This document shows, one piece after another, positions 1 through 64,000 of a DNA stretch of 64,000 nucleotides. Position 1 is the first letter of the stretch, and every line of letters starts with the position of its first letter. The notes under the pieces are model-generated. The model made no database searches. It was given only the letters and a program-made list of their open reading frames with translations, and had not been told where the DNA came from. This stretch comes from Fulvivirgaceae bacterium JP3-4 (lineage in GTDB: Bacteria; Bacteroidota; Bacteroidia; Cytophagales; Cyclobacteriaceae), in the NCBI GenBank assembly GCA_029309925.1, contig JARKND010000001.1, forward strand, positions 2,108,001 to 2,172,000. Direction: 5' to 3'. Both the position numbers and the translations under genes were made by a program.

Positions 1-340
1 ATTCATCAGTAAAACGTTTTCCATACATTTTACCACGGACGTTCTTGAATGATTCAATAGGATTGAGATGTGATACTGTGATCGTATCTCCAGATTTTAC
101 ACAAAGCCTTTTCATTGATTCACTCGAGAGGCCCGCTTCGTGATGCTCTATAATGTCAGATGTAACAACGTTGAGTGTGGCGATGATACTTTTGGCGCCA
201 TTTGAGACCACGACCCTTGTCAATGCGGTAAAACCCTCCGAACGACACACATCACAGTCGTATCGCATGAAAACGATATTCTCGCGGTAGGTATCGATAC
301 CGATATTTTTTACCGAAAGTCTATTACCAATGTGATTCAT
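1..340 (-). CDS. Putative thymidine/AMP phosphorylase family protein, N-terminal part
   Basis: The 113 visible residues begin at an ATG at 340 and run off the left edge. They contain the N-terminal pattern of the roughly 500-residue putative thymidine phosphorylase family (related to archaeal AMP phosphorylase): IDTYRENIVFMRYDC, a CDVCRSEGF segment, SIIATLNVVTSD, then EAGLS and a SHLNPIES stretch. Such enzymes cleave (deoxy)nucleosides or nucleotides with phosphate. The start lies 2 bp after the stop of the SRPBCC-fusion gene, so it is the last visible gene of an operon beginning at 4827. The catalytic part is not in the window, so substrate cannot be judged. Confidence 0.8.
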   Translation of the reverse strand, partial: MNHIGNRLSVKNIGIDTYRENIVFMRYDCDVCRSEGFTALTRVVVSNGAKSIIATLNVVTSDIIEHHEAGLSSESMKRLCVKSGDTITVSHLNPIESFKNVRGKMYGKRFTDE

Positions 341-342
341 CG

Positions 343-1404
343 TCAAATGGTCGTATCGTAAATATTACTGAGGACGTACTGTTTGCTTGCCTTGTCAAAC
401 TTTTTCAACTGACTATCTCTTTTGAACTGTTGGTCTACCTTCTTTAGAAATTCTGGATTTTCCTGGAAAGTGTGATGAAGGTTGTCGATGGTGAGAAGGA
501 TAGGTTCGCCATCCATAGTTTTACTGAAATAGTAATGAATAGCTGATCTTTTGTGTCCCCGGATCTCGTGTTTATAAAGCTGAAGATTATCGTACGGATT
601 CAGGATGGTGTGGTTCTTTCCATCAACAATTCGGTATACAACTCCTTTACAGTCTTTGAAGCCAAATATTTCGCTTTTCGGCATTGTAAACAGACTGTCG
701 CGATGAACTACGCGGACTACATCCTTATGATGGAATTGATCTGACTTAATCTTGTGACTTTCGGAGTTGCAGTCAATCTCATACATTAATTTCCTGGATC
801 GGTAGTCTTCATACGTTTTGTAGACGCCACTGTTACTGGTCTGACTAAATGCAGCATAACTTATTGTAGAAAGGAGCACAAGTAAAACAGCGGTTGGATG
901 CATTGAAGGGTTTGGTTGATTCGCCTGAGTTGCAATCGCTTTCTTCGCATCGCCAAGCATTTTCTTCAAGCACCATCTGCAATACCAATCTGCCAATAAG
1001 AAGCAAAGAACTTTGTTGAAAAACCCTTTCGGCTTGTCGTAAGCAATTGAGAGTTCGGCCTTAGTTTTACCGTTCGCTTCGTTCACTAATAACTTCATTC
1101 GATACCATGAGTAAATGATCAGTTTAGTTTCTCCAATGGTTTCCCAAACCTTCTCAACTCCGTTAACCCATTTGGTAACTTCGACCGTGAAGTCCATCGC
1201 TAACCCCATCATCTTGCCTGTCCACCGATAACGTGAACCTAAACCTGTCTTATGAGCGGTTAAAAATTCCAGATTAAGTTTGCTACCCATCATCATCATG
1301 GATGACTCTGTCATGTGCATACCTGTGACTCCCAGATCATCAATTGTTTTGAAGACTTGCTCGGCAGATGCAGGAAAGCTTTCGGTTTTAGACAAGGTTT
1401 TCAT
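343..1404 (-). CDS. SRPBCC-domain protein fused to a secreted-type domain
   Basis: Residues 1-160 look like an SRPBCC/polyketide-cyclase-like lipid-binding fold (MKTLSKTESFPASAEQVF at the start is typical). After a short linker, residue 168 begins what looks like a complete signal peptide (MHPTAVLLVLLSTISYAAFSQ) followed by about 165 residues of unknown, charged, beta-rich sequence ending in YDTTI. The frame is open throughout, with no stop between the halves. Either it is a true fusion with one internal membrane segment, or two genes whose separating stop was lost, or translation re-initiates at 903. It sits 4 bp after the P-type ATPase and 2 bp before the phosphorylase gene. No function assigned to the C-terminal half. 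Confidence 0.7.
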   Translation of the reverse strand: MKTLSKTESFPASAEQVFKTIDDLGVTGMHMTESSMMMMGSKLNLEFLTAHKTGLGSRYRWTGKMMGLAMDFTVEVTKWVNGVEKVWETIGETKLIIYSWYRMKLLVNEANGKTKAELSIAYDKPKGFFNKVLCFLLADWYCRWCLKKMLGDAKKAIATQANQPNPSMHPTAVLLVLLSTISYAAFSQTSNSGVYKTYEDYRSRKLMYEIDCNSESHKIKSDQFHHKDVVRVVHRDSLFTMPKSEIFGFKDCKGVVYRIVDGKNHTILNPYDNLQLYKHEIRGHKRSAIHYYFSKTMDGEPILLTIDNLHHTFQENPEFLKKVDQQFKRDSQLKKFDKASKQYVLSNIYDTTI

Positions 1405-1408
1405 AGTA

Positions 1409-3955
1409 CTATTGTTTTATGAAGTTGAAGGCTTTTGCCAGCTGATTTATGATAAGGCCGGCAAAGCTGAAGACGATAATGATCATCCAATCGAAAATAG
1501 TCAGACGGAAGAGGGACAAAGCCTCTCTGACCGGACCGATCTCATAGCACCCAATAAGGATAGCAACACAGATAAAAATTGAGTACCAGACATATCGGTT
1601 TCTGACCACTTCCGATCTGAATACGCTTGTGCCTTTGGAATTCATATTTAGCACGTGTAACAACTGGGAGCAGATTAGTGTAAAGAATAGGATGTTGTTG
1701 CATAGTTCTGGATTCCATCCCTCTTCTTTGTGAAAAAGAAAATGGCTTGACATTACAGCACCGAGGCTAGCTGCTGAGATTACGATCGAATAAAAGATCA
1801 CGGCAATCCAAAGCGGTTTTGTAATAATGGGTTCATCACTACTTTTCGGAGGTATCCTCATAATGTTCCGATTTCCAGGTGTCATGCCAAGCGCAAGGGC
1901 TGGCAGAACATCAGTGACGAGGTTGATGAACAGTATCTGTAGTGGGAAAAGTTGAAAATGAAGGTTGATAATTGCCGTGATTGCAATTGTGAATAACTCA
2001 CTGAGATTGCACGACAATAGGAAGACAACGAATTTTCGAATGTTATCGAATATGATCCGTCCTTGCTTAATTGCAGTTACGATAGAAGAAAATGAGTCAT
2101 CCTTGATCACCATGTCAGCCACGTCCTGCGCCACCTGCGTTCCACGTAGTCCCATTGCAATTCCGATGTCTGCTTTCTTTAATGCCGGAGCATCGTTCAC
2201 GCCATCTCCGGTCATGCCGACAACGTAGTTCTTTTCCTGATACAGTTTGATTAAATCCAGCTTTTGTGCCGGGCTTACTCTTGCAAAGATGTTCTGATTT
2301 AACCAGATGGATTTGTCGGAATCGGTAAGCTCATCGTAAGGTTTCATCTCTGAACCCAGCTGGACCTGAGTTGATTCAATTCCCAATTGTCTTCCGATTT
2401 CCTTCGCAGTTGCAGGATGATCACCCGTGATCATCACGACCTTAATCCCGGCAGTCTTGCATTCCCGGATCGCTTCGGCCACAGACTCTCGTGGCGGATC
2501 GATTAGCCCGATGAGTCCGAGAAACGTAAAGTCGTTATTGGCCATGATCGGCTCGAGGTGTTCTTTTGATGCTGCAGCTATGACTTTATATCCTTGCGAA
2601 GCAAGTTTATTCGCTTCATCGGATACGTTGAGTTTCCAGTCGCCATTTCGATTCACACTATTGGAACAGATTCCTAGTATTGATTCAAGTGCTCCTTTGG
2701 CAATGGTGACATGACCTTTTGCGCGTTCATGCAATGTGAACATTCGCTTCGATTCCGAGGAGAATGGTTCTTCATCAACTTTAACGAATCGTGCACGAAG
2801 GTCTTCGATGTTTTCATATTTGGAAGCATAGTTCAGCAAGGCGACTTCAAGCGGATCTCCAACCTCATTTCCGTGGTCTATGTTTGCTGTGTTGCAAAGC
2901 GCGCAGGCTTCAACAATTTGGTGCTCAAGTTCCAATGGCAACACTGAGGCCACTGTCATCCGATTTTCAGTCAGCGTGCCTGTCTTATCGGTGCAGATTA
3001 CGCTTGTGCCTCCAAGCGTTTCCACCGCAGATAGTTTTTTCACGATCACATTATGCTTCGCCATTTTCAACATGCCACGCGCAAGCCCAAGCGTTGCAAC
3101 AATGGGTAGTCCTTCTGGAATAGCAGCCACTGCTAAAGCAATAGCGGTGTTCAGCATATCAAAGAAGTTGTTTCCTGCAATCCAGCCAGCTGCAAAAATG
3201 ATAATGACGAGGAGAACTGTTATCTGAATGAGCTTTTTACTGAAACTTTCAAGTTTCTTTTCAAGCGGTGTGGCTGCCTGAGATGCAGATTGAACCATGG
3301 TTGCAATCTTCCCAAGTTCCGTCTTCATACCTGTGGATGTCACACGGAAAGTTGCGTTTCCATTTGTGACAAACGTGCCCTTGTATAAAATTCTGGTCTG
3401 TGGATCAGACGGAGAATCAGATAGAATGATTGGATGTTTTTCAACAGGAACAGATTCTCCTGTAAGTGCAGATTCATTTACGAGCAATCGTGATGCCTTC
3501 AGGAGGTCACCATCTGCTGGAACAATATCACCGGCTTCGAGATATACAAAATCTCCGGGCACAATCTGCTCGGAATTGATTTCTTTTACTTTTCCATCAC
3601 GGATGACTTTCGACATGACCACGGAAAGACTTTGCAAGGCCTCCATTGAGCGGTCTGCCTGAAACTCCATATAAAATCCTATTACCGCATTGATGAGAAT
3701 GACAATGAGTATTGCGATGCCATCCAGCCACTCATTGAAATAGAATGACATGGATGCCGCAAACAACAAAATGTAGACGATTGGTGACTTGAATTGCTGA
3801 ATTAGAATTGACCAGATTGTCTGGTGCGCCTCTGATTCAATCCTGTTCAAACCAACTTTCTTTTGAAGGTTTAACGCGTCACTTTCGCTTAGTCCGTTTA
3901 GGGATGGCTCAGGGCTTTTTGGTACTTCAGATAATATGGTGGCGCTTTTACTCAT
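1409..3955 (-). CDS. Cation-translocating P-type ATPase (Ca2+-ATPase-like, P2A)
   Basis: A full-length P-type pump of 848 residues. Visible: N-terminal cation ATPase domain, TGES actuator loop, PEGLP in the fourth membrane segment, DKTGTLT phosphorylation loop (Asp323), TGDHPATA, GDGVNDAPAL and a NLVTDVLPALALG segment in the sixth membrane helix. PEGLP and the N..TD pattern favour Ca2+ or a related divalent ion over heavy metals; no HMA domain or CPC. I chose ATG at 3955 over an upstream in-frame ATG at 4003, because 3955 gives a 4-bp ATGA overlap with the upstream nuclease gene and starts with MSKSAT. It is the second gene of the 4827-to-1 operon. Confidence 0.88.
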   Translation of the reverse strand: MSKSATILSEVPKSPEPSLNGLSESDALNLQKKVGLNRIESEAHQTIWSILIQQFKSPIVYILLFAASMSFYFNEWLDGIAILIVILINAVIGFYMEFQADRSMEALQSLSVVMSKVIRDGKVKEINSEQIVPGDFVYLEAGDIVPADGDLLKASRLLVNESALTGESVPVEKHPIILSDSPSDPQTRILYKGTFVTNGNATFRVTSTGMKTELGKIATMVQSASQAATPLEKKLESFSKKLIQITVLLVIIIFAAGWIAGNNFFDMLNTAIALAVAAIPEGLPIVATLGLARGMLKMAKHNVIVKKLSAVETLGGTSVICTDKTGTLTENRMTVASVLPLELEHQIVEACALCNTANIDHGNEVGDPLEVALLNYASKYENIEDLRARFVKVDEEPFSSESKRMFTLHERAKGHVTIAKGALESILGICSNSVNRNGDWKLNVSDEANKLASQGYKVIAAASKEHLEPIMANNDFTFLGLIGLIDPPRESVAEAIRECKTAGIKVVMITGDHPATAKEIGRQLGIESTQVQLGSEMKPYDELTDSDKSIWLNQNIFARVSPAQKLDLIKLYQEKNYVVGMTGDGVNDAPALKKADIGIAMGLRGTQVAQDVADMVIKDDSFSSIVTAIKQGRIIFDNIRKFVVFLLSCNLSELFTIAITAIINLHFQLFPLQILFINLVTDVLPALALGMTPGNRNIMRIPPKSSDEPIITKPLWIAVIFYSIVISAASLGAVMSSHFLFHKEEGWNPELCNNILFFTLICSQLLHVLNMNSKGTSVFRSEVVRNRYVWYSIFICVAILIGCYEIGPVREALSLFRLTIFDWMIIIVFSFAGLIINQLAKAFNFIKQ

Positions 3956-4827
3956 GAATAGGAGGGAACTCTTTCTTTGAAGTGCTGACATAACTGAATA
4001 CACTCCGCGAGAATTGTTTTGATCCTTGTATCCTTAACGCCTATTTGAGTAAGTGTCGATGCGTTATTTCGAAGGTCATGGCATAACACTACATTAAGTT
4101 CCAGCAGTGCTTTCTTTTCGGTAAGCGTCAGGGATGTTAACGTAGTGACAGGATACAATCCAAGCGAGTCAATAATGTCTTTAAGACTTCCCTTTGAGGG
4201 ATAATCCCAACCGATTAGGTTTAGTCCCGCGCAACTGCCGTATTGAATTGCATCAATTGTAAATCGAGTGTTTGTAACCACCCAGCCTTGATGGTGCTTT
4301 TGCTCACGGCCAGGCAATCGCTTCCATTGTTCAGCAACATCGAGGAATCGAGATTGAATATATAATGGGATCTTGACGTCACTTACCGTTCCAGGTTGGT
4401 TATGATATTTGCATTCAATCATGAAGTGATGGTTGTCTTTTTCAGCGATAACGTCCACTTCGTGATTAACACATTTGCCGGAAACAATTTTAGCGACTTC
4501 GACTTTGTACCCCTGATGTTTGAGTAATTCTCCAATGAATCGCTCAAAAGGGTAGCCTGACGGCCCGAGCAACATTATAGCATTCTTCAGGTTATATCTT
4601 GCTGCGAGAAATCTCGAGCGTTCCTTTAACAGGCTGAATGCTCTTTTGTAAATTTTCTTTGTTGAAATTCCTGGATAGAGTTCGCTTGTAATGGCGTCAA
4701 CGATCTCATGTGCCTGAGTCTCATCGGCACCGGACCGCGTTAGCGAACTGTAAAGTTTTTGTGGGTCGAACGTAGACTTTTCACCATTTGCCTTTGTAAT
4801 CTCGTAGGATGATTGTCCGCGTTGCAT
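3952..4827 (-). CDS. ATP-cone plus Mrr-like restriction endonuclease domain protein
   Basis: Residues 5-90 match the ATP-cone, a nucleotide-sensing domain known from ribonucleotide reductases (KANGEKSTFDPQKLYSSLTRSGA). Residues 92-200 match an Mrr-type PD-(D/E)xK nuclease: GYPFERFIGELLKHQGY, then VNHEVDVIAE, then IECKYH, giving the D...ExK triad. The C-terminal 80 residues are helical and unassigned. It could be a nucleotide-gated DNA nuclease or a DNA-stress sensor. It is the first gene of a four-gene operon with a P-type ATPase and a nucleoside phosphorylase; its stop overlaps the ATPase start by 4 bp. No 21-bp-spaced operator was found upstream. Confidence 0.8.
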   Translation of the reverse strand: MQRGQSSYEITKANGEKSTFDPQKLYSSLTRSGADETQAHEIVDAITSELYPGISTKKIYKRAFSLLKERSRFLAARYNLKNAIMLLGPSGYPFERFIGELLKHQGYKVEVAKIVSGKCVNHEVDVIAEKDNHHFMIECKYHNQPGTVSDVKIPLYIQSRFLDVAEQWKRLPGREQKHHQGWVVTNTRFTIDAIQYGSCAGLNLIGWDYPSKGSLKDIIDSLGLYPVTTLTSLTLTEKKALLELNVVLCHDLRNNASTLTQIGVKDTRIKTILAECIQLCQHFKERVPSYS

Positions 4828-4876
4828 AACGTTGTGTGCGATTGAAATGAAGTGGCGTCTGGTTGTAGTGTAGGCA

Positions 4877-5350
4877 TTATTGATTCTTTATATCTTCATC
4901 AATTTCCTTCGCGTCCTGATTTTCTGAACTGAAGAAGCAATGAAGTGCGCAGCCGTGGGATTTGTCCTTGTAGCCAGCCTCAACTTTCGCTACTTCCTTT
5001 CCAGCTACTTTTACTACGCCATCAGGATCGGTAGTAACAACGTGTCCTTTCATTGATTTGTAGCTTCCATCTTTCTGGATTTTCCCGATGGTTTTTCCAC
5101 TAGCCGTTGTAACATCACCATGGCCTGAGATTACACCAATCACTTTTCCGGTTTCGTCACATACTTTCCCATTCTTAATGGAGCCAAGCGTTTTGCCATC
5201 GTCATCGACTACCGTTCCATCAGCCTGAAGGCGTGGGTGCATTCCTCTGTGCTTAGGCGGCATCTCTCTTTTCTGCTGCGCGTCTTGCGCGTTTAAAAAT
5301 GAAAATGCAAACATGAGTAGCATTATCATTAAAAGTGTTTTGTTTTTCAT
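4877..5350 (-). CDS. Secreted protein with repeated DG/GK beta-hairpin units
   Basis: ATG at 5350 gives a 157-residue protein with a clear signal peptide (MKNKTLLMIMLLMFAFSFLNA); a longer frame to 5482 lacks this. The mature part contains four to five imperfect units of about 17 residues with the pattern DGTVVDDDGKTLGSI, GKVCDETGKVIGVI, GDVTTASGKTIGKI, resembling small periplasmic beta-flower-type repeat proteins. A Cys pair (GCALHC) lies near the acidic C-terminus. It lies between the stress operon and the HMA genes, behind a terminator. Function unknown. Confidence 0.65.
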   Translation of the reverse strand: MKNKTLLMIMLLMFAFSFLNAQDAQQKREMPPKHRGMHPRLQADGTVVDDDGKTLGSIKNGKVCDETGKVIGVISGHGDVTTASGKTIGKIQKDGSYKSMKGHVVTTDPDGVVKVAGKEVAKVEAGYKDKSHGCALHCFFSSENQDAKEIDEDIKNQ

Positions 5351-5460
5351 TGATCTGTGTGTTTTAATTAACAATAAGCAAAGATTACAATTGCTGGATA
5401 GTAATGATTTGATTTTTCTACAGTCGAAAAGATGATCTTTGTCATGTTTTTTAAAATAAA

Positions 5461-5490
5461 AAAGGCCGGGGATTGTTTCCACGGCCTTTT
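5461..5490 (-). terminator. Rho-independent terminator after HMA gene pair
   Basis: The arms AAAGGCCG and CGGCCTTTT enclose a 13-14 nt loop; read on the minus strand the stem is followed by a T run. It lies 20 bp after the stop of the CxxC HMA gene and before the next start at 5350, separating the two units. Confidence 0.75.
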
Positions 5491-5511
5491 CGTTAATGCT
5501 ACTTCACGTTC

Positions 5512-5718
5512 TTACATCGCTTCAGCTTTGTATCCAGCTTTCTCAACCGCCTGAATTACTTTAGCATTATCCTTTTCTCCGACAACAGTGAGAACTTTTG
5601 CAGGGTTGTTGTAGTCAACCTCCCAATTGTCTTCGCCCAAAGCTTCGTTCAGGAAAGGAGTTACTTTCGCCACACATCCTGAGCACTTTATGGTTGTTTT
5701 GAATTTTGTTGTTTCCAT
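5512..5718 (-). CDS. Heavy-metal-associated (HMA) domain protein, CopZ-like
   Basis: A 68-residue single HMA domain of normal length. The metal site is KCSGCVAKV, with Cys12 and Cys15, and the domain ends in the usual AVEKAGYKAE segment. Such proteins bind Cu+ or similar thiophilic ions and hand them to pumps or sensors in the cytoplasm. It follows the cysteine-poor HMA protein by 11 bp and is the second gene of the unit behind operator A; a terminator follows. The CopA-type ATPase at 18582-20837 and the AraC regulators with HMA-like domains are likely partners (inference). Confidence 0.88.
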   Translation of the reverse strand: METTKFKTTIKCSGCVAKVTPFLNEALGEDNWEVDYNNPAKVLTVVGEKDNAKVIQAVEKAGYKAEAM

Positions 5719-5729
5719 TTTATTAACGT

Positions 5730-5936
5730 TTAAAGAGTTCCATTTATCACATTGTATCCGGCCTTCTGGATTGCCTGGATAACAGCATCCTTTGTCAGCC
5801 CGTTGTTCAATTCAATCTCTGCCTTTGTAGGAGACACTGACTTGACAGAGCCGCCAATAGCCTTTACCGTGCTTGTGACGGTCATTTGGCAATGAGGGCT
5901 TTTCATATTCGGAATCGTCAGATTTATCGTTTCCAT
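5730..5936 (-). CDS. HMA-fold protein with altered metal site (SxxC)
   Basis: A 68-residue HMA-like domain: METINLTIPNM, then KSPHCQMTV, then a normal GGSVKSVSPTKAEIELN and AVIQAIQKAGYNV. The first Cys of the usual MxCxxC is Ser13; only Cys16 remains, preceded by His15. The rest of the fold is well kept, so the change looks selected rather than decay. It may bind metal through His-Cys, or another ligand, or pair with its CxxC neighbour. It is the first gene after operator A. Confidence 0.82.
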   Translation of the reverse strand: METINLTIPNMKSPHCQMTVTSTVKAIGGSVKSVSPTKAEIELNNGLTKDAVIQAIQKAGYNVINGTL

Positions 5937-5982
5937 ATTTTTGTTGTTTTCTAAGTAAATAAACGATGTGAAGGGCCGGGAT

Positions 5983-6015
5983 GCTTTATATTATAGCAGG
6001 GACGTTTTATATAAT
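5983..6015 (-). promoter_or_regulatory. Operator A: 21-bp-spaced direct repeat
   Basis: Plus-strand copies GCTTTATATTAT (5983) and GTTTTATATAAT (6004), offset 21 bp, spacer AGCAGGGAC. It lies 46 bp before the HMA gene at 5936 and touches the stop codon of the reductase gene. Confidence 0.75.
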
Positions 6016-7058
6016 TATAAGCCGGTTTTAAGGGCAATGCCTTCCGACACAGGAAACCCCTGGCACAGCAGGATTTGACCCTCGTTCAGTTCATCATCTG
6101 TCAGTACGTGGTTCTTTCTAAGTCTCACTTCACCACTGATTAGCTTTGCCCGGCAGGTTCCGCATTGGCCTTCGGTGCAGGAGTACGGCAGTTTGATACC
6201 GTGCTCGAGTGCAGCTTGCAGAATGGATTTTCCACCCTTGACTATCACAAGTTTTTCCTCACCATTCGTCTCTATGATAATCTCGCGATCTGATAGGGTC
6301 GAGAAGTCAAAGTCCGTTTTCTTTGCGGGAACGAAAAAGATTTCCTTTCTGACCTTTGGGCGGCCGGGGCCGATCGCACGAACTGTGGTACTTACCAGAT
6401 CCATAAAACTCTCAGGTCCGCACGTGAAATACTCAGGTCGATAATCTCGTTCTGCTAAAATGCCTTTTATTATCTTTTTAGTAATTAACGGTGACAGTCG
6501 CCCTTTGTAAAAAACAGGGAAGTCTGCGGGCAGGTTTTCACCTTGCGTTAACACGTGATGAACTTTAAGTCGCGCTGGAAATTGATTCTCCAAATGATGC
6601 AATTCGTTTTTGAAGATTATGCGATCATAGGACTTGTTTGAGTAAATCAATGATATCGTGGAACGGGGTTCATCTCTTAAAACACTTTTGATGATTGACA
6701 GCATGGGCGTGATCCCGCTTCCTGCAGCAAACATTATTAGGTGTCGCTTAATTTCGGGTGAAGTCTCAATGGTGAATTTACCAGACACTTCTTGTAAATC
6801 GACTGCGATCGGTTCATGTGTATTAAAAAGATAATTGGATACAAGCCCGTCAGTAACTGATCTGACGGTTATTCCCAACTCTTGTTCATGTGGCGCAGTG
6901 TGAAATGAATAAGTACGAGTGACACTTGTACCGTTTATCTGAAAACTGAAAAGTCCATGTTGACCTGGCATGTATCCATGAAACGTTTCGGGGCGCTTAA
7001 AGTAAACGCTAATCGAGTCGGCCGTAGGCTTTTCAGTTCTCAGTATTTGTATCTGCAT
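6015..7058 (-). CDS. FAD/NAD(P)H oxidoreductase with C-terminal 2Fe-2S ferredoxin domain
   Basis: A 347-residue flavoprotein reductase of the phenol-hydroxylase/PaaE type. In order: FAD-binding barrel with RTYSFHTAP; NAD(P)-binding domain with AAGSGITPMLS and CGPESFM; plant-type ferredoxin domain with SCTEGQCGTCRAKL and a final LLCQG, giving the four Cys ligands. ATG at 7058 is used; the frame opens two codons earlier at a TTG. It has its own operator (B), so it is controlled with the metal/electrophile genes; it may supply electrons for reductive detoxification. No oxygenase partner is seen nearby. Confidence 0.85.
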   Translation of the reverse strand: MQIQILRTEKPTADSISVYFKRPETFHGYMPGQHGLFSFQINGTSVTRTYSFHTAPHEQELGITVRSVTDGLVSNYLFNTHEPIAVDLQEVSGKFTIETSPEIKRHLIMFAAGSGITPMLSIIKSVLRDEPRSTISLIYSNKSYDRIIFKNELHHLENQFPARLKVHHVLTQGENLPADFPVFYKGRLSPLITKKIIKGILAERDYRPEYFTCGPESFMDLVSTTVRAIGPGRPKVRKEIFFVPAKKTDFDFSTLSDREIIIETNGEEKLVIVKGGKSILQAALEHGIKLPYSCTEGQCGTCRAKLISGEVRLRKNHVLTDDELNEGQILLCQGFPVSEGIALKTGL

Positions 7059-7088
7059 ATTCAAACTAACGCAAATCGCTCAAATTGA

Positions 7089-7121
7089 CTTTTGCAGATT
7101 AGCAGGTATGATTTATATAAT
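7089..7121 (-). promoter_or_regulatory. Operator B: 21-bp-spaced direct repeat
   Basis: Copies CTTTTGCAGATT (7089, the weaker) and GATTTATATAAT (7110), offset 21 bp, spacer AGCAGGTAT, 30 bp before the reductase ATG. A sequence close to the Bacteroidota -7 box (TTAGTTTG on the minus strand) lies 19 bp downstream. Confidence 0.7.
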
Positions 7122-7149
7122 TATCAGCTTGCACACGATTCCTTTGAGT

Positions 7150-7722
7150 CTATGCGCACTTTTTTACAACGGCCGTTCTGGAAAATAAGACGGCACGGGA
7201 TAGCCACAGAAAGCGTTCAATAAAGACATTTACAGATTCACCAAAGTTCTCATCGATGAGCGTGCCGTCTTCACGAAACTTTGAATCCACCCCTGGAACG
7301 ATTAACATCTGTGGGCTTCCAATTCCCATGAGTCCGTAGATGAGCGTTTGGAGTTGGAGAGCTGCTCTCATACCGCCAAACGCACCAGGCGAAGCTGTCA
7401 CTATGCCAAATACCTTTTCAGTCTGCTTTGGGAAGTGATCGAGAAAATTCTTTAAAGCAGGAGAGTAGCTTCCGTTGTATTCGGGAGTAACAAGAACAAA
7501 GGCATCAGCCTCGAATACGCGTTTCACAACTTCTGAGCGATCTGAAGGCGTAGTACCGGTACCCTGACATACATTTTCAACCGCACCCCATTGGTATTCT
7601 TTGATATCAATCATTCCAACGCTCAACTCTGCAAACGCGCTTAATTGATTAGTCAGATGTTTTGCAACGCGTTTGGTTAGGCTCGAAGTGCGAGGACTGC
7701 CTGAGATTATTTCGATTCTCAT
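7150..7722 (-). CDS. NADPH-dependent FMN reductase family protein (flavodoxin fold)
   Basis: A 190-residue flavodoxin-like protein: GSPRTSSLT phosphate-binding loop at residues 8-16, TPEYNGSYSPALKNFLD in the middle (the family signature), and a glycine-rich ASPGAFGGMRAA loop. Relatives reduce quinones, azo dyes or chromate with NADPH. Its ATG overlaps the DoxX stop by 4 bp (ATGA), so it is translationally coupled as the last gene of the SnoaL-DoxX-reductase unit behind operator C. A role in quinone or electrophile reduction is inferred from family and neighbours. Confidence 0.85.
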   Translation of the reverse strand: MRIEIISGSPRTSSLTKRVAKHLTNQLSAFAELSVGMIDIKEYQWGAVENVCQGTGTTPSDRSEVVKRVFEADAFVLVTPEYNGSYSPALKNFLDHFPKQTEKVFGIVTASPGAFGGMRAALQLQTLIYGLMGIGSPQMLIVPGVDSKFREDGTLIDENFGESVNVFIERFLWLSRAVLFSRTAVVKKCA

Positions 7723-8195
7723 ATTTGTGTGGGTTTCGGATGGACGTTTGTTTTGGTTTTATTGAAGATTTGATGGTCGATCGAATAAGACCCAGCACCA
7801 TTGATAGACAGCATGAACGCGAGCGCTAAAACAAGCAGATGGAATTCAAAGCCTTCACCAGATTGCGTCCCTGACCAGTTCATAAAGAAACCGTTGCTGA
7901 GGTGAGTTGTAAAAATTGCCCCAAGCATAATGACGATCAAGGCACTTGAGAGAAACCTTGTTAATAATCCGGCAACAAGGGCTACCATTCCAGCACTTTC
8001 AAGAATTATTATTCCTACAGCAAGTGCATAGGGAAGACCGATCACGCCAGTGAAGAATCCTACTGTGCCGTCAAAACCGTGGCCACCAAACCATCCAAAA
8101 AGCTTCTGTGCGCCATGGGCTGCTACGACAAGGCCAAGCGCGACTCGTGTGATCAAAAGCGAAACGTCAAGTTTTCTGTTTAAAGTTGTTGTCAT
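7719..8195 (-). CDS. DoxX family membrane protein
   Basis: ATG at 8195 yields 158 residues with four hydrophobic segments and the DoxX pattern: LLITRVALGLVVAAHGAQKLFGWFGG near the start, later GHGFDGTVGFF and a late LLVLALAFMLSI. A longer frame to 8291 overlaps the SnoaL gene and is not preferred; 8195 leaves an 8-bp gap. DoxX proteins are membrane redox-associated proteins, often next to quinone or thiol stress enzymes. Middle gene of the operator C unit. Confidence 0.85.
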   Translation of the reverse strand: MTTTLNRKLDVSLLITRVALGLVVAAHGAQKLFGWFGGHGFDGTVGFFTGVIGLPYALAVGIIILESAGMVALVAGLLTRFLSSALIVIMLGAIFTTHLSNGFFMNWSGTQSGEGFEFHLLVLALAFMLSINGAGSYSIDHQIFNKTKTNVHPKPTQI

Positions 8196-8203
8196 GATTG
8201 AGC

Positions 8204-8563
8204 TTAGTTTCCGTAGAAGAATTGTTCTTTTATGATTTGTCCATCTTTCCAGTGTTGAACGGATACTTGCGTATACTTGCGCACACCCCACTCTTTATGT
8301 GTGTAGTCGTAGCTCCAGATAACAAATGATGCACTGCCATTGATGGCCATGCCTTCCACAGCTGCACCCCGGAACTCCGTTACATTTCCAAGGAATTCAA
8401 TTTCGCGCAGGCGATTTGCTGCCTTTCCCTTTGTACCAGGCTGTGAATTTTCCTGCATCTCAACATCATTGTGATAGTATTTGTCAAAGGCCTCGAGAGC
8501 CTTGCCGCTTAGAACAAGCGAGTTAAGATCATTAAGTGATTTTTCGATTTGTGATTCAGTCAT
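8204..8563 (-). CDS. SnoaL-like (NTF2-fold) protein
   Basis: A 119-residue cone-shaped NTF2-type domain: LVLSGKALEAFDKYYHNDVEMQEN, then a central GNVTEF and the late WKDGQIIKEQFFY. Families of this kind act as isomerases, cyclases or dehydratases, or bind small molecules; the substrate cannot be told. It is the first gene after operator C and precedes DoxX by 8 bp. A second, exported SnoaL-like protein is encoded at 15161-15655 in the same regulon. Confidence 0.8.
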   Translation of the reverse strand: MTESQIEKSLNDLNSLVLSGKALEAFDKYYHNDVEMQENSQPGTKGKAANRLREIEFLGNVTEFRGAAVEGMAINGSASFVIWSYDYTHKEWGVRKYTQVSVQHWKDGQIIKEQFFYGN

Positions 8564-8609
8564 AGTTTTAAAATTTGATATGACTGAAAACGGCTGGGCG
8601 GGAATACGT

Positions 8610-8642
8610 GATTTGTATTTAAGCCGGGGCGATTTATATAAT
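8610..8642 (-). promoter_or_regulatory. Operator C: 21-bp-spaced direct repeat
   Basis: Copies GATTTGTATTTA (8610) and GATTTATATAAT (8631), offset 21 bp, spacer AGCCGGGGC, 46 bp before the SnoaL ATG. One of the clearest sites. Confidence 0.8.
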
Positions 8643-8659
8643 CCCTTGATCAGCGTTAA

Positions 8660-8752
8660 TTACAATACGAGCGTTGCGCATAATACTGCAACCACTATTC
8701 CAACCGCGAGGAGCATGATTCGACTGAGATCTTTCATGGTTGTTGTGTTCAT
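8660..8752 (-). CDS. 30-residue single-pass membrane protein (small ORF)
   Basis: ATG at 8752 to TAA at 8660-8662 encodes a 30-residue peptide: a short polar start (MNTTTMKDLSR) followed by one hydrophobic helix (IMLLAVGIVVAVLCATLVL). It is too short for routine gene calling. Support comes from position: operator D lies 31 bp upstream and would otherwise face no gene, because the next gene has its own operator C. Small single-helix proteins often modulate transporters or kinases; no partner is known. It may instead be a leader peptide. Confidence 0.5.
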   Translation of the reverse strand: MNTTTMKDLSRIMLLAVGIVVAVLCATLVL

Positions 8753-8783
8753 GATGTAAAAGTAGAGCCAGACGCGGATTCTG

Positions 8784-8816
8784 CACTTATACTTAAGCAG
8801 GTAGGATTTATAACAT
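8784..8816 (-). promoter_or_regulatory. Operator D: 21-bp-spaced direct repeat
   Basis: Copies CACTTATACTTA (8784) and GATTTATAACAT (8805), offset 21 bp, spacer AGCAGGTAG. It sits directly after the stop of the cyclase-YHS gene and 31 bp before the 30-residue ORF. TACTTTTA, near the -7 consensus, lies 20 bp downstream. Confidence 0.75.
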
Positions 8817-9476
8817 TTACATGTCCTCGCTAGGAGCTAGAAACTGCTCTGGTGCCGCGAGGAAAAGCAATTTGCAATGCTCACCACAAAAATGATAGGT
8901 GACGCCTGAGTGATCTGCAAACTGACTCGGCTTTGTCCGATCGATATGCATATGGCAAACTGGATCGATATAAACTTCATTTGCGAGCATTGGTATCAGT
9001 TCGAATAATTCGATCTGAGTCATTACATTTTTGAGTTTTCGAATACCGATTGAACGAAAGAGCTGCTGTGACTCTGGAGGAAGCTGAGTAAAAAAGTTTG
9101 AGGAACAGATTATTTCGCCTCTGCACGCAACATTCATGATACGCGCTGCAACATTAATCGTAGAACCAAACAGATTATTATTCTCGATTACTATCTCACC
9201 ATAATGGAGACCCGCATGAATAGATAAAAAATGTTGCTCTTCACGAGTAAGCGTATTTAACTTCCTTGCTGTTTGAAGTAGATCAACTGCGTTTTCTGCA
9301 ATCATCACCACCTGGTCTCCAATTCGCTGCATCACTTTCGCAGTACCATGAAGCGCAGTGTCAACGATCTCCATATATTTACCCACAATCTTAGCGGCCG
9401 ATGCACCGCCATGTACGTCAGTCATAGCGGTGTATCCGGTGAGGTCGGCCATTAAGATTGCAATTTCCTTTTCCAC
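8817..9476 (-). CDS. Class III nucleotide cyclase domain fused to YHS metal-binding domain
   Basis: Residues 1-160 are a class III adenylate/guanylate cyclase homology domain: MADLTGYT with metal-binding Asp11, IGDQVVMIAEN with Asp54, and INVAARIM with Asn108 and Arg112. Residues 168-213 are a YHS domain: YIDPVCHMH, YHFCGEHC and the AAPEQFL end; Cys174, Cys197 and Cys201 are candidate ligands. The start is GTG. It follows the TolC gene by 32 bp, as last gene of the RND operon. Inference: metal occupancy of the YHS domain may control cyclic nucleotide output. A non-catalytic binding role is possible. Confidence 0.85.
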   Translation of the reverse strand: MEKEIAILMADLTGYTAMTDVHGGASAAKIVGKYMEIVDTALHGTAKVMQRIGDQVVMIAENAVDLLQTARKLNTLTREEQHFLSIHAGLHYGEIVIENNNLFGSTINVAARIMNVACRGEIICSSNFFTQLPPESQQLFRSIGIRKLKNVMTQIELFELIPMLANEVYIDPVCHMHIDRTKPSQFADHSGVTYHFCGEHCKLLFLAAPEQFLAPSEDM

Positions 9477-9508
9477 TTTGTTAGCAGTGAGCTAAGTTAC
9501 TGAATTTC

Positions 9509-10846
9509 CTATTGGAGTAGACCCAATGCTTTGTCCAACTGAAGTTTGGCGATTTTTACATTGTAGACAGTATTGAGATGATTCATCTTCGCATCCGTTA
9601 AAGCCAATTCAGCATCTGATAGTTCCAGACGTGAACTCATTCCATTTCTGTAGCGGTCATTTATAATGTTAAAGTTCATTTCCGCAGCGTATACAGTTTT
9701 TTCATTCACGGAAAGACGTTGAATCATTTCGTTTAAGTTATTCTGAAGGGTCATGATTTGTGTGTTCGCCCTTTCGGTAGCATCTTGCAGGCGAAGTGCC
9801 TCAGTTTGGACTCGAATATTTGACTGGCGAATTTTCGCATTGACTCTGTTCCCGGCAAAGATTGGGAGGTTTGCCTGAAGTCCAACAAATGAAGTTCTTG
9901 GCCAACGATATGAGTCAAATTTCCTATCATCTGATTGCGCTTGTAATTGATAAGCTCCAACCAAAGATAGCGTGGGAAGCCTTTGAGCTCGGCTTTGGCT
10001 CAGTAGGTTTTGATTTAGTGCTACCTTAAGTTTCTGTGATTGAATATCAGGTCTGTTCTGAATTGCGTCCGTGTAAAGAGTTTCTACCGCGGCAAAATAT
10101 CGGCTTTCAGTATCGTGCTTCAAACTATCTGTTAGTTCGAGTGAGTCAATACTTTCGATCCCCAGCAACTGCCGAAGTTGGATTATAATTACCTTGTGTT
10201 GGTTTTCCAAATATGAGATTGACGTTCTCAGATTTTCAACGGCAATGAAATTTCTCAGCGTATCCACCTTCAAACTTTTGCCTTGAAGTAGGAGAACTCT
10301 TGAGTCTTCCAATGATTTCAAGTTTCTTTGAAGACTTTGTTCATTCAGAGCAATGCTCTCCTTTACGAGCAGGGCTTGATAATAGGTAGCCGTCACACTC
10401 AAGTTTAGGTTTGCTCTTGCATCTTTGACATCAAGTGCTTTTATGGATTCAGAGATCCGCGCAGCTTTGATCTGGCGTCTTGCCGCCTCCGATACGATAG
10501 GTTGTTGCAGCGTAACGTAGGTGTTGAACGCATTTTTTCCACCGACTGCAACATCCACCACTGGTTGGCTGTCGTTCCCGGTGAATGCACCAGGCATAAA
10601 AATTACTTGTCTATCTATGTAATATGAATATGACCCGCCCATCGTCACCGATGGAAGCATGCTTGCCTGGGCGATCTTCGTTTCTTCGCGAAGCGAATTG
10701 GTCTCTAACGTCTCAGCTTTTAGAGCTTTGTTATTTTCTGCCGCAAGCTTAAGGGCATCCTGAAGCGAAAGCTTCCGGGTCTGCGCCTGAACGTTGACGC
10801 TGGCGATAAAGGCACTTACCAGCAACCACTTTGTTATTGTTTTCAT
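9509..10846 (-). CDS. TolC-family outer membrane efflux protein
   Basis: ATG at 10846 gives 445 residues starting with a signal peptide (MKTITKWLLVSAFIASVNVQAQ). A longer frame to 10990 runs into the RND gene and is rejected. The rest shows the two-fold repeated coiled-coil pattern of outer membrane efflux proteins (SLQDALKLAAENNKAL at the start; ALTDAKMNHLNTVYNVKIAKLQLDKALG at the end). It forms the outer channel of the tripartite pump encoded just upstream; the gap to the RND gene is 13 bp. Confidence 0.9.
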   Translation of the reverse strand: MKTITKWLLVSAFIASVNVQAQTRKLSLQDALKLAAENNKALKAETLETNSLREETKIAQASMLPSVTMGGSYSYYIDRQVIFMPGAFTGNDSQPVVDVAVGGKNAFNTYVTLQQPIVSEAARRQIKAARISESIKALDVKDARANLNLSVTATYYQALLVKESIALNEQSLQRNLKSLEDSRVLLLQGKSLKVDTLRNFIAVENLRTSISYLENQHKVIIIQLRQLLGIESIDSLELTDSLKHDTESRYFAAVETLYTDAIQNRPDIQSQKLKVALNQNLLSQSRAQRLPTLSLVGAYQLQAQSDDRKFDSYRWPRTSFVGLQANLPIFAGNRVNAKIRQSNIRVQTEALRLQDATERANTQIMTLQNNLNEMIQRLSVNEKTVYAAEMNFNIINDRYRNGMSSRLELSDAELALTDAKMNHLNTVYNVKIAKLQLDKALGLLQ

Positions 10847-10859
10847 GTTTTTTTTGAAA

Positions 10860-13800
10860 TTATTGGTTGATAGTTTCCGTAACCAGTTCAGTTTCGTCCG
10901 CGACTTCTTTCTTGCGCTTCGAAGAAGATAGATACGAGTAAACTGCAGGTATAATGAAGAGAGTAAGGATTCCTGCGAAGATGAGTCCACCTGCGATTAC
11001 AATTCCCAGCGATTGCCGCGAGTTGCTCGTAAGTGCAATGGGCAGTGCTCCAAAAATCATCGCAAGCGAGGTCATAAGGATTGGTCTAAATCTTTGTTCT
11101 GCAGCCTGGATTGCAGCCTCAAACTTGGTGAGACCGGTGCTCTTCAGGTGATTAGCGAACTCTACGATCAGGATACCATTCTTAGTGATCAATCCTATCA
11201 GCGTGATGATCCCGATCTGGCTGAATACGTTCAGACTTTGGCTGAACCAGTCGAGACTTAGTAATGCACCTGCAATCGCCATTGGAACAGTTAGCATAAT
11301 GATCATCGGATCACGAAGGCTCTCAAACTGCGCTGCGAGAATCATGTATATCAAGAGCAACGCGAGGAGTAACGTGAACGAAAGATTGCCTTGGCTTTCA
11401 GTATAATCCCGTGATTGACCTGCAAGCGTTGTCTTGAAGCTTTGTCCAAGGACTTCCGCTTTGATGCGTTCCATTTCCTTAATGCCTTCGTCAAGGCTTA
11501 CACCAGGAGCAAGGCCAGCTGAAATCGTTGCTGACGTATACTGATCATATCTGTAGATGGCAGCAGGACTGATTCCTTCCTCAATTGTAACAAGGTTATC
11601 GAGTGATATCATTTGCCCGTTGGTGGATCGAACATAGATGGACCTCAAATCCCCTATATCGTTCCGATTGATTCTTTCCACTTGGCCAATCACTTCGTAC
11701 TGCCTGTCATTTCTAAGGAAATAACCATAGCGCTGACCGGAGAGTGATAGTTGAAGCGCTCGTGCAACCTCCTGAATCGATACGCCCATGAGGGCAGCTT
11801 TTTGCCGATCGATATTGATCTTGAGCTCGGGTTTGTTAATCTTCAAATCACTATCGACAAACATCAGCTTTGAACTTTGCCTTACTGCGTTCAAGAATTT
11901 TGGAAGAATATTTGAAATGCTGTCAAGACTCGGAGCCTGGAGAACATATTGGACAGGTTGTCCACCACCGTAGCGTGTTCCAATTGTTGGAGGCATGTAT
12001 GGGAACAAAAGGATGTTCCTGAATTGTCCGGAGGCTGCACCATATTGGTAGTAAAGTTGCTGAGCAGTGACGCTTCTTTCTTTCGGATCTTTCAGGTAAA
12101 TACTCTGCACTGCAACATTGACGGGAGCAGGGGCGGGGATGAACGAAATCGCCACCATTGAATAGGTTTGATAGAGTCCATCTGTATTATCGTTTACGTA
12201 GTGCCCGACTTCAGTCATATTTTTTTTCATGAAGTCATAGGATACACCTTCCGGAGCAATTGCGATGAGCATCATGTTTGATCTGTCTTCAATTGGTGCA
12301 AGTTCTGAGGGGAGCTTTTGCCCCAGGTAGAAGATTAAACCACCGGTTCCGATAAGGAACACCCATGCGACCCAGCGGAATTTCATAAACTTGTTCAGGA
12401 CGTTTGCATATCCGTTATTAAGTCGAACAAAGAAGGGTTCTGTTACCCGATGCAACCAAGTCGGTTTATCATGACGTTTGAGTAAATAAGCACTGAGCAT
12501 GGGGGAGAGTGTTAATGCTACGAATGCCGAGACCAGTACGGAACCAGAAACCACGATGGCGAATTCTTTGAAGAGCTGTCCACTAATTCCGCCCATGAAA
12601 ATGATTGGGAGAAATACGGCTGCCAAAGTGATGGTAGTGGAGATTACTGCAAAGTATATTTCTTTTGATCCGGCAAATGCTGCCTGAACGGGACTCATTC
12701 CTTCCTCAACTTTCTTATAGATATTTTCCAATACAACAATCGCATCATCTACAACAAGTCCGATGGCCAGTACCAGTCCGAGCAAAGTCAGAACGTTGAT
12801 CGAGAAGCCTGCTAGATACATAATGAAGAAGGCGGAAAGGATAGACACTGGAATTGCAAGAACAGGTATGATCGTTGAGCGCCAGTCACGAAGGAACAGG
12901 AAGATGATGATCACGACCAGACCAAAGGCAATGAACAATGTTTCCTCGACCTCCTTGATTGATTCTCTTACTGGTTTTGTAAAGTCAAAGCCTACAATAA
13001 GACGGTATTCTTTCGGAATATCTTTACGAAGCTGATCAAGGCGTTTGTAAAATTCATCAACAACTTCAATCGCATTCGCGCCACGTTGAATTTGTATCGC
13101 AACGCCAACGCCAACGCGATCTGCCTTATCGGTTCCGTTTATGATCGCATTGCGTTCGTTCAACTCACCCAGTTCCGCGTGACCAATGTCCTTGAGTCTG
13201 ATAACCGAATGTGCGGTATGCTTAACAATCATCTCATTGAACTCCTCAGCAGTAGTTAAACGCCCAAGAGTACGCACGCTTAATTCGTTGCTTTCTCCTT
13301 CAATTCTGCCGGATGGCAAGTCCATGTTTTCTTTTTGAAGCGCAATGCGAATGTCCTCAGGGGTCAATTGGAATGTGGCAAGCTTCACAGGGTCAAAGCG
13401 AAGACGCATCGCGTATTTATGCTCACCAACAATGCTAACGCGCTGAATGCCGGGAATAGACTGCATGCGTTCTTTGATCACCGTTGAAGCGAGATGTGAA
13501 ACCTCCTTAATGTCTCTTGTATCACTCTCAACTTCGAGGAATGCAACAAGGTTATCAGGGGAACTCGCTTTTTCAACAATTGGAGGATCAACGTCCGCAG
13601 GAAGTTGATTTTTTGCCTTTGAGACTTTATCCCTGACGTCATTCAATGCGTCTTCAAGATCGATATCACGATTGAATTCAATTGAGATGATACTGACCTG
13701 TTCGCGTGATTCGGAGGAGATCGTTCTAACACCATTTGCTTCTGCGATCGATTCCTCGAGGGGCTTGGTGATCTTTGACGCGATTACGTCAGGACTTGCT

Positions 13801-13958
13801 CCAGGATAGAATGTGATCGCAGCAATCACAGGGGGTTCGGTAAGTGGGAACTCCCGAATGCCGAGATACTTCCAGCCTACAATTCCCATCACTACTATAA
13901 GTGCTGAGAATACGCCAGCTAAAACTGGCTTTTTTATACTTAATGAAGGTAAGTTCAT
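10860..13958 (-). CDS. RND efflux transporter, HAE1-type inner membrane pump
   Basis: A full-length RND permease of 1032 residues: 12 expected membrane segments and two large periplasmic loops. The fourth segment carries GLVVDDAIVVLEN with the proton-relay pair Asp404/Asp405. These features fit the hydrophobic/amphiphilic HAE1 group better than the CusA metal group. It is expected to export organic toxicants, perhaps metal complexes, together with the adaptor (6 bp upstream) and the TolC protein (13 bp downstream). Expression is tied to operator E. Confidence 0.92.
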   Translation of the reverse strand: MNLPSLSIKKPVLAGVFSALIVVMGIVGWKYLGIREFPLTEPPVIAAITFYPGASPDVIASKITKPLEESIAEANGVRTISSESREQVSIISIEFNRDIDLEDALNDVRDKVSKAKNQLPADVDPPIVEKASSPDNLVAFLEVESDTRDIKEVSHLASTVIKERMQSIPGIQRVSIVGEHKYAMRLRFDPVKLATFQLTPEDIRIALQKENMDLPSGRIEGESNELSVRTLGRLTTAEEFNEMIVKHTAHSVIRLKDIGHAELGELNERNAIINGTDKADRVGVGVAIQIQRGANAIEVVDEFYKRLDQLRKDIPKEYRLIVGFDFTKPVRESIKEVEETLFIAFGLVVIIIFLFLRDWRSTIIPVLAIPVSILSAFFIMYLAGFSINVLTLLGLVLAIGLVVDDAIVVLENIYKKVEEGMSPVQAAFAGSKEIYFAVISTTITLAAVFLPIIFMGGISGQLFKEFAIVVSGSVLVSAFVALTLSPMLSAYLLKRHDKPTWLHRVTEPFFVRLNNGYANVLNKFMKFRWVAWVFLIGTGGLIFYLGQKLPSELAPIEDRSNMMLIAIAPEGVSYDFMKKNMTEVGHYVNDNTDGLYQTYSMVAISFIPAPAPVNVAVQSIYLKDPKERSVTAQQLYYQYGAASGQFRNILLFPYMPPTIGTRYGGGQPVQYVLQAPSLDSISNILPKFLNAVRQSSKLMFVDSDLKINKPELKINIDRQKAALMGVSIQEVARALQLSLSGQRYGYFLRNDRQYEVIGQVERINRNDIGDLRSIYVRSTNGQMISLDNLVTIEEGISPAAIYRYDQYTSATISAGLAPGVSLDEGIKEMERIKAEVLGQSFKTTLAGQSRDYTESQGNLSFTLLLALLLIYMILAAQFESLRDPMIIMLTVPMAIAGALLSLDWFSQSLNVFSQIGIITLIGLITKNGILIVEFANHLKSTGLTKFEAAIQAAEQRFRPILMTSLAMIFGALPIALTSNSRQSLGIVIAGGLIFAGILTLFIIPAVYSYLSSSKRKKEVADETELVTETINQ

Positions 13959-13964
13959 GATTAG

Positions 13965-15032
13965 TTATTTTATGGATACGACTTGAACAGGTGTTCCATT
14001 CCCACTTCTTAAAGTGTTGGAGATCATTACGGTGTCACCATCGGTTAGACCGCTGGTTATAAGGGCGTCAGCCTCTGTTCTGTTTCCGACAGTCACCGGT
14101 GTAATCTTGGCCGCGCCATTCTTTACAGTGAATACGCTATAGCCTTGAGCGCTTGGTATTAGTGCTTCAGTAGGCAATGTCATACCCATCGCATCGTCAG
14201 CTGCGGTCGAGAAATATACTCGCGCGGACATCCCCGGGGTTAACTTGTTATTTGTGTTCGGGCTTATTGCATGAACAGTTATGGTTCTGCTTTCATTGTC
14301 TATTCCTGATTCAGTTGCAGAGATCCTGGCTATCTGTTTTTCTGTGGCTCCCAAAACTGAAAATGAAATCTTCTTACCAACCTTTATGTATTGAATGTAC
14401 CTTTCAGAAACAGTGAACTGTATTTTCACAGTTGATTGTTCCTGGAGTCGCACGAGGGGCTGGCCAATGTTAACAAGCGTTCCAACCTCAGCATTGGTGA
14501 TACCAACCATTCCAGAAAATGGTGCGGTGACATTTGTTTTCTCCAGTTCCAGCAGAAGTAACTCCTCAGAAGCCTGTAGCGATTGGAGCTTTGTTAGCGC
14601 AACATCATACTCTTCTTGCCGAATGGACTCACTTTTCAGAAGCTTTGACAGTCTTAACTCGCTAAGTTTCGCCAATGAAACTTCCGCCTGTATTTGTTTT
14701 AGCCTCGCGCGAATCTCACTGTCATCGAGTTTGTAAAGGAGTTGCCCCTTGCTAACTCGTCCACCTTCTTTAAAGTGGATGGAGAGAAGTCGTTTTGATA
14801 CTTCGCTCGCGATGGATATTTCTTTATTTGCGAGCACTGACCCTGCTACGCTTTCTTCCTGAGAGAGTGGTTGTGCCTTGACAATTTTTGCGTCTACGGG
14901 AAGTTTGTTGGATTGTGCAGAGGATTGGCCAGCGTTGTCAGCGGCTTGCGTGCTACACGCAACAATCGCTATACTAGTGCCAATGATCGCCAGATAATTA
15001 TTCAGTTTGTAGTTGATCATAATATGTTTCAT
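13965..15032 (-). CDS. RND periplasmic adaptor (membrane fusion) lipoprotein
   Basis: A 355-residue adaptor. The N-terminus has a lipoprotein signal (LAIIGTSIAIVAC followed by STQ). Then come a barrel-sandwich half (GSVLANKEISIASEVSKRLLSI; GGRVSKGQLLYKLDD), a helical hairpin (EVSLAKLSELRLSKLLKS) and the second half (VTAPFSGMVGITNAEVGTLVNIGQPL). ATG at 15032 is used; an ATG at 15020 is an equal alternative. First gene of adaptor-pump-TolC-cyclase, behind operator E. Confidence 0.9.
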   Translation of the reverse strand: MKHIMINYKLNNYLAIIGTSIAIVACSTQAADNAGQSSAQSNKLPVDAKIVKAQPLSQEESVAGSVLANKEISIASEVSKRLLSIHFKEGGRVSKGQLLYKLDDSEIRARLKQIQAEVSLAKLSELRLSKLLKSESIRQEEYDVALTKLQSLQASEELLLLELEKTNVTAPFSGMVGITNAEVGTLVNIGQPLVRLQEQSTVKIQFTVSERYIQYIKVGKKISFSVLGATEKQIARISATESGIDNESRTITVHAISPNTNNKLTPGMSARVYFSTAADDAMGMTLPTEALIPSAQGYSVFTVKNGAAKITPVTVGNRTEADALITSGLTDGDTVMISNTLRSGNGTPVQVVSIK

Positions 15033-15065
15033 TATGAGTCAAAAAACGGATGTCTTTATCGCAGC

Positions 15066-15098
15066 GGTTTGTATTTAAACAGGTAGGGTTTATAAAGT
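15066..15098 (-). promoter_or_regulatory. Operator E: 21-bp-spaced direct repeat
   Basis: Copies GGTTTGTATTTA (15066) and GGTTTATAAAGT (15087), offset 21 bp, spacer AACAGGTAG, 33 bp before the adaptor ATG. It lies just downstream of the terminator ending the CopA operon. Confidence 0.8.
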
Positions 15099-15114
15099 TT
15101 ACTGCAAGAAAAAA

Positions 15115-15136
15115 AGAGCCTGGATTTCCAGGCTCT
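15115..15136 (-). terminator. Rho-independent terminator of the CopA operon
   Basis: Perfect arms AGAGCCTGGA and TCCAGGCTCT with a 2-nt loop, followed on the minus strand by a run of T (15107-15114 region). It is 24 bp after the SnoaL-like gene stop. Confidence 0.85.
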
Positions 15137-15160
15137 TCATGATAGCGGGTTCCCTAGACT

Positions 15161-15655
15161 TTATTTGTTAATAGTATTTTTTTGGTTTGCTTTTAACTGG
15201 AGGTCGAATCCTAGACGATCCATTTGAATCCAATACTCGACAATCCGTTTCTTTTCAAGTCTGTACACAGCTGAGGTGTATTCGATTAAAGGCAATTGCG
15301 TAGGTTCGAAACCATCGATCTCCGCCATGTGCTTCCCAGTTTGTTTCCAGCGGACATATACCTTGTCTTTCGATGCAATGAGTTCTGTTATTTCGAACTC
15401 ATAATTTCCGAACAAACGTTTGAATTCATTGATGTGATTTGTATAGTTGGCTGGAGTACGTTTCACGGTTGTTGGATTCTCTGATGTCACCTGATGAGCA
15501 AGAACCGTGTCAGCCATGTACAACTTTGCATCTTCAGGACGAAGTCCCGTTCTTACATTTAACAGGAAATCGCGGACTATCTTTTCTGAAGATTGCCCAA
15601 AGGAAAAGTTACTAGCCAGAACGCTCAGTATTGTTATCGTAAATAGGTGTTTCAT
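15161..15655 (-). CDS. Exported SnoaL-like (NTF2-fold) protein
   Basis: 164 residues: signal peptide (MKHLFTITILSVLASNFSFGQ), then a SnoaL/ester-cyclase-like domain (VRDFLLNVRTGLRPEDAKLYMAD; YTNHINEFKRLFGNYEFEI; a late RIVEYWIQMDRLG). These enzymes typically work on small aromatic or polyketide-like compounds, but some members only bind ligand. Last gene of the unit starting with the Cu+ ATPase; it follows the PhzF gene by 6 bp and is followed by a strong terminator. Confidence 0.8.
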   Translation of the reverse strand: MKHLFTITILSVLASNFSFGQSSEKIVRDFLLNVRTGLRPEDAKLYMADTVLAHQVTSENPTTVKRTPANYTNHINEFKRLFGNYEFEITELIASKDKVYVRWKQTGKHMAEIDGFEPTQLPLIEYTSAVYRLEKKRIVEYWIQMDRLGFDLQLKANQKNTINK

Positions 15656-15661
15656 AAATTC

Positions 15662-16522
15662 TCAGACTTGTATTGTACGGGTCTCGTCCAGATAGGCTTT
15701 TCCTCCGGCTGAAAGGGATTTTATTGTATTTTCTTCAATGTGTAAGTTGACATTAATTCGGCTGGGAGATGGAGGGCTCATGAAATTGCCCTGACCGATT
15801 ATATAGGTCTCTTTATCTACAGATCCAGAATTAAACAAAAGACAAGCTAACGGTCCCGCGGCCATTCCCGTTGCTGACTCTTCGTTAATGCCGTAGCCAG
15901 GTGCGAACATTCTCGTTTGCGCGTCAAATCCTGAGTCAGTTTTTGCAAAGACATAGTATCCTACGCAATTACTCCCTTCTGTAATTTTAGCGATGGCATT
16001 AAAGTCAGGAGTAATTAGTCCGAGCTTTTTTTCGTCATCCACGCCAATTAATAGAAATGAATTCCCAGTGTTACCAATCACCGGTGGAAGATCCTTCATC
16101 AAATCAGATTCTTTCAGCCCCAATGATCTCACAATGTCCGTAACGTTTTCTAGTGATTCGAAGCGTGCAGCACGTTGCTCCATGTACGGTTCATCACCAT
16201 GGAAAATTATTTTCCTCGTTCCGTCAATCGTTTCTTTGGATGAGTTGTCTGCGGAAATTTTGCTCAGCGATTTGAGATACCAGAACGTTGCGATAGTTGC
16301 ATGCCCGCAATGTGGTATCTGTTTGGTTGGCGTAAAGAATTCAAGTTTAAAATCGGATACAGAACTTTCAGATACAAAGGCGGTTTCGGATAATCCAGCC
16401 TTACGTGCGATTTCTTGCTTTTGAGCTGCGGTTAGAAAATCTGCTTCAAGGACGACACCGGCCGGATTGCCACCTGTTCCATTAATGCTGAAGGACTTGA
16501 TAACGTTAAGTGAAATGTTCAT
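15662..16522 (-). CDS. PhzF family isomerase/epimerase-like protein
   Basis: 286 residues with the diaminopimelate-epimerase fold of PhzF: INGTGGNPAGVVLEAD near the start, KAGLSETAFVSES with the family's catalytic Glu (Glu46), and PHCGHATIATFW further on, plus a late ESATGMAAGPLA glycine loop. PhzF proteins isomerise small cyclic compounds without metal; the substrate here is unknown. It sits 3 bp after the monooxygenase-like gene in the CopA operon. Presence in a copper-pump operon suggests a detoxification substrate (inference). Confidence 0.87.
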   Translation of the reverse strand: MNISLNVIKSFSINGTGGNPAGVVLEADFLTAAQKQEIARKAGLSETAFVSESSVSDFKLEFFTPTKQIPHCGHATIATFWYLKSLSKISADNSSKETIDGTRKIIFHGDEPYMEQRAARFESLENVTDIVRSLGLKESDLMKDLPPVIGNTGNSFLLIGVDDEKKLGLITPDFNAIAKITEGSNCVGYYVFAKTDSGFDAQTRMFAPGYGINEESATGMAAGPLACLLFNSGSVDKETYIIGQGNFMSPPSPSRINVNLHIEENTIKSLSAGGKAYLDETRTIQV

Positions 16523-16525
16523 GGA

Positions 16526-16936
16526 CTACCAACTCTTTGATTCTTTGATTGTATGATGCGCTACCGTCTTGTCGAACCGTGATAGCAATGGAGCTACAGC
16601 TGGGTCGATGTGTGCCTTCGAATAATCCTCGCCCGCAAACGCCTTGACCGATTCTATTGACTCGAAGTACATGATCGTGGTAAACATCACTTCATTGCCA
16701 TCCGGGAGCGTCAGTAGTTCTATTCCCTTTAATCCATCAGGCTTGTTCTTTTCGATACTGGGGATTGCTTCATCACGGAGGATGTGTTCAAGTTTTTCGG
16801 CATTCTGAGGGGACGTCCATCCTCTCCAGATCCGTGCTATTTTCGCGGGGTTGTTTGATGTTTCCATGGTTGATGCGGAATTAGCGAGGAACAAAATCGA
16901 TGCAATGACTAATGCAATAGGAGCAAGGTATTTCAT
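16526..16936 (-). CDS. Exported antibiotic-biosynthesis-monooxygenase-like (ABM fold) protein
   Basis: 136 residues: N-terminal signal/anchor (LAPIALVIASILFLANSA), then a dimeric alpha-beta-barrel domain: IARIWRGWTSPQNAEKLEHIL, LLTLPDGNEVMFTTIMYFES and SVKAFAGEDYSKAHI. ABM-fold proteins include cofactor-free quinone-forming monooxygenases and heme-degrading enzymes. Export of such a domain is slightly unusual. Its ATG overlaps the stop of the serine hydrolase gene by 4 bp, so the two are coupled. Confidence 0.75.
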   Translation of the reverse strand: MKYLAPIALVIASILFLANSASTMETSNNPAKIARIWRGWTSPQNAEKLEHILRDEAIPSIEKNKPDGLKGIELLTLPDGNEVMFTTIMYFESIESVKAFAGEDYSKAHIDPAVAPLLSRFDKTVAHHTIKESKSW

Positions 16937-18558
16937 CTTTTTATAAAATATAGATCTTTGATTCCTTCCCGGCTGAATAGCATCAGCGTTTTTCCGTCAG
17001 CTCCTTTTTCAAAACGCAAGATATTGCCACCAGCAAATTCCGCGTAATACAAGTCGTTACCGAGGGACGTTAATGGCGAATGCATGATTCTTAAGAACGA
17101 AAGCCGCAGGGTGTTTTGTTTTTTAGTGATGCGGTAAGTCTTTTTCAATTCAGGACTATAGTAACGGCCTTTCAATTCAATTGGATGCGAGTGAACCTCC
17201 ATCGAGGCAGAATCAATCTTTATTAAATGGAGATTGCCATCAGCTCTATCCACAGTTAAAGCATCATCGCTGAAGTTATAACTACTTTCATAATTATCCT
17301 GCTTTGAATAATAGCCACCTTTCTCATGCTTTAGAGGCGCATAGTATCCGTGCATGGTCGGAGAGGATTTCAATATTCCATTATCATATTTAATGAACCT
17401 TGTTATGCTTCCAGAAACGGTGTCGAGATATGCCCCCTGGAGCTTTGAAGAGGCATGTGCGGCAGATTTAAGTTCATTGTCAGAGAGCCACGTTGTTCTC
17501 AATTTGTTGTTGCTCAGAACAATCCCGGCAATGTCAAACATGTTCTTACTTAGATCCCAATAATCTCCAGCATTAGAAAAAATTATGATTGACAACTTTT
17601 CTTTTGGAAAGCGCACAATATCAGCTCTGAAGCCGGGGTCGCTACCAAAGTGACTAACGACTTCATAGCCTTTTAGCTGATAGTGTTCCAGCCCTCGCTT
17701 ATATGACTTTAATGGAGGGACTACGCCATCTGGACTTAAAAGCAAATCAAGCGATATGAATGAGTGTGAGCTTTGCAGGTTTTGTTCGAGCTTTACTGCA
17801 TCCCTTAGTGACATCATCACACCAGTGGATCCAATTGCAGGAATGAAGCGCTTATTCTTTTTGTATTTCCCTACTGAGTTATAATGTCCTACTGCGTCTG
17901 GTGACTTCTTGTCGTTATTGAATATTCGTGAATCTGACAGGCCAAGTTTTCCGAATACTTCCGATTGCATGAAATCGGCAAATGACTTTTTGCTCACACG
18001 TTCCGCGATCAGCGCAAGAAGCACGTAGTTTGAGTTCACATATTCATGCCGGGTACCTGGTTGAAAGTTCAAAGCCTTTTGGATCTTGATCATGTCGAAA
18101 ACCGATTTTGGGTCATAATGCTTTTCACCTTTGAGCGTCATTCCTACCAATGTAAATCCATCCCTTAGGCCGCTTGTGTGATGAAGCAGGTGTTTGATTT
18201 GTATAGAGGGAAGATGAGAGAGCTCAGGCAGATATTTTGAAATGGGATCAGTTAATGACAGGGCACCCTTTTGTTCAAGTGCTGTTATTCCTATTGCGGT
18301 AAACTGTTTCGATACCGATGCGATCCAAAACGAAGTTCGGTCGTTTGCCTTAATTCCGCCTGCAACATCCGACATGCCCACAGTCTTAGAATAAATTTCA
18401 TTTCCATCCTTAACAATTGCTACAGCTATGCCAGGCTTTTTCTGTGAATCCCAATTAGCGAACAGAGAGTCAACTGAATCCTTTTGCTTAGACGTCAACG
18501 GTTGCGCGATTGCGCTTGCTGTAGCCAACAGCATAAGCAATACGAAGAAAGATTTCAC
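16933..18558 (-). CDS. Exported serine hydrolase, beta-lactamase/PBP4* family
   Basis: 541 residues: signal peptide (MKSFFVLLMLLATASAIAQ), then a class C beta-lactamase-like domain with the nucleophile motif SVSK (Ser81, Lys84) and a YVNSNY segment fitting the YxN motif, then a C-terminal beta-rich domain (LKGRYYSPELKKTYRI) as in many esterase/peptidase members. It starts at GTG, 23 bp after the CopA-like gene. It may cleave esters, D-peptides or lactams; nothing shows beta-lactam resistance. Confidence 0.85.
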   Translation of the reverse strand: MKSFFVLLMLLATASAIAQPLTSKQKDSVDSLFANWDSQKKPGIAVAIVKDGNEIYSKTVGMSDVAGGIKANDRTSFWIASVSKQFTAIGITALEQKGALSLTDPISKYLPELSHLPSIQIKHLLHHTSGLRDGFTLVGMTLKGEKHYDPKSVFDMIKIQKALNFQPGTRHEYVNSNYVLLALIAERVSKKSFADFMQSEVFGKLGLSDSRIFNNDKKSPDAVGHYNSVGKYKKNKRFIPAIGSTGVMMSLRDAVKLEQNLQSSHSFISLDLLLSPDGVVPPLKSYKRGLEHYQLKGYEVVSHFGSDPGFRADIVRFPKEKLSIIIFSNAGDYWDLSKNMFDIAGIVLSNNKLRTTWLSDNELKSAAHASSKLQGAYLDTVSGSITRFIKYDNGILKSSPTMHGYYAPLKHEKGGYYSKQDNYESSYNFSDDALTVDRADGNLHLIKIDSASMEVHSHPIELKGRYYSPELKKTYRITKKQNTLRLSFLRIMHSPLTSLGNDLYYAEFAGGNILRFEKGADGKTLMLFSREGIKDLYFIKR

Positions 18559-18581
18559 AGAGATTTTATTTTTGGTTTAAC

Positions 18582-20837
18582 TTAAATCTTCGCTGCTCTT
18601 AATCTTAAGCTATTGCCGACAACACTCACTGAACTCAAAGCCATTGCTGCGCCTGCAATCATTGGGTCAAGGAGAAATCCGTTAACAGGATACAAGACAC
18701 CAGCAGCCAAGGGAATCCCAATAACGTTGTAGATGAAAGCCCAGAAAAGGTTTTGCTTGATTCCCATAACAGTCTTGCTCGAAAGATTCAACGCTCTTGG
18801 AATTGACTGGAGATCCGAAGTGATGAGTGTCATCTTGGCAACATCCATTGCAATGTCTGAACCTTTTCCCATTGCTATGCTAACGTCAGCCTCAGCTAAT
18901 GCATGCGAGTCGTTTATTCCATCACCCACCATCGCCACAACTTTCCCTTTCAATTGAAGTTCCTTTACAAATTTCGCTTTGTCAGAAGGCAACACCTCAG
19001 CCTTATAATGCTTCAGACCAACCTGATTTGCAACAGCCTTTGCAGTTTGTTCATTATCACCCGTCAGCATGTACACATCGATACCTTTCCTTAGAAGTGA
19101 TTCGATAGCAGCTTTGGAAGTAGCTTTTACTTTGTCAGCAATTGCGATAACAGCCAGAACATTTTGGTTGTCGGAGAAATAAACAACGGTCTTTGCTTCG
19201 GATTGTAATTTTGATGCGAGATCAGAAAGGTGACTTGAAATAGCAACCTTGTTCTCTTCAACTAGCTTTCGGTTTCCAACGAAATATGTTTTTGCGTCAA
19301 TGCTGCCTTTTACACCGCGTGCTGTAATACTTTCGAATTCATCAAGTGAAAGCGAACTAGTTGATTCAGCTTTCAAAGTGTTTACAACCGCATCAGCGAG
19401 GGGATGTTCTGACTGTGATTCCAACGTATACAAAATTTGCTTTTCATTGGTGTAGCCGTCATTGGTTGCCCACACGATATCAGTAACTACTGGCTTTCCT
19501 TCTGTTATTGTTCCTGTCTTGTCCAGGATAACTGCGTTCACTTTGTGAGCGAGCTCAAGGCTTTCTGCGTCTTTAATGAGAATGTTGTTTTCTGCGCCTT
19601 TGCCGACACCAACCATAATCGCTGTAGGAGTCGCTAACCCTAGAGCACACGGACATGCGATCACTAGAACTGTGACGGAATTCATCAATGCATGGGTGAA
19701 AGCATTATCGCCACCAATAACCATCCACACGATGAATGTCAGGATTGCAATGCCGATAACGATCGGAACAAAGATGCCAGCGATCTTATCAACAAGTTTT
19801 TGTACAGGAGCTTTGCTACCCTGAGCTTGTTGAACCATTTTAATGATCTGGGCAAGGATAGTATCACCACCAACTTTCTCAGCTTCAAATTGGAAACTCC
19901 CTTTTTGATTGATTGTTCCTGCAAATACTTTTTCTCCGGCTTTCTTTTCAACAGCCACTGGTTCTCCGGAGATCATGCTTTCATCAACGAATGATGATCC
20001 ATTTGTTACAATTCCGTCCACCGGAATCTTTTCTCCCGGTCGCACCTGAATTTTATAGCCCACTTTTACAACCGCGATAGGAATTTCTTGTTCAACACCA
20101 TCGATGATTGCTCTAACTGTTTTTGGCTGTAACCCCATCAGCTTTTTAATGGCAGACGATGTATTCGATTTAGCTTTCTCTTCTAAGAGTTTTCCAAGTG
20201 AAATGAATGCAACCACTACTGCAGCAGCCTCAAAGTACACATGCGCGTGCATGCCTCTTGAATGCCAGAAGTCGGGGAAGAATGTATTGAATACACTGAA
20301 CACAAATGCAATGCCGGTGGATAATGCAACGAGGGTATCCATATTTGCTTTGCCATGGCGGCCTTGCTTCCAGGCGTTGATGAAGAAATTACGTCCAAAG
20401 TAAAAGACCACAGGCGCGGTTAAAGCCATTGATATATAAGAACCGTATGGCATGTCCATAAAGAACATTCCGATGATCACTACTGGGATCGAAAGAATCG
20501 AAGACCAGATCGTCCGCTGCTTAACAGCTTCGAAATGTTTCCGCTGTGCTTCTTCCTGAACAGCTTGCGGATCTTCAACATCTACTACAAGGTCATATCC
20601 GATTGATCTCACGGAGTTCCGAAGATCAGCTGGCTGAGCCAAATGAGAGTCATACTCAACCCAGGCCGTTTGGTTGGCGAAATTGACGCCAGCGTCTTTC
20701 ACTCCGGCCGTAGATTTCAGCATCGATTCGACACTTACCGCACAGGCAGCGCAGGTCATCTCAAGGACCGGAAACGTTTCGCGCTTATATTGGCCATTGG
20801 GCGCCTTTTTATATTGTATTTCAGTTGTTGCAGTCAT
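18582..20837 (-). CDS. copA: Copper-exporting P1B-type ATPase (CopA-like)
   Basis: A 751-residue P1B-1 ATPase. One N-terminal HMA domain (EMTCAACAVS, Cys29 and Cys32), TGE-type actuator loop (ISGEPVAV), membrane metal site CPCALG (395-397), phosphorylation loop DKTGTITEG (Asp439), SEHPLADAV (the HP motif) and GDGINDSHAL hinge. CPC with the HP motif indicates Cu+ (or Ag+) export from the cytoplasm. First gene of a five-gene unit (CopA, serine hydrolase, ABM, PhzF, SnoaL-like) behind operator F. Confidence 0.93.
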   Translation of the reverse strand: MTATTEIQYKKAPNGQYKRETFPVLEMTCAACAVSVESMLKSTAGVKDAGVNFANQTAWVEYDSHLAQPADLRNSVRSIGYDLVVDVEDPQAVQEEAQRKHFEAVKQRTIWSSILSIPVVIIGMFFMDMPYGSYISMALTAPVVFYFGRNFFINAWKQGRHGKANMDTLVALSTGIAFVFSVFNTFFPDFWHSRGMHAHVYFEAAAVVVAFISLGKLLEEKAKSNTSSAIKKLMGLQPKTVRAIIDGVEQEIPIAVVKVGYKIQVRPGEKIPVDGIVTNGSSFVDESMISGEPVAVEKKAGEKVFAGTINQKGSFQFEAEKVGGDTILAQIIKMVQQAQGSKAPVQKLVDKIAGIFVPIVIGIAILTFIVWMVIGGDNAFTHALMNSVTVLVIACPCALGLATPTAIMVGVGKGAENNILIKDAESLELAHKVNAVILDKTGTITEGKPVVTDIVWATNDGYTNEKQILYTLESQSEHPLADAVVNTLKAESTSSLSLDEFESITARGVKGSIDAKTYFVGNRKLVEENKVAISSHLSDLASKLQSEAKTVVYFSDNQNVLAVIAIADKVKATSKAAIESLLRKGIDVYMLTGDNEQTAKAVANQVGLKHYKAEVLPSDKAKFVKELQLKGKVVAMVGDGINDSHALAEADVSIAMGKGSDIAMDVAKMTLITSDLQSIPRALNLSSKTVMGIKQNLFWAFIYNVIGIPLAAGVLYPVNGFLLDPMIAGAAMALSSVSVVGNSLRLRAAKI

Positions 20838-20893
20838 GTTCTATCCCATTAGTTCTATCTATACTACAATTATACATGTGATAGCGGGTTTTC

Positions 20894-20926
20894 GTTTTAC
20901 ACTTTACCCGCTTTGATTTACATGAT
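20894..20926 (-). promoter_or_regulatory. Operator F: 21-bp-spaced direct repeat
   Basis: Copies GTTTTACACTTT (20894) and GATTTACATGAT (20915), offset 21 bp, spacer ACCCGCTTT, 56 bp before the copA ATG. The spacer departs most from the common pattern except for site J. Confidence 0.75.
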
Positions 20927-20933
20927 TCCCGGC

Positions 20934-22427
20934 TTAATAATACTCGTATGTGGCTGTTTCAGAAGCTCCGGGGCCGCTGACGGTTCTTTTGCTCACCTTG
21001 CCGTCTGTAGTGAATTCGTAAGAGAAATAATATTGTAAGTCACGCCCATGCCCCTCGAATCGATAAGAGGTTGGTAGTGTCTTCTGTGTCTTTATATTTG
21101 GTAGCACCTCCACCATTGGGAATGGATTTTCCTTATGGAGATAACTATCAAATGTTTCTGTTGTAAGCAGAGTCGGTTCCTCTTCGGCCGATGCTCCGGG
21201 AGTATATACAAGCTTTTTATATAAGTTTCCAGTAGGGTAATAAAGCAGCAACACGATTGAAGTATTTATGAAAGTTCCATCTGGCTGTCCATCGAAGATC
21301 TGATATCCGGCCAAACGGGCATGCTCATCGTAGTCAAAAAACGTGTAGCCTTCCATGACTCCATTTTCAATTCGTTGCGCCAAAAAAATTCTGGCGTCAA
21401 CGTAAGAGTAGAGAACGTCATGACCAGGAGCAGTGTTAATGCGGGTGAGCTGGCTCCATTGGTTGTAATAGTATGTGTCCGTCCCGGTTTTTTCGTATGG
21501 TGTAAAGGTCTGCCAATTCACTTTTGATACCCTCGCATTCTCATCATACTCATAAGTTTTTTTTAATCCCCAGTTACCACCTCTAACATCGTATCCCTTC
21601 GGGAGACCAGAGAGCTCATCATCTAGGACAGACATTGAGTCTGTTCGTGTAGCTCCAATTACAAGATTGCCAGTGGTTTCCCGTAGGCTGAATTTTATCG
21701 ACTTATTACCTTTGAGTTGATTGTCATTAATTGCGCGAACCTTAAACGTTAACATATGAGAGCTTGAAGCGGTAAGCGTGATAATGTTGTTGATAAAAGC
21801 AGGTTCTGAGATATAATGTGTTCCATACGTGGCATCACTTGAACTGGCTTCGATTATCACAGTTCCATTCGCGCTGTTCGATGCACTCACATTTACTTTC
21901 ACCTCATGCCAGGAAGAGGAATTCTCTACAATGCTTTCACTTGCTACGCTGAAGTTCACTTCACTTTGTTGTGCCCCGGTACTGGGATCATCATCCACAA
22001 GTGTTAGTTTGAATTTGTCGTTCTGTCCCAGGATAAACTCGTTGTGAAGACGTGTTAGGCTGAATTCAACTTGCTTCGTTCCGGTAAACTTTGAATCGTT
22101 ATTCGGTCTCAGCCTGATTACAGCCTGGGAATCGTTTTTCTTCACGCTTATAATAATGATGCCTGAAGTTGTAGAGGGAACACTGGTGAAGTATTTCACT
22201 TTGCTTGTGTCGACAAGCACGCGAATACTTGCGTCATATTTGAAAGACTGGCTGAAAGTGAGGACAATACTTTTCTCACCATCATTCTCATTTGCGCTGT
22301 CAGATTGAACCTTAAATTGAACTGTTGGTATCGATTCGAACGGATCTCCTAGGTCGTCATCATCACAGCCAAGAAAATAAAATGCGAGCAATGAGATGCC
22401 CACAAGTTTTACAATTAGTTTTTTCAT
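20934..22427 (-). CDS. Calx-beta domain lipoprotein with RHS/YD-like C-terminal region
   Basis: 497 residues with a lipoprotein signal (LLAFYFLGC followed by DDDD). Residues 35-150 and 155-270 look like two Calx-beta domains (IVLTFSQSFKYDASIRV; FKLTLVDDDP; later KSIKFSLRETTGNLVIG ending SVLDDE). The C-terminal 220 residues contain repeated Tyr-rich strands (YEYDENARVSKVNW, YYYNQWSQLTRI), as in YD-repeat-like surface proteins. Probably surface- or periplasm-anchored. It has its own operator (G), which is unexpected for a structural lipoprotein and ties it to the stress regulon. Confidence 0.75.
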   Translation of the reverse strand: MKKLIVKLVGISLLAFYFLGCDDDDLGDPFESIPTVQFKVQSDSANENDGEKSIVLTFSQSFKYDASIRVLVDTSKVKYFTSVPSTTSGIIIISVKKNDSQAVIRLRPNNDSKFTGTKQVEFSLTRLHNEFILGQNDKFKLTLVDDDPSTGAQQSEVNFSVASESIVENSSSWHEVKVNVSASNSANGTVIIEASSSDATYGTHYISEPAFINNIITLTASSSHMLTFKVRAINDNQLKGNKSIKFSLRETTGNLVIGATRTDSMSVLDDELSGLPKGYDVRGGNWGLKKTYEYDENARVSKVNWQTFTPYEKTGTDTYYYNQWSQLTRINTAPGHDVLYSYVDARIFLAQRIENGVMEGYTFFDYDEHARLAGYQIFDGQPDGTFINTSIVLLLYYPTGNLYKKLVYTPGASAEEEPTLLTTETFDSYLHKENPFPMVEVLPNIKTQKTLPTSYRFEGHGRDLQYYFSYEFTTDGKVSKRTVSGPGASETATYEYY

Positions 22428-22467
22428 ATCAAAAATTTCCTACAGAAACGGGTTGACAATTAACAGC

Positions 22468-22500
22468 GGTTTGCATTTAAACCGGATTGACTTATAAAAT
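22468..22500 (-). promoter_or_regulatory. Operator G: 21-bp-spaced direct repeat
   Basis: Copies GGTTTGCATTTA (22468) and GACTTATAAAAT (22489), offset 21 bp, spacer AACCGGATT, 40 bp before the Calx-beta lipoprotein ATG. Confidence 0.8.
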
Positions 22501-22517
22501 TGTCAGCTTGTTAATGT

Positions 22518-22649
22518 TCACCTGACTTTTGATCTGAGATACGCGAGCACAGCTTTGTGATCAAAACGAATATTCAGGTAATAGGAGAGAATCAACGCTA
22601 TTGCAAAGCCTCCCGCCAATAGCAGTAAGGCACATATCTTGGTAATCAT
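22518..22649 (-). CDS. 43-residue membrane protein coupled to thioredoxin (small ORF)
   Basis: ATG at 22649 to TGA at 22518-22520 encodes 43 residues: a hydrophobic N-terminal helix (ITKICALLLLAGGFAIALILSYY) followed by a basic tail (NIRFDHKAVLAYLRSKVR). The ATG overlaps the thioredoxin stop codon (ATGA), which indicates translational coupling and makes a chance ORF less likely. It is the last gene of the operator H unit. It might anchor or localise the thioredoxin, but this is only inference. Confidence 0.6.
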   Translation of the reverse strand: MITKICALLLLAGGFAIALILSYYLNIRFDHKAVLAYLRSKVR

Positions 22650-22963
22650 AGCAGAGACTTTACTTTTTGGTCTAAGACCGACTTTGGTACCGCACCGATT
22701 ACTCGATCGACAAGTTTACCATCTTTAAAAAACAGAAACGTTGGAAAGTTTCTGATGCCAAACCTTGCAGCTGTGTTGGGATTTGAGTCGATGTCTAGTT
22801 TTCCTACAATCGCTTTACCATCAACTTCTTTAGCTATAAGTTCAACGACAGGGGACATCATCTTACAAGGCCCACACCACTCTGCGCTAAAGTCGAGAAG
22901 CAATGGTTTTTGCGAAGAAAGGATTGTATTAATGTTTTCGTCTGTTACATCAATTGCTTTCAT
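22646..22963 (-). CDS. Thioredoxin
   Basis: A 105-residue classic thioredoxin: active site AEWCGPCKMM with Cys30 and Cys33, cis-Pro segment IRNFPTFLFFKDGK, no signal peptide, so cytoplasmic. It reduces protein disulfides; in copper or electrophile stress it would repair oxidised thiols. It has its own operator (H) and is coupled to a small membrane protein. Confidence 0.93.
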   Translation of the reverse strand: MKAIDVTDENINTILSSQKPLLLDFSAEWCGPCKMMSPVVELIAKEVDGKAIVGKLDIDSNPNTAARFGIRNFPTFLFFKDGKLVDRVIGAVPKSVLDQKVKSLL

Positions 22964-23005
22964 AAAAAGTATTTTGATGCAATTAACGTGACAGACTTAA
23001 CGGGC

Positions 23006-23038
23006 GATTTGCACTTTGGAGGGTAAGGTTTACAAGAT
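23006..23038 (-). promoter_or_regulatory. Operator H: 21-bp-spaced direct repeat
   Basis: Copies GATTTGCACTTT (23006) and GGTTTACAAGAT (23027), offset 21 bp, spacer GGAGGGTAA, 42 bp before the thioredoxin ATG. Confidence 0.78.
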
Positions 23039-23045
23039 TTAAAGA

Positions 23046-23621
23046 TTAGCTGTTAGCGTGACTTGAAAGTTTCTGCTTTGATGCCCTTACGTCTTTGAAA
23101 TGAGAGGGTGACAACCCTGTCAGCTCTTTGAACTGCCTTGACAGGTGGTTGATACTGCTGAAGCCGGTGATGTATGCGATCTCGGTGAGCGTGAATTCTG
23201 TGTAAACCAATAGCTCTTTTACTTTCTCAAGGCGTTTTGCAATAATATACTTTTCAAGAGTGACACCTTCCAGTTCAGTAAACAACTCACTTATCGAGTC
23301 GTAATTCATGTGTAGCGTCTCCGAGAGGAGTGCGGAGAAACGAAGCTTTGAATCGTATCGAACATTTTCCGCGAAAACTTCATTAATCAGATCTTTAGCT
23401 TGATTAACGATTCGCATTTGTCGATTTGAGATCATCTCAAAGCCGTTTTCATCAAGGAATGTTTCAATTTGGTCAAAACCTTCTTTCGACACATCATCAA
23501 GCAATGAAAGCTTTCCCAGACTGATATTGTTGACGTGATACCCCAGTGCCGCGATCCCTTCCTTGATAACGGAGATACAACGATCACACACCATTCCTCT
23601 AATCAATATTTCGGATGCCAT
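23046..23621 (-). CDS. AraC-family regulator with N-terminal HMA-like domain (copy 1)
   Basis: 191 residues. Residues 3-65 resemble an HMA metal-binding domain: ILIRGMVCDRCISVIK (Cys12, Cys15) and a later FDQIETFLDENGFEMI; residues 90-180 are an AraC-type double helix-turn-helix (second HTH LTEIAYITGFSSINHLSRQF, then LTGLSPSHFK). This joins a soft-metal sensor to a DNA-binding domain in one protein. Operator I precedes the gene, suggesting autoregulation. Likely binds the 21-bp-spaced direct repeats as a dimer or together with copy 2 (inference). Confidence 0.85.
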   Translation of the reverse strand: MASEILIRGMVCDRCISVIKEGIAALGYHVNNISLGKLSLLDDVSKEGFDQIETFLDENGFEMISNRQMRIVNQAKDLINEVFAENVRYDSKLRFSALLSETLHMNYDSISELFTELEGVTLEKYIIAKRLEKVKELLVYTEFTLTEIAYITGFSSINHLSRQFKELTGLSPSHFKDVRASKQKLSSHANS

Positions 23622-23668
23622 AAGCTTTGAGTTTATAATATCAAAGTACGTGTGACAGTAGTGAGTCG

Positions 23669-23701
23669 TTGTTATAAAATTCCCGGTAAGACTTATAGAG
23701 T
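23669..23701 (-). promoter_or_regulatory. Operator I: 21-bp-spaced direct repeat
   Basis: Copies TTGTTATAAAAT (23669) and GACTTATAGAGT (23690), offset 21 bp, spacer TCCCGGTAA, 47 bp before the first AraC-HMA ATG. TACTTTG on the minus strand, 20 bp downstream, resembles a -7 box. Confidence 0.7.
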
Positions 23702-23702
23702 T

Positions 23703-24281
23703 TTAAGAAATCGAATCAAGTGGCTTACGGTTCTGATCAATGTTTCTTGATTTCTTCATTTCTGACGGAGTGAACCCGGTGATCTTTTTAAACTGCCCGG
23801 AAAGGTGAGCGACACTGCTGTATCCGAGCTTATCTGCAATTTCACTTAGATTAAGTTCGTCATAAAATAATAGCTCTTTTACTTTTTCTATTTTTTGACG
23901 AATGATGTATTGTTCAAGGGTGACCCCCTCGACACTTGAAAAGAGATTACTTAAATAGTTGTACTCATAGTGCATCTCTTCGGCCAGCACATCAGACCAG
24001 TTAAATTTCAGATCCACTTTATTGCTGTGATGGATCATCTGAATGATCTTGTTTTTGATGGCTTCAATAAGCCTTGCCTTCCGGTCGTCAATACGCTCAA
24101 ATCCGAGATCAACCAAAGCCGAATCAAGCTTGTCTTGTTGTGCGTCAGACAGGCTATCTTCTTTTATCGTAACTTCTCCCAACGCCACTTTTTCAGGATG
24201 AAGCCCTTGTCGCTCCAGTTCCTGCTTCACAACCATGATACATCGGTTGCAAACCATATTCTTTATATAAAGAGTAGTCAT
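23703..24281 (-). CDS. AraC-family regulator with N-terminal HMA-like domain (copy 2)
   Basis: 192 residues, a paralogue of the neighbouring gene with the same layout: HMA-like start (LYIKNMVCNRCIMVVKQ, Cys11 and Cys14; later LDSALVDLGFERI), helical linker, and C-terminal AraC HTH (LSEIADKLGYSSVAHLSGQF; ITGFTPSEMK). The two proteins differ at many positions, so the duplication is old and they may sense different ligands or form a heteromer. Operator J precedes the gene. It is the rightmost gene of the regulon, next to the recombination module. Confidence 0.85.
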   Translation of the reverse strand: MTTLYIKNMVCNRCIMVVKQELERQGLHPEKVALGEVTIKEDSLSDAQQDKLDSALVDLGFERIDDRKARLIEAIKNKIIQMIHHSNKVDLKFNWSDVLAEEMHYEYNYLSNLFSSVEGVTLEQYIIRQKIEKVKELLFYDELNLSEIADKLGYSSVAHLSGQFKKITGFTPSEMKKSRNIDQNRKPLDSIS

Positions 24282-24314
24282 AGCTCTGCGAAGATCGGCA
24301 ATTTAGCCGTTATC

Positions 24315-24347
24315 GGTTTATAGAATTTTCCTTAACACTTACAGAAT
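24315..24347 (-). promoter_or_regulatory. Operator J: 21-bp-spaced direct repeat
   Basis: Copies GGTTTATAGAAT (24315) and CACTTACAGAAT (24336), offset 21 bp, 33 bp before the second AraC-HMA ATG. The two halves resemble each other closely, while the spacer (TTTCCTTAA) departs from the usual pattern. Confidence 0.75.
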
Positions 24348-24473
24348 TCATGGATTTCGGCCTTTTTCAACGGCTGCTAGCCAAATTCCGGTTTTTTCTT
24401 CCCAAGGTGTGTACCAACTGTGTAGTTCTTTATAGTTGAATTAGGCTAATTGTTTCGTAAACGATTTGAGGCT

Positions 24474-24800
24474 ATGGATTCACAAATGATATTTCAGTTC
24501 AGCCGGGAGGAGTTCAAATCTTTGCTGAAGGAGACGCTGACAGAAATTCTCTCCGAAGGCAAGATCGTATCCGAGAACGAAAGCACATTGATCAATATAC
24601 AGGAGGCTGCCGCGCTTTTAAATCTTGCGGTCACCACTATCTACGAGAAAACATCTGAGAAAATAATCCCTCACTACAAGCACGGGAAGAAGATCATGTT
24701 CAAGAAGTCTGAGTTATTAGCCTGGGTCGAATCTCGCAGAGTTAAGACGATCCACGAGATTCGAAAAGAGGCCGCAACCCGATTTGGCCCTAAGAAATAG
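24474..24800 (+). CDS. Excisionase-like helix-turn-helix protein
   Basis: 108 residues from ATG at 24474 (the frame can be extended to a TTG at 24450). The C-terminal half is a MerR/excisionase-type HTH: LINIQEAAALLNLAVTTIYEKTSE, then the wing IPHYKHGKKIMFKKSELLAWVESRR. Such proteins are common near integrases of Bacteroidota elements and may act as excision factor or regulator. It is one of the few plus-strand genes of the island and its end overlaps the convergent integrase-like gene by 11 bp. Confidence 0.8.
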   Translation: MDSQMIFQFSREEFKSLLKETLTEILSEGKIVSENESTLINIQEAAALLNLAVTTIYEKTSEKIIPHYKHGKKIMFKKSELLAWVESRRVKTIHEIRKEAATRFGPKK

Positions 24801-25629
24801 ATGAAACATGTTCTTGCGTTATTCTCAGTGTCGATTTGATATTCTTGTGTCCCATCAAATCCGAAATGAGTTCGATCGGTACGCCTTGTTTCTGAAGCAT
24901 GTGTGCGAAAGTTACACGGGCTGTCTCAAACTTAATGTTTGTAAAGATTCCTGCGCGAATCGCCCATTTGTTGAGATAAATGTATAGATAAGAGTTCCAT
25001 TTCAACGTGAACACCTTTTCATTGGCATGCCGCTCTTCGCCCAACAGTCCGACAGCCTGTTGATTTAGCGGAACAATACGAGTTGATTCTTCCAGCTTGA
25101 TACTCATGGACCCGTTCTCTTCCTTTTCAATTTGTTCCCAGGTCAATGACGAAACGTCTTTCCATGCCAGGCCTGTCAAAGCGCTAAATATGAATGCCCT
25201 CTTCAACGGTAATGAATCGCATTCAGATTGCGCCAGTTCTTGAAGTTGCTCCAACGATAACGGTTCGATTGACGGCTTTACTGCTTTTACAAACTCACAA
25301 CCTTTTAGAGCGTTTGCCTGAATGTATGATGAATCGATGCCGACTCTGATCACGCTTGTAATGATATAATAGTATTGGCGCGCTGAAGCGATCCCCAGTT
25401 TTTTCTCATTCTTGAAACTCGATGTCGTCATCAGGAACTTTTGAAAAGATTGAACCCACGATTGATTAATCGACTTCATTGGAATCTCTCCGCCACCCGA
25501 AAACCTTTCCAAATATTTAAAAGCCATGTCATAGTTGAAAACCGATAGGTTGGAGTGTTCCCGATCACGCATTACTTGGTTGAAGAATAACTTGAATTCT
25601 TTGACCGATGCTAGTTTCTCTTTTTTCAT
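24790..25629 (-). CDS. Tyrosine-recombinase-like protein, catalytic residues lost
   Basis: 279 residues with the core-binding and catalytic folds of tyrosine integrases but without the N-terminal arm domain. Against the neighbouring active enzyme, the first catalytic Arg is Ala155 (TGLAWKD instead of TGLRWSD), the His of HxxR is Glu235 (ETAR, Arg238 kept), the GH box is kept (His261), and the nucleophile Tyr is Ile270 (TLRIT). The frame is intact. It probably cannot cut DNA; it may serve as accessory DNA-binding subunit or directionality factor. It follows the active recombinase by 18 bp. Confidence 0.82.
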   Translation of the reverse strand: MKKEKLASVKEFKLFFNQVMRDREHSNLSVFNYDMAFKYLERFSGGGEIPMKSINQSWVQSFQKFLMTTSSFKNEKKLGIASARQYYYIITSVIRVGIDSSYIQANALKGCEFVKAVKPSIEPLSLEQLQELAQSECDSLPLKRAFIFSALTGLAWKDVSSLTWEQIEKEENGSMSIKLEESTRIVPLNQQAVGLLGEERHANEKVFTLKWNSYLYIYLNKWAIRAGIFTNIKFETARVTFAHMLQKQGVPIELISDLMGHKNIKSTLRITQEHVSSIS

Positions 25630-25647
25630 ACTTGTTGTTGTTTGCCG

Positions 25648-26781
25648 TTACAACTGAGATATTTTCAGCTTCGGTAACTTGTTCACCGCTTCCTGTTTTT
25701 TGATGTTGCTTACTTTGGCATAGATCTCTGTGGTCTTGATTGTCTTGTGCCCAAGAAGTTTTGACACTACGTAGATATCAACACCTTGTGATAGCAGGAG
25801 AGTAGCGTGAGTATGTCGACCGCAGTGAAATGTTATTGGTCGGGTGATGCCAGCCTTTGCCAGCCACCGTGCAAGAGCAACATTAGTTTTCGAACTGTAT
25901 CGAAGGCCGATAAAAACTCTTTCGTCAGGAGATTTGGCCTTTCCCATAAGCTCTCTGGCTTCATGGGTGATGGGTAGAACTTCATGGTCTTTTGTCTTTT
26001 GTTGTTGAAACTGAACATACCATCCGGATGTCTTACTGCCACGAACTTCTGACCATTTCATTTTCACAATATCCGACCACCTTAGGCCAGTCATGATGCT
26101 GAATAGAAAAGCTTCCTTCAATTTAACAGCGTCACATGGTTGCTTCGTTATTCGTTCAACTTCTTCCCATGTTAAGAATTCGCGTTTGGTTTCGGCTTGT
26201 TTTATCCCGCGTATTCTTGTAGCAGGATTCTCGTTGATGTATTTTTCTTCAAAGCCCTGACGCAGCGTTGCTTTCACTTTGTTAAAATATGAGTGCGCTG
26301 AATTCTGACTTAACTTTGCATTTCCAGGAGTCTTTGCTTCATTAAGAAGATATTGTTTGAAGCCCAGAAGCCACGTCTCATCAACTTCACTGAACATCAC
26401 ATCTTTTCCTTTTGTGAAAATTGCAAGGTGGCGTAGCGCACTGTCCCAATTGCCGAAGTTGCCCTTGCTATTTAGGCGATCATTTGCGCACTTTTTCATG
26501 TACTCCACGAAGCTGGAGTCTTGCTTCGCTTGCTTGAGTTTGTATTTGCCTGATTGCAGGTCGAGTAATCTCTGCGACTTTATTTGTTCCGCAAGGAGCA
26601 AGGTCTGTTTGTTCTGCTCCCGATCAATTGAAGTTTTGGGCGCGGTCAAATACAGATTTAAGAATTCATATTCCCGGTCACCTCTCCAGTATATGTCGAG
26701 GTATAAACTTATGCTTCCATTAGCCAACCTCTTTTCACGGATCTTGATCGGTTCCTTTCTTTGCTTTTCTGTCTTCCTCAT
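25648..26781 (-). CDS. Tyrosine-type site-specific recombinase (integrase)
   Basis: 377 residues: N-terminal arm-binding region (RLANGSISLYLDIYWRGDREYEFLNLYL), SAM-like core-binding domain (residues 85-185) and catalytic domain with all key residues: Arg234 (TGLRWSD), His319 and Arg322 (HCGRHT), His345 (LLGHK), Tyr354 (EIYAKV). It resembles integrases of Bacteroidota mobile elements. It is 11 bp after the zinc-finger/HTH gene and is the likely enzyme that placed the island at the end of mnmE. Confidence 0.92.
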   Translation of the reverse strand: MRKTEKQRKEPIKIREKRLANGSISLYLDIYWRGDREYEFLNLYLTAPKTSIDREQNKQTLLLAEQIKSQRLLDLQSGKYKLKQAKQDSSFVEYMKKCANDRLNSKGNFGNWDSALRHLAIFTKGKDVMFSEVDETWLLGFKQYLLNEAKTPGNAKLSQNSAHSYFNKVKATLRQGFEEKYINENPATRIRGIKQAETKREFLTWEEVERITKQPCDAVKLKEAFLFSIMTGLRWSDIVKMKWSEVRGSKTSGWYVQFQQQKTKDHEVLPITHEARELMGKAKSPDERVFIGLRYSSKTNVALARWLAKAGITRPITFHCGRHTHATLLLSQGVDIYVVSKLLGHKTIKTTEIYAKVSNIKKQEAVNKLPKLKISQL

Positions 26782-26792
26782 AGTCGTTCTCG

Positions 26793-27161
26793 TTATTGTT
26801 TTGCAAAAAATGATTTGATGTCATCCTTGGTGATGACAGTTCTTGATAACAGCTTCTTCTTTTTGATTTTCTTAAGCGCGATAAGGCGATACAAAGTCCT
26901 TCTGCTTATCCGCATGATCGTTGCGGCTTCATCAACTTCGTAATACTCTTGAGTACTGTTCAGGAGTAGTTCAAGGGGCGTTTTTCCAAGATTTGGATCA
27001 ACCAGCTTTTCGTTGTTGGACGAAGTTTTCTGTTGCCGTTCAACGAGCTTGTAATTGCGACTCGAACATCTGTTCGAGCAGAACCGGGTGCTTAGCTTTT
27101 GGGCTGTGAATTTGTTCCCACAGAACTCACAAACCTTTTGGATCGGAATTTTTGTATTCAT
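26793..27161 (-). CDS. Zinc-ribbon plus excisionase-type HTH protein
   Basis: 122 residues. Residues 10-35 hold a CxxC...CxxxC zinc knuckle (KVCEFCGNKF; RFCSNRCSS). Residues 70-120 are a MerR-like/excisionase HTH (YYEVDEAATIMRISRRTLYRLIALKKI and KDDIKSFF). This combination is frequent just upstream of integrases in Bacteroidota elements, where it may act as regulator or excision factor. First gene of the recombination operon, adjacent to the presumed attachment region. Confidence 0.8.
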   Translation of the reverse strand: MNTKIPIQKVCEFCGNKFTAQKLSTRFCSNRCSSRNYKLVERQQKTSSNNEKLVDPNLGKTPLELLLNSTQEYYEVDEAATIMRISRRTLYRLIALKKIKKKKLLSRTVITKDDIKSFFAKQ

Positions 27162-27396
27162 GTCAATGCGTGTCTAGTTGTGCCTACCTGTGCCAGCTTG
27201 TGCCTACGCGAGACACGATTACAACTGTCACAACTTTTTTGTTACTCATCGACCGCTTCCGGATTTCGAGTAACAAACGGGTAACAAAAGTTGCCTAAAC
27301 AAGCCTTAAGAATGCCTAAGCATCTCGCGACCTATTCAAGCTAACGCACTGACTAATAAAGGGTTATTGCGATTTTGTTAGGGATGTTTAGGGAAA
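27162..27396. other. Presumed integrase arm/attachment region
   Basis: 235 bp without a gene, rich in short repeats. At 27171-27210 four imperfect 10-bp units (TGTCTAGTTG, TGCCTACCTG, TGCCAGCTTG, TGCCTACGCG) follow each other. GTTACTC (27241) and GAGTAAC (27268) form an inverted pair, and GTAACAAA occurs twice nearby. TTGCCTAA and ATGCCTAA are direct copies around 27290-27320. TTAGGGA occurs twice at 27379-27394. Such arrays are typical of arm-type integrase and excisionase sites; assignment is by position only. Confidence 0.5.
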
Positions 27397-27405
27397 TCAT
27401 TTCCC
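27391..27405. repeat. Candidate att core: 15-bp palindrome over the mnmE stop codon
   Basis: GGGAAAT, one C, ATTTCCC: a perfect inverted repeat covering the last codons and stop of mnmE. Tyrosine recombinases cut between short inverted core sites, and the mnmE end is a known target. Not proven; a second copy was not found in the window. Confidence 0.45.
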
Positions 27406-28752
27406 GATGCAAAACTTGCTAAAGATATTATCCAACAAATCATCCGTTGTGATCTGCCCGGTGATCTCGCCAAGATAATGTAACGATTGCCTGATGTCCA
27501 TTGCAAGAAAATCTCCTGTAATACCTTGTTCCATTCCATCAAGCACACGAGTAAGTGCGTCATAGGTTTGTTGCAGGTTTTGATAGTGGCGAAGATTAGT
27601 CACAAGCACGTCTCCGGTTTTTACGGTGCGGATGTGGAAGTGAGAGAGGATCTTGTCTTTTAAATCCTGGATGTTGGTTTTCGCTGCTGCGGAAATGAAG
27701 ATGAAGCCTTTGTCTTTCAGTAGTGAAACAAGTTGTGGATTTGCCTTGTCAATCTTGTTTCCAACTTTGATGAAGGGAATGCCAAGTTGAACGAGATGTT
27801 TCTCTTCGCTTTCGATGTCTTCAAGATTGGCGTTTGCAAGGTCGATCATGTAGATGATGAGCGATGCCTTTTTCATTTGCTCATGGGTTCGCTCAACACC
27901 GATCTTTTCGATGACGTCTTGTGTTTCGCGTAAGCCTGCGGTGTCGATGAATCGAAAATTGATTCCACCGAGAACCATTTCGTCTTCGATTACATCGCGT
28001 GTCGTTCCTGCAATTTCTGAAACGATAGCCCGTTCTTCATTCAACAACGTATTCAGCAAAGTGGACTTGCCTGCATTGGGTTTTCCAGCGATCACAGTCG
28101 GAACTCCGTTCTTGATGACGTTGCCCTGATCAAACGATTCAATCAGTAAATGCAAGTAGGATTGAATTTTCAGAATGAGATCGCGCAAGTCATCACGTTT
28201 AGCGAATTCAACATCTTCTTCTCCGAAATCTAATTCAAGTTCGATGAGCGATGCGAAGTGAATCAGTTCCTGGCGAAGGCGTTCGATCTCTTTTGAAAAT
28301 CCACCGCGCATTTGGTTGAGTGCAGCTTGTCGTGCGTTGTCAGTTTCGGCATTGATGAGATCGGCAACTGCTTCGGCTTGAGCCAGGTCAAATCTTCCGT
28401 TGACAAACGCGCGCTTTGTAAACTCTCCAGGTTCAGCCAGTCGCGCGCCTCCCTTCAACAACACTTTGATGATTTCCTTGACAATCACAGGCGACCCATG
28501 ACAAGAAATCTCAACACTGTTCTCCTTTGTAAAACTGTTGGGCTCTTTGAAAAGTGAAATGAGAACTTCGTCCACAATCCGATCACCATTCATGATTGTA
28601 CCGAAATGGATCGTGTGTGAAGCCTGATCCTCGAGCTTTTTTCCTTTGAAGCAGCGCTGCACGATCTGGATGGAATCCTTTCCTGAAAGTCTGATCACTG
28701 CGATTGCGGAGATTCCCTGTGCAGTGGCGAGGGCAACGATGGTGTCGGTCAT
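27397..28752 (-). CDS. mnmE: tRNA modification GTPase MnmE (TrmE)
   Basis: 451 residues, complete. N-terminal formyl-THF-binding domain (TIVALATAQGISAIAVIRLSG; KRAFVNGRFDLAQAEAVADLI), inserted G domain with GKPNAGKSTLLN (G1), DTAGLRE (G3) and GNKID (G4), and the invariant C-terminal FCIGK whose Cys is used in catalysis. With MnmG it installs the 5-substituent on U34 of tRNAs. The complete C-terminus shows that integration nearby restored or spared the gene end. First housekeeping gene right of the island. Confidence 0.97.
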   Translation of the reverse strand: MTDTIVALATAQGISAIAVIRLSGKDSIQIVQRCFKGKKLEDQASHTIHFGTIMNGDRIVDEVLISLFKEPNSFTKENSVEISCHGSPVIVKEIIKVLLKGGARLAEPGEFTKRAFVNGRFDLAQAEAVADLINAETDNARQAALNQMRGGFSKEIERLRQELIHFASLIELELDFGEEDVEFAKRDDLRDLILKIQSYLHLLIESFDQGNVIKNGVPTVIAGKPNAGKSTLLNTLLNEERAIVSEIAGTTRDVIEDEMVLGGINFRFIDTAGLRETQDVIEKIGVERTHEQMKKASLIIYMIDLANANLEDIESEEKHLVQLGIPFIKVGNKIDKANPQLVSLLKDKGFIFISAAAKTNIQDLKDKILSHFHIRTVKTGDVLVTNLRHYQNLQQTYDALTRVLDGMEQGITGDFLAMDIRQSLHYLGEITGQITTDDLLDNIFSKFCIGK

Positions 28753-28791
28753 GCCTGGTTTAATATCGAAAACAACACCAAAGGTATTGAA

Positions 28792-29682
28792 TTAGTTTGA
28801 TGGTTTGGTACTTACCTCCAATGCATTGATCTTCTTAAAAACCAACCCATGGGTAGGAGAGAACACAAGCGTGAGTCCGAAGAGGATGCCCGCACAGGTG
28901 GCGATAGCTCCGGCAATCGACCCGTCTAGCCATACGGCCAGGTAATATCCGGTGATGGATGAGATAATTCCGCTGATCGCAGCAATCACCATCATCCATT
29001 TCAGGTTATCGGTGATGAGGTAGGCGGTAGCAGCAGGTGCGATGAGCAGGGCGACCACGAGAATTGCACCCACGGATTCGAAGGAGGCAACAGTGGTGGC
29101 TGACACTGCGCTCATCAGCAGGTAATGCCACAGTGCTGTTGAAATACCGATGGCATTCGCGAAAGCTGGATCGAAGGTTGTAAGAAACAGCTCCTTGTAG
29201 AATGCGATGATGAACACAAGAATCAGCAGGAAAATTGTTCCCATCACGTAGATCGCCTTCGGACCAATATTGGTACCGTTGTCGAGGATGATGATATCGA
29301 GTGGCACATATGCAATCTCTCCGTACAGAACGCAATCCTGGTCAAGGTCAACCTTCCCTGCGAACAACGAGATCAGCACAACGCCCACGGCAAACAGCCA
29401 CGTAAATGTTACTCCAATCGAAGCATCTGTTTGCAGCCGGGCTTTCTTGTGGAAGAATTCAATGAGAAAAGTAGTAAGTATTCCAATCAGTCCCGCGCCA
29501 AGAAGCATCGTGACAGAATCCCTCGATCCCGAAAATAAAAACGCCAACACAATTCCCGGAAGCACCGCGTGTGAAATCGCATCACCTACCATGGCCATCT
29601 TGCGAAGAATGAGAAAGCATCCGAGTAAGCCGCAGGTGGTGGCTACAAGTGAGGCGGTGATGATTATATATATGTCGTTCAT
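28792..29682 (-). CDS. Metal ABC transporter permease (ZnuB/MntB-type)
   Basis: 296 residues from ATG at 29682 (longer frame to 29706 lacks an advantage). About eight hydrophobic segments with the ABC-3 family pattern: LLGCFLILRKMAMVGDAISHAVLPGIVLAF, then DASIGVTFTWLFAVGVVL and a late ESVGAILVVALLIAPAATAYLITD. It imports Mn2+, Zn2+ or Fe2+ with the ATPase and binding lipoprotein further upstream. Last gene of the DtxR-controlled unit; paired with the permease at 29879, suggesting a heterodimeric channel. Confidence 0.9.
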   Translation of the reverse strand: MNDIYIIITASLVATTCGLLGCFLILRKMAMVGDAISHAVLPGIVLAFLFSGSRDSVTMLLGAGLIGILTTFLIEFFHKKARLQTDASIGVTFTWLFAVGVVLISLFAGKVDLDQDCVLYGEIAYVPLDIIILDNGTNIGPKAIYVMGTIFLLILVFIIAFYKELFLTTFDPAFANAIGISTALWHYLLMSAVSATTVASFESVGAILVVALLIAPAATAYLITDNLKWMMVIAAISGIISSITGYYLAVWLDGSIAGAIATCAGILFGLTLVFSPTHGLVFKKINALEVSTKPSN

Positions 29683-29690
29683 GATTAATC

Positions 29691-29878
29691 GTGTTTCGTG
29701 TTGCAAGTCGCCAGTTCCAGGTTGCTAGTTGCAAGGAAGAGGCTATGGCAATTGGCTATGGCTATAGCAGATTCATGCAAGTGACTCCTATTTTCTCTCT
29801 GACTATTATTGTCCATCTGTCTAAAGTATTTCTAACGTCAGTTCCAGCCATAGCTATAGCCATTAGCCATAGCCTCCC
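29691..29878. repeat. Heptad-type intergenic tract with long hairpin
   Basis: Between the permease genes. 29695-29735 has a 7-bp rhythm (units like GTGTTTC, GTGTTGC, CAGTTCC, TAGTTGC). Then GGCTATGGCAATTGGCTATG near 29740 pairs with the reverse-complementary CTATAGCCATTAGCCATAGC near 29855, giving a stem of about 28 bp with a loop near 80 nt. No gene seen. Confidence 0.6.
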
Positions 29879-31168
29879 TTATTTATACGGAATTTCCGAC
29901 CGATGCGGATCCTGCTTCGGATAATCCAACAGTCGTTCAAGTTCCGCTTCAAGTTCGGGTGTTAATAAGTGTTCAATGGTATCTGCGTCTTCGTGTACGT
30001 GATCCGGTGCAATGTGCAATTGGGTGGTCAGGTACATTTCCCAGAGGCGATGGATCTTCACCACACGTTGTCCGCGTGTTTTGCCTTCTTCGGTTAGTCC
30101 CCACAGGTTGCCGCTGCTCTCCACGTAACCCTGCGCACGAAGTCGTTTCAATACTTTTAAGAGGTTGTCTTTTTCGAATTTTCGCTTGCGGATTATTTCA
30201 TCCGGGTAGCGCTGGATGAAAAAGTTTTTGTTTTCTTCTCCCAGCTGGTATAGTGCCTTGAGAATATTTTCATCGTTGATCGTTCTTCGGATCGTATATT
30301 GCCGCAGGAGCCGGCTGACAACGCCACGCCTGGGCGCAAAGAAGAAAGACACGAATGCAATCATGGAAATAACAATGACGATCCACGGGCCAGTCGGCAT
30401 TTGCGGAGCGGTGTAGGAAATATAGGCTCCGGCAAGTCCGCTAATGGCACCGAAGACGCTGGCTAGTAAAATCATGATGCGCACTCGATCTGTCCAGAAT
30501 CTTGCGGCTGCGGCAGGCGTGATGAGAATTGCTGCCATCAACACAACGCCAACAGCCTGGATGCCGATAACAACTGCGAGTACGATGAGGGATGTGAGAA
30601 TGAGTTCAATGCGTTTTACCGGAAGGCCAATAGCCCGCGCGTAGTCTTTATCGAACGCAAGCAACGTGAATTCTTTGAAGAAGAGGAATACTGCTATCAG
30701 AAGAGCAATTGCTACAGCTGCGAAGGTATAAAGGTCATCGCCAACCAGGGAGGCTGCTTTTCCGAAGAGAAAATGATCAAGGCCGGATTGCGCAGCGTTA
30801 CCTGATTTTTGAATGACGGTGAGTAAGAGAATTCCTATTCCAAAAAAGACCGAGAGGATTAAACCAATGGCTGTGTCCTCTTTGATTCTGGTTTTAGAAG
30901 TGATGTACTCGACAAGCACAAGCGAAATCCACCCAGTGATAAATGCACCACCAATGAGAAACACAGGGTTCTTCGTTCCTGACAACATGAACCCAAGACA
31001 AATTCCTGGCAATACTGCGTGAGCAATCGCATCCCCAACCAACGACTTCTTATTCAAAAAAGTAAACGATCCTACAATCGCAGAACTCGCTGTGAGTAAT
31101 ACCGAGCCAATTACGACAAAGCGTATGTTTGGATCGGAGAAAGAGAAAAATTCGAAGAGTGAGTTCAA
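29879..31168 (-). CDS. Metal ABC permease fused to DtxR/MntR-like domain
   Basis: 429 residues. Residues 1-285 are an ABC-3 metal permease (KSLVGDAIAHAVLPGICLGF; GVVLMAAILITPAAAARFW). Residues 300-429 resemble a DtxR-type regulator: winged helix (RKRKFEKDNLLKVLKRLRAQGYVE; LWGLTEEGKTRG) followed by the dimerisation region with metal-site-like residues (VVKIHRLWEMYL; HVHEDADTIEHLL; PKQDPH). The tail may sense cytoplasmic metal and gate the transporter. The only plausible start is TTG at 31168, since an in-frame stop lies just upstream and no ATG occurs until residue 60. Confidence 0.85.
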   Translation of the reverse strand: MNSLFEFFSFSDPNIRFVVIGSVLLTASSAIVGSFTFLNKKSLVGDAIAHAVLPGICLGFMLSGTKNPVFLIGGAFITGWISLVLVEYITSKTRIKEDTAIGLILSVFFGIGILLLTVIQKSGNAAQSGLDHFLFGKAASLVGDDLYTFAAVAIALLIAVFLFFKEFTLLAFDKDYARAIGLPVKRIELILTSLIVLAVVIGIQAVGVVLMAAILITPAAAARFWTDRVRIMILLASVFGAISGLAGAYISYTAPQMPTGPWIVIVISMIAFVSFFFAPRRGVVSRLLRQYTIRRTINDENILKALYQLGEENKNFFIQRYPDEIIRKRKFEKDNLLKVLKRLRAQGYVESSGNLWGLTEEGKTRGQRVVKIHRLWEMYLTTQLHIAPDHVHEDADTIEHLLTPELEAELERLLDYPKQDPHRSEIPYK

Positions 31169-31416
31169 AAATATTTAAAATTTAAAATTTGAAATTTAAA
31201 ATTTGAAATTTAAAATTTGGAATCATCCAACTTTCATGTTTTGGTCTACCATCATAGCAAAGCCATGTATTTGCTAATGCCTAAGCTCAATGCCCTCCCG
31301 ATGCTGCTTTTCGCTATGATCGGGATCTTTAAAATTCCGATTCCTTATTACCCATTACCTATTTCCTATTTCCTACTTCCATTTTCCCCCAGTGGCTAAT
31401 GACTAATAACCAGTGA
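31169..31416. repeat. Heptad-type intergenic tracts
   Basis: 248 bp between operon genes. 31175-31219 alternates AAATTTA and AAATTTG with strict 7-bp period. 31345-31385 runs CTTATTA, CCCATTA, CCTATTT, CCTACTT. 31395-31415 has TAATGAC, TAATAAC, CAGTGAC. Also a short hairpin pairing ATCATAGCAAA (31251) with TTTTCGCTATGAT (31308). No gene. Confidence 0.6.
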
Positions 31417-32211
31417 CTATTTCGCCTCGCGATTAGGAAACCCTTCGCGCCTGATCAAATCACCAACGTCAGTCAGTAATGTCAGTTTACCTCCGTATGT
31501 GCCGGTGAGGTTTTCCTGTGTGAAGACAGATTCCGTTGGGCCGTAGGCTACAAGTCGAGTGTTCAGCATGATCACGTAATCGAAGTACTGGGGTACCGAT
31601 TGCAGATCATGGTGAACTACGATCACGGTTTTCTTTTGGTCCGTCATTGACCGCAACAGATTGATGATCGCCTTTTCAGTGGCAGCATCAACGCCTGCAA
31701 ACGGTTCATCCATGAAATAAATGTCAGCTTGCTGTGCCAGGGCCCGCGCCAGGAACGTTCGTTGCTGCTGACCACCGGAAAGCTGCGAGATTTGGCGGTT
31801 CACGAAGGACTCCATTCCCACCTTGCGCAGGCAGTCCATAGCGACATCGATGTCGGCTTTGCGCGGACGTTTGAACAAACCGAGTTTGCCATAGCGTCCC
31901 ATCAAGACGATGTCGAGAACTGATGCGGGAAAATCCCAGTCGACCGACTCGCGCTGCGGCACATAGCTGATCCGTTTACGCACGTCATCGATCGGCTTGT
32001 CGAAAAGTTTGACGTAGCCGCTGCTGAGCGGAAGCAATCCCATCACCGCTTTTATCAACGTTGATTTACCGGCACCGTTGGGCCCGATAATCCCGACCAG
32101 CTTTCCTTGCGGGAGTGTCAGGTCGATGTTCCAGAGCACAGGCTTGCGGTCGAACGCAACCGTGACATCGTGAACTTCAAGGGCGGGTACCAGCGAAATT
32201 TCTTTTTCCAT
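31417..32211 (-). CDS. Metal ABC transporter ATP-binding protein
   Basis: 264 residues with all ABC ATPase motifs: Walker [10 protein letters not shown], signature [15 protein letters not shown], Walker [13 protein letters not shown] and the switch HHD (IVVHHDL). Family resemblance is to the Mn/Zn/Fe importer ATPases (ZnuC/MntA type). It starts 2 bp after the TonB receptor gene and powers the two permeases downstream. Confidence 0.93.
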
Positions 32212-32213
32212 AT

Positions 32214-34451
32214 CTATTGTAATGTGTAGCGCACTCCGGCAAAGCCTTTGATACCTTGAATAGGAGCGTAGTTATAACTTGTGTCAAAAGTGAAACCATT
32301 CGGGTTATCGATGGTGATGTTCTTATCGAACGGATCGAATGGTCGAAGCAGTGGGTCTTTCGGAATGAAGTTGAGGAGATTTTTTGCGCCTGCGTATAAT
32401 TCAAATCCGTTGATGAAACTTTTAGTGACCTGGAAGTTCATGATCGTGAACCAGGGCGACTGTGCCGGCCGCTCATCATTCGGCACGACAGGCAAGTGCA
32501 TTGGACCGTTGAGTCGTCCGGTCAGGTCGAACGTCAGACCAGAACGATCGAGCGAATAACTGATCGAATATGTTCCGGACACTTTTGGTGCAAACAGCTG
32601 CGGTGTTTTGACTTCGGTTCCGGTTTGGTCGGATTCGATTTGATAGACATCCATCAACGTTACCCCGGTGATTATTTTTAAAGAGTTCGTGAAGGCAAAT
32701 TCGCTGTTGAGTGTGACTCCTTTGGAGATGGCGTGACCATTCAGATTATCATAGATGATGCGCTCTGGGTCGGTCTGGAAGTCACCGATGATTTTGTTGG
32801 TGAAGTAGGTATAGAATGCGCTGGCGTCAAGGTTGACATAGCCGTTGTTGTGGCTAATCATCTTCGCATAGTTGAGGTTGACGTTCCAGGATTCTTCTGG
32901 CCTAAGTTCGTTCGCAATTTCAACCGTACGCGCTCCTGTCAGGGCCGCATGATCTTCGGTAAACAGATTCACCACGCGGAAGCCATTTCCGGTGCTGAGG
33001 CGGAGTGTGTTTGTCTTGTCTGGTGAATACTTGAAGCTCACGCGAGGTGAGAAGATGTTGCCATGATGGTTATGGTGATCGTAGCGCATACCGGTGAGGA
33101 TGGTAAGGCGCTCGTTGAATGTCATTTCATCCTGGATAAAGACACCGGGAAGGTACGTGTTCATTGGTGCATTGGTTCCATTGGGAGCAGACGTGCCTGG
33201 GGTGTTATCATCATAATAGACATAACGGAACGGAACGCCAACCAGAAGGTCGTGCATGCCGATTTTTTTATCCCAGCGAAACTGCGCAAACGCAACTTGC
33301 TGATCCGCCTTGTACTGGTTTACACCGTAATAAGAATCCTGGAGGTGATAATTGTACGAGTAGTCAAAGTGGATTTTCTGCGCGATTGGAAGCTGATAAT
33401 TTCCGATGGCTTCCACCCGGTTGGTGTAGATCGATTCACCGTAGATCTGGTCGCTGCCACGATATTGCCTGTTCCACTGCATTTCTCCTCCCCAGCGGTC
33501 TTCATATACATAACGCACGCCCAGGCTTGCCGTGCGTTCCTGCTTCCGCGCGAATGTCCATTTGTTGAAGAGGGAGATGCGATCTTGCTGCGTCACATCG
33601 GTGAAGTTGTCCTTGTTGACGTCTATACGGTTGTTGAAGGTGAAGTAGTTGATGCCGAGCAGTGCGTTTGCCTTGCCGGTTCTCCATTTGGTTGAGATGT
33701 CGGCATTGTACTCGAGCAGTGACGTTGCTGAGATATCTGTTTTGAACCGTGGTGAGCTGTCGGGATCTTTTGTAATAATGTTGATCAATCCGCCAACCGC
33801 TTCCGAACCGTATAGGGTTGACGCGGGGCCTTTCACTACTTCAATACGCTTTACCATGCTGTTAGGAATCCCGGCAAGACCATATACCGTTGATAAGCTG
33901 GAGACCACCGGCATGCCATCGATCAGCACCATGGTGTACGGACCTTCCATTCCGTTGATGTGAATGTCACCTGTATTGCAGACGTTGCAGTTAAGCTGAG
34001 GCTGAACACCATTCACCATTCCAAGCGATTCAAAAATGCTCGGGGTCGGATTTTTAAGGAACAGGGCGGGAGAGTAGATCTCAACCGGGATCGCTGAGTT
34101 CATTTTACTGACTTCCTTCATCGTTCCGGAGACAACAACGACTTCCTGCAGCGCACTGGCATCGGATCGAAGTTGAATGGTTACGTTACTTTGGTTACCA
34201 ACAGAAATCGTATCCGTTTTATATCCAACAAATGACACAATCAATTTGCTCTGACGCGATGAGGTGGCATCAATCGCAAACTTCCCCGATTCGTTCGCAG
34301 TCACACCCGCTTTCGTTCCCAGTAGCTGTACCGTTGCAAATGCCAAAGGCTCCCGTGTCTCTGCATCGATAATAGTACCGGACAGGGATTGGGCATTAGA
34401 GGCCGTAAAGCCTGTGAGGAAGACCGAGCAACAAAATAATATTCGTCTCAT
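32214..34451 (-). CDS. TonB-dependent outer membrane receptor with CxxC plug motif
   Basis: 746 residues from ATG at 34451, with signal peptide ([21 protein letters not shown]). Residues 22-95 are a CarboxypepD-regulatory-like beta domain ([21 protein letters not shown]). The plug follows ([39 protein letters not shown]), then a 22-strand-type barrel ending [10 protein letters not shown]. The plug holds CNVC at 155-158 before [10 protein letters not shown], a possible metal site. In the Mn/Zn-type operon it likely brings metal or a metal complex across the outer membrane. Confidence 0.92.
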
Positions 34452-34499
34452 TGTTAATAACCAATATTCAATAACCAAATTTCAAAATCGATGTCTGAA

Positions 34500-34559
34500 A
34501 TCTTTCGCCACACGAACACTCAAATCTTAAATCTTAAATCTTAAATTTTAAATCTTAAA
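34500..34559. repeat. AAATCTT heptad tract
   Basis: Five to six near-identical 7-bp units (AAATCTT, once AAATTTT) at about 34520-34558, between the binding-lipoprotein gene and the TonB receptor gene. Same class as the other heptad tracts. Confidence 0.7.
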
Positions 34560-35519
34560 TCATTTCAAAGCTTCAACTATAGTCTTCACATTCGCATCCA
34601 CCATTCCGATATAAGTTCCCTCCGGAGTTCCTGCCTGTCCCATAGCATCAGAATACAGACTGCCGCCAATCTTCACATCCCAGTTCTTTTGCTGGCATCC
34701 TTCCCTCACGGCTTCAATTGATTTTTGAGAGACTGACGTCTCCACAAAAATGGCTTTGATCTTTCGGGAGATGATGAAGTTCACGAGTTCTGTTACATCT
34801 TTCAGTCCGAACTCAGACACTGTAGAAATGCCTTGCAAGCCGCGTACTTCGATGTCGTACGCATCACCGAAATACCCGAACGCATCATGGGCTGTGATAA
34901 GAACGCGTTGCTGCTCAGGGATCTGCTGGATTGATTTCCTGACTGCTTCATGCAGGGAGTCGAGTTGCGCGATATATTTTTTGCCATTAGCCTCATACAA
35001 GTCAGCGTTTGCCCGGTCATGTTGCTTCATAAAATCAAAAACGGCCAGCACCGCGTTTTCCCATAGTTTTACATCAAACCAGATGTGAGGATCATGCGTC
35101 CCCTGAAATCCCGGAACGGCACGCAAGTGCTCTTCGTTGATCTTCGAAGCAATGGCAATCACGGGCTTGGTCTTGCCGAGCTTCTCGAGCACTTCGCCCA
35201 TTTTGCCTTCCAGGTGCAGACCATTGTAAAAGACCACATCCGCATCAGTGAGCTTCTGGAGGTCACCCTGGGTAGCCTTATAGAGATGTGGATCTACTCC
35301 GGGCCCCATGAGCGCGATAACTTCTGCTTTATCTCCCAGAACGTGCTCAACGGCATCCTTAATCATCCCCGTGGTTGTAACAATCTTCATTTTGCCATTC
35401 GATTTCCCCGACCCACGCTTTGAATCACAGGCAGCCAGGAAGAAAATTGAAGTGAGCGCAATAAGGGCTGCCTGCAGGCAGGTTATGATCGTTTTGGATT
35501 GCTGTATCTGTCTGTTCAT
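34560..35519 (-). CDS. Metal ABC transporter substrate-binding lipoprotein (TroA/MntC-like)
   Basis: 319 residues from ATG at 35519. Lipoprotein signal (ALIALTSIFFLAAC). Cluster A-I domain with ligand positions: GVDPHLYKAT (His), DPHIWFDVKLW (His), AIFVETSVS (Glu) and SLYSDAMG (Asp). The His-His-Glu-Asp set is typical of manganese/iron binders rather than zinc binders with a His-rich loop, which is absent. 29 bp after the DtxR gene; the frame also opens at a TTG at 35552 but that is less likely. Confidence 0.9.
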   Translation of the reverse strand: MNRQIQQSKTIITCLQAALIALTSIFFLAACDSKRGSGKSNGKMKIVTTTGMIKDAVEHVLGDKAEVIALMGPGVDPHLYKATQGDLQKLTDADVVFYNGLHLEGKMGEVLEKLGKTKPVIAIASKINEEHLRAVPGFQGTHDPHIWFDVKLWENAVLAVFDFMKQHDRANADLYEANGKKYIAQLDSLHEAVRKSIQQIPEQQRVLITAHDAFGYFGDAYDIEVRGLQGISTVSEFGLKDVTELVNFIISRKIKAIFVETSVSQKSIEAVREGCQQKNWDVKIGGSLYSDAMGQAGTPEGTYIGMVDANVKTIVEALK

Positions 35520-35548
35520 CTGAGTTTCTGAATGTTGAATAATGTATG

Positions 35549-36205
35549 TCAATCCGTGACCAGCAGGTTCTGCGCTGCATCACGGGAAATGAAGACTTTC
35601 TTTTTTCCGTCAATTAGGATCTCCACTGATCCATCAAATTCGACCTTCTCGAGGATGACAATGCCAGCCCCAATGTAGATTCCGATCTTACTCAGGTATT
35701 GCAGGAAGGAAGGACTTCCATCGGTAACTGAGCGCACAAACCGTTTCTTGTTTAGAGGGCTTTCCGAGAGGGGATGTTGTCTCACCTCCTGTATCTTTCC
35801 ATTCCTGTCGGGGATTGGGTGACCATGCGGGTCTGAGGTCGGAAAGCCGAGGAACTCGTCCAGCTTCTCAATCAGAAGGCCGGACTGGATATGTTCGAGT
35901 TGTTCCGCTACATCATGAACCTCATCCCATGAGAAATTGAGCTTTTCCACCAGGAACGTTTCCCATAGTCTGTGTTTGCGAATCACCATCAATGCTTCTG
36001 CCATTCCCTCCCGGGTAATTGTCACTCCATAATACTTTTCATAACCGATAAGGTTTTTGACGGACAACTTCTTCACCATGTCAGTGACGGAGGCCGCCTT
36101 CGTACTCATGATCTCAGCGATCTCATTGGTGAGAACAGCTTTCGAACCACCGTCAGATAGCCTGTAAATTGCTTTGAGATAGTTTTCCTCTGTGAAGGTC
36201 AACAT
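35549..36205 (-). CDS. DtxR/MntR-family metal-dependent repressor
   Basis: 218 residues. Winged HTH (LTFTEENYLKAIYRL; AEIMSTKAASVTDMVKKL), dimerisation domain with the metal-site pattern (RKHRLWETFLVEKL; WDEVHDVAEQLEHIQS; FLGFPTSDPHGHPIP), and a C-terminal FeoA/SH3-like domain. It should repress the uptake operon when Mn2+ or Fe2+ is plentiful. It is the first gene of that operon, and a 16-bp perfect palindrome lies 33 bp upstream, so autoregulation is likely. Confidence 0.92.
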   Translation of the reverse strand: MLTFTEENYLKAIYRLSDGGSKAVLTNEIAEIMSTKAASVTDMVKKLSVKNLIGYEKYYGVTITREGMAEALMVIRKHRLWETFLVEKLNFSWDEVHDVAEQLEHIQSGLLIEKLDEFLGFPTSDPHGHPIPDRNGKIQEVRQHPLSESPLNKKRFVRSVTDGSPSFLQYLSKIGIYIGAGIVILEKVEFDGSVEILIDGKKKVFISRDAAQNLLVTD

Positions 36206-36238
36206 GATATTCGAGTTAACGCCTCACAAAAATAAAAG

Positions 36239-36254
36239 TTTAGACCGGTCTAAA
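36239..36254 (-). promoter_or_regulatory. Perfect 16-bp palindrome, probable DtxR-family operator
   Basis: TTTAGACC joined to GGTCTAAA. Position (33 bp before the regulator ATG) and form fit DtxR/MntR operators, which are A/T-flanked dyads with TTTAG arms. An AT-rich stretch with ATATTTTAAA follows. Confidence 0.75.
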
Positions 36255-36429
36255 AAATATTTTAAAGGAATTTGTTTTGACCTTTACAGATCGGGCCATT
36301 GTCCGGCATGGTGCAGGCTGCCAGAAGCATTATCCGCTATGCTGTTTTCTGCCTTTAGGGCCTAGAAGCGCGCATTTTGGGGTTATACCCTATATTTAAG
36401 GTTCCACGCCAAATCTGGGATAGAAGTAA

Positions 36430-37530
36430 TCATGACAATGCAGATATTGCCCGTTTCAGCTCGATTTCCTCGTTTTCCCACGACAAGCTCGTATTAAAGG
36501 TTCCACGAGATTTGGGATCTCCCAGCCATGAAAGCAGTCGCAAATCTGCCTGATCACTTGCCGCAAATGCGATGAAAGGATGGCTCGAGGCTGCCATCAG
36601 ATCTGTCCAACTTTTTTCTGGTGCTATAAAAATGATCGGAAGTCCTGCCGAATAATACTCGTACAGTTTCGTGGGAGTACGACCGGCAGTAGCCGGATTC
36701 ATCTCATAGGCGATAATACCCGCCCCGGCTTTACCTATGAGGTCAATAATCTTCCCGTGGCTTACCAGGGAGGCTCCGCCAATCAGTTCGATATATTGTA
36801 AAGATCTTATCTGGTCCTCGAGTTCTGCTAACTCTGCATGTCGTGACACGTGACCAATAAGTGTGAGCCTTACGTTTTCATCGATGGCATGAAGCCGTGT
36901 TGCCAGCTCAACTGCGCGAAACATGCCCGTTGACCGTGACAACGTTCCTGTAAAGACCAAATGGAAATTGTCGCGCTGCTGTGGATCAAGTTTTTTTTGC
37001 AACGCTTTGTTTTCGATAATGGAATAACGTTGTCCCAGGAAAGGCAATTGCTGAGCATAAACTTTCTCGGCTATCAAGTAATGATCGATGAAAGGGGTCG
37101 TAATTATCTCTTTCAGACGCAGATATAATGCAATCAAGGGTCGCAGTAGAGCAGGGAACGCCTCGGTATATCTGACGTTGAGCGTATAGTTTTCCTGAAC
37201 ATCATACACCACTTTTGCCTGGAGAAATATCTTCAACGCAAAGGCACTCAACAGGAGCTCATGTGTTGTTATGATAAGGACTGATGGCCGGAGCTGCAGC
37301 AGGATCTTTAGAATTCGAAACGATGCGAACCAGCGTGAAAAACTCAGACGACTGAAAGCACGGAAGGTGTGATATGTCATGCGGCTGTCTTCCGGTAAGG
37401 GAGAGGGAAAACCAATCACGTGGACGTCATAGTCGTCAGCCAGCGAAGACGCAATTTTTTCCGTCATGCGTGTATCGTCCAGTGGTTTCAGAACGGAAGC
37501 GATTGCGATCCTTTTTTTTGCTTCAGGCAT
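36430..37530 (-). CDS. Glycosyltransferase (GT4-like)
   Basis: 366 residues from ATG at 37530 (longer frame to 37590 extends into the dapD promoter). Rossmann-type N-terminal half (IAIASVLKPLDDTRMTEKIASSLADDYDVHVIGF) and C-terminal donor-binding half (FHLVFTGTLSRSTGMFRAVELA; GKAGAGIIAYEMN; PTKLYEYYSAGLPIIFI with the EY/E motif). Probably adds a sugar to a surface polysaccharide or glycolipid. No other glycan gene is adjacent; it is divergent from dapD. Confidence 0.85.
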   Translation of the reverse strand: MPEAKKRIAIASVLKPLDDTRMTEKIASSLADDYDVHVIGFPSPLPEDSRMTYHTFRAFSRLSFSRWFASFRILKILLQLRPSVLIITTHELLLSAFALKIFLQAKVVYDVQENYTLNVRYTEAFPALLRPLIALYLRLKEIITTPFIDHYLIAEKVYAQQLPFLGQRYSIIENKALQKKLDPQQRDNFHLVFTGTLSRSTGMFRAVELATRLHAIDENVRLTLIGHVSRHAELAELEDQIRSLQYIELIGGASLVSHGKIIDLIGKAGAGIIAYEMNPATAGRTPTKLYEYYSAGLPIIFIAPEKSWTDLMAASSHPFIAFAASDQADLRLLSWLGDPKSRGTFNTSLSWENEEIELKRAISALS

Positions 37531-37605
37531 AGCGGTGATGCTGACGATAAAACGGTATTTAGTATTATTGCCCTTTGATGCAAAATACAATTAAGGCCTT
37601 ATAAA

Positions 37606-38418
37606 ATGGAATTACAGCAAATCATTGAGAATGCCTGGAACAATCGGGCACTCCTACAGGATGCCGCAACGCAATCGACAATACGCACCGTGATCGAGAA
37701 GCTCGACAAGGGTGAATTGCGCGTAGCAGAACCGGTTGCTGACGGATGGCGTGTGAACGAGTGGATCAAAAAAGCTGTGATCCTATATTTCCCCATCCAG
37801 CAAATGGAAACCATCGAAGTCGGACCACTGGAATTTCACGACAAGATGAAGCTGAAAAGAAACTACAAGGAGCTTGGCGTGCGCGTGGTACCTCATGCCG
37901 TGGCGCGCTATGGCGCTTACATCAGCAAGGGTGTGATCCTCATGCCTTCCTATGTCAACATCGGGTCCTATGTTGACGAAGGAACGATGGTCGACACTTG
38001 GGCAACGGTGGGGAGTTGCGCACAGATCGGAAAGAACGTTCACCTGAGTGGCGGGGTTGGCATCGGTGGGGTGCTTGAGCCTGTTCAGGCCGCTCCGGTG
38101 ATCATAGAAGACAACGCATTCATCGGCTCGCGCTGCATTATCGTAGAAGGAGTGAGGGTCGGTAAAGAAGCCGTGCTAGGCGCGAACGTAGTGCTGACCG
38201 CCAGTTCAAAAATTATTGATGTGACGGGAAATTCGCCTGTTGAATATAAAAATTACGTCCCGGAACGATCAGTTGTAATCCCGGGCTCGTATACTAAGAA
38301 GTATCCTGCCGGTGACTTTCAGGTGCCATGCGCATTGATAATCGGTAAACGGAAGGAGAGCACTGACAAGAAGACATCGCTCAATGATGCGCTCCGCGAA
38401 AATGGGGTCTCTGTTTGA
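37606..38418 (+). CDS. dapD: 2,3,4,5-tetrahydropyridine-2,6-dicarboxylate N-succinyltransferase
   Basis: 270 residues of normal DapD length: helical N-terminus (MELQQIIENAWNNRALL), then the left-handed beta-helix with hexapeptide repeats (VILMPSYVNIGSYVDEGTMVDTWATVGSCAQIG begins it; ending GSRCIIVEGVRVGKEAVLGANVVL), and the C-terminal cap. It transfers succinyl from succinyl-CoA in the succinylase route of lysine/meso-DAP synthesis. Monocistronic by appearance. Confidence 0.95.
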   Translation: MELQQIIENAWNNRALLQDAATQSTIRTVIEKLDKGELRVAEPVADGWRVNEWIKKAVILYFPIQQMETIEVGPLEFHDKMKLKRNYKELGVRVVPHAVARYGAYISKGVILMPSYVNIGSYVDEGTMVDTWATVGSCAQIGKNVHLSGGVGIGGVLEPVQAAPVIIEDNAFIGSRCIIVEGVRVGKEAVLGANVVLTASSKIIDVTGNSPVEYKNYVPERSVVIPGSYTKKYPAGDFQVPCALIIGKRKESTDKKTSLNDALRENGVSV

Positions 38419-38521
38419 CGAATTGAAGATCAATAACTTACATGAAAATTTAAGTGGCACGCCTTTGGATTTCACATTGTCGTAACACGGAATGCCTTAA
38501 ATTTGCGTTCGAGTTAAAGTG

Positions 38522-39337
38522 ATGAAACGATTTTTACACGGTTTGGTCCTGTTTCTACTGCTTGCTGGTTTTACAACCGAGCGGAATGATCTTTATCCGC
38601 GTGTGAAAAATGAAAGCTTCACGCGCGGTGAGGTGCTCAAGTTCAAAATGACCTACGGAATCTTTACCGTGGGGCGAGGAAGCGCCAATATTCATCCCAA
38701 TTATTTCAAGCTTCACCACCGTGACTGCTACAAGGTTGACGTATTTGCCGAGACCGTTGGTCTTGTGAATTGGGTGAGTGATGTTGAGGATCAATTTGGA
38801 GCATACATTGACACCGCATCAATTCTTCCGCAGATGTTCTACCGCAGGATCCGCGAGGGGAGCTACCGCAAAGACGAGCAGACTTTTTTCGATCATAAAG
38901 AAAAGAAGATCAAAGTAAGAACGGCAGATCGCAAAACAGGAAAATACAACGACCCGGTTTTTTACGATGCACCCGGCCAGGTGCGCGACATGATTGCAGG
39001 ATTTCTCTACCTGCGCATCATGGATTTTTCAAACCTCAAAGTAAACGACACCGTCAGCGTAAAAGGATTTTTTGAGGATGAATTTTACGACCTCAAGATC
39101 GTGTATAAAGGCAAGGACGTTGTGAAAACGAAAGCCGGTAAAATCCGCACGCTGGTTTTCAAGCCTGTGATGCCCGACAACAAGCTCTTCGATGGCGAAA
39201 ATTCCATTACCGCACATTTCTCTGACGATAAAAACAGAATCCCCGTGAAGATCGAAGCAGAGATGTTTATCGGCAGCGCGGGCGTTGAACTCACAGATTT
39301 CTCCGGACTGCGAAATCCGCTCAACCTCGTTAAGTAG
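38522..39337 (+). CDS. DUF3108 exported protein
   Basis: 271 residues from ATG at 38522 (an overlapping GTG lies one codon earlier). Signal peptide (MKRFLHGLVLFLLLAGFTT). The body has the DUF3108 pattern: GEVLKFKMTYGIFTVGRGSANI, VDVFAETVGLVNWVSDVEDQFGAYID, and a late RTLVFKPVMPDNKLFDGENSI. Such periplasmic lipocalin-like beta proteins are widespread in Bacteroidota; the function is unknown. Confidence 0.85.
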   Translation: MKRFLHGLVLFLLLAGFTTERNDLYPRVKNESFTRGEVLKFKMTYGIFTVGRGSANIHPNYFKLHHRDCYKVDVFAETVGLVNWVSDVEDQFGAYIDTASILPQMFYRRIREGSYRKDEQTFFDHKEKKIKVRTADRKTGKYNDPVFYDAPGQVRDMIAGFLYLRIMDFSNLKVNDTVSVKGFFEDEFYDLKIVYKGKDVVKTKAGKIRTLVFKPVMPDNKLFDGENSITAHFSDDKNRIPVKIEAEMFIGSAGVELTDFSGLRNPLNLVK

Positions 39338-39354
39338 ATTGAGCTCCGAATCTT

Positions 39355-39414
39355 AATGCAGAAATCCACACCGCGGAGAGCACCGAGGAATGGCGCGGAG
39401 TTGTCGCGGAGATT
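39355..39414 (+). repeat. Left inverted repeat of GxxExxY cassette
   Basis: Outer 27 bp match the right repeat exactly in inverse orientation. The inner 33 bp contain CGCGGAG words at about 10-11-bp intervals and end in CGCGGAGATT, as does the right copy. Confidence 0.75.
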
Positions 39415-39459
39415 TTATATATTTCGATACCAAATGTGCTTTAATTCCTAAAGCACAAT

Positions 39460-39849
39460 ATGACGGAAAATGAAATTACTGAGTGCATAACTGGATGCGC
39501 TATCAAAGTTCATAGGCAGTTAGGTCCTGGGTTGTTGGAATCTGCTTACACTGTTTGCCTTGAACATGAACTAATCAAATCTGGTTTGAGGGTCGAACGA
39601 GAAAAGCCCGTCCCATTATACTATGGTGACTTGACTATTGATTGCGCTTACAGAATTGATCTATTGGTTGAGGATAGCGTTGTCATCGAGGTTAAATCCG
39701 TGGAGAAACTTGAGCCCGTCCGCCTCTCTCAAGTCATCACTTATCTTCGTCTCACAGAAATTGAGGTCGGTCTGCTCATGAACTTCAATGTGAAGTTGCT
39801 TAAGGATGGTCTGAAAAGAGTCGTCAACAACTACGAACCTCCAAACTAA
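39460..39849 (+). CDS. GxxExxY protein (PD-(D/E)xK-like)
   Basis: 129 residues. Signature GPGLLESAY (GxxExxY) at 22-30, then YRIDLLVEDSVVIEVKSVEKL with the D...ExK arrangement of PD-(D/E)xK nucleases, and a conserved NFNVKLLKDGLKRVVN end. The family is widespread, often multi-copy in one genome, with unproven function. A short hairpin (GTGCTTTA pairing TAAAGCAC, 39436-39456) lies 3 bp before the ATG. Flanked by long inverted repeats, so probably moved as a unit. Confidence 0.88.
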   Translation: MTENEITECITGCAIKVHRQLGPGLLESAYTVCLEHELIKSGLRVEREKPVPLYYGDLTIDCAYRIDLLVEDSVVIEVKSVEKLEPVRLSQVITYLRLTEIEVGLLMNFNVKLLKDGLKRVVNNYEPPN

Positions 39850-39905
39850 TCTCCGCGCTTGCTCCGCGTAAACTCAGCGCTCTCCGCGGTGTGGATTTCT
39901 GCATT
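39848..39905 (-). repeat. Right inverted repeat of GxxExxY cassette
   Basis: Inverse of the left repeat, 2 bp shorter in the inner part. It begins at the stop codon of the GxxExxY gene and ends just before the stop of the response regulator gene. Confidence 0.75.
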
Positions 39906-39910
39906 TGCAT

Positions 39911-40315
39911 CTATGCCACGTTCTTCAGCAACTCGATAAACTTGTCACGCGTCACCGGTTTCACAATGTAATCCTTCACATTTGTATTCTTCCGTGCACG
40001 TTCGATGTCGCGGGTGTCGATTGAAGAACTCACCATGTAGATTTTAATGGGCTTCGTGATCTGGCCCTTCATCGATTCATAGTCATCGAGGAACATCCAC
40101 CCATCGATCATCGGCATATTGATGTCGAGGAAAATATAGTCGGGGAGCGCTTCAGGACGAGCAGTATTCTCGCGGAGGAATTCCAGCGCCTGCACGCCAT
40201 TTTCAAACTGCAGAATCTTGTCCGTGAGCGCAGTCGCCTTCAGTGTTTTGGATGCCGTGAGCTGAAAGATCTTATCATCATCCACGAGGGCGATTATGGG
40301 AACATTAGTCGGCAT
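39911..40315 (-). CDS. Response regulator, receiver domain only
   Basis: 134 residues from ATG at 40315. Single CheY-like receiver: acidic pocket LVDDDK (12-14), phospho-acceptor Asp64 in IFLDINMPMIDGW, switch Ser/Thr region KIYMVSSSID and Lys in DYIVKPVT. No output domain. It overlaps the 3' end of the PAS kinase gene by 11 bp, so it is the direct partner and probably relays phosphate or acts on a protein target. Confidence 0.93.
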   Translation of the reverse strand: MPTNVPIIALVDDDKIFQLTASKTLKATALTDKILQFENGVQALEFLRENTARPEALPDYIFLDINMPMIDGWMFLDDYESMKGQITKPIKIYMVSSSIDTRDIERARKNTNVKDYIVKPVTRDKFIELLKNVA

Positions 40316-42287
40316 CCTTATGCGGTTTATTAAAGTTAACGAAAAAAGTAGTGCCCTCGTTTTCAACACTCTCGACATGAATTGAACCGCCCATCGCCTC
40401 GATCTGATTCTTGATCATAAACAAGCCGATTCCACGGCTTTCTGGATGGTAATGAAAAGTTTTCCGCAGCTTGAAGACCTGGTGTCCGTAGCGCTGAAGG
40501 TTGATACCAAGTCCATTATCACGCACCACCAGCACGATATTACCTTTATCGTCTTTAAATGTCAGCAAGGAGATCTCCGGTAGCCTTTCAGGCGAATGGT
40601 ATTTCAATGCATTGTCGAGCAGGTTTAACAGGATACTTTCAAGGTAGATGCCAGGGTAGTGGATCACAGGAGCCTGAGAAAAATCGAATGTGATCTGTGC
40701 CTTTACTTCCGTGATCCGTGCAGTAAGCATCGAAGTGACCTGGTGCGTCAGCTTTTCGAAATGGATATCCTGCTGCGGAATATTCTTATCCTGCTTGATC
40801 TTCAGGATATCATTCAACTCATCTAGCATCGTCAGCGTAGTTGCACCGGATTCCTTCAGCAAAGCTATAAGCTCACGCCTTTCTTCATCGCTTGTGGCAT
40901 TCTCATAAAAAGTGAGCAACGTCAGAATGTTTCCGACCGGGGACCGAAGATTATGTGACACGATCTGGGTAAATTCCTGAAGCTGATGGTTCTTCCTCCG
41001 CAACTCTTCGGCTACTGCAAAAAGTTTCTTGTTGTGCTCCGCTATCTTTTCTTCGTTTACCTTGCGGTCTGTGATGTCGCGGAACTCCGTCACCCGTATT
41101 GTTTTGCCCTGCAGCGGCAGGTTCTTGCCGCGGATCTCAACAAAATAACGCGACCCGTCTTTCCTGATTCCCTCCACATCGTACGTTTTGTCATAGCCGG
41201 ATGTAATTTTCTCCAGAACGAAATCTCGCCATTCCGGAGCGATCAGGTTCAGTCCGTTGCTGCCGATCAGTTCGTCATATGAATAGCCAGTGATATCGCA
41301 CAATCCCTGGTTGCAGTCGATGATTTTCCCCTTATCGTGCAAGCCAATGCCACCAAACGATGCCTGCTGAAGATTCCTGAAGCGATGTTCACTCTCGCGT
41401 AGCGATTCCTCCGCCTTGACGCGTTGAGAAACATCGTTCATCATCCCCAGCATTCGAATTGCCTTATTATCGCTCCCGGTCAGAAACACACCGCGGTCGT
41501 GCATGTGGCAATACTCGCCATTCTTCTTGCTGAATCTGTAATAGACATCGTAGCGTTTGTTTGCTGCCAGCGCCTTATCGAGTTCGGCCAGCGCTTCCGC
41601 CCGGTCATCGGGATGAATCAACTCAACCCAGCGGTTGATGTCACCGAGCTCTTTCGGATCATAACCGAGCACATCGCGGATGTTACCGCTCCAGAGAATG
41701 TTACCGGTTATTATGTCGTAGTCATAGATAACAAGGCCGGCAGAGGTAGCAACAAGTTCGTGTCGCGCCTTCCAGTCCTCGCGATCTTTTTCAAGCAGCT
41801 TTCGTTCCGTGATGTCCTGCACCGTGCCATTCATCAACACCGCCACACCCTTTTTGTTCCGTTTAAACGTAGCCTCCACCTTCAGCCACCGCTCTTCGCC
41901 ATCAGGCCGGATAATACGATGCTCGATATAGTAGTCATTATCCCTGCCGGCAAGACTTTCCTTCAGCAACAGCTGCATTCTAAGTTTGTCCTCCGGATGT
42001 ACGAGACTGAGATAAGTCTCATAAGACCTTTCGAAAGTCCGGGCGGGAAGGTGGAAGATTTCGAACACTTTACCGGACCATGCTACAGTACTGGTTTCAA
42101 TGTTCCATTCCCAGATACCGATGGGCGCAGTGTTGAGGATGATTTCAAGCTGGCGTTCGCTTTCACGCAGCGCGGCAAGTTTTTTGGCGCTGACTGCGGT
42201 CTCCGCTTTCTCCGTTCTTGATTTAGTTTTGGCAACAGTTTTCTTTGCCGAAGCCTTCTTCGCAATCTTACGTCCCTTTGGTGGCAT
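40305..42287 (-). CDS. Soluble multi-PAS sensor histidine kinase
   Basis: 660 residues. Lys/Ala-rich N-terminus (1-35), three PAS/PAC units (about 45-165, 175-290, 300-410; PAC ends such as GTVQDITERK and EFRDITDRK), HisKA-type helix with His445 (IVSHNLRSPVGN), and HATPase with Asn559 (LLNLLDNALKY), DNGLGI and RGIGLFM boxes. No membrane segment or signal peptide, so it senses an internal cue such as redox state or a bound ligand. Coupled to the single-domain response regulator. Confidence 0.93.
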   Translation of the reverse strand: MPPKGRKIAKKASAKKTVAKTKSRTEKAETAVSAKKLAALRESERQLEIILNTAPIGIWEWNIETSTVAWSGKVFEIFHLPARTFERSYETYLSLVHPEDKLRMQLLLKESLAGRDNDYYIEHRIIRPDGEERWLKVEATFKRNKKGVAVLMNGTVQDITERKLLEKDREDWKARHELVATSAGLVIYDYDIITGNILWSGNIRDVLGYDPKELGDINRWVELIHPDDRAEALAELDKALAANKRYDVYYRFSKKNGEYCHMHDRGVFLTGSDNKAIRMLGMMNDVSQRVKAEESLRESEHRFRNLQQASFGGIGLHDKGKIIDCNQGLCDITGYSYDELIGSNGLNLIAPEWRDFVLEKITSGYDKTYDVEGIRKDGSRYFVEIRGKNLPLQGKTIRVTEFRDITDRKVNEEKIAEHNKKLFAVAEELRRKNHQLQEFTQIVSHNLRSPVGNILTLLTFYENATSDEERRELIALLKESGATTLTMLDELNDILKIKQDKNIPQQDIHFEKLTHQVTSMLTARITEVKAQITFDFSQAPVIHYPGIYLESILLNLLDNALKYHSPERLPEISLLTFKDDKGNIVLVVRDNGLGINLQRYGHQVFKLRKTFHYHPESRGIGLFMIKNQIEAMGGSIHVESVENEGTTFFVNFNKPHKDAD

Positions 42288-42403
42288 ACGGTTTTATCGC
42301 ACGTTAAGATATGAATTTACCGATCGAGGTAAAAGGAACTAACCAATTGACTTTCAACTTCGTGATGCTTTTCCTAATTTGATTGTACTAACCATTAAAA
42401 TCT

Positions 42404-42787
42404 ATGCTGAAAGAATTTAAAGAGTTTGCCATGAAAGGCAATGTGATGGATCTTGCTGTGGGTGTGATTATCGGTGCTGCATTTGGAAAGATCGTTTCCT
42501 CTCTGGTCAACGACATCGTAATGCCCTTGATCAACCCAGTTATGCCCGCTGGCGACTGGCGTACAATGGAAATCGGTCCTGGTGTAAAGATCGGCAACTT
42601 CCTGGCTACTACACTAGACTTCGTCATCATTGCCTTCGTGATATTCTTATTCGTAAAAGGCATCAATCGCATGAAGCGCAAGGAGGAGGCCAAACCCGCA
42701 GGCCCCGCACAAGTCCCACCCGATGTCGAACTCCTTTCCGAGATCAGGGACATACTTAAAAAGAGTTCGTCTGGAAGGGTGGTTTAA
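42404..42787 (+). CDS. mscL: Large-conductance mechanosensitive channel MscL
   Basis: 127 residues. N-terminal helix [35 protein letters not shown], first membrane helix, periplasmic loop ([17 protein letters not shown]), second helix ([20 protein letters not shown]), and C-terminal bundle with [10 protein letters not shown]. It opens on sudden osmotic down-shift. Stand-alone gene followed by a heptad tract. Confidence 0.95.
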
Positions 42788-42930
42788 GTCATTAGTTACT
42801 AGTCACCAGTCATTAGGAGAATGGTTAAAAGGAAAGAAGAAAAAAGGGCGAAGTGTTCTCTTTCCTTTTTCCAAATTCCCTTTCCTCCCAATTTCTAATG
42901 ACCAGTGACTAATGACTATTTTACTATCTT
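42786..42930. repeat. Heptad-type intergenic tract with hairpin
   Basis: 42787-42820 has units AGTCATT, AGTTACT, AGTCACC with 7-bp period; 42897-42920 carries the inverse (TAATGAC, CAGTGAC, TAATGAC), so the ends can pair over roughly 25 bp. The middle includes TTTCCTT, TTTCCAA, ATTCCCT units. Confidence 0.65.
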
Positions 42931-42954
42931 GCGCCCATTTCAAACAGTAGAATA

Positions 42955-43848
42955 ATGAAGAACGTTGCAGTAATTGGCTCGGGTACAATGGGGAACGGGA
43001 TCGCGCACGTGTTTGCGCAAATGACGTACAAGGTGACGCTGATCGATATTTCTGAAGACGCGTTACGCAAGGCTTTGTCGACAATCGAAAAAAACCTGGA
43101 CCGGCAGTTAGCCAAAGAGTTGATCTCCGCGGAAGTGAAACAAGCAACGATTCAGAATATAACAACTTCAACAGACCTCAGATCAGGCGTGGCGAACGCT
43201 GACTTAGTTGTCGAAGCCGCCACTGAAAATGCAGACCTCAAGCTGAAAATCTTCAAAGACCTTGATGAAGCAGCCCCTCCGAATGCAATCCTCGCCTCCA
43301 ATACTTCTTCAATTTCGATTACGAAAATTGCCTCTGTTACAAAACGGGCGGATAAGGTAATCGGAATGCATTTCATGAATCCCGTGCCGGTGATGAAATT
43401 GGTTGAAGTCATTCGCGGTTACAGCACTTCCGATAAAACAACGGAAGCAATCATGCACGCGTCAAAGGCGCTGGGAAAGATTCCGGTAGAAGTGAACGAC
43501 TATCCCGGCTTCATCGCTAACCGCATTTTGATGCCAATGATCAATGAAGCAATCTATTCACTGTATGAAGGCGTTGCTGGCGTGGAAGAGATCGATACCG
43601 TAATGAAATTAGGGATGGCTCATCCGATGGGACCGCTGCAACTCGCAGACTTCATTGGCCTCGATGTATGTCTTTCCATTCTCAAAGTATTACATGATGG
43701 TTTCGGCAATCCCAAGTATGCACCATGCCCGTTGCTTGTCAACATGGTTCAGGCAGGGCATAAGGGAGTGAAGAGTGGGGCGGGGTTCTACACGTACACT
43801 GCGGGAAGTAAAGATCTTGTTGTTGCCGCGCAGTTCACGAAGCGCTAG
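42955..43848 (+). CDS. 3-hydroxyacyl-CoA (3-hydroxybutyryl-CoA) dehydrogenase
   Basis: 297 residues: NAD-binding Rossmann motif (VAVIGSGTMGNGIAHVFA), ADLVVEAATEN, catalytic-domain signature GMHFMNPVPVMKLVEVI with the catalytic His, and the C-terminal helical domain (DYPGFIANRILMPMINEA; GMAHPMGPLQLADFIGLD). It oxidises (S)-3-hydroxyacyl-CoA to 3-oxoacyl-CoA; the single-domain size fits the short-chain enzyme. Stand-alone. Confidence 0.93.
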   Translation: MKNVAVIGSGTMGNGIAHVFAQMTYKVTLIDISEDALRKALSTIEKNLDRQLAKELISAEVKQATIQNITTSTDLRSGVANADLVVEAATENADLKLKIFKDLDEAAPPNAILASNTSSISITKIASVTKRADKVIGMHFMNPVPVMKLVEVIRGYSTSDKTTEAIMHASKALGKIPVEVNDYPGFIANRILMPMINEAIYSLYEGVAGVEEIDTVMKLGMAHPMGPLQLADFIGLDVCLSILKVLHDGFGNPKYAPCPLLVNMVQAGHKGVKSGAGFYTYTAGSKDLVVAAQFTKR

Positions 43849-43849
43849 T

Positions 43850-43980
43850 TGCAAGTTCCAAGTTTAAGGTTCAAAGTTCCAAGTTGCAAGTTCCAAGTTG
43901 CGGCAATAAAGATTCCGGTCGGTTAAACCTGAAACCTGGACTTTGAACCTGGAACCTGGAACCTGCCCTCCCCACGTTTC
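43850..43980. repeat. Heptad-type intergenic tract with long hairpin
   Basis: Units AGTTGCA, AGTTCCA, AGGTTCA, AGTTCCA repeat every 7 bp up to about 43902; the opposite-strand partners (TGAAACC, TGAACCT, GGAACCT) follow at 43925-43965. The two halves could form an imperfect stem of about 40 bp between convergent genes, so it may act as a bidirectional terminator. Confidence 0.7.
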
Positions 43981-43989
43981 AAGAAACCA

Positions 43990-44364
43990 TCACTCCACTA
44001 CCACCTCCTTCGCCAACCCCATTGCATTAAATCGCACAACAAGTTTTTGCGGGTTGTCGTTGCCGAGGTTGCACTCGGGCGCAGGTTGCAGAAAATAATA
44101 ATAGAACTTCTGGTTTCTTTTAAACAGCTCATTACGATCGGGTCGCCCCAGGATCTTGATGATCTGCCCTTCATCAAGGGCGAGCAGTTTTTCCTTTTCC
44201 ACGCGAAGGGTTGCAGCCATCGCGAATCGTTTGCCATCACAGCCGTTCTTGTCGCCTTTCCACAACTCAGTATCTATCCCGTCAAGTGTTGGGAGATCTT
44301 TGCCACAGGAAAAAAAGAGGATTGATAAAACGACAATGAGATTAAGCGATCTGGACCTGGGCAT
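43990..44364 (-). CDS. Small lipoprotein of unknown function
   Basis: 124 residues from ATG at 44364, with a lipoprotein signal (LIVVLSILFFSC followed by GKD). The body has LWKGDKNGCDGKRFAMAATL and a GQIIKILGRPDRNELFKRNQKFYYYF segment resembling SmpA/BamE-like small outer membrane lipoproteins (G(R/K)P..E pattern); this is weak. It overlaps the fatty acid hydroxylase gene by 23 bp. Function not assigned. Confidence 0.7.
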   Translation of the reverse strand: MPRSRSLNLIVVLSILFFSCGKDLPTLDGIDTELWKGDKNGCDGKRFAMAATLRVEKEKLLALDEGQIIKILGRPDRNELFKRNQKFYYYFLQPAPECNLGNDNPQKLVVRFNAMGLAKEVVVE

Positions 44365-45577
44365 GCTTGCTTTTTTGCAGTGAGTAGAACCATGTAAATG
44401 AGATCGCAAAGTATACAATCGCCACACCATGCCACAACACCGGCCAGTTATTTATATACGTGAAGTATGACAGCAGGATAGGATAGAAGATGATCCGGAT
44501 CCACTCGCTCCATTTGACCCAGGCGCGGTTCTCAAACAGAACGCCACTGTTAACGACTACAAGTGAAATGAGTGATGCAATAAATGCTTTTTCTCCAAGG
44601 CCGAATTTCGAAGCATTGAACAGAAACATTGCTGTGCCCGCCAAACAAAGTACAAATTGGAACAACACATAAAGGTTGAGAGACATTGGCGCAGGTGTGT
44701 CGTATTTTTTGTAGGAAGCTTTATCAACTTCAGGTGCAGCCCGATAACCACCGAGGTAATCAGGGAGCCATCCGGGTTTCATAAACATGTATTTGATCTT
44801 GTCCGTCCACTTGGGAATGCGCTGCATGTCTTTACGCATCTCATCATAATGGCTCACATTGGCCCAGATCGGATTCCAGCTGTTGATAGGTTTCGTGATG
44901 CCGTAAGTCGGTTTCTCTTGCTCTTCCTGGAATGTGCCGAACATGCGGTCCCAGATGATCAGCGACCCAGCATGGTTCTTGTCAATGTATTTTGGATCGC
45001 GACCGTGATGCACGCGGTGGTGTGAAGGCGTGTTGAAGATGAATTCGATTGGCTTCGGAAGCTTTTTGATCGTCTCTGTATGGATCCAGAACTGGTACAG
45101 GGTGTTGAACGCAGATATTAGCGCGAAGTCGAGGGTGCTGAAACCTAGCAAGGCAATAGGCAAGCTGAATGCAAAGGTCCAAATAACCTGCAGCGAACTC
45201 TGACGTAGCGCCACAGACAGGTTATACTCCTCGCTCTGGTGATGTACCACATGGCCGCCCCAGAACAAGTTCACCTCGTGACTCATCCGATGCGCCCAGT
45301 AGTAGGCGAGATCAACTAACAGGATCAAAACAACCCAATAGACCCAGTTCTTATTCCACGTGAAAAGCGTAAAATGCTCAAACAGATATTGATAGATGCC
45401 TATTCCAAAAATCCGCAAGAACAATCCTGAAAGCTGCGATGTTATTCCGCAACTAAGGTTTGCTATGGCATCCGGCAACCGATAAAGCTTCTGGTTGGTA
45501 AACCGCTCCACGATCATTTCAATCCCGATAAGGATAAAAAAGATCGGTATCGACAGGACTATGGGATTGATGTTCAT
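44342..45577 (-). CDS. Sterol desaturase/fatty acid hydroxylase family protein
   Basis: 411 residues, several membrane helices, and the His clusters of the diiron hydroxylase family: YYWAHRMSHEVNLFWGGHVVHHQSEEYN and later PSHHRVHHGRDP. The C-terminal 130 residues add further hydrophobic helices. It likely hydroxylates or desaturates a membrane lipid chain. The frame starts at ATG 45577 and overlaps the small lipoprotein gene downstream. Confidence 0.9.
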   Translation of the reverse strand: MNINPIVLSIPIFFILIGIEMIVERFTNQKLYRLPDAIANLSCGITSQLSGLFLRIFGIGIYQYLFEHFTLFTWNKNWVYWVVLILLVDLAYYWAHRMSHEVNLFWGGHVVHHQSEEYNLSVALRQSSLQVIWTFAFSLPIALLGFSTLDFALISAFNTLYQFWIHTETIKKLPKPIEFIFNTPSHHRVHHGRDPKYIDKNHAGSLIIWDRMFGTFQEEQEKPTYGITKPINSWNPIWANVSHYDEMRKDMQRIPKWTDKIKYMFMKPGWLPDYLGGYRAAPEVDKASYKKYDTPAPMSLNLYVLFQFVLCLAGTAMFLFNASKFGLGEKAFIASLISLVVVNSGVLFENRAWVKWSEWIRIIFYPILLSYFTYINNWPVLWHGVAIVYFAISFTWFYSLQKSKHAQVQIA

Positions 45578-45594
45578 GCAAGTAGATCATCCAA

Positions 45595-45780
45595 AGTTAA
45601 AGATTCCCCAAATAGTTAAAAAACCAAAAGCCAAAATCCAAGTTCCAAAGCCCAAGGTCTAAAAACCACCCACAGGAAAACCACTCGCCAAAGACGAACA
45701 TTTGGCCTTTTCATCCTGGATTTTGGATCTTGGGTTTTGGGTTTTGGATTTTCGAACTTGGTTCCTGCCTTTTTACCCCG
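45595..45780. repeat. Heptad-type intergenic tract with hairpin
   Basis: 45621-45665 holds units CCAAAAG, CCAAAAT, CCAAGTT, CCAAAGC, CCAAGGT; 45715-45765 holds the inverse (TTTTGGA, TCTTGGG, TTTTGGG, ACTTGG). They lie between two divergent genes, so the tract is not merely a terminator. An open frame from 45702 through it is a by-product. Confidence 0.65.
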
Positions 45781-45803
45781 TTACTTTGCACCAAATTCCA
45801 GGT

Positions 45804-46244
45804 ATGACGTTGAAGATTTTTAAAGCAGTTTGGTTCCTTTCGGTTTTGGCGGTTCTTGCGCGGTTACTTTTTGGATATGCAGGCTGGCCGGAAGAACTGA
45901 TTATACAGGACCGCGGGTCAGAACAGGTTTCCATCAATAAGGAGGTGCTTTTCTACGTCATTGTAGGAACGCTGGCGCTTGTCAATGTAGTTGTTTACGT
46001 GTTTGGGAAAGTTTACAGCCGGCAGGAAGACCTTAGGACATGGATTCACGCCCTCGTGACTTCAATAAATATCTTTTTTATCACGGGCATAAGCCTCATC
46101 GGCCTTTACAACAGCGCTGAAAAATTCAATTACGAAAGCATCTATTTCATTATTTACGGCAGCGTGGTACTTATTCTTGTTGTGGCGCTTGTATGGCCGG
46201 TGTATGTATTGGCGCAGAAATTTTTCGTTAAACAGGCGATTTAA
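45804..46244 (+). CDS. Small integral membrane protein of unknown function
   Basis: 146 residues from ATG at 45804. Four hydrophobic segments (VWFLSVLAVLARLLFGY; LFYVIVGTLALVNVVVYVF; LVTSINIFFITGISLIGLY; FIIYGSVVLILVVALVWPVY) with short polar loops. A longer frame from 45702 includes a heptad tract and is rejected. No family recognised. It precedes parE by 190 bp. Confidence 0.7.
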   Translation: MTLKIFKAVWFLSVLAVLARLLFGYAGWPEELIIQDRGSEQVSINKEVLFYVIVGTLALVNVVVYVFGKVYSRQEDLRTWIHALVTSINIFFITGISLIGLYNSAEKFNYESIYFIIYGSVVLILVVALVWPVYVLAQKFFVKQAI

Positions 46245-46435
46245 ATTTTACTTCAGAGACTGTTTGTTAGTCAAGCAGTTAAGGGCCGCAACTTAATTCC
46301 GTTCGCGAACCGTTAATGCGCGCACTTCCATTGCATTGCTATTGAAAATCGCTTTATTCGTATTAATTCGCATTTTTTAAGCTTTACGAATTCAATTTTT
46401 TGAACTCAAAGTCTTTCTAATTTCCTGATAAGTGT

Positions 46436-48349
46436 ATGGCAAAATCTGCAGCAAATACCCCGTCTAATGATTACAACGAGTCGAGTATCCGCTCGCTCGA
46501 CTGGCGCGAGCATATTCGCCTTCGCCCGGGTATGTATATCGGTAAACTCGGTGACGGTTCTTCTAAAGATGACGGTATCTATGTGCTTGTGAAAGAGGTA
46601 GTTGATAACAGTATCGATGAACACATGATGGGCTACGGAAAGCAAATCGACATCACGATCAATGAGTCCCGCGTGGTCGTTCGCGATTACGGTCGGGGTA
46701 TTCCTCTCGGAAAGGTTGTGGATGTGGTTTCAAAGATCAACACGGGTGCAAAATACGATTCAGGCGCATTCCAGAAGTCGGTTGGTTTGAACGGTGTCGG
46801 TACAAAAGCTGTAAATGCGCTTTCGAATTACTTCAAAGTCCAGGCGTTCCGCGATGGAGCAACCAAGCTTGCTGAATTTAAGAAAGGCGTTTTAGTGAGT
46901 GATCCCCGCCAGACAAAATCAGATGAGAAGAACGGCACGTTGGTTGAATTCGAACCAGACGCAACCATGTTCAAGCATTATCACTTCATCCCGGAATACC
47001 TGGATGACCTGATGTGGAATTATGCTTTCCTGAACGCAGGTCTCACCATCAATTATAACGGTCGCAAGTTTTTCTCGAAAGATGGACTTCTTGACCTGCT
47101 GAAGCAGAAGACTAACGCTGAAGAATTGCGTTACCCGATCATCCACGTTCGTGGAAACGATATCGAGTTTGCCCTATCCCACGGAAACCAATACGGTGAA
47201 GAATACTACTCGTTTGTCAACGGTCAGAATACCACGCAAGGTGGAACCCATCTCGCTGCTTTCCGCGAAGGCGTTGTGAAAGGAATTCGTGAAGTTTGCA
47301 AGAAAGAATACGATGCTGCCGACATTCGTGCATCGATTATTGGAGCCATTGCCGTTCGTGTGCAGGAGCCTGTGTTTGAATCACAAACGAAAACGAAACT
47401 AGGCTCCGTGAACATGGCTCCGGATGGACCATCGGTCAAAAACTTCGTTGGCGATTTCGTTGCGAAGGAACTCGAGATCTATCTTCACAAGAACCCGGCT
47501 GTAAAGGATGCGCTCGAAAAGCGAATCATCCAGTCGGAGCGCGAGCGTAAAGAAATCGCGGGTATCAAGAAGCTCGCGAACGAACGCGCCAAGAAAGCAA
47601 ATCTCCACAACCGGAAGCTCCGCGACTGCCGATACCACTTTGACGACAAGAACGAGAAGGGTGCCAACAGCGTGATCTTTATCACCGAAGGTGATTCAGC
47701 TTCTGGTTCAATTACAAAGTCGCGAAACGTTGAAACTCAGGCAGTTTTCAGTTTACGTGGTAAACCCCTGAACTGTTATGGACTGACCAAAAAAGTCGTT
47801 TACGAGAACGAAGAATTTAACCTCCTTCAGCATGCTCTGAATATCGAAGACGGCCTTGACGGATTGCGTTACAACCAGGTAATCATCGCTACGGATGCTG
47901 ACGTGGACGGCATGCACATCCGACTTTTGCTGATGACGTTCTTCCTTCAATTCTTCCCTGATCTTGTAAAAGCCGGACACGTGTTCATTCTGGAAACGCC
48001 ATTGTTCCGCGTCCGCAACAAGAAGCAGACGATCTATTGCTATAGCGAAGATGAAAAGCAGAAGGCGATGCAAACCCTTGGCGGGAAAGTCGAGATCACT
48101 CGATTCAAAGGACTCGGTGAGATCTCTCCGGAGGAATTCGGTGGCTTCATCGGTGAAGACATCAGACTTCAGCCTGTATTGCTCCACGACACAAATCTCC
48201 AGAAGATCCTTGAGTTTTACATGGGCAAGAACACGCCTGACCGTCAGGAATTCATTATCGATAACCTGAGAATCGAGTTGGATAAAGTTGAAAAAGGAGC
48301 GGAGGAGAAGATTGAGTTGGAAGAACAGCCGGAGGATGCTGTCGCCTAG
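46436..48349 (+). CDS. parE: DNA topoisomerase IV subunit B
   Basis: 637 residues: GHKL ATPase ([49 protein letters not shown]), transducer, and TOPRIM domain ([27 protein letters not shown] with the Mg2+ Asp residues; a [10 protein letters not shown] segment). Position before parC and the Bacteroidota-type length support ParE over GyrB. The 190 bp upstream hold the promoter; nothing specific was seen there. Confidence 0.93.
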
Positions 48350-48389
48350 TTCGCGCTTGCGGCTCCAGTGTTGGGCATTACCTAATGCG

Positions 48390-48480
48390 CGTTACAGGTC
48401 TCAGGTTACAAGTCGCAGGTCCAATCCCTGCTACCTGCCGCCTGAAACTTGTGACCTGGAACCTGCAACATTCAATAGAT
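48390..48480. repeat. Heptad-type intergenic tract with hairpin
   Basis: Between parE and parC: units CAGGTCT, CAGGTTA, CAAGTCG, CAGGTCC on one side and ACCTGCC, GCCTGAA, ACTTGTG, ACCTGGA, ACCTGCA on the other, strictly 7-bp spaced and able to pair. It lies inside a presumed operon, so it may modulate the parE/parC ratio (inference). Confidence 0.65.
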
Positions 48481-48510
48481 ACCAAACAAATTAGAAGACA
48501 GATAACCTAG

Positions 48511-51348
48511 ATGAGCAAGAAGAAACCCCCACTTGGAAAACCAACCGTCATCTCCACCAACACCAGCGGTGCGAACGGAAATGCAAACGGTGATGCTGTC
48601 CACTCCATTGCGCTGGATGGACTGTACCAAAACTGGTTCCTTGATTATGCATCATATGTAATTCTTGAGCGCGCGGTGCCGCGGATTGAAGATGGTTTCA
48701 AACCCGTGCAACGCAGGATCATGCATTCGCTTAAAGAGATGGATGACGGACGTTTCAACAAAGTCGCCAACGTCATCGGTAATGCGATGCAGTATCACCC
48801 ACACGGTGATGCCGCGATCGGTGAGGCAATCGTGAACCTCGGGCAGAAGGATATCCTGATCGAAACGCAGGGTAACTGGGGCGATATACGCACAGGTGAT
48901 GGTGCCGCAGCTCCACGTTACATTGAAGCAAGACTTTCAAAGTTTGCACTCGATGTGGTTTACAACCCTCAGACTACTGAGTGGCAGCTTTCATACGATG
49001 GTCGAAAGAAGGAGCCGGTTACACTTCCGGTGAAGTTCCCGCTTTTGCTTGCCCAGGGTGTTGAAGGTATCGCAGTAGGTTTGTCTACCAAGATCCTTCC
49101 GCACAACTTTAATGAGCTCATCAAGGCATCGATCGATGTGTTGAAAGAGAAGCGCCCGAAAATCTATCCCGACTTCCCGACTGGTGGTATTGCCGATTTC
49201 TCGGAATACAACAACGGTATGCGCGGAGGTAAGGTGAAGGTTCGCGCAAAGATTGATATCATCGACAAGAAGACACTCGTTATCAAGGAGATACCGTTCT
49301 CAACTACGACCACTTCCTTGATGGAATCGATCGTGAAGGCGAGTGAAAAAGGACAGATAAAAGTGAAGCAGGTGATCGACAACACAGCAAAAGATGTCGA
49401 GATCCAAATCCTTCTTCAGCCAGGTCAATCGCCTGAGATTGCGATGGATGCCTTGTATGCATTCACCGATTGTGAGATCAGTATTTCACCAAATGCCTGC
49501 GTGATCGTGGAGGACAAACCTGCGTTCATGGGCGTCACTGACATCCTCAAATACAACACGGAGCAGACGGTTAAACTTCTGAAACGTGAGCTTGAGATTC
49601 GCAAGGCCGAGTTGATGGAGAAGATCCTGTTCTCATCGCTTGAGAAGATCTTCATTGAAAACAAGATCTACCGCGACATAGAAGAAGCAAGAACGTGGGA
49701 AGAAGTCATCGCTCGCATCGACAAAGGCCTGAAGCCTCACAAGAAGAAATTCTACCGTGAGATCACCAATGACGACATCGTAAAGCTGACCGAGATCAAG
49801 ATCAAGCGTATCTCGAAGTTCGACTCGTTCAAAGCTGACGAAATGCTCAAAGACCTTGAGAAAGAGTTGAAGGAAACCCAGCATCACCTCAGACACTTAA
49901 CGGATTACGCGATCTCTTACTTCCAGAATCTGCTTGAAAAATACGGCAAAGGAAGAGAGCGTAAGACCGAGATCAAGAGCTTCCAGTCTGTTTCAGCAAC
50001 GGAAGTTATTGCCAGCAACCAGAAGCTTTATGTTAACCGTGCCGATGGATTCGTTGGATACGGATTGAAGCGTGACGATAAAACTGAATTTATCACAGAC
50101 TGCTCTGAGCTCGACAACGTGATCGTTATCCGCAAAGACGGTAAAGCGCTCATCTCGAAGATTCAGGAGAAAGGCTTCATGGGTAAGGATATCCTCTATG
50201 CTGGTATCTGGAAGAAAGCCGATGACCGCATGGTGTACAATGTCATCTACTCTGACGGCAAAAGCGGCAGAACGTTCGCGAAACGTTTCAACCTGCCAGG
50301 CGTTACCCGCGATAAGGAATACGATTTGACACAAGGACATCCAAACTCTAAAATTCACTACGTGTCGGGCAACCCTAACGGGGAAGCCGAGACCGTTGAG
50401 GTAAAGCTCAGCCCGGCAAGTACGGCTCGTAAGAAGATATTCGAATACGACTTCTCTGAACTTGAAGTGAAGGGAAGAAGCTCGCGTGGAAATACCATTA
50501 CACATTATCCGGTTCGGAAGGTTGACTTTCTGAAGGCAGGTGCATCTACATTAAGTAAGATTGACTTGTGGTATGACGAAGCTTCCGGCCGATTGAATAA
50601 GGATGGTCGCGGAAGAAAGCTCGGGAAGTTTGACGGTGATGATTTGATCATTGCCTTCATGCGCAACGGTTCATACAAGATCACCAGCTTCGATCTGACC
50701 AACCGTTACGATCCCGAGAAGACTTTGCACGTGGAGAAGTTTAATCCGAAGAAAGTTATCTCTGCCGTATATGTCGATGGCGAAAGCAAGCAATACATGG
50801 TGAAGCGTTTCAACATCGAGACTAGCACCACCGACAAGGAATTTGGCTTCATCTCAGAAGGTATCGGCTCGCGACTCGTTGTCGTGTCGACTGCGGAAAG
50901 TCCTGAGGTAGAAGTGGAGGTCCAGAAGGCGAAAGACAAGCCTAAGAAAATCGAGACGATGAGTCTTGACGAGCTAGTCGAAGTCAAAGGTTGGAAAGCA
51001 CTGGGTAACAGACTGTCTGAATACAAAGTCACGAAGGTGAATCTGGTTCAGGACCAGGAGGCGGCTACGGAAGAGAGTGAAGAAGATAGCGAATCACAGT
51101 CAACCGAATCAACCTCGAATAGCACCGGGGAAAAAAAAAATTCGAGCCGGATCCCAACGAGTGGATCGAAGAAGGGGAGCAAGCCAACCTCTTCAACATC
51201 CCCGAGCCAAAAGCCCAAGTCCCAAAAAGACCAGAGCCAAAGCCCAAAATCAAAGTCGAGCAGCAAAACCTCTTCGGGGAAAGCCCAGCCCAAAGCGAAA
51301 GCCCCCGCGAAGAAAGTAGCACCTCCTCCGAAGAAAAAGAAGAAGTAA
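48511..51348 (+). CDS. parC: DNA topoisomerase IV subunit A, C-terminal frame disturbed
   Basis: 945 residues in the reading shown: winged-helix/tower region (LDYASYVILERAVPRIEDGFKPVQRRIMHSL; YHPHGDAAIGEAIVNLGQ), catalytic Tyr in the segment GDGAAAPRYIEARLS, coiled coil (residues about 370-480), and beta-pinwheel C-terminal domain. The last 70 residues in this frame are Ser/Lys/Pro-rich low complexity, beginning exactly after a run of ten A (51131-51140). One more A would give a different, acidic tail to 51425 (see the next feature). Cuts and rejoins DNA with ParE to decatenate chromosomes. Confidence 0.93.
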   Translation: MSKKKPPLGKPTVISTNTSGANGNANGDAVHSIALDGLYQNWFLDYASYVILERAVPRIEDGFKPVQRRIMHSLKEMDDGRFNKVANVIGNAMQYHPHGDAAIGEAIVNLGQKDILIETQGNWGDIRTGDGAAAPRYIEARLSKFALDVVYNPQTTEWQLSYDGRKKEPVTLPVKFPLLLAQGVEGIAVGLSTKILPHNFNELIKASIDVLKEKRPKIYPDFPTGGIADFSEYNNGMRGGKVKVRAKIDIIDKKTLVIKEIPFSTTTTSLMESIVKASEKGQIKVKQVIDNTAKDVEIQILLQPGQSPEIAMDALYAFTDCEISISPNACVIVEDKPAFMGVTDILKYNTEQTVKLLKRELEIRKAELMEKILFSSLEKIFIENKIYRDIEEARTWEEVIARIDKGLKPHKKKFYREITNDDIVKLTEIKIKRISKFDSFKADEMLKDLEKELKETQHHLRHLTDYAISYFQNLLEKYGKGRERKTEIKSFQSVSATEVIASNQKLYVNRADGFVGYGLKRDDKTEFITDCSELDNVIVIRKDGKALISKIQEKGFMGKDILYAGIWKKADDRMVYNVIYSDGKSGRTFAKRFNLPGVTRDKEYDLTQGHPNSKIHYVSGNPNGEAETVEVKLSPASTARKKIFEYDFSELEVKGRSSRGNTITHYPVRKVDFLKAGASTLSKIDLWYDEASGRLNKDGRGRKLGKFDGDDLIIAFMRNGSYKITSFDLTNRYDPEKTLHVEKFNPKKVISAVYVDGESKQYMVKRFNIETSTTDKEFGFISEGIGSRLVVVSTAESPEVEVEVQKAKDKPKKIETMSLDELVEVKGWKALGNRLSEYKVTKVNLVQDQEAATEESEEDSESQSTESTSNSTGEKKNSSRIPTSGSKKGSKPTSSTSPSQKPKSQKDQSQSPKSKSSSKTSSGKAQPKAKAPAKKVAPPPKKKKK

Positions 51349-51425
51349 AACCCCGACCTGAGCCAAAATCGAAAGATGAAGGGAAGTCGTTTGGGGTTGG
51401 GGATACGATTGAATTTGATCTTTAG
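51131..51425 (+). other. A10 run and alternative parC C-terminal frame
   Basis: After A10 the other frame reads FEPDPNEWIEEGEQANLFNI, then a Pro/Lys/Glu linker with QQNLFGE, ending SFGVGDTIEFDL and TAG at 51423-51425. It stays open for about 95 codons, is acidic and ends with the GDTIEFD-type tail I associate with Bacteroidota ParC. Eleven (or eight) A would join it to parC. Sequencing error or slippage at the homopolymer are both possible. Confidence 0.65.
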
Positions 51426-51809
51426 AGTTATTAGTCACTGGTCACTAGTCATTGGGAGGAAAGAGGAATAGAAGTAAAATTGTAAAATAGGAAAATGAAG
51501 AAGGCGACTCGAAAGGGTCGCCTTTTCGTTTCATATTACAAAGACGCACAATCGCCCACCACCAAAAGAGATCAGTGATTGCCGGTATTTCGCTCTCACT
51601 CTCAGAATCCGCATCGTTAGCGGAATGCGCCTAAACATGGTCGATCCCCAGATCTTGAACGACTACTTTTCTTTTTTCCTTTTCCCAAATTCCCTTCCTC
51701 CCAATGACTAATGACCAGTAACTAGTGACTGCTTGGTTGGCACAACATTTTAACCGTCCATTTCGCCAATCTGTGGTGGATAGAGGAGTAGGGGTTTTCA
51801 TCAGATGTT
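51426..51809. repeat. Gene-free stretch with heptad tracts
   Basis: 384 bp. Beginning and end carry the related 7-bp tracts (TTAGTCA, CTGGTCA, CTAGTCA near 51428; CAATGAC, TAATGAC, CAGTAAC, TAGTGAC near 51700-51730), which are largely reverse complements of each other. The terminator lies between. 51541-51660 shows nothing recognisable. Confidence 0.6.
51501..51524 (+). terminator. Rho-independent terminator after parC
   Basis: Arms AAGGCGAC and GTCGCCTT with an 8-nt loop, followed by TTCGTTTC. It is placed for transcripts of parE-parC. Confidence 0.8.
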
Positions 51810-53438
51810 ATGTGGGGGAGGAATGTGACGAGGTCACTCGTGGTCGCACTGACTGCCATGACCTTAGCTTCGTGCTTGCATGAAGAGTTACCAGAGCAGG
51901 AGAAAAAAATATTTGCTGAAGGCAAAACATTGGTATTGGGAAAGAAGCTGATCAATCCTTTTGCACTTGGAAATATGCAACGCGCATTTCAAAGTTTGCA
52001 GACGAAGAACGACTCAGTCTCTTTCCTTTTTTCATTTAAGCTCGAGCCCACACACTGGTATGTACGATTCATGCCTGCAAACTACGAACAGTATGATCAG
52101 CTCGCGGCAGACTCGAGCCTGGAACTTTCTGACCATCCGCTCGACTACGAGGTATCAGAAGCGGGAGATTTCTACCACGATCCATCATTATCACTTGACG
52201 TTCCCACATATCAGTACGCACGGGTTCCGGTGGGATACCATTCACCCCACGCCATCGCATTTGAAATTTTAGATGAACTCTATTTGCCGCAGTTCGAGAA
52301 GCATGCGCTTCGTTCAATGGTTAGAACGAATACCGAAGCTGACGATTTCGCGCACCTACTCGAGGATGAAGCATTCCGAATAGCCGGTTATCCTGAAGCC
52401 GAAGCAGCTGTTCTTGAATCGATCTCAGCAAGAAGAAGCTCGAAGTGGACACCCGCTGGGAAGATCACTGTATTCGACACGCGGCTTCGAAAATACATTC
52501 CCGTGGCCGGAGTCAAAGTCCAGGCGCGCAGATGGTTCGATGTGGAAACCGCGATCACAAATTCAGACGGCTCGTTTCGCATGAATGGTTCATTCCGGAA
52601 GGATGTACAGTATAAGCTCATCTGGGAGCGTGACAAATTTGACATCCGCAGCGGAACGTTTGGACAGGCTACCATTCACGGACCTAAAAAGAAAGGCGAT
52701 TGGAATCTTCAAATTGAACCGAAGAGTATGAACTTCCATTACGCCCATGTGTTCCGTGCAGCAATGCGTTACTATTATGGAAACATCGGGGGATTGAAGC
52801 GCCCTGGCTTTCGCCTGAAGTATTCTGTGTTCAACAAGACGGGGAATCACATAGCAAGAAACATCGGCAACTGGTCGGCCTTCGGCATCAACCCCAACAT
52901 TCTGATCTATCGCTTCAATCCAACGGATGGAACCGAAAATGATTCAGATGAGATGTTCTCGGCAACCTGTCACGAGACTGCGCACACCACCCATATGGAA
53001 GTCATGCGGGGAGGTGTCGTCCAATTCAGCCAGGTGTCGGAGACCATCCGCGAAAGCTGGGCTATCGGAGTGGAGTGGTACATCACTCAACTTGAATACA
53101 AGGAGCACGGCATCAGCAATTATGCAGACGCAACATACAGTGTGAATGTCAGCTATCCGACACTGCACGGCTTTCAGTTCTGGAACAAACAGCGCAGTGA
53201 AACTTTAACATCGCTGTTCATCGACCTTGTCGACACGAATAATCAAAAGGGACAGCGGTTCGGAAAATACAGCACCGGATCAATTGACGATCGCATCAAT
53301 GGCTTCACGCTGGCGCATATCGAATCCAATATTCTAAAGGATACTCACGGCCTTTCATCGCTCAGCGCGAATTTAAAACATCACAAAATGGCCGAGACAA
53401 CAGATGCCAACATCGATTTGTTGATGAGACATTTCTGA
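51810..53438 (+). CDS. Lipoprotein with HExxH metalloprotease-like domain
   Basis: 542 residues with a lipoprotein signal (SLVVALTAMTLASC). Residues 217-300 resemble a carboxypeptidase-regulatory/Ig-like beta domain (KITVFDTRLRKYIPVAGVKV...NSDGSFRMNG). Residues 310-540 contain SATCHETAHTTHME (His388, Glu389, His392) and a downstream RESWAIGVEWY with Glu415, a plausible third zinc ligand as in gluzincins. Likely an outer-surface or periplasmic protease; family unnamed to me. Stand-alone, 160 bp before the propeller regulators. Confidence 0.75.
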   Translation: MWGRNVTRSLVVALTAMTLASCLHEELPEQEKKIFAEGKTLVLGKKLINPFALGNMQRAFQSLQTKNDSVSFLFSFKLEPTHWYVRFMPANYEQYDQLAADSSLELSDHPLDYEVSEAGDFYHDPSLSLDVPTYQYARVPVGYHSPHAIAFEILDELYLPQFEKHALRSMVRTNTEADDFAHLLEDEAFRIAGYPEAEAAVLESISARRSSKWTPAGKITVFDTRLRKYIPVAGVKVQARRWFDVETAITNSDGSFRMNGSFRKDVQYKLIWERDKFDIRSGTFGQATIHGPKKKGDWNLQIEPKSMNFHYAHVFRAAMRYYYGNIGGLKRPGFRLKYSVFNKTGNHIARNIGNWSAFGINPNILIYRFNPTDGTENDSDEMFSATCHETAHTTHMEVMRGGVVQFSQVSETIRESWAIGVEWYITQLEYKEHGISNYADATYSVNVSYPTLHGFQFWNKQRSETLTSLFIDLVDTNNQKGQRFGKYSTGSIDDRINGFTLAHIESNILKDTHGLSSLSANLKHHKMAETTDANIDLLMRHF

Positions 53439-53683
53439 ATGGTTAAAAAATTCAAGGCGAGCTTCATCATAAATTATTTTTTTTATTAAATTCAAAATAT
53501 TCAGGAGCCCCACTACTGAAGTTGTTTTTGAAATTACCCTCAGTTATGGGGTAAATCGTGCATTTTTTTTAGTGGGGAGGAGTTTCACCTTACCACTGCA
53601 TGTATCCAGATCTGCTCGAACGAAGACCTTTTCTTCAGATCGATAAGTGCGCGATGTGCATGGTCGCGTCATTTTTCGTCTTC

Positions 53684-56600
53684 ATGCTTAAAAAATTTCC
53701 TTTAAGCTTATTTCCAGGGAACGCATTAGCCGGTACGGGATATTTTCCAACGTTTATCTGCGCAGCCACACTATCTCTGATAATCGTGATGTCTGGCAGC
53801 ACGTGCGTGGCGCAAACACCTTCAAGCACTCCGGTCATGCGAACGGTGGGTGCGGTGTCACCGGTAAAATTGAAAAACCCTTCCGCAAGTTTAACCACCC
53901 TCGATACGGAGGATGGCCTCGCCATGAGTTCGATCTTCTCCTCCTTTAAAGACAGTATGGGAAATCTGTGGTTTGGCACCATTGGCGCAGGAGTGAGCAA
54001 GTACGATGGAAGATCTTTTCAGAATTACAGTCCCGAGCATGGTCTTGCCCACAGTATTATCACCGGAATAGAAGAAGATCGATATGGTGATCTGTGGTTC
54101 GCCACACTAGGTGGCGGCATCTCACATTTCGATGGTATCGCTTTCAAAACTTATACAATGAAAGACGGCCTTGCGCAGGATTTAGTGATTTCGGTTTTCG
54201 AGGATTCAAAGGGTAACATTTGGTTCGGGACGTTTTTTGGAGGAGTAAGCGTCTTCGATGGAAAAACTTTCAAAACTTTTAACGCTGCTGAAGGTCTGGC
54301 CGGAGATTCGGTGTGGTGCATCGCTGAAGATCACGCAGGTGTGATCTACTTCGGAACAAATAAAGGTATCACGTCATACAATGGCTCTAAGTTTTCAACA
54401 ATGCCTGCGGCTAAAGATCAAACTGTGCGAGGTATTCTTGTCGACCGTGATGATAACCTCTGGGCAGGAACAGCAACTGACGGAGTCTATAAGATTTCCA
54501 AGAGTGGAACTGAACATTATTTAAGCACAGATGGACTTGCGGATAATGCCACATGGAGGATCGTGCAGGACCAGGCTGGCCACATATGGTTTGCAACTGA
54601 AGGAGGTGTGACAACCTTCGATGGAAATAGCTTTTCTTCCCTTACAACGGCTGAGGGACTTCCTTCGGACAACGTGACAACGATTGCCGAGGACAATTCA
54701 GGCAGTATTTGGTTCGGTACGTTGGGTAATGGCGTTTGCCATTTTGATGGCAATGCAGTTCAACTTTACGAAACGCAACACCGTCTCCCGAGCAGTAAAA
54801 TCCGGCATATTACCGAAGACCACGAGGGCAATCTATGGCTGGCAACTTTTGGCGGAGGTGTTGTGAGGTTCGATGGTGAAAACATTTTTACATACAACAC
54901 AGTCAATGGACTGCCTTCAAACCTTATCCGCACCATTGCTGAGACACGGGACCACGCAATCTGGATCGGCACTCACGGAGGGGGGCTGAGCAAACTAGAT
55001 GGATCTCGGCTTGCCACGTACAATGTATCAACAGGGCTTCCCAATAATAATGTCAGGGCGATCTGCGAAGATAACAACGGCAGATTATGGGTTGGAACTG
55101 ATGGCGGGATTGCTATTATCACCGATAAAGAAATCACTGCACTGACCACTGCCACAGGATTACCCCACAACATGGTATGGGATATTCTGCAGGGCAGCGA
55201 TGGAACCTACTGGCTCGCGACATACGGAGGCGGGTTAATTGCTTATGACGGAAGCTCGTTCAGGACTTATACAACCGCAGATGGGTTGTGCAGCAATTCG
55301 CTCCTATGTCTTCATCAGGATGAAAAGGGTTATCTGTGGGTTGGTGGTGCTGCTGGGGGATTGAGCCGCTTCGATGGTAAAACATTTCTGACGTTCGGCA
55401 AGCAGCAGGGGTTACCGGATGAAACAGTTTATGATATCATCGAAGGCCTGAACGGCCAGCTGTGGATCGGAACAAATCTTGGCATTTCCTCGCTCACCTT
55501 TATGACCAGAAGCAATGAGGCAATTAGCGCGGGGCTGTTGTCAGTGGATAATGCAGGTGTGAAAAAGTTTGGAGTTCGGTGGGATTCTTTCAATTCAAAA
55601 ACCGGATATAATATCAAAGACATCAATACCAATGCGCTTGCCTTTGTGCAGAATGGTTTTCCACGAACGCGCACGGGCCGCGGGTTAATCTGGGCCGGAT
55701 GCGGAGATGACAAGCTGATCAGATTCGATCCATCGTCTGTGAATAAAAATTCATTGCCACCAAAAATTGTTCTGACAAATCTTAAACTGAACGATCAGAC
55801 AGTGTGTTGGTATTCGCTGGGCGATCAGGGATTCCAGGACTCGCTTGTGCGACTTCAACAAGAAACACAAGTTTACGGCAGGGCGCTGGCGCAACCCGCA
55901 CGCGATACACTTATCCGGCAATTTGGGAGTGTGCGTTTTGATGGCCTCGTACGCTTTTCAAATTTACCCAAGTCTCCCGTTCTCTCTCAAAATGTCAGTC
56001 GCGTTACTTTCAATTTCACAGCGATTGAACCGAGCCGATATCCGCTCGTAAGCTATCAGTTCAGGTTGGAGGGGCAGGACGATGCCTGGAGCCCCCCGGT
56101 TAAAACTACAGAAGCAACGTACAGCAATTTGTGGGAAGGCAATTATGTTTTCAAGGTGAGGGCACAAAGTGCAACAGGCGCGTGGAGTGAACCGCTGGTT
56201 TATCATTTCACCATTTTGCCTCCCTGGTGGCGTACTCCATGGATGTATTTAACGTATGCTGGTGTTTTCATTTCTTTGCTGACGGCCTTCATTAAAATCC
56301 GCGAACGGGCCCTGACGCTGGAAAGCGCCCGCCTGGCCCAGATCGTGGAAGATCGCACCAATGAAGTTGTTGAGCAGATGAAGGCCGTAGAAATGCAGAA
56401 GGTGGAAGTTCAAAAACAAAAATTTGAGGTCGATCGGCAGCGCAGGCTTGTCGAGCAAAAAAATGACGAAATCATCACTGAGCTCAAAAAGACGGAAGCC
56501 AGTCTTGCCGGCTTAAGTCAGGAAATGATCCATCGCTTTCATGCCTATGATGAGCTGGAGCAAGAGCTGCGGAAGCTTGCTGCAGAAAGTGATCCCAACA

Positions 56601-56905
56601 ACTTCAAGCGCGCGTTTTCGCTGATCGCAATGAACAAGTCCCTCGACAAAGAGTGGGAGCGTTTCAACCTGTACTTCGATGGCATCTACAAGGACTTCAA
56701 TGACAAGTTGCGGCAGATAGGCCAGCCGTTGTCAAACCATGAACTTCGCATGTGTGCGCTCATCAAACTTGGTTTCGGCAGCCAGGAAATTGCCATGATG
56801 CTCAACATTGAAACATCAAGCGTAAAAATGGCGAGATACCGGCTGAGAAAAAAATTGCAGCTGGATGATTCAGTGGAGTTACAGCAATACCTGCAAGCGC
56901 TATGA
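53684..56905 (+). CDS. Propeller sensor-regulator with C-terminal HTH, no kinase (copy 1)
   Basis: About 1073 residues from ATG at 53684; the frame opens at 53600 and the exact start is uncertain (signal-anchor segment YFPTFICAATLSLIIVMSGS). Order: two seven-bladed propellers of two-component-propeller repeats (GNLWFGT, DLWFATLGGG units about every 40 residues), a Y_Y_Y domain (YQFRLEGQDDAWSP), one membrane helix (WMYLTYAGVFISLLTAFI), coiled coil, and a LuxR-like HTH (LIKLGFGSQEIAMMLNIETSSVKMARYRLRKKL). Neither kinase nor receiver is present. It may bind DNA from the membrane. Tandem with the next gene, sharing ATGA. Confidence 0.88.
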   Translation: MLKKFPLSLFPGNALAGTGYFPTFICAATLSLIIVMSGSTCVAQTPSSTPVMRTVGAVSPVKLKNPSASLTTLDTEDGLAMSSIFSSFKDSMGNLWFGTIGAGVSKYDGRSFQNYSPEHGLAHSIITGIEEDRYGDLWFATLGGGISHFDGIAFKTYTMKDGLAQDLVISVFEDSKGNIWFGTFFGGVSVFDGKTFKTFNAAEGLAGDSVWCIAEDHAGVIYFGTNKGITSYNGSKFSTMPAAKDQTVRGILVDRDDNLWAGTATDGVYKISKSGTEHYLSTDGLADNATWRIVQDQAGHIWFATEGGVTTFDGNSFSSLTTAEGLPSDNVTTIAEDNSGSIWFGTLGNGVCHFDGNAVQLYETQHRLPSSKIRHITEDHEGNLWLATFGGGVVRFDGENIFTYNTVNGLPSNLIRTIAETRDHAIWIGTHGGGLSKLDGSRLATYNVSTGLPNNNVRAICEDNNGRLWVGTDGGIAIITDKEITALTTATGLPHNMVWDILQGSDGTYWLATYGGGLIAYDGSSFRTYTTADGLCSNSLLCLHQDEKGYLWVGGAAGGLSRFDGKTFLTFGKQQGLPDETVYDIIEGLNGQLWIGTNLGISSLTFMTRSNEAISAGLLSVDNAGVKKFGVRWDSFNSKTGYNIKDINTNALAFVQNGFPRTRTGRGLIWAGCGDDKLIRFDPSSVNKNSLPPKIVLTNLKLNDQTVCWYSLGDQGFQDSLVRLQQETQVYGRALAQPARDTLIRQFGSVRFDGLVRFSNLPKSPVLSQNVSRVTFNFTAIEPSRYPLVSYQFRLEGQDDAWSPPVKTTEATYSNLWEGNYVFKVRAQSATGAWSEPLVYHFTILPPWWRTPWMYLTYAGVFISLLTAFIKIRERALTLESARLAQIVEDRTNEVVEQMKAVEMQKVEVQKQKFEVDRQRRLVEQKNDEIITELKKTEASLAGLSQEMIHRFHAYDELEQELRKLAAESDPNNFKRAFSLIAMNKSLDKEWERFNLYFDGIYKDFNDKLRQIGQPLSNHELRMCALIKLGFGSQEIAMMLNIETSSVKMARYRLRKKLQLDDSVELQQYLQAL

Positions 56906-59900
56906 CTGCAAGGAAACGCACACTATGCTTCGAGCCTCCCGTTAGATTGCTCAGCTCCATGTGGATCATCAGTATTTTTCTATTGTGTGCCCTGGTGCCA
57001 AAACACGCAACGGGTCAACAGGTCCCCAGGAAAACTGCGATCGGGCCTGTCACGGTCATGAAAGGTAAGAGGCCTGCAGCAGGCATTAGAGTGTTTGGAA
57101 CGGAACAGGGACTTGCACTCAGCAGTTTTTATTCGGCAATTAAAGATTCGAACGGAAATCTCTGGTTCGCCACTTATGGTGCTGGTGTCAGCAAATATGA
57201 TGGCAGAACATTTAGCAATTACAACACCAGTCACGGCCTTGCCCACAACGTTGTCTCATGCATGGCCACAGACCGTTATGGCGATATCTGGTTTGGAACA
57301 TTTGGCGGTGGTGTATCCAGATATGACGGAATTTCTTTTAAAACGTTATCGGCCAAAGATGGATTAGCGCAAGATATGGTGCGAAGCATTGTCGAGGATC
57401 CAATGGGAAGAATATGGTTTGGAACATTTGATAAAGGTATTAGTATCTTTAACGGTCATACATTCCGGACGATCACAACATCGGACGGCCTTCCCAGCGA
57501 CAACATCTGGAGCATCATAACGGACAAGTCGGCCAATATCTTTGTGGGAACGGACAAGGGTGTTTCAATCTTTGATGGCAAAAGGTTTTCCGAGATACCT
57601 CAAATGCGCGGAAAATTTGTTCGCGCAATGCTGTCAGATTCGAAAGGGCGATTATGGTTTGGAACCGCTGCCGAGGGCGCGTATTGCATTGAGAAAGCAG
57701 AGGTAAAGCACTATTCCACTTCTTCGGGAATGTCGGATAACGCGGTCTGGACTATCACTGAAGACAGTAGCGGTGACATTTGGATCGGTACAGAGGGTGG
57801 AGGCGTTAGCATTTTTGACGGCAGCACGTTTTCAGTGCTGACAACACGCGAAGGACTAACGAACAACAACGTCCGAAGCATCATCGAGGGGAACCCAGGC
57901 ACGCTCTGGCTTGCAACCTATGGAGGTGGAGTGAATCGTTATGACGGCAATGCATTGTTAGTATATGAGAACCTCACCGGCTTACCTGACTTTTCAATTG
58001 GCGCTACTTTCCAGGATCACCAGGGGAACATATGGTTCGGCTCATCGAAAAGCGGAGTGATAAAATTTGATGGTGAAGACCTCTTACTTTTAACAGAAGG
58101 CACGGGCTTACCGCCCTATCCCGTAACCGCTATCGCAGAAGACTCAAGACACTCTCTGTGGTTTGCTACCCGCGGAGGAGGAATCATCAGGTTTGATGGC
58201 TCGTCCTTTACTTCTTATACCACGGACAATGGCTTACCGAATGATAATGTCAATTCACTATTGTTTGATAGGGACGGCAGCCTTTGGCTGGGAACGGACG
58301 AAGGCCTAGCAGTGCTGGATAGAAAAGGTTTTACTTCGTTTTCGACTAAAGATGGATTAGCAAACAAGGTTGTATGGGATATTCTCCAGGATAGGATCGG
58401 CCAATACTGGTTTGCAACGTTTGGTGGATTAACGGTCTACAATAGAAAAACTTTCAGGTCGTATGACACGCGAGACGGCCTCTGCAGCAATACGCTCGTG
58501 AAGTTGCATGAAGACCAGAAGGGAAACATCTTCATTGGCGGAACAGATGGCGGTCTTTCGCGTTATGATGGCAAGTCGTTCATCACGATGACGCTTCAGG
58601 ACGGTTTGCCTGATGAAACCGTTTATGATATCGATGAAGGATTCAACGGTGAATTATGGATCGGAACCAACGCAGGCCTGTCGAGATTGTCGTTCGTTAC
58701 CAAAGCACATCAGATTATCAACGGTGCCATGCTGGACGCTGATAACGCTGCCCTCCGCAGTCAATACACCCTTAAGACCGAATCATACAACACCACAACG
58801 GGCTATCGCATTAAGGATGTGAATGGTAACGCGATGGTGTTCACCAGGATTCCCACACCAGCGGGCGATCGGAAGAAAGGTGTGATATGGGCGGGCTGTG
58901 GTGACAACCGCCTCATAAGGTTTGACCCCACTGCGGTGCAATCTGAATTACCGCGTTTGAGAGCTTTGATCACAAACCTGAAACTTGGAGAAGAGAATAT
59001 TTCATGGTACGGCATGCAAGACGGGACGACAGACAGCGCAGCGGTGGCCCAGCGGGAAATGCTTACCTATGGCAGATATTTATCCGATAAGGAACGCGAC
59101 ACCTTGCGATCATTATTTCATGGCTTGCAATTCTCCGGTGTAATAAAATTTACAAATGTTCCTGAAAAACTCAGTCTTCCTCACACACAGGATCGGATTA
59201 CATTCGAGTTCAACGCCATCGAAACTTCCCGGAACTCGCTCATCAATTATCAATACAAACTGGAAGGCCAGGATGAGGGTTGGAGTCCCGCAGGAAAAAA
59301 CACCTACGCTACATACAGTAACTTAGACGGGGGAAGTTATGTTTTTAAGGTTCGCGCGCAAAGCACCGATGGACGGTGGGGTGATCCAACGATTTATAAT
59401 TTCACAGTCCGTCCACCGTGGTGGCGTCTTCCCGGAATGTATGTCCTCTATGGGGCGATCCTGATTTTTAGCCTTGTGCTTCTCGTCAGAGCACGTGAAC
59501 GTAGCCTCACCAGATCCAAGGTTGCGCTTGAGAAAATGATTACGCAAAGAACGAACGAAGTTCGGCAACAGATGATGGTCGCTGAACTTCAAAAGGAGGA
59601 AGCACACAAACAAAAACAGGAAGCTGAGCGGCAACGCAAACTTGTAGAAGAAAAGAATGCAGAAATCGCAACTCAGCTCGCCAACTCTGAAGCCAGTTTA
59701 TCAAATCTAACACTGCAAATGATTCAACGCTTCCATACGCTCAGCGAACTTGAAGGCGAACTGAAAAAACTCTCGGATCATATGAGCCCGGGGAAATACG
59801 AATATCTGCTCTCCCTTGTCAACACTAACAAGTCACTCGACAAAGAATGGGAACAATTCGGCCTCTACTTCAACCGCATCCATAAAAATTTTTATGAGAG

Positions 59901-60099
59901 GTTGCTGGTGAAGGCCAAGCAGCTGTCGGACTACGAACTAAGAATTTGTGCGTTGATCAAGATGGGGTTTGAAAATCGTGAAATTGCAATGGTGCTAAAC
60001 ATCGAGGTGCCGAGCGTCAAAATGGCTAAATATCGCCTGAAAAAAAAATTGCAAATTGATGAAAGTGTTGATCTTCAAACCTATTTCGATTTGCTTTAA
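56902..60099 (+). CDS. Propeller sensor-regulator with C-terminal HTH, no kinase (copy 2)
   Basis: 1065 residues, a paralogue of the preceding gene with the same order: signal/anchor (MWIISIFLLCALVPKHATG), propeller repeats (GNLWFATYGAG, DIWFGTFGGG), Y_Y_Y domain (YQYKLEGQDEGWSPAG), membrane helix (MYVLYGAILIFSLVLLV), coiled coil and HTH (LIKMGFENREIAMVLNIEVPSVKMAKYRLKKKL). Its ATG overlaps the stop of copy 1, so they are made together, perhaps as a heterodimer. Ligand unknown; in Bacteroidota such propellers usually sense glycans. Confidence 0.9.
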   Translation: MTARKRTLCFEPPVRLLSSMWIISIFLLCALVPKHATGQQVPRKTAIGPVTVMKGKRPAAGIRVFGTEQGLALSSFYSAIKDSNGNLWFATYGAGVSKYDGRTFSNYNTSHGLAHNVVSCMATDRYGDIWFGTFGGGVSRYDGISFKTLSAKDGLAQDMVRSIVEDPMGRIWFGTFDKGISIFNGHTFRTITTSDGLPSDNIWSIITDKSANIFVGTDKGVSIFDGKRFSEIPQMRGKFVRAMLSDSKGRLWFGTAAEGAYCIEKAEVKHYSTSSGMSDNAVWTITEDSSGDIWIGTEGGGVSIFDGSTFSVLTTREGLTNNNVRSIIEGNPGTLWLATYGGGVNRYDGNALLVYENLTGLPDFSIGATFQDHQGNIWFGSSKSGVIKFDGEDLLLLTEGTGLPPYPVTAIAEDSRHSLWFATRGGGIIRFDGSSFTSYTTDNGLPNDNVNSLLFDRDGSLWLGTDEGLAVLDRKGFTSFSTKDGLANKVVWDILQDRIGQYWFATFGGLTVYNRKTFRSYDTRDGLCSNTLVKLHEDQKGNIFIGGTDGGLSRYDGKSFITMTLQDGLPDETVYDIDEGFNGELWIGTNAGLSRLSFVTKAHQIINGAMLDADNAALRSQYTLKTESYNTTTGYRIKDVNGNAMVFTRIPTPAGDRKKGVIWAGCGDNRLIRFDPTAVQSELPRLRALITNLKLGEENISWYGMQDGTTDSAAVAQREMLTYGRYLSDKERDTLRSLFHGLQFSGVIKFTNVPEKLSLPHTQDRITFEFNAIETSRNSLINYQYKLEGQDEGWSPAGKNTYATYSNLDGGSYVFKVRAQSTDGRWGDPTIYNFTVRPPWWRLPGMYVLYGAILIFSLVLLVRARERSLTRSKVALEKMITQRTNEVRQQMMVAELQKEEAHKQKQEAERQRKLVEEKNAEIATQLANSEASLSNLTLQMIQRFHTLSELEGELKKLSDHMSPGKYEYLLSLVNTNKSLDKEWEQFGLYFNRIHKNFYERLLVKAKQLSDYELRICALIKMGFENREIAMVLNIEVPSVKMAKYRLKKKLQIDESVDLQTYFDLL

Positions 60100-60137
60100 G
60101 CGATGATTGCCGGTACAGTTTTTTTCCGGTTATTCCG

Positions 60138-61163
60138 ATGCGGACGCTTACACTGCTTACGATCGCTGTTTTCGCCCAATGCGCTGCAACAGTCAACGAA
60201 AAACAAAATTCCAGTCAGATCGAACCTGTATCCTTAATCCTCGACACCGATATCTCTGCTGACTGCGATGATGCCGGTGCTGTCGCAGTGTTGCACGCAC
60301 TTGCTGACAAGGGTGAGGTAAGCATTAGAGGAATGATGGTGTCCATGCCTGTGGAATATGGAGCACCTGCACTGGATGCTATCAACACCTTTTACGGAAG
60401 GCCTGACGTTCCCATTGGCACACTGAAGAACTCGCAGGACGGTGCAAAGTCCGGAGGCCTTAAGACTTACAATGAAGATCTTGCAAGACGTTTTACCAAT
60501 GATCTGCAGCATGCGGTGAACGCTCCAAACTCCGTTTCACTCTACCGAAAGATATTGGCAACCGAGCCCGACAACAGCGTTACCATTCTGAACATTGGCC
60601 CACTGACGAACCTTTACCATCTCCTTCAGTCTGAGCCAGACTCAATCAGTCCGCTGAATGGAACTGCCCTTGTCGTAAAAAAAGTCAAGCGCCTTGTAAC
60701 GGCAGGCGGCAGGCTCCCGGAAGGGTCTTCTTACAATTTCTGGATTGCACCTGAGAAAACGCAGTATGTGATCACAAACTGGCCGACAGAGCACTGGTTT
60801 GTTCCTAACCAGATGGGGGATAGCGTACTTACAGGTTCGGAACTGTTACTTAAAACCACTTCACAACACCCCGTGCGCATAGCCTACTCTCTTTACAAAG
60901 CTGCACATCCAACGTGGCCGTTCAGGCCTAGCTGGGATCAGATGGGAGTGCTCGTTGCAGTGCGGCCTCACTCCGGGATGTTTACCACGATAACTTCGGG
61001 TAGCGTTACGGTAGTTGGCGACAAATTGAAATGGATTAAGGAAAAAGACAGGGATCACATCTGGGTCAAGTCAGCGATGCCGGTTGAAAACTCGCGGAAG
61101 ATAATTGAGGACCTCATGACACACCCCCCAAGCACTCAATCACAGGGCAAACGTAAGGAGTAA
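60138..61163 (+). CDS. Exported inosine/uridine-type nucleoside hydrolase
   Basis: 341 residues. Possible lipoprotein signal (TLLTIAVFAQC). Ca2+-site motif LILDTDISADCDDAGAVAVLH (Asp36, Asp38, Asp42, Asp44, Asp45), which is the DxDxxxDxDD form of a subgroup, and late ILNIGPLTNLYHLL (NIGPLTN). Cleaves the N-glycosidic bond of nucleosides; export suggests scavenging. 38 bp after the propeller regulators, possibly part of their unit. Confidence 0.88.
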   Translation: MRTLTLLTIAVFAQCAATVNEKQNSSQIEPVSLILDTDISADCDDAGAVAVLHALADKGEVSIRGMMVSMPVEYGAPALDAINTFYGRPDVPIGTLKNSQDGAKSGGLKTYNEDLARRFTNDLQHAVNAPNSVSLYRKILATEPDNSVTILNIGPLTNLYHLLQSEPDSISPLNGTALVVKKVKRLVTAGGRLPEGSSYNFWIAPEKTQYVITNWPTEHWFVPNQMGDSVLTGSELLLKTTSQHPVRIAYSLYKAAHPTWPFRPSWDQMGVLVAVRPHSGMFTTITSGSVTVVGDKLKWIKEKDRDHIWVKSAMPVENSRKIIEDLMTHPPSTQSQGKRKE

Positions 61164-61291
61164 CGTACAACCCTGCCAAATCGCCAAAATACTTCATTTC
61201 GCAAACGCTTTCTTTGTGACGACAGTGATCTGTGGAAAATCATAACCAGCTGGCACACGTATTTTATACACTCGGGTATTATTTTCTGGTT

Positions 61292-61795
61292 ATGGATACG
61301 TACGAGATTGAATCGATTTTGAACTTCGTCCTGCTTGCTTCGGTGACAGGCCTGTTCCTGCATATTAAGTATTACTTTTCTACGCTGTCGAGCAATGTTC
61401 ATCACCGCCTTCAATACCGTGATATTATTTATAGCATTGCAATGGCCATGCTGCTTTACATCGCAATCTCCAACAAGACGGTACCATTGACATCACGTTA
61501 TGTGATCTTTATCCTGTCGCTGGGTGCTTACGTGGGTACTTGCGTAGTGATGCTGAACTCCGTGAAATGGAGAAAGAATTTTTCGCGTTCTTTTCTGATC
61601 TTCCACCAGGGAAAATTTATTAAACATATTATTCATCAGCACAAGCTGTCAGAAAAAGATATTATTGCCACCCTTAAGCTCAAGGGAATAAACACGCTGG
61701 AAGACATTGATTCAATTATTCTCGAAGGTAATGGGGAGCTTTCCGTTTACTTCAAGTCTAAGGTAGGCACTCCCAATCAATCGTTCGACTTCTAA
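61292..61795 (+). CDS. Membrane protein with YetF/DUF421-like C-terminus
   Basis: 167 residues from ATG at 61292 (GTG at 61232 is the frame's first start). Three hydrophobic segments at the start (ILNFVLLASVTGLFLHIKYY; DIIYSIAMAMLLYIAI; VIFILSLGAYVGTCVVML), then a cytoplasmic-type domain FLIFHQGKFIKHIIHQHKLSEKDIIATLKLKGINTLEDI..ILEGNGELSVYFK that follows the YetF C-terminal pattern. Role unknown. Confidence 0.65.
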   Translation: MDTYEIESILNFVLLASVTGLFLHIKYYFSTLSSNVHHRLQYRDIIYSIAMAMLLYIAISNKTVPLTSRYVIFILSLGAYVGTCVVMLNSVKWRKNFSRSFLIFHQGKFIKHIIHQHKLSEKDIIATLKLKGINTLEDIDSIILEGNGELSVYFKSKVGTPNQSFDF

Positions 61796-61797
61796 GG

Positions 61798-62739
61798 TCA
61801 TAATCCTGGCGATGACTTCAGTATCTGGTTGATAATGATCTGCTGCATCTTGTTTCCATGCGAGGACGGCAAGCTATGTCCTGCGTTTTCGAACCAGTAG
61901 AATCCTTTCGCAGGCGCCTTCAACAATTTATAATATTCCTCTGCGAGGTAACTATTCGTTTGATAGTCATTTCTCCCCGCAAAAAAATAGACGGGGCATT
62001 TCACTTCGCGCAGGGTTTCGAATAGATTTATTTTCGAAGCTTCATTGAAAACTCCCAGCCATTTTTCTGACCACGCCAACACAAAATCTTTCGAGAGATT
62101 CGCGCGGGAACCCATATATCTTAACAAATGCTTCCTGTGAAGATATAGTTGCTCTCCATTTGCAAATGGGATATCGATTGATCTCAATTCGGAAAGCGCT
62201 GATTCGTCATTCTTTTTTCCAGCTTCTTTTTTCAGGAGTTCAAGCGCCATTCTTTCGCTTTGCTGCTGATGAATCATACTGCCGATCGTGATGAATGCTT
62301 CAATCTGCTGCGGTCTTGATCGGACAAGGTGAAAGCCAAGCGCTGTGCCCCACGAATGTCCCGCCAGGTAAAGTTTCTGACGGTGAAAGTGGGTAAGAAG
62401 CGAGTCCACAACTTGTTCGGCATCCTGCTCAAGCAGTTCGAGGCTGAACGGTTGAGGCGATGAGTTCCGCGCAAGCGTTTCTCCGACTTCGCGCTGATCC
62501 CAGTGAACAACCACAAAATGATCATAAAGCTGACCGGAGAATTTTTTTGCATAGGGCATCACGGAGTTCCCAGGACCTCCGTGCAAGAAAAGAAATAATG
62601 GTTTTTGGGAATCATTCCCCTTCACCCAAACCACTTGTTTCAAACTTCCAACCGTCCACTCAAACCGCTGGTCGATCGGCTGCTGGCCACAACAGGTGAT
62701 GGTAACGAGGAGAGCAATAAATGAAAATACGGTCTTCAT
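61798..62739 (-). CDS. Alpha/beta hydrolase, proline-iminopeptidase-like lipoprotein
   Basis: 313 residues from ATG at 62739, lipoprotein signal (FIALLVTITC followed by CGQQ). Oxyanion HGGPGNSV, VVHWDQREVGET, nucleophile elbow GHSWGTALG (Ser129), lid region, then FAGRNDYQT (Asp) and ENAGHSLP (His). The HGGPG plus DQR patterns are those of the S33 aminopeptidase family. It may release N-terminal residues or hydrolyse esters in the periplasm. Convergent with the YetF-like gene, 2 bp apart. Confidence 0.88.
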   Translation of the reverse strand: MKTVFSFIALLVTITCCGQQPIDQRFEWTVGSLKQVVWVKGNDSQKPLFLFLHGGPGNSVMPYAKKFSGQLYDHFVVVHWDQREVGETLARNSSPQPFSLELLEQDAEQVVDSLLTHFHRQKLYLAGHSWGTALGFHLVRSRPQQIEAFITIGSMIHQQQSERMALELLKKEAGKKNDESALSELRSIDIPFANGEQLYLHRKHLLRYMGSRANLSKDFVLAWSEKWLGVFNEASKINLFETLREVKCPVYFFAGRNDYQTNSYLAEEYYKLLKAPAKGFYWFENAGHSLPSSHGNKMQQIIINQILKSSPGL

Positions 62740-62800
62740 CCAGGCAAGGCAGTATGTAAAGATACAGCTTATCGCCATTGGATGTGCAAAGGTGTAATGT

Positions 62801-63184
62801 TCAGAAGGTTTTCGCGAAGTTTAAGATCTGTAGCATGGTAACGATGACGGACACAATCGCCATCAGGCTGATGATGAGAAACGCAATCGCTTTGCCTCCC
62901 AGATCTGCATGCTGCACTGGAATGAGTTTGAAGATCGTCTGCAACGTTTTAGTTGAGCGCCACGAAAACACGCAAAGCAGTGCAAAAGAGAGAATAATTC
63001 CAAAGACTGCAAGTGCTTCATTGCCCTGAGCAAGAAAGTAGGCACTCACAATTGAAATCAACCCCGATGTTCCACCAGACGCAAGCGCTGTTTTGGCTTT
63101 CATGCCAATAAAGATTACCGCAGTGATCCCGCAAAGGATGAGAAACGTTCCGTAAAGGTAGAGTATAGACGAGGATGAATACAT
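62801..63184 (-). CDS. Small membrane protein, four helices
   Basis: 127 residues from ATG at 63184 (a longer frame to 63265 enters a repeat tract). Four hydrophobic segments (YLYGTFLILCGITAVIFIG; GLISIVSAYFLAQG; AVFGIILSFALLCVF; AFLIISLMAIVSVIVTML). The first half (GMKAKTALASGGTSGLIS) is reminiscent of TMEM14-like proteins, weakly. Function unknown. Confidence 0.65.
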   Translation of the reverse strand: MYSSSSILYLYGTFLILCGITAVIFIGMKAKTALASGGTSGLISIVSAYFLAQGNEALAVFGIILSFALLCVFSWRSTKTLQTIFKLIPVQHADLGGKAIAFLIISLMAIVSVIVTMLQILNFAKTF

Positions 63185-63539
63185 TCGGAGTTTTTTGTTA
63201 ACCGCGAAAGATACTAGAAAGCCATCAGGAATTGCAAAACAGAATGCTTTCGATGTAGAAAGCACTTAAATAGAAAGCACCTAACTTCTAATGCCTCATG
63301 CCTAATTCCGAATGCCCAATGACTTCTGACATTGACAAAGCCGCATCCGTAGTGTAAGCTGCGTTCGCGAGCTGGTTAATCCGTCCATCCGAAGCGAGCC
63401 GCTGGCACGCCTTTTATCTTATATAAAGCAGCTTAAGTTTCTTAAGCACACTAACCAATTCCTTTTTATCTGACTTGAATTTGGGTGAAGCTTTTCTCAT
63501 CCAGCCTGAATGATTTTGCGGTTTTTAGATGTATGGCTT
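63185..63539. repeat. Gene-free stretch with heptad tract
   Basis: 355 bp. 63252-63330 carries GTAGAAAGCACTTAAA and a near copy, then units TGCCTCA, TGCCTAA, TTCCGAA, TGCCCAA, TGACTTC with 7-bp period. 63331-63539 holds the promoter region of the acylase gene; nothing else recognised. Confidence 0.55.
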
Positions 63540-64000
63540 ATGAGAAAGTTGTTAGCGCTCGTCATCGTGATTTGTATTACTGCCTCTGCTTTCGCACAGC
63601 AGACCCGGCAGGCAGAAAAGAACCGTTCAAAGCACAAAAACTCACCGATTGAACATCCGCTTCACGGAAAAATATCTGTAATCGAGCCGGATGAAAATTC
63701 AATTGACCCTTCTGCTATCGATATTATCAGAGATGCGTATGGCGTTCCCCATATTTTTGCGAAGACCGATGCTGAAGTAGCTTATGGCCTTGCATGGGCT
63801 CATTCAGAAGACGATTTTCAGACGATCCAAAAATCATTTCTGGCGAGTAAAAGTATGCTCGGTCTTCAAACCGGAAGGGATGGAGCTACCATCGATTATA
63901 TCGTGAGCCTGTTGAGAATCCGCGAGCTTGTCGACAGCATGTATGATGGCTCTATATCAGATTATTACAAAGCAGTGCTCGAAGGATATTGTGAAGGCTT
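63540..64000 (+). CDS. Penicillin acylase family protein, N-terminal part
   Basis: 153 codons visible from ATG at 63540, cut by the window end. Signal peptide (MRKLLALVIVICITASAFAQQ), then the alpha-chain start of the Ntn-hydrolase acylases: IDIIRDAYGVPHIFAKTDAEVAYGLAWAHSEDDFQTIQ. Members cleave acyl-amide bonds of penicillins, acyl-homoserine lactones or lipids; the autocatalytic Ser of the beta chain lies outside the window. Confidence 0.88.
   Translation, partial: MRKLLALVIVICITASAFAQQTRQAEKNRSKHKNSPIEHPLHGKISVIEPDENSIDPSAIDIIRDAYGVPHIFAKTDAEVAYGLAWAHSEDDFQTIQKSFLASKSMLGLQTGRDGATIDYIVSLLRIRELVDSMYDGSISDYYKAVLEGYCEG

Follow-up and report, generated by a model that had tools for sequence, protein, structure and literature searches.

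Direct repeats with 21-bp spacing as candidate operators of HMA-AraC regulators at copper-defence promoters of Bacteroidota

Background

The window, i.e. the whole 64-kb stretch of DNA analyzed here, contains an island of genes whose transcription units are preceded by ten similar elements, each composed of a directly repeated box. The question raised by this arrangement is which protein recognizes the elements, and to which signal it responds. Cytosolic copper sensing in Bacteroidota looks open, as far as the available portions of two reports indicate: a survey of marine members of the phylum describes copper-sensing homologues of the two-component and ECF types only (PMC10141476), while in Bizionia the MerR and CopY homologues are without copper site, and two ArsR/SmtB proteins are the candidates (PMC11213822).

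The reading preferred here, to which a probability of about 0.7 is assigned, is that the elements are operators of a one-component HMA-AraC protein, which would sense Cu(I)/Ag(I) in the cytosol and activate copper-defence promoters in Bacteroidota. The sequence shows the sites, their spacing, the fixed distance to the -7 box, the co-occurrence with the regulator gene and the domain make-up; binding by the regulator, copper as its ligand and activation as its effect are inferred. The analysis supplies a candidate regulator, a DNA site, a promoter geometry and a list of targets in cultured genera; such an operator model would allow the copper regulon to be read from sequence throughout the class. 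Searches of the open-licence literature listed no account of a copper regulon under an HMA-AraC protein, and the author of the preliminary description of this locus knew of none; one may exist elsewhere.

The island and its ten elements

The genes of the island are the following:

5512..5936, minus strand: a pair of HMA-like (CopZ-like) proteins of 68 aa; the first has no match in Pfam, the second scores 24.6 bits with Pfam HMA (cut-off 24.8)
6015..7064, minus strand: 2Fe-2S/FAD/NAD reductase
7150..8563, minus strand: SnoaL-like protein, DoxX, FMN reductase
9509..15032, minus strand: TolC-like protein (by eye), RND permease (AcrB type), CusB/HlyD-type adaptor
15161..18558, minus strand: SnoaL, PhzF, a small protein without Pfam match and a beta-lactamase-fold protein, probably the remainder of the copA unit
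18582..20837, minus strand: copA, Cu(I) P-type ATPase (TIGR01511, 610.9 bits, cut-off 397)
20934..22427, minus strand: 497-aa protein with a lipoprotein-like start (by eye), no Pfam/NCBIfam match
22646..22963, minus strand: thioredoxin
23046..23621, minus strand: HMA-AraC regulator 2, 191 aa, GMVCDRC and AraC DNA-binding domain
23703..24281, minus strand: HMA-AraC regulator 1, 192 aa, NMVCNRC and AraC DNA-binding domain

The label "Calx-beta", previously given to the product of 20934-22427, is not borne out by Pfam, where no match is obtained at E <= 0.001.

The elements are listed below, each with its score in a leave-one-out test; models R1 and R2 are described in a later section.

Site 1, 5983..6016, minus strand: before the two HMA proteins (5730-5936, 5512-5718); -7-like box at about 5956-5963; 24.3 bits
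Site 2, 7089..7122, minus strand: before the 2Fe-2S/FAD reductase; -7-like TTAGTTTG; 34.7 bits
Site 3, 8610..8643, minus strand: before the SnoaL-DoxX-FMN reductase genes; -7 box poor; not recovered by R2; 25.4 bits
Site 4, 8784..8817, minus strand: before the ORF of a 30-aa hydrophobic peptide (start 8752); 28.7 bits
Site 5, 15066..15099, minus strand: before the adaptor-RND-TolC-like operon; missed by R2; 36.2 bits
Site 6, 20894..20927, minus strand: before the copA unit; top window match of the model built from other genomes; 28.5 bits
Site 7, 22468..22501, minus strand: before the 497-aa protein; 31.8 bits
Site 8, 23006..23039, minus strand: before the thioredoxin; 24.7 bits
Site 9, 23669..23702, minus strand: upstream of the second AraC gene, in the gap between the two; TACTTTG box; 14.1 bits
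Site 10, 24315..24348, minus strand: before the first AraC gene; the weakest; 6.5 bits

Positions, orientation and 21-bp spacing of the ten elements were all reproduced as first reported. Each consists of two near-identical boxes, offset by 21 bp, on the strand of the gene; at nine sites a start codon lies 30-56 bp 3' of the element (taking 7058 as the ATG of the reductase). An ORF does follow the element at 8784, as had been claimed, and is best read as the 30-aa peptide listed above. Self-identity within the ten elements is 0.56 at the 21-bp offset and 0.41 or less at the others from 8 to 25; for 46 sites from other genomes the corresponding values are 0.60 and, again, 0.41 or less.

When the window is scanned with a 41-column matrix of the ten elements, these are the ten best matches (26.0-43.8 bits). 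The best score outside the ten is 11.3 bits. Twenty first-order shuffles of the window reach at most 14.4 bits, as a background that does not mimic real promoters. Chance AT-rich repeats are rejected on the matrix scores, together with shuffle comparisons in the window and in other genomes. Judging from the leave-one-out scores, eight of the ten sites are clearly independent, the one at 23669 is marginal and the one at 24315 is indistinct on its own.

Promoter architecture

A common operator of HMA-AraC proteins may be written as AATnnTATAAATC-N8-AATTnTGTAAnA, followed, after 19-20 bp, by TAnnTTTG, the -7 consensus of the Bacteroidota primary sigma factor. The distance is fixed: in 46 of 61 distinct sites, mostly from relatives, TTTG is found at offset 23, with three or fewer at any other offset, and the stretch holding the box lies outside what the site scan scored. 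This Bacteroidota-type box is present mainly in the sites of relatives; in most window sites it is degenerate. No -33 consensus is seen in the spacer. Given the single distance in relatives, the element is, on sequence grounds, part of the promoter.

An alternative (ECF) sigma factor, whose promoter consensus had been named as the main rival, might likewise give rise to pairs of conserved boxes with constant spacing ahead of many genes. The boxes are, however, copies of one another, and a third element, TAnnTTTG, is fixed downstream; a 21-bp spacing is too large for a -35/-10 pair. The repeated box and the separate -7 box at fixed distance argue against this explanation, which is hardly credible.

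Operators of the AraC/XylS type are characterized by half-sites arranged in tandem next to a promoter, at a spacing of about 21 bp, and the elements share this arrangement. At araI the half-sites have 21-bp phasing. As in E. coli AraC at araI1-I2, an AraC-type DNA-binding domain would meet direct-repeat half-sites beside a promoter; the differences lie in the arabinose-binding arm there, as opposed to an HMA sensor, a metal-type regulon and a Bacteroidota -7/-33, rather than -10/-35, promoter here.

In the proposed mechanism, Cu(I) or Ag(I) in the cytosol would bind the two cysteines of the HMA domain. The two boxes, lying on the same helix face two turns apart, would hold two regulator subunits or one dimer, the downstream box replacing the -33 promoter element; once bound, the regulator would recruit RNA polymerase to a -7 box located 19-20 bp downstream, as in class II activation. 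Genes for copper export (copA, a Cus-like cluster) and for copper chaperones would be the targets, joined in the island by those for redox enzymes, thioredoxin and the RND pump.

A repressor, or apo-repressor, covering the -33 region and released by metal may also be envisaged, since the downstream box overlaps the place expected for the -33 element and a protein sitting there could obstruct polymerase. Such a mode of action is rather improbable: the lack of a -33 consensus in the spacer and the rigid -7 distance look as if polymerase needs the regulator, and AraC proteins are for the most part activators.

The regulator proteins

Both candidate regulators feature the two-HTH DNA-binding domain of AraC, with Pfam HTH_18 scores of 67.6 and 63.9 bits (cut-off 33.6). 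Pfam HMA (PF00403) gives no match at E <= 0.001 in either of them. A profile made from 52 HMA-AraC rows matches individual HMA domains, from ATP7A and from CopZ, with its positions 2-61 (E about 0.001) and, with positions 72-176, the AraC (2k9s), SoxS and YesN domains. The predicted structure (pLDDT 88.1) agrees with the profile, featuring a beta-alpha-beta-beta-alpha-beta fold; in a fold search it matched AraC-type domains, and no HMA structure at better than E 0.2.

The CxxC pair lies in the first loop of the HMA fold. M9, V10, C11, R13 and C14 are invariant in all rows of alignments A2 and A4, an invariance which is partly built in, since A2 was drawn from the CxxC branch and the A4 search used MVCxRC as pattern; in a second, SxxC, branch the first cysteine is missing. 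The HMA domains of CopZ and ATP7 resemble this one in sequence, including the cysteine pair, and in the predicted fold; they differ in that here the motif is MVCxRC, the domain is fused to a DNA-binding one, and the score remains below the Pfam HMA threshold.

The job proposed for these proteins, one-component cytosolic copper sensing next to copA/CopZ-like genes, is that of CueR, CsoR and CopY. Those, however, are proteins of the MerR, CsoR and BlaI types, unrelated to the AraC-type regulator, and no such model was found among the regulator matches in Pfam and NCBIfam searches. SoxS, MarA and Rob share the AraC-type domain and a site abutting the promoter, but bind as monomers to a single asymmetric box of about 20 bp and contain no metal domain.

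Further sites in the host genome

Model R1, built from the ten window sites, finds eleven matches at E <= 10 in the 5.8-Mb genome (150 of 2619 first-look candidates scored): the ten themselves, and one (C4:314553) flanked by further copies of the HMA-AraC and copA genes, the second of each in this genome. Model R2 is longer and was trained on sites of other genomes only. It recovers eight of the ten window sites and finds two further promoters, one of which precedes a Cus-like efflux cluster, with a HYC_CC_PP protein; the recovery is not fully independent, since the training sites had been chosen by a matrix of the host's own 11 sites. The host genome thus holds 13 likely sites, and the ten-site set, initially presented as the regulon, is not complete: the regulon exceeds the island. 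By eye, a two-component system adjoins one of the host-genome sites.

None of the ten other AraC-family genes of the host adjoins any of the 11 R1 matches, and a 62-column matrix finds no site above 14 bits either in 32.6 kb around these genes or in positions 27001-64000 of the window. An operator of AraC proteins in general is rejected on this absence of sites at the ten other genes.

Sites and regulators in other genomes

At a permissive threshold (E <= 0.5, 146 genomes) R1 yields many matches, near chance level. The order-level draw with R2 includes training genomes, and conclusions therefore rest on the class-level draw. Here, 67 of 197 genomes contain a strong site (R2, E <= 0.002) among the matches listed, and an HMA-AraC gene (E <= 1e-30) is listed for 63 of these 67, vs 41 of the other 130 (Fisher 1.9e-18). 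The host is counted in both 67 and 63, at least two genomes (G033, G060) supplied R2 training sites, and further overlap with training loci is possible. The co-occurrence that the preliminary description proposed to test is supported. The sites in genomes without HMA-AraC genes, of which it had warned, occur in four of the 67 (G259, G293, G300, G333), where a laxer search also gave no full-length HMA-AraC.

Association is seen at the gene level as well. Of 72 strong sites listed below E 1e-4 outside the host genome, at least 34 lie within 5 kb of an HMA-AraC gene, all 34 on its strand, and at least 19 within 200 bp downstream; these counts are lower bounds, since the sites were compared with part of the listed genes, and the remaining 38 have none within 5 kb among those compared. 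In 60 HMA-AraC neighbourhoods, mostly the best among the matches listed, 24 sites score above 16 bits, with 1.2 expected from shuffles. A second set, the best 80 of 594 loci, has 23 vs 1.8; it shares at least one contig with the first and includes one Thalassovita and one Ignavibacteria title, both metagenome bins.

For copA the comparison can be made promoter by promoter. Among all 75 copA matches listed outside the host genome, a listed strong site is found within 700 bp for 21 of 59 in regulator genomes and for none of 16 in the others (Fisher 0.0037); in a subset of 50 of the 75, the figures are 18 of 40 and 0 of 10 (Fisher 0.0085). The other 38 of the 59 have no listed strong site at this distance.

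These results bear on the possibility that another transcription factor binds the sites, the HMA-AraC gene being a mere neighbour or co-target. The four genomes with strong sites and no detectable full-length HMA-AraC would fit such a factor, as would the two-component system next to one host site. Against it stand the genome-level association, the adjacency of gene and site, a direct repeat with the 21-bp phasing of araI, and the regulator-free genomes, whose 16 copA genes are without listed strong site: another factor is very unlikely.

The operator of AraC type tracks the HMA-AraC gene across genomes. The interpretation first given is in this respect supported, and so in part; the regulon is not limited to the island and the ligand would rather be copper or silver. 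Of the self-control also proposed for the two regulators, the case of the second AraC gene is credible, with sites before 4 of 10 homologues (L089, L101, L144, L204), and that of the first is weak. The recurrence of the same operator beside the HMA-AraC gene in many Bacteroidota suggests that this may be a copper alarm of the phylum.

Target genes and the inducer

For seven island genes, the promoters of their homologues were scored: 60 of 142 exceed 10 bits, vs 1.4 expected and one on the opposite strand (a few sites are counted under two regions, and one region belongs to the host's second copA). At this threshold, sites are found in 33 of 63 copA regions and 16 of 54 regions of CopZ-like HMA genes; the presumed sites precede both kinds of gene across many genera. 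A DUF326 protein gene is also among the genes at sites.

The same operator and regulator might respond to an inducer other than Cu/Ag, either another thiophilic metal or electrophiles or quinones reacting at the two cysteines. Island genes for FMN reductase, DoxX, SnoaL, PhzF and thioredoxin would suit such an inducer, the RND permease is of AcrB type, below the CusA/CzcA cut-off, and CxxC pairs may react with electrophiles. The genes recurring at sites are nevertheless copA and CopZ-like genes, along with DUF326 and, before the Cus-like cluster, HYC_CC_PP, and copper genes lie beside the regulator on three plasmids. Since copA and CopZ-like genes are the recurrent targets, copper or silver is a likelier ligand than electrophiles, and a different inducer is considered unlikely.

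The two branches differ in their surroundings: copA is present in 23 of 43 CxxC neighbourhoods and in none of 17 SxxC ones. The SxxC branch seems to use the same operator before stress genes. Tentatively, with odds slightly against it, a single Bacteroidota regulator family with a common operator may be pictured, in which the CxxC branch would be an overlooked cytosolic Cu(I) sensor and the YMVSxRC branch, blind to metal, would govern a general stress regulon (CsbD, YtxH, BON, SOUL). If so, one sensor fold would serve two signals through one promoter architecture.

On the three plasmids the regulator adjoins genes for multicopper oxidase, four-helix copper-binding, cupredoxin, SCO and P-type ATPase proteins; one of these three loci has a site above 14 bits, and the spacer test applied here was post hoc. 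Throughout the 30 plasmid records compared, HMA-AraC relatives bear generic names (AraC family, helix-turn-helix regulator) or none.

Two-box elements of the window

The ten elements of 34 bp, each composed of two boxes, which the preliminary description placed at window positions 5983, 7089, 8610, 8784, 15066, 20894, 22468, 23006, 23669 and 24315, are all present there, on the minus strand, which is also the gene strand. Read towards the gene, the consensus of the element in relatives is AATnnTATAAATC, followed by eight bases and by AATTnTGTAAnA, box 2 starting 21 bp after box 1. The proposed 21-bp phasing is borne out: self-identity of the ten elements reaches 0.56 at this offset, while no other offset tested exceeds 0.41. 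No other position in the window scores as high with their matrix: the ten have 26.0–43.8 bits, the next best 11.3, and the maximum in 20 shuffles is 14.4 bits. When each site is scored by leave-one-out, eight are independently strong, while 23669 and 24315 are weaker (14.1 and 6.5). A distance of 30–56 bp to a start codon, described for all ten, is found for nine; site 8784 precedes instead a small ORF:

8660–8752, minus strand: hydrophobic peptide of 30 aa, MNTTTMKDLSRIMLLAVGIVVAVLCATLVL, flanked by the RND operon and the SnoaL gene and preceded by a strong site of its own; possibly a small membrane subunit.

Sites across the genome

The window spans C1:2108001-2172000 of this 5.8 Mb genome. 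A genome scan with the model of the ten sites (R1; 150 of 2619 candidates scored) reports 11 matches at E <= 10: the ten window sites and C4:314553, located between the HMA-AraC gene of a second locus (83% identical) and a second copA, with TATCTTTG 19 bp downstream of the site. None of the ten other AraC-family matches of the genome is adjoined by any of these 11 matches.

A longer model (R2, 62 positions) was built from 46 training sites, none from this genome; these had been chosen with this genome's matrix, and R2 is therefore not wholly independent. It produces 14 matches at E <= 10 (150 of 845 candidates scored), including eight window sites (all but 8610 and 15066) and the second-copA site. 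Three others have E values of 0.209, 0.488 and 2.9, while two new ones, at E < 0.05, are probable further regulon sites outside the window:

C1:2100341 (L266:8340), 7.6 kb left of the window: precedes a HYC_CC_PP protein.
C1:2410053 (L265:8053): precedes a His-rich 453-aa protein without Pfam match; a two-component system adjoins (by eye).

The HYC_CC_PP gene is followed by RND (reading as two ORFs), TolC-like and CusB-like genes, recognized by eye as a Cus-like efflux cluster.

The HMA-AraC regulators

Three HMA-AraC paralogues are encoded in this genome, two of them in the window:

23703–24281: AraC1.
23046–23621: AraC2.

In both window regulators the AraC DNA-binding domain scores above the cut-off; they fall below threshold with the Pfam HMA model and below the cut-off of every NCBIfam model. 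A 52-row profile matched ATP7A, ATP7B and CopZ at positions 2–61 (single domains, E about 0.001) and AraC, XylR, SoxS and YesN domains at positions 72–176. In the predicted structure (pLDDT 88.1), a beta-alpha-beta-beta-alpha-beta fold precedes a two-HTH bundle; structure search strongly matched AraC domains, and HMA structures at E 0.2 or worse. The motif MVCxRC is present in every row of both regulator alignments, partly as a result of row selection. The regulator also occurs on 30 plasmid records: on three, it adjoins genes for multicopper oxidase, cupredoxin, SCO, four-helix copper-binding protein and P-type ATPase, and one of these three carries a site above 14 bits, 68 bp upstream of a P-type ATPase gene.

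Recurrence in other genomes

Of the 146 genomes examined from the same order, 91 encode HMA-AraC (E <= 1e-20); for the class the figure is 104 of 197 genomes (E <= 1e-30). Among the best 80 of 594 relatives are records titled Cytophagales, Flavobacteriales, Chitinophagales, Sphingobacteriales and Bacteroidales. Sites above 16 bits number 24 in 60 HMA-AraC neighbourhoods, versus 1.2 expected from shuffles, and 23 in those of the best 80 relatives, versus 1.8; the two sets have at least one contig in common, judging by its length. Of 142 promoter regions of homologues of seven island genes, one of them at this genome's second copA, 60 exceed 10 bits, where 1.4 would be expected; the opposite strand gives 1. 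A recurrent gene order is HMA-AraC, site, copA, site, CopZ-like HMA gene.

An R2 match at E <= 0.002 is found in 67 of the 197 class genomes. The anticipated co-occurrence with HMA-AraC is evident: the gene is present in 63 of these 67, against 41 of the 130 others (Fisher 1.9e-18; own genome counted). Sites in genomes devoid of HMA-AraC, which would speak against its role, are limited to four of the 67 (G259, G293, G300, G333), where even a laxer threshold reveals no full-length HMA-AraC. In G259 a strong site (L258, G259:C154; E 2.1e-7) precedes a membrane-type ORF of 52 aa, behind which a weaker site stands before a YtxH gene.

Among R2 matches listed below E 1e-4 outside this genome, at least 34 of 72 have an HMA-AraC gene no more than 5 kb away: all of these 34 share its strand, and at least 19 are within 200 bp downstream of it. 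A listed strong site is present at most 700 bp upstream of copA in 21 of 59 cases in regulator-bearing genomes, and in 0 of 16 in genomes without regulator (Fisher 0.0037). Genes resembling copA again follow sites away from HMA-AraC at L226, L228, L248, L253, L256, L259 and L264, identified by Pfam in L256 and L264 and by eye or by a separate search in the others.

In one genome of the order draw (L263:6750-7100, G016:C220), an HMA-AraC gene close to a contig end breaks off after its HMA part; a site and copA follow directly. This is probably an assembly effect, the alternative being real loss of the DNA-binding domain.

The island RND permease has homologues, 84% and 81% identical (partial), in Flavobacterium sp. 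WG47 (L189) and Flavobacterium shii (L172); both adjoin HMA-AraC genes, which suggests that the island cargo was transferred horizontally.

Promoter geometry and proposed mechanism

The Bacteroidota -7 box has the consensus TAnnTTTG. In 46 of 61 distinct sites above 9 bits, one from this genome, collected by a scan which ignored the -7 stretch, its TTTG lies at offset 23 past the 34-bp element, with 3 at most at any other offset; the intervening bases show little conservation. At the window sites the -7 box is mostly degenerate. Given the fixed offset, the downstream box therefore occupies the expected place of the -33 element, an arrangement which fits class II activation.

The sites combine constant spacing, specificity and a fixed -7 distance with co-occurrence with HMA-AraC and copper-type genes. 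Judging from sequence, HMA-AraC would bind them, probably in response to Cu(I) or Ag(I), and binding would activate transcription, much as with AraC at araI. The proposed job is that of CueR and CsoR, although HMA-AraC belongs to neither of these copper-sensor families. Self-control, suggested for both AraC genes, is supported for the second, because sites precede 4 of 10 AraC2 homologues (L089, L101, L144, L204), and less so for the first, whose site is weak.

The boxes are separated by a CGG-type spacer in 12 of the 17 sites that come from loci with an AraC2 gene, versus 5 of 29 others (A3 alignment; the test was made post hoc); this spacer may be read by AraC2.

No description of an HMA-AraC copper regulon turned up in searches of open-licence papers. 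According to a marine survey, copper homologues of its Bacteroidota are two-component and ECF only (PMC10141476). In a Bizionia study, the MerR and CopY homologues lacked the copper site, and two ArsR/SmtB proteins were named as candidates; it also reports a copA arrangement different from that of other Gram-negatives, whose copA adjoins chaperone and regulator (PMC11213822).

A second branch of regulators

In a second branch (SxxC), Ser replaces the first Cys, in a YMVSxRC-type motif. Its neighbourhoods (L099, L105, L108, L114-L116, L118-L120, L122, L124, L128, L130, L137, L138, L140, L142; also L272) differ in content: copA is found in 0 of 17, versus 23 of 43 for regulators with both cysteines (CxxC; Fisher 5.8e-5). 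The 17 neighbourhoods (313 kb) contain 24 sites above 14 bits with the 62-column matrix, versus 0.0 in shuffles; five more are in L272, a locus fetched on account of such sites. As controls, two small sets of real DNA from a single genome were scored: 32.6 kb surrounding other AraC-family genes and 37 kb from the window each had 0 sites. Genes behind the sites of this branch include those for CsbD, YtxH, BON, SOUL and ice-binding-like proteins; the branch appears to serve a stress regulon through the operator of the CxxC branch.

Other features of the window

24450–27161, next to the right end of the island: two genes resembling tyrosine recombinases and two small ORFs for DNA-binding, excisionase-like proteins (by eye), suggesting a mobile element.
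8817–9476, minus strand, after the RND genes: adenylate/guanylate cyclase-like domain fused to a C-terminal YHS domain, with a homologue (43%) in L101.
3952–4827, minus strand: ATP-cone domain fused to an Mrr-type nuclease domain, adjoining a P-type ATPase-like gene, 1409–4003 (by eye).
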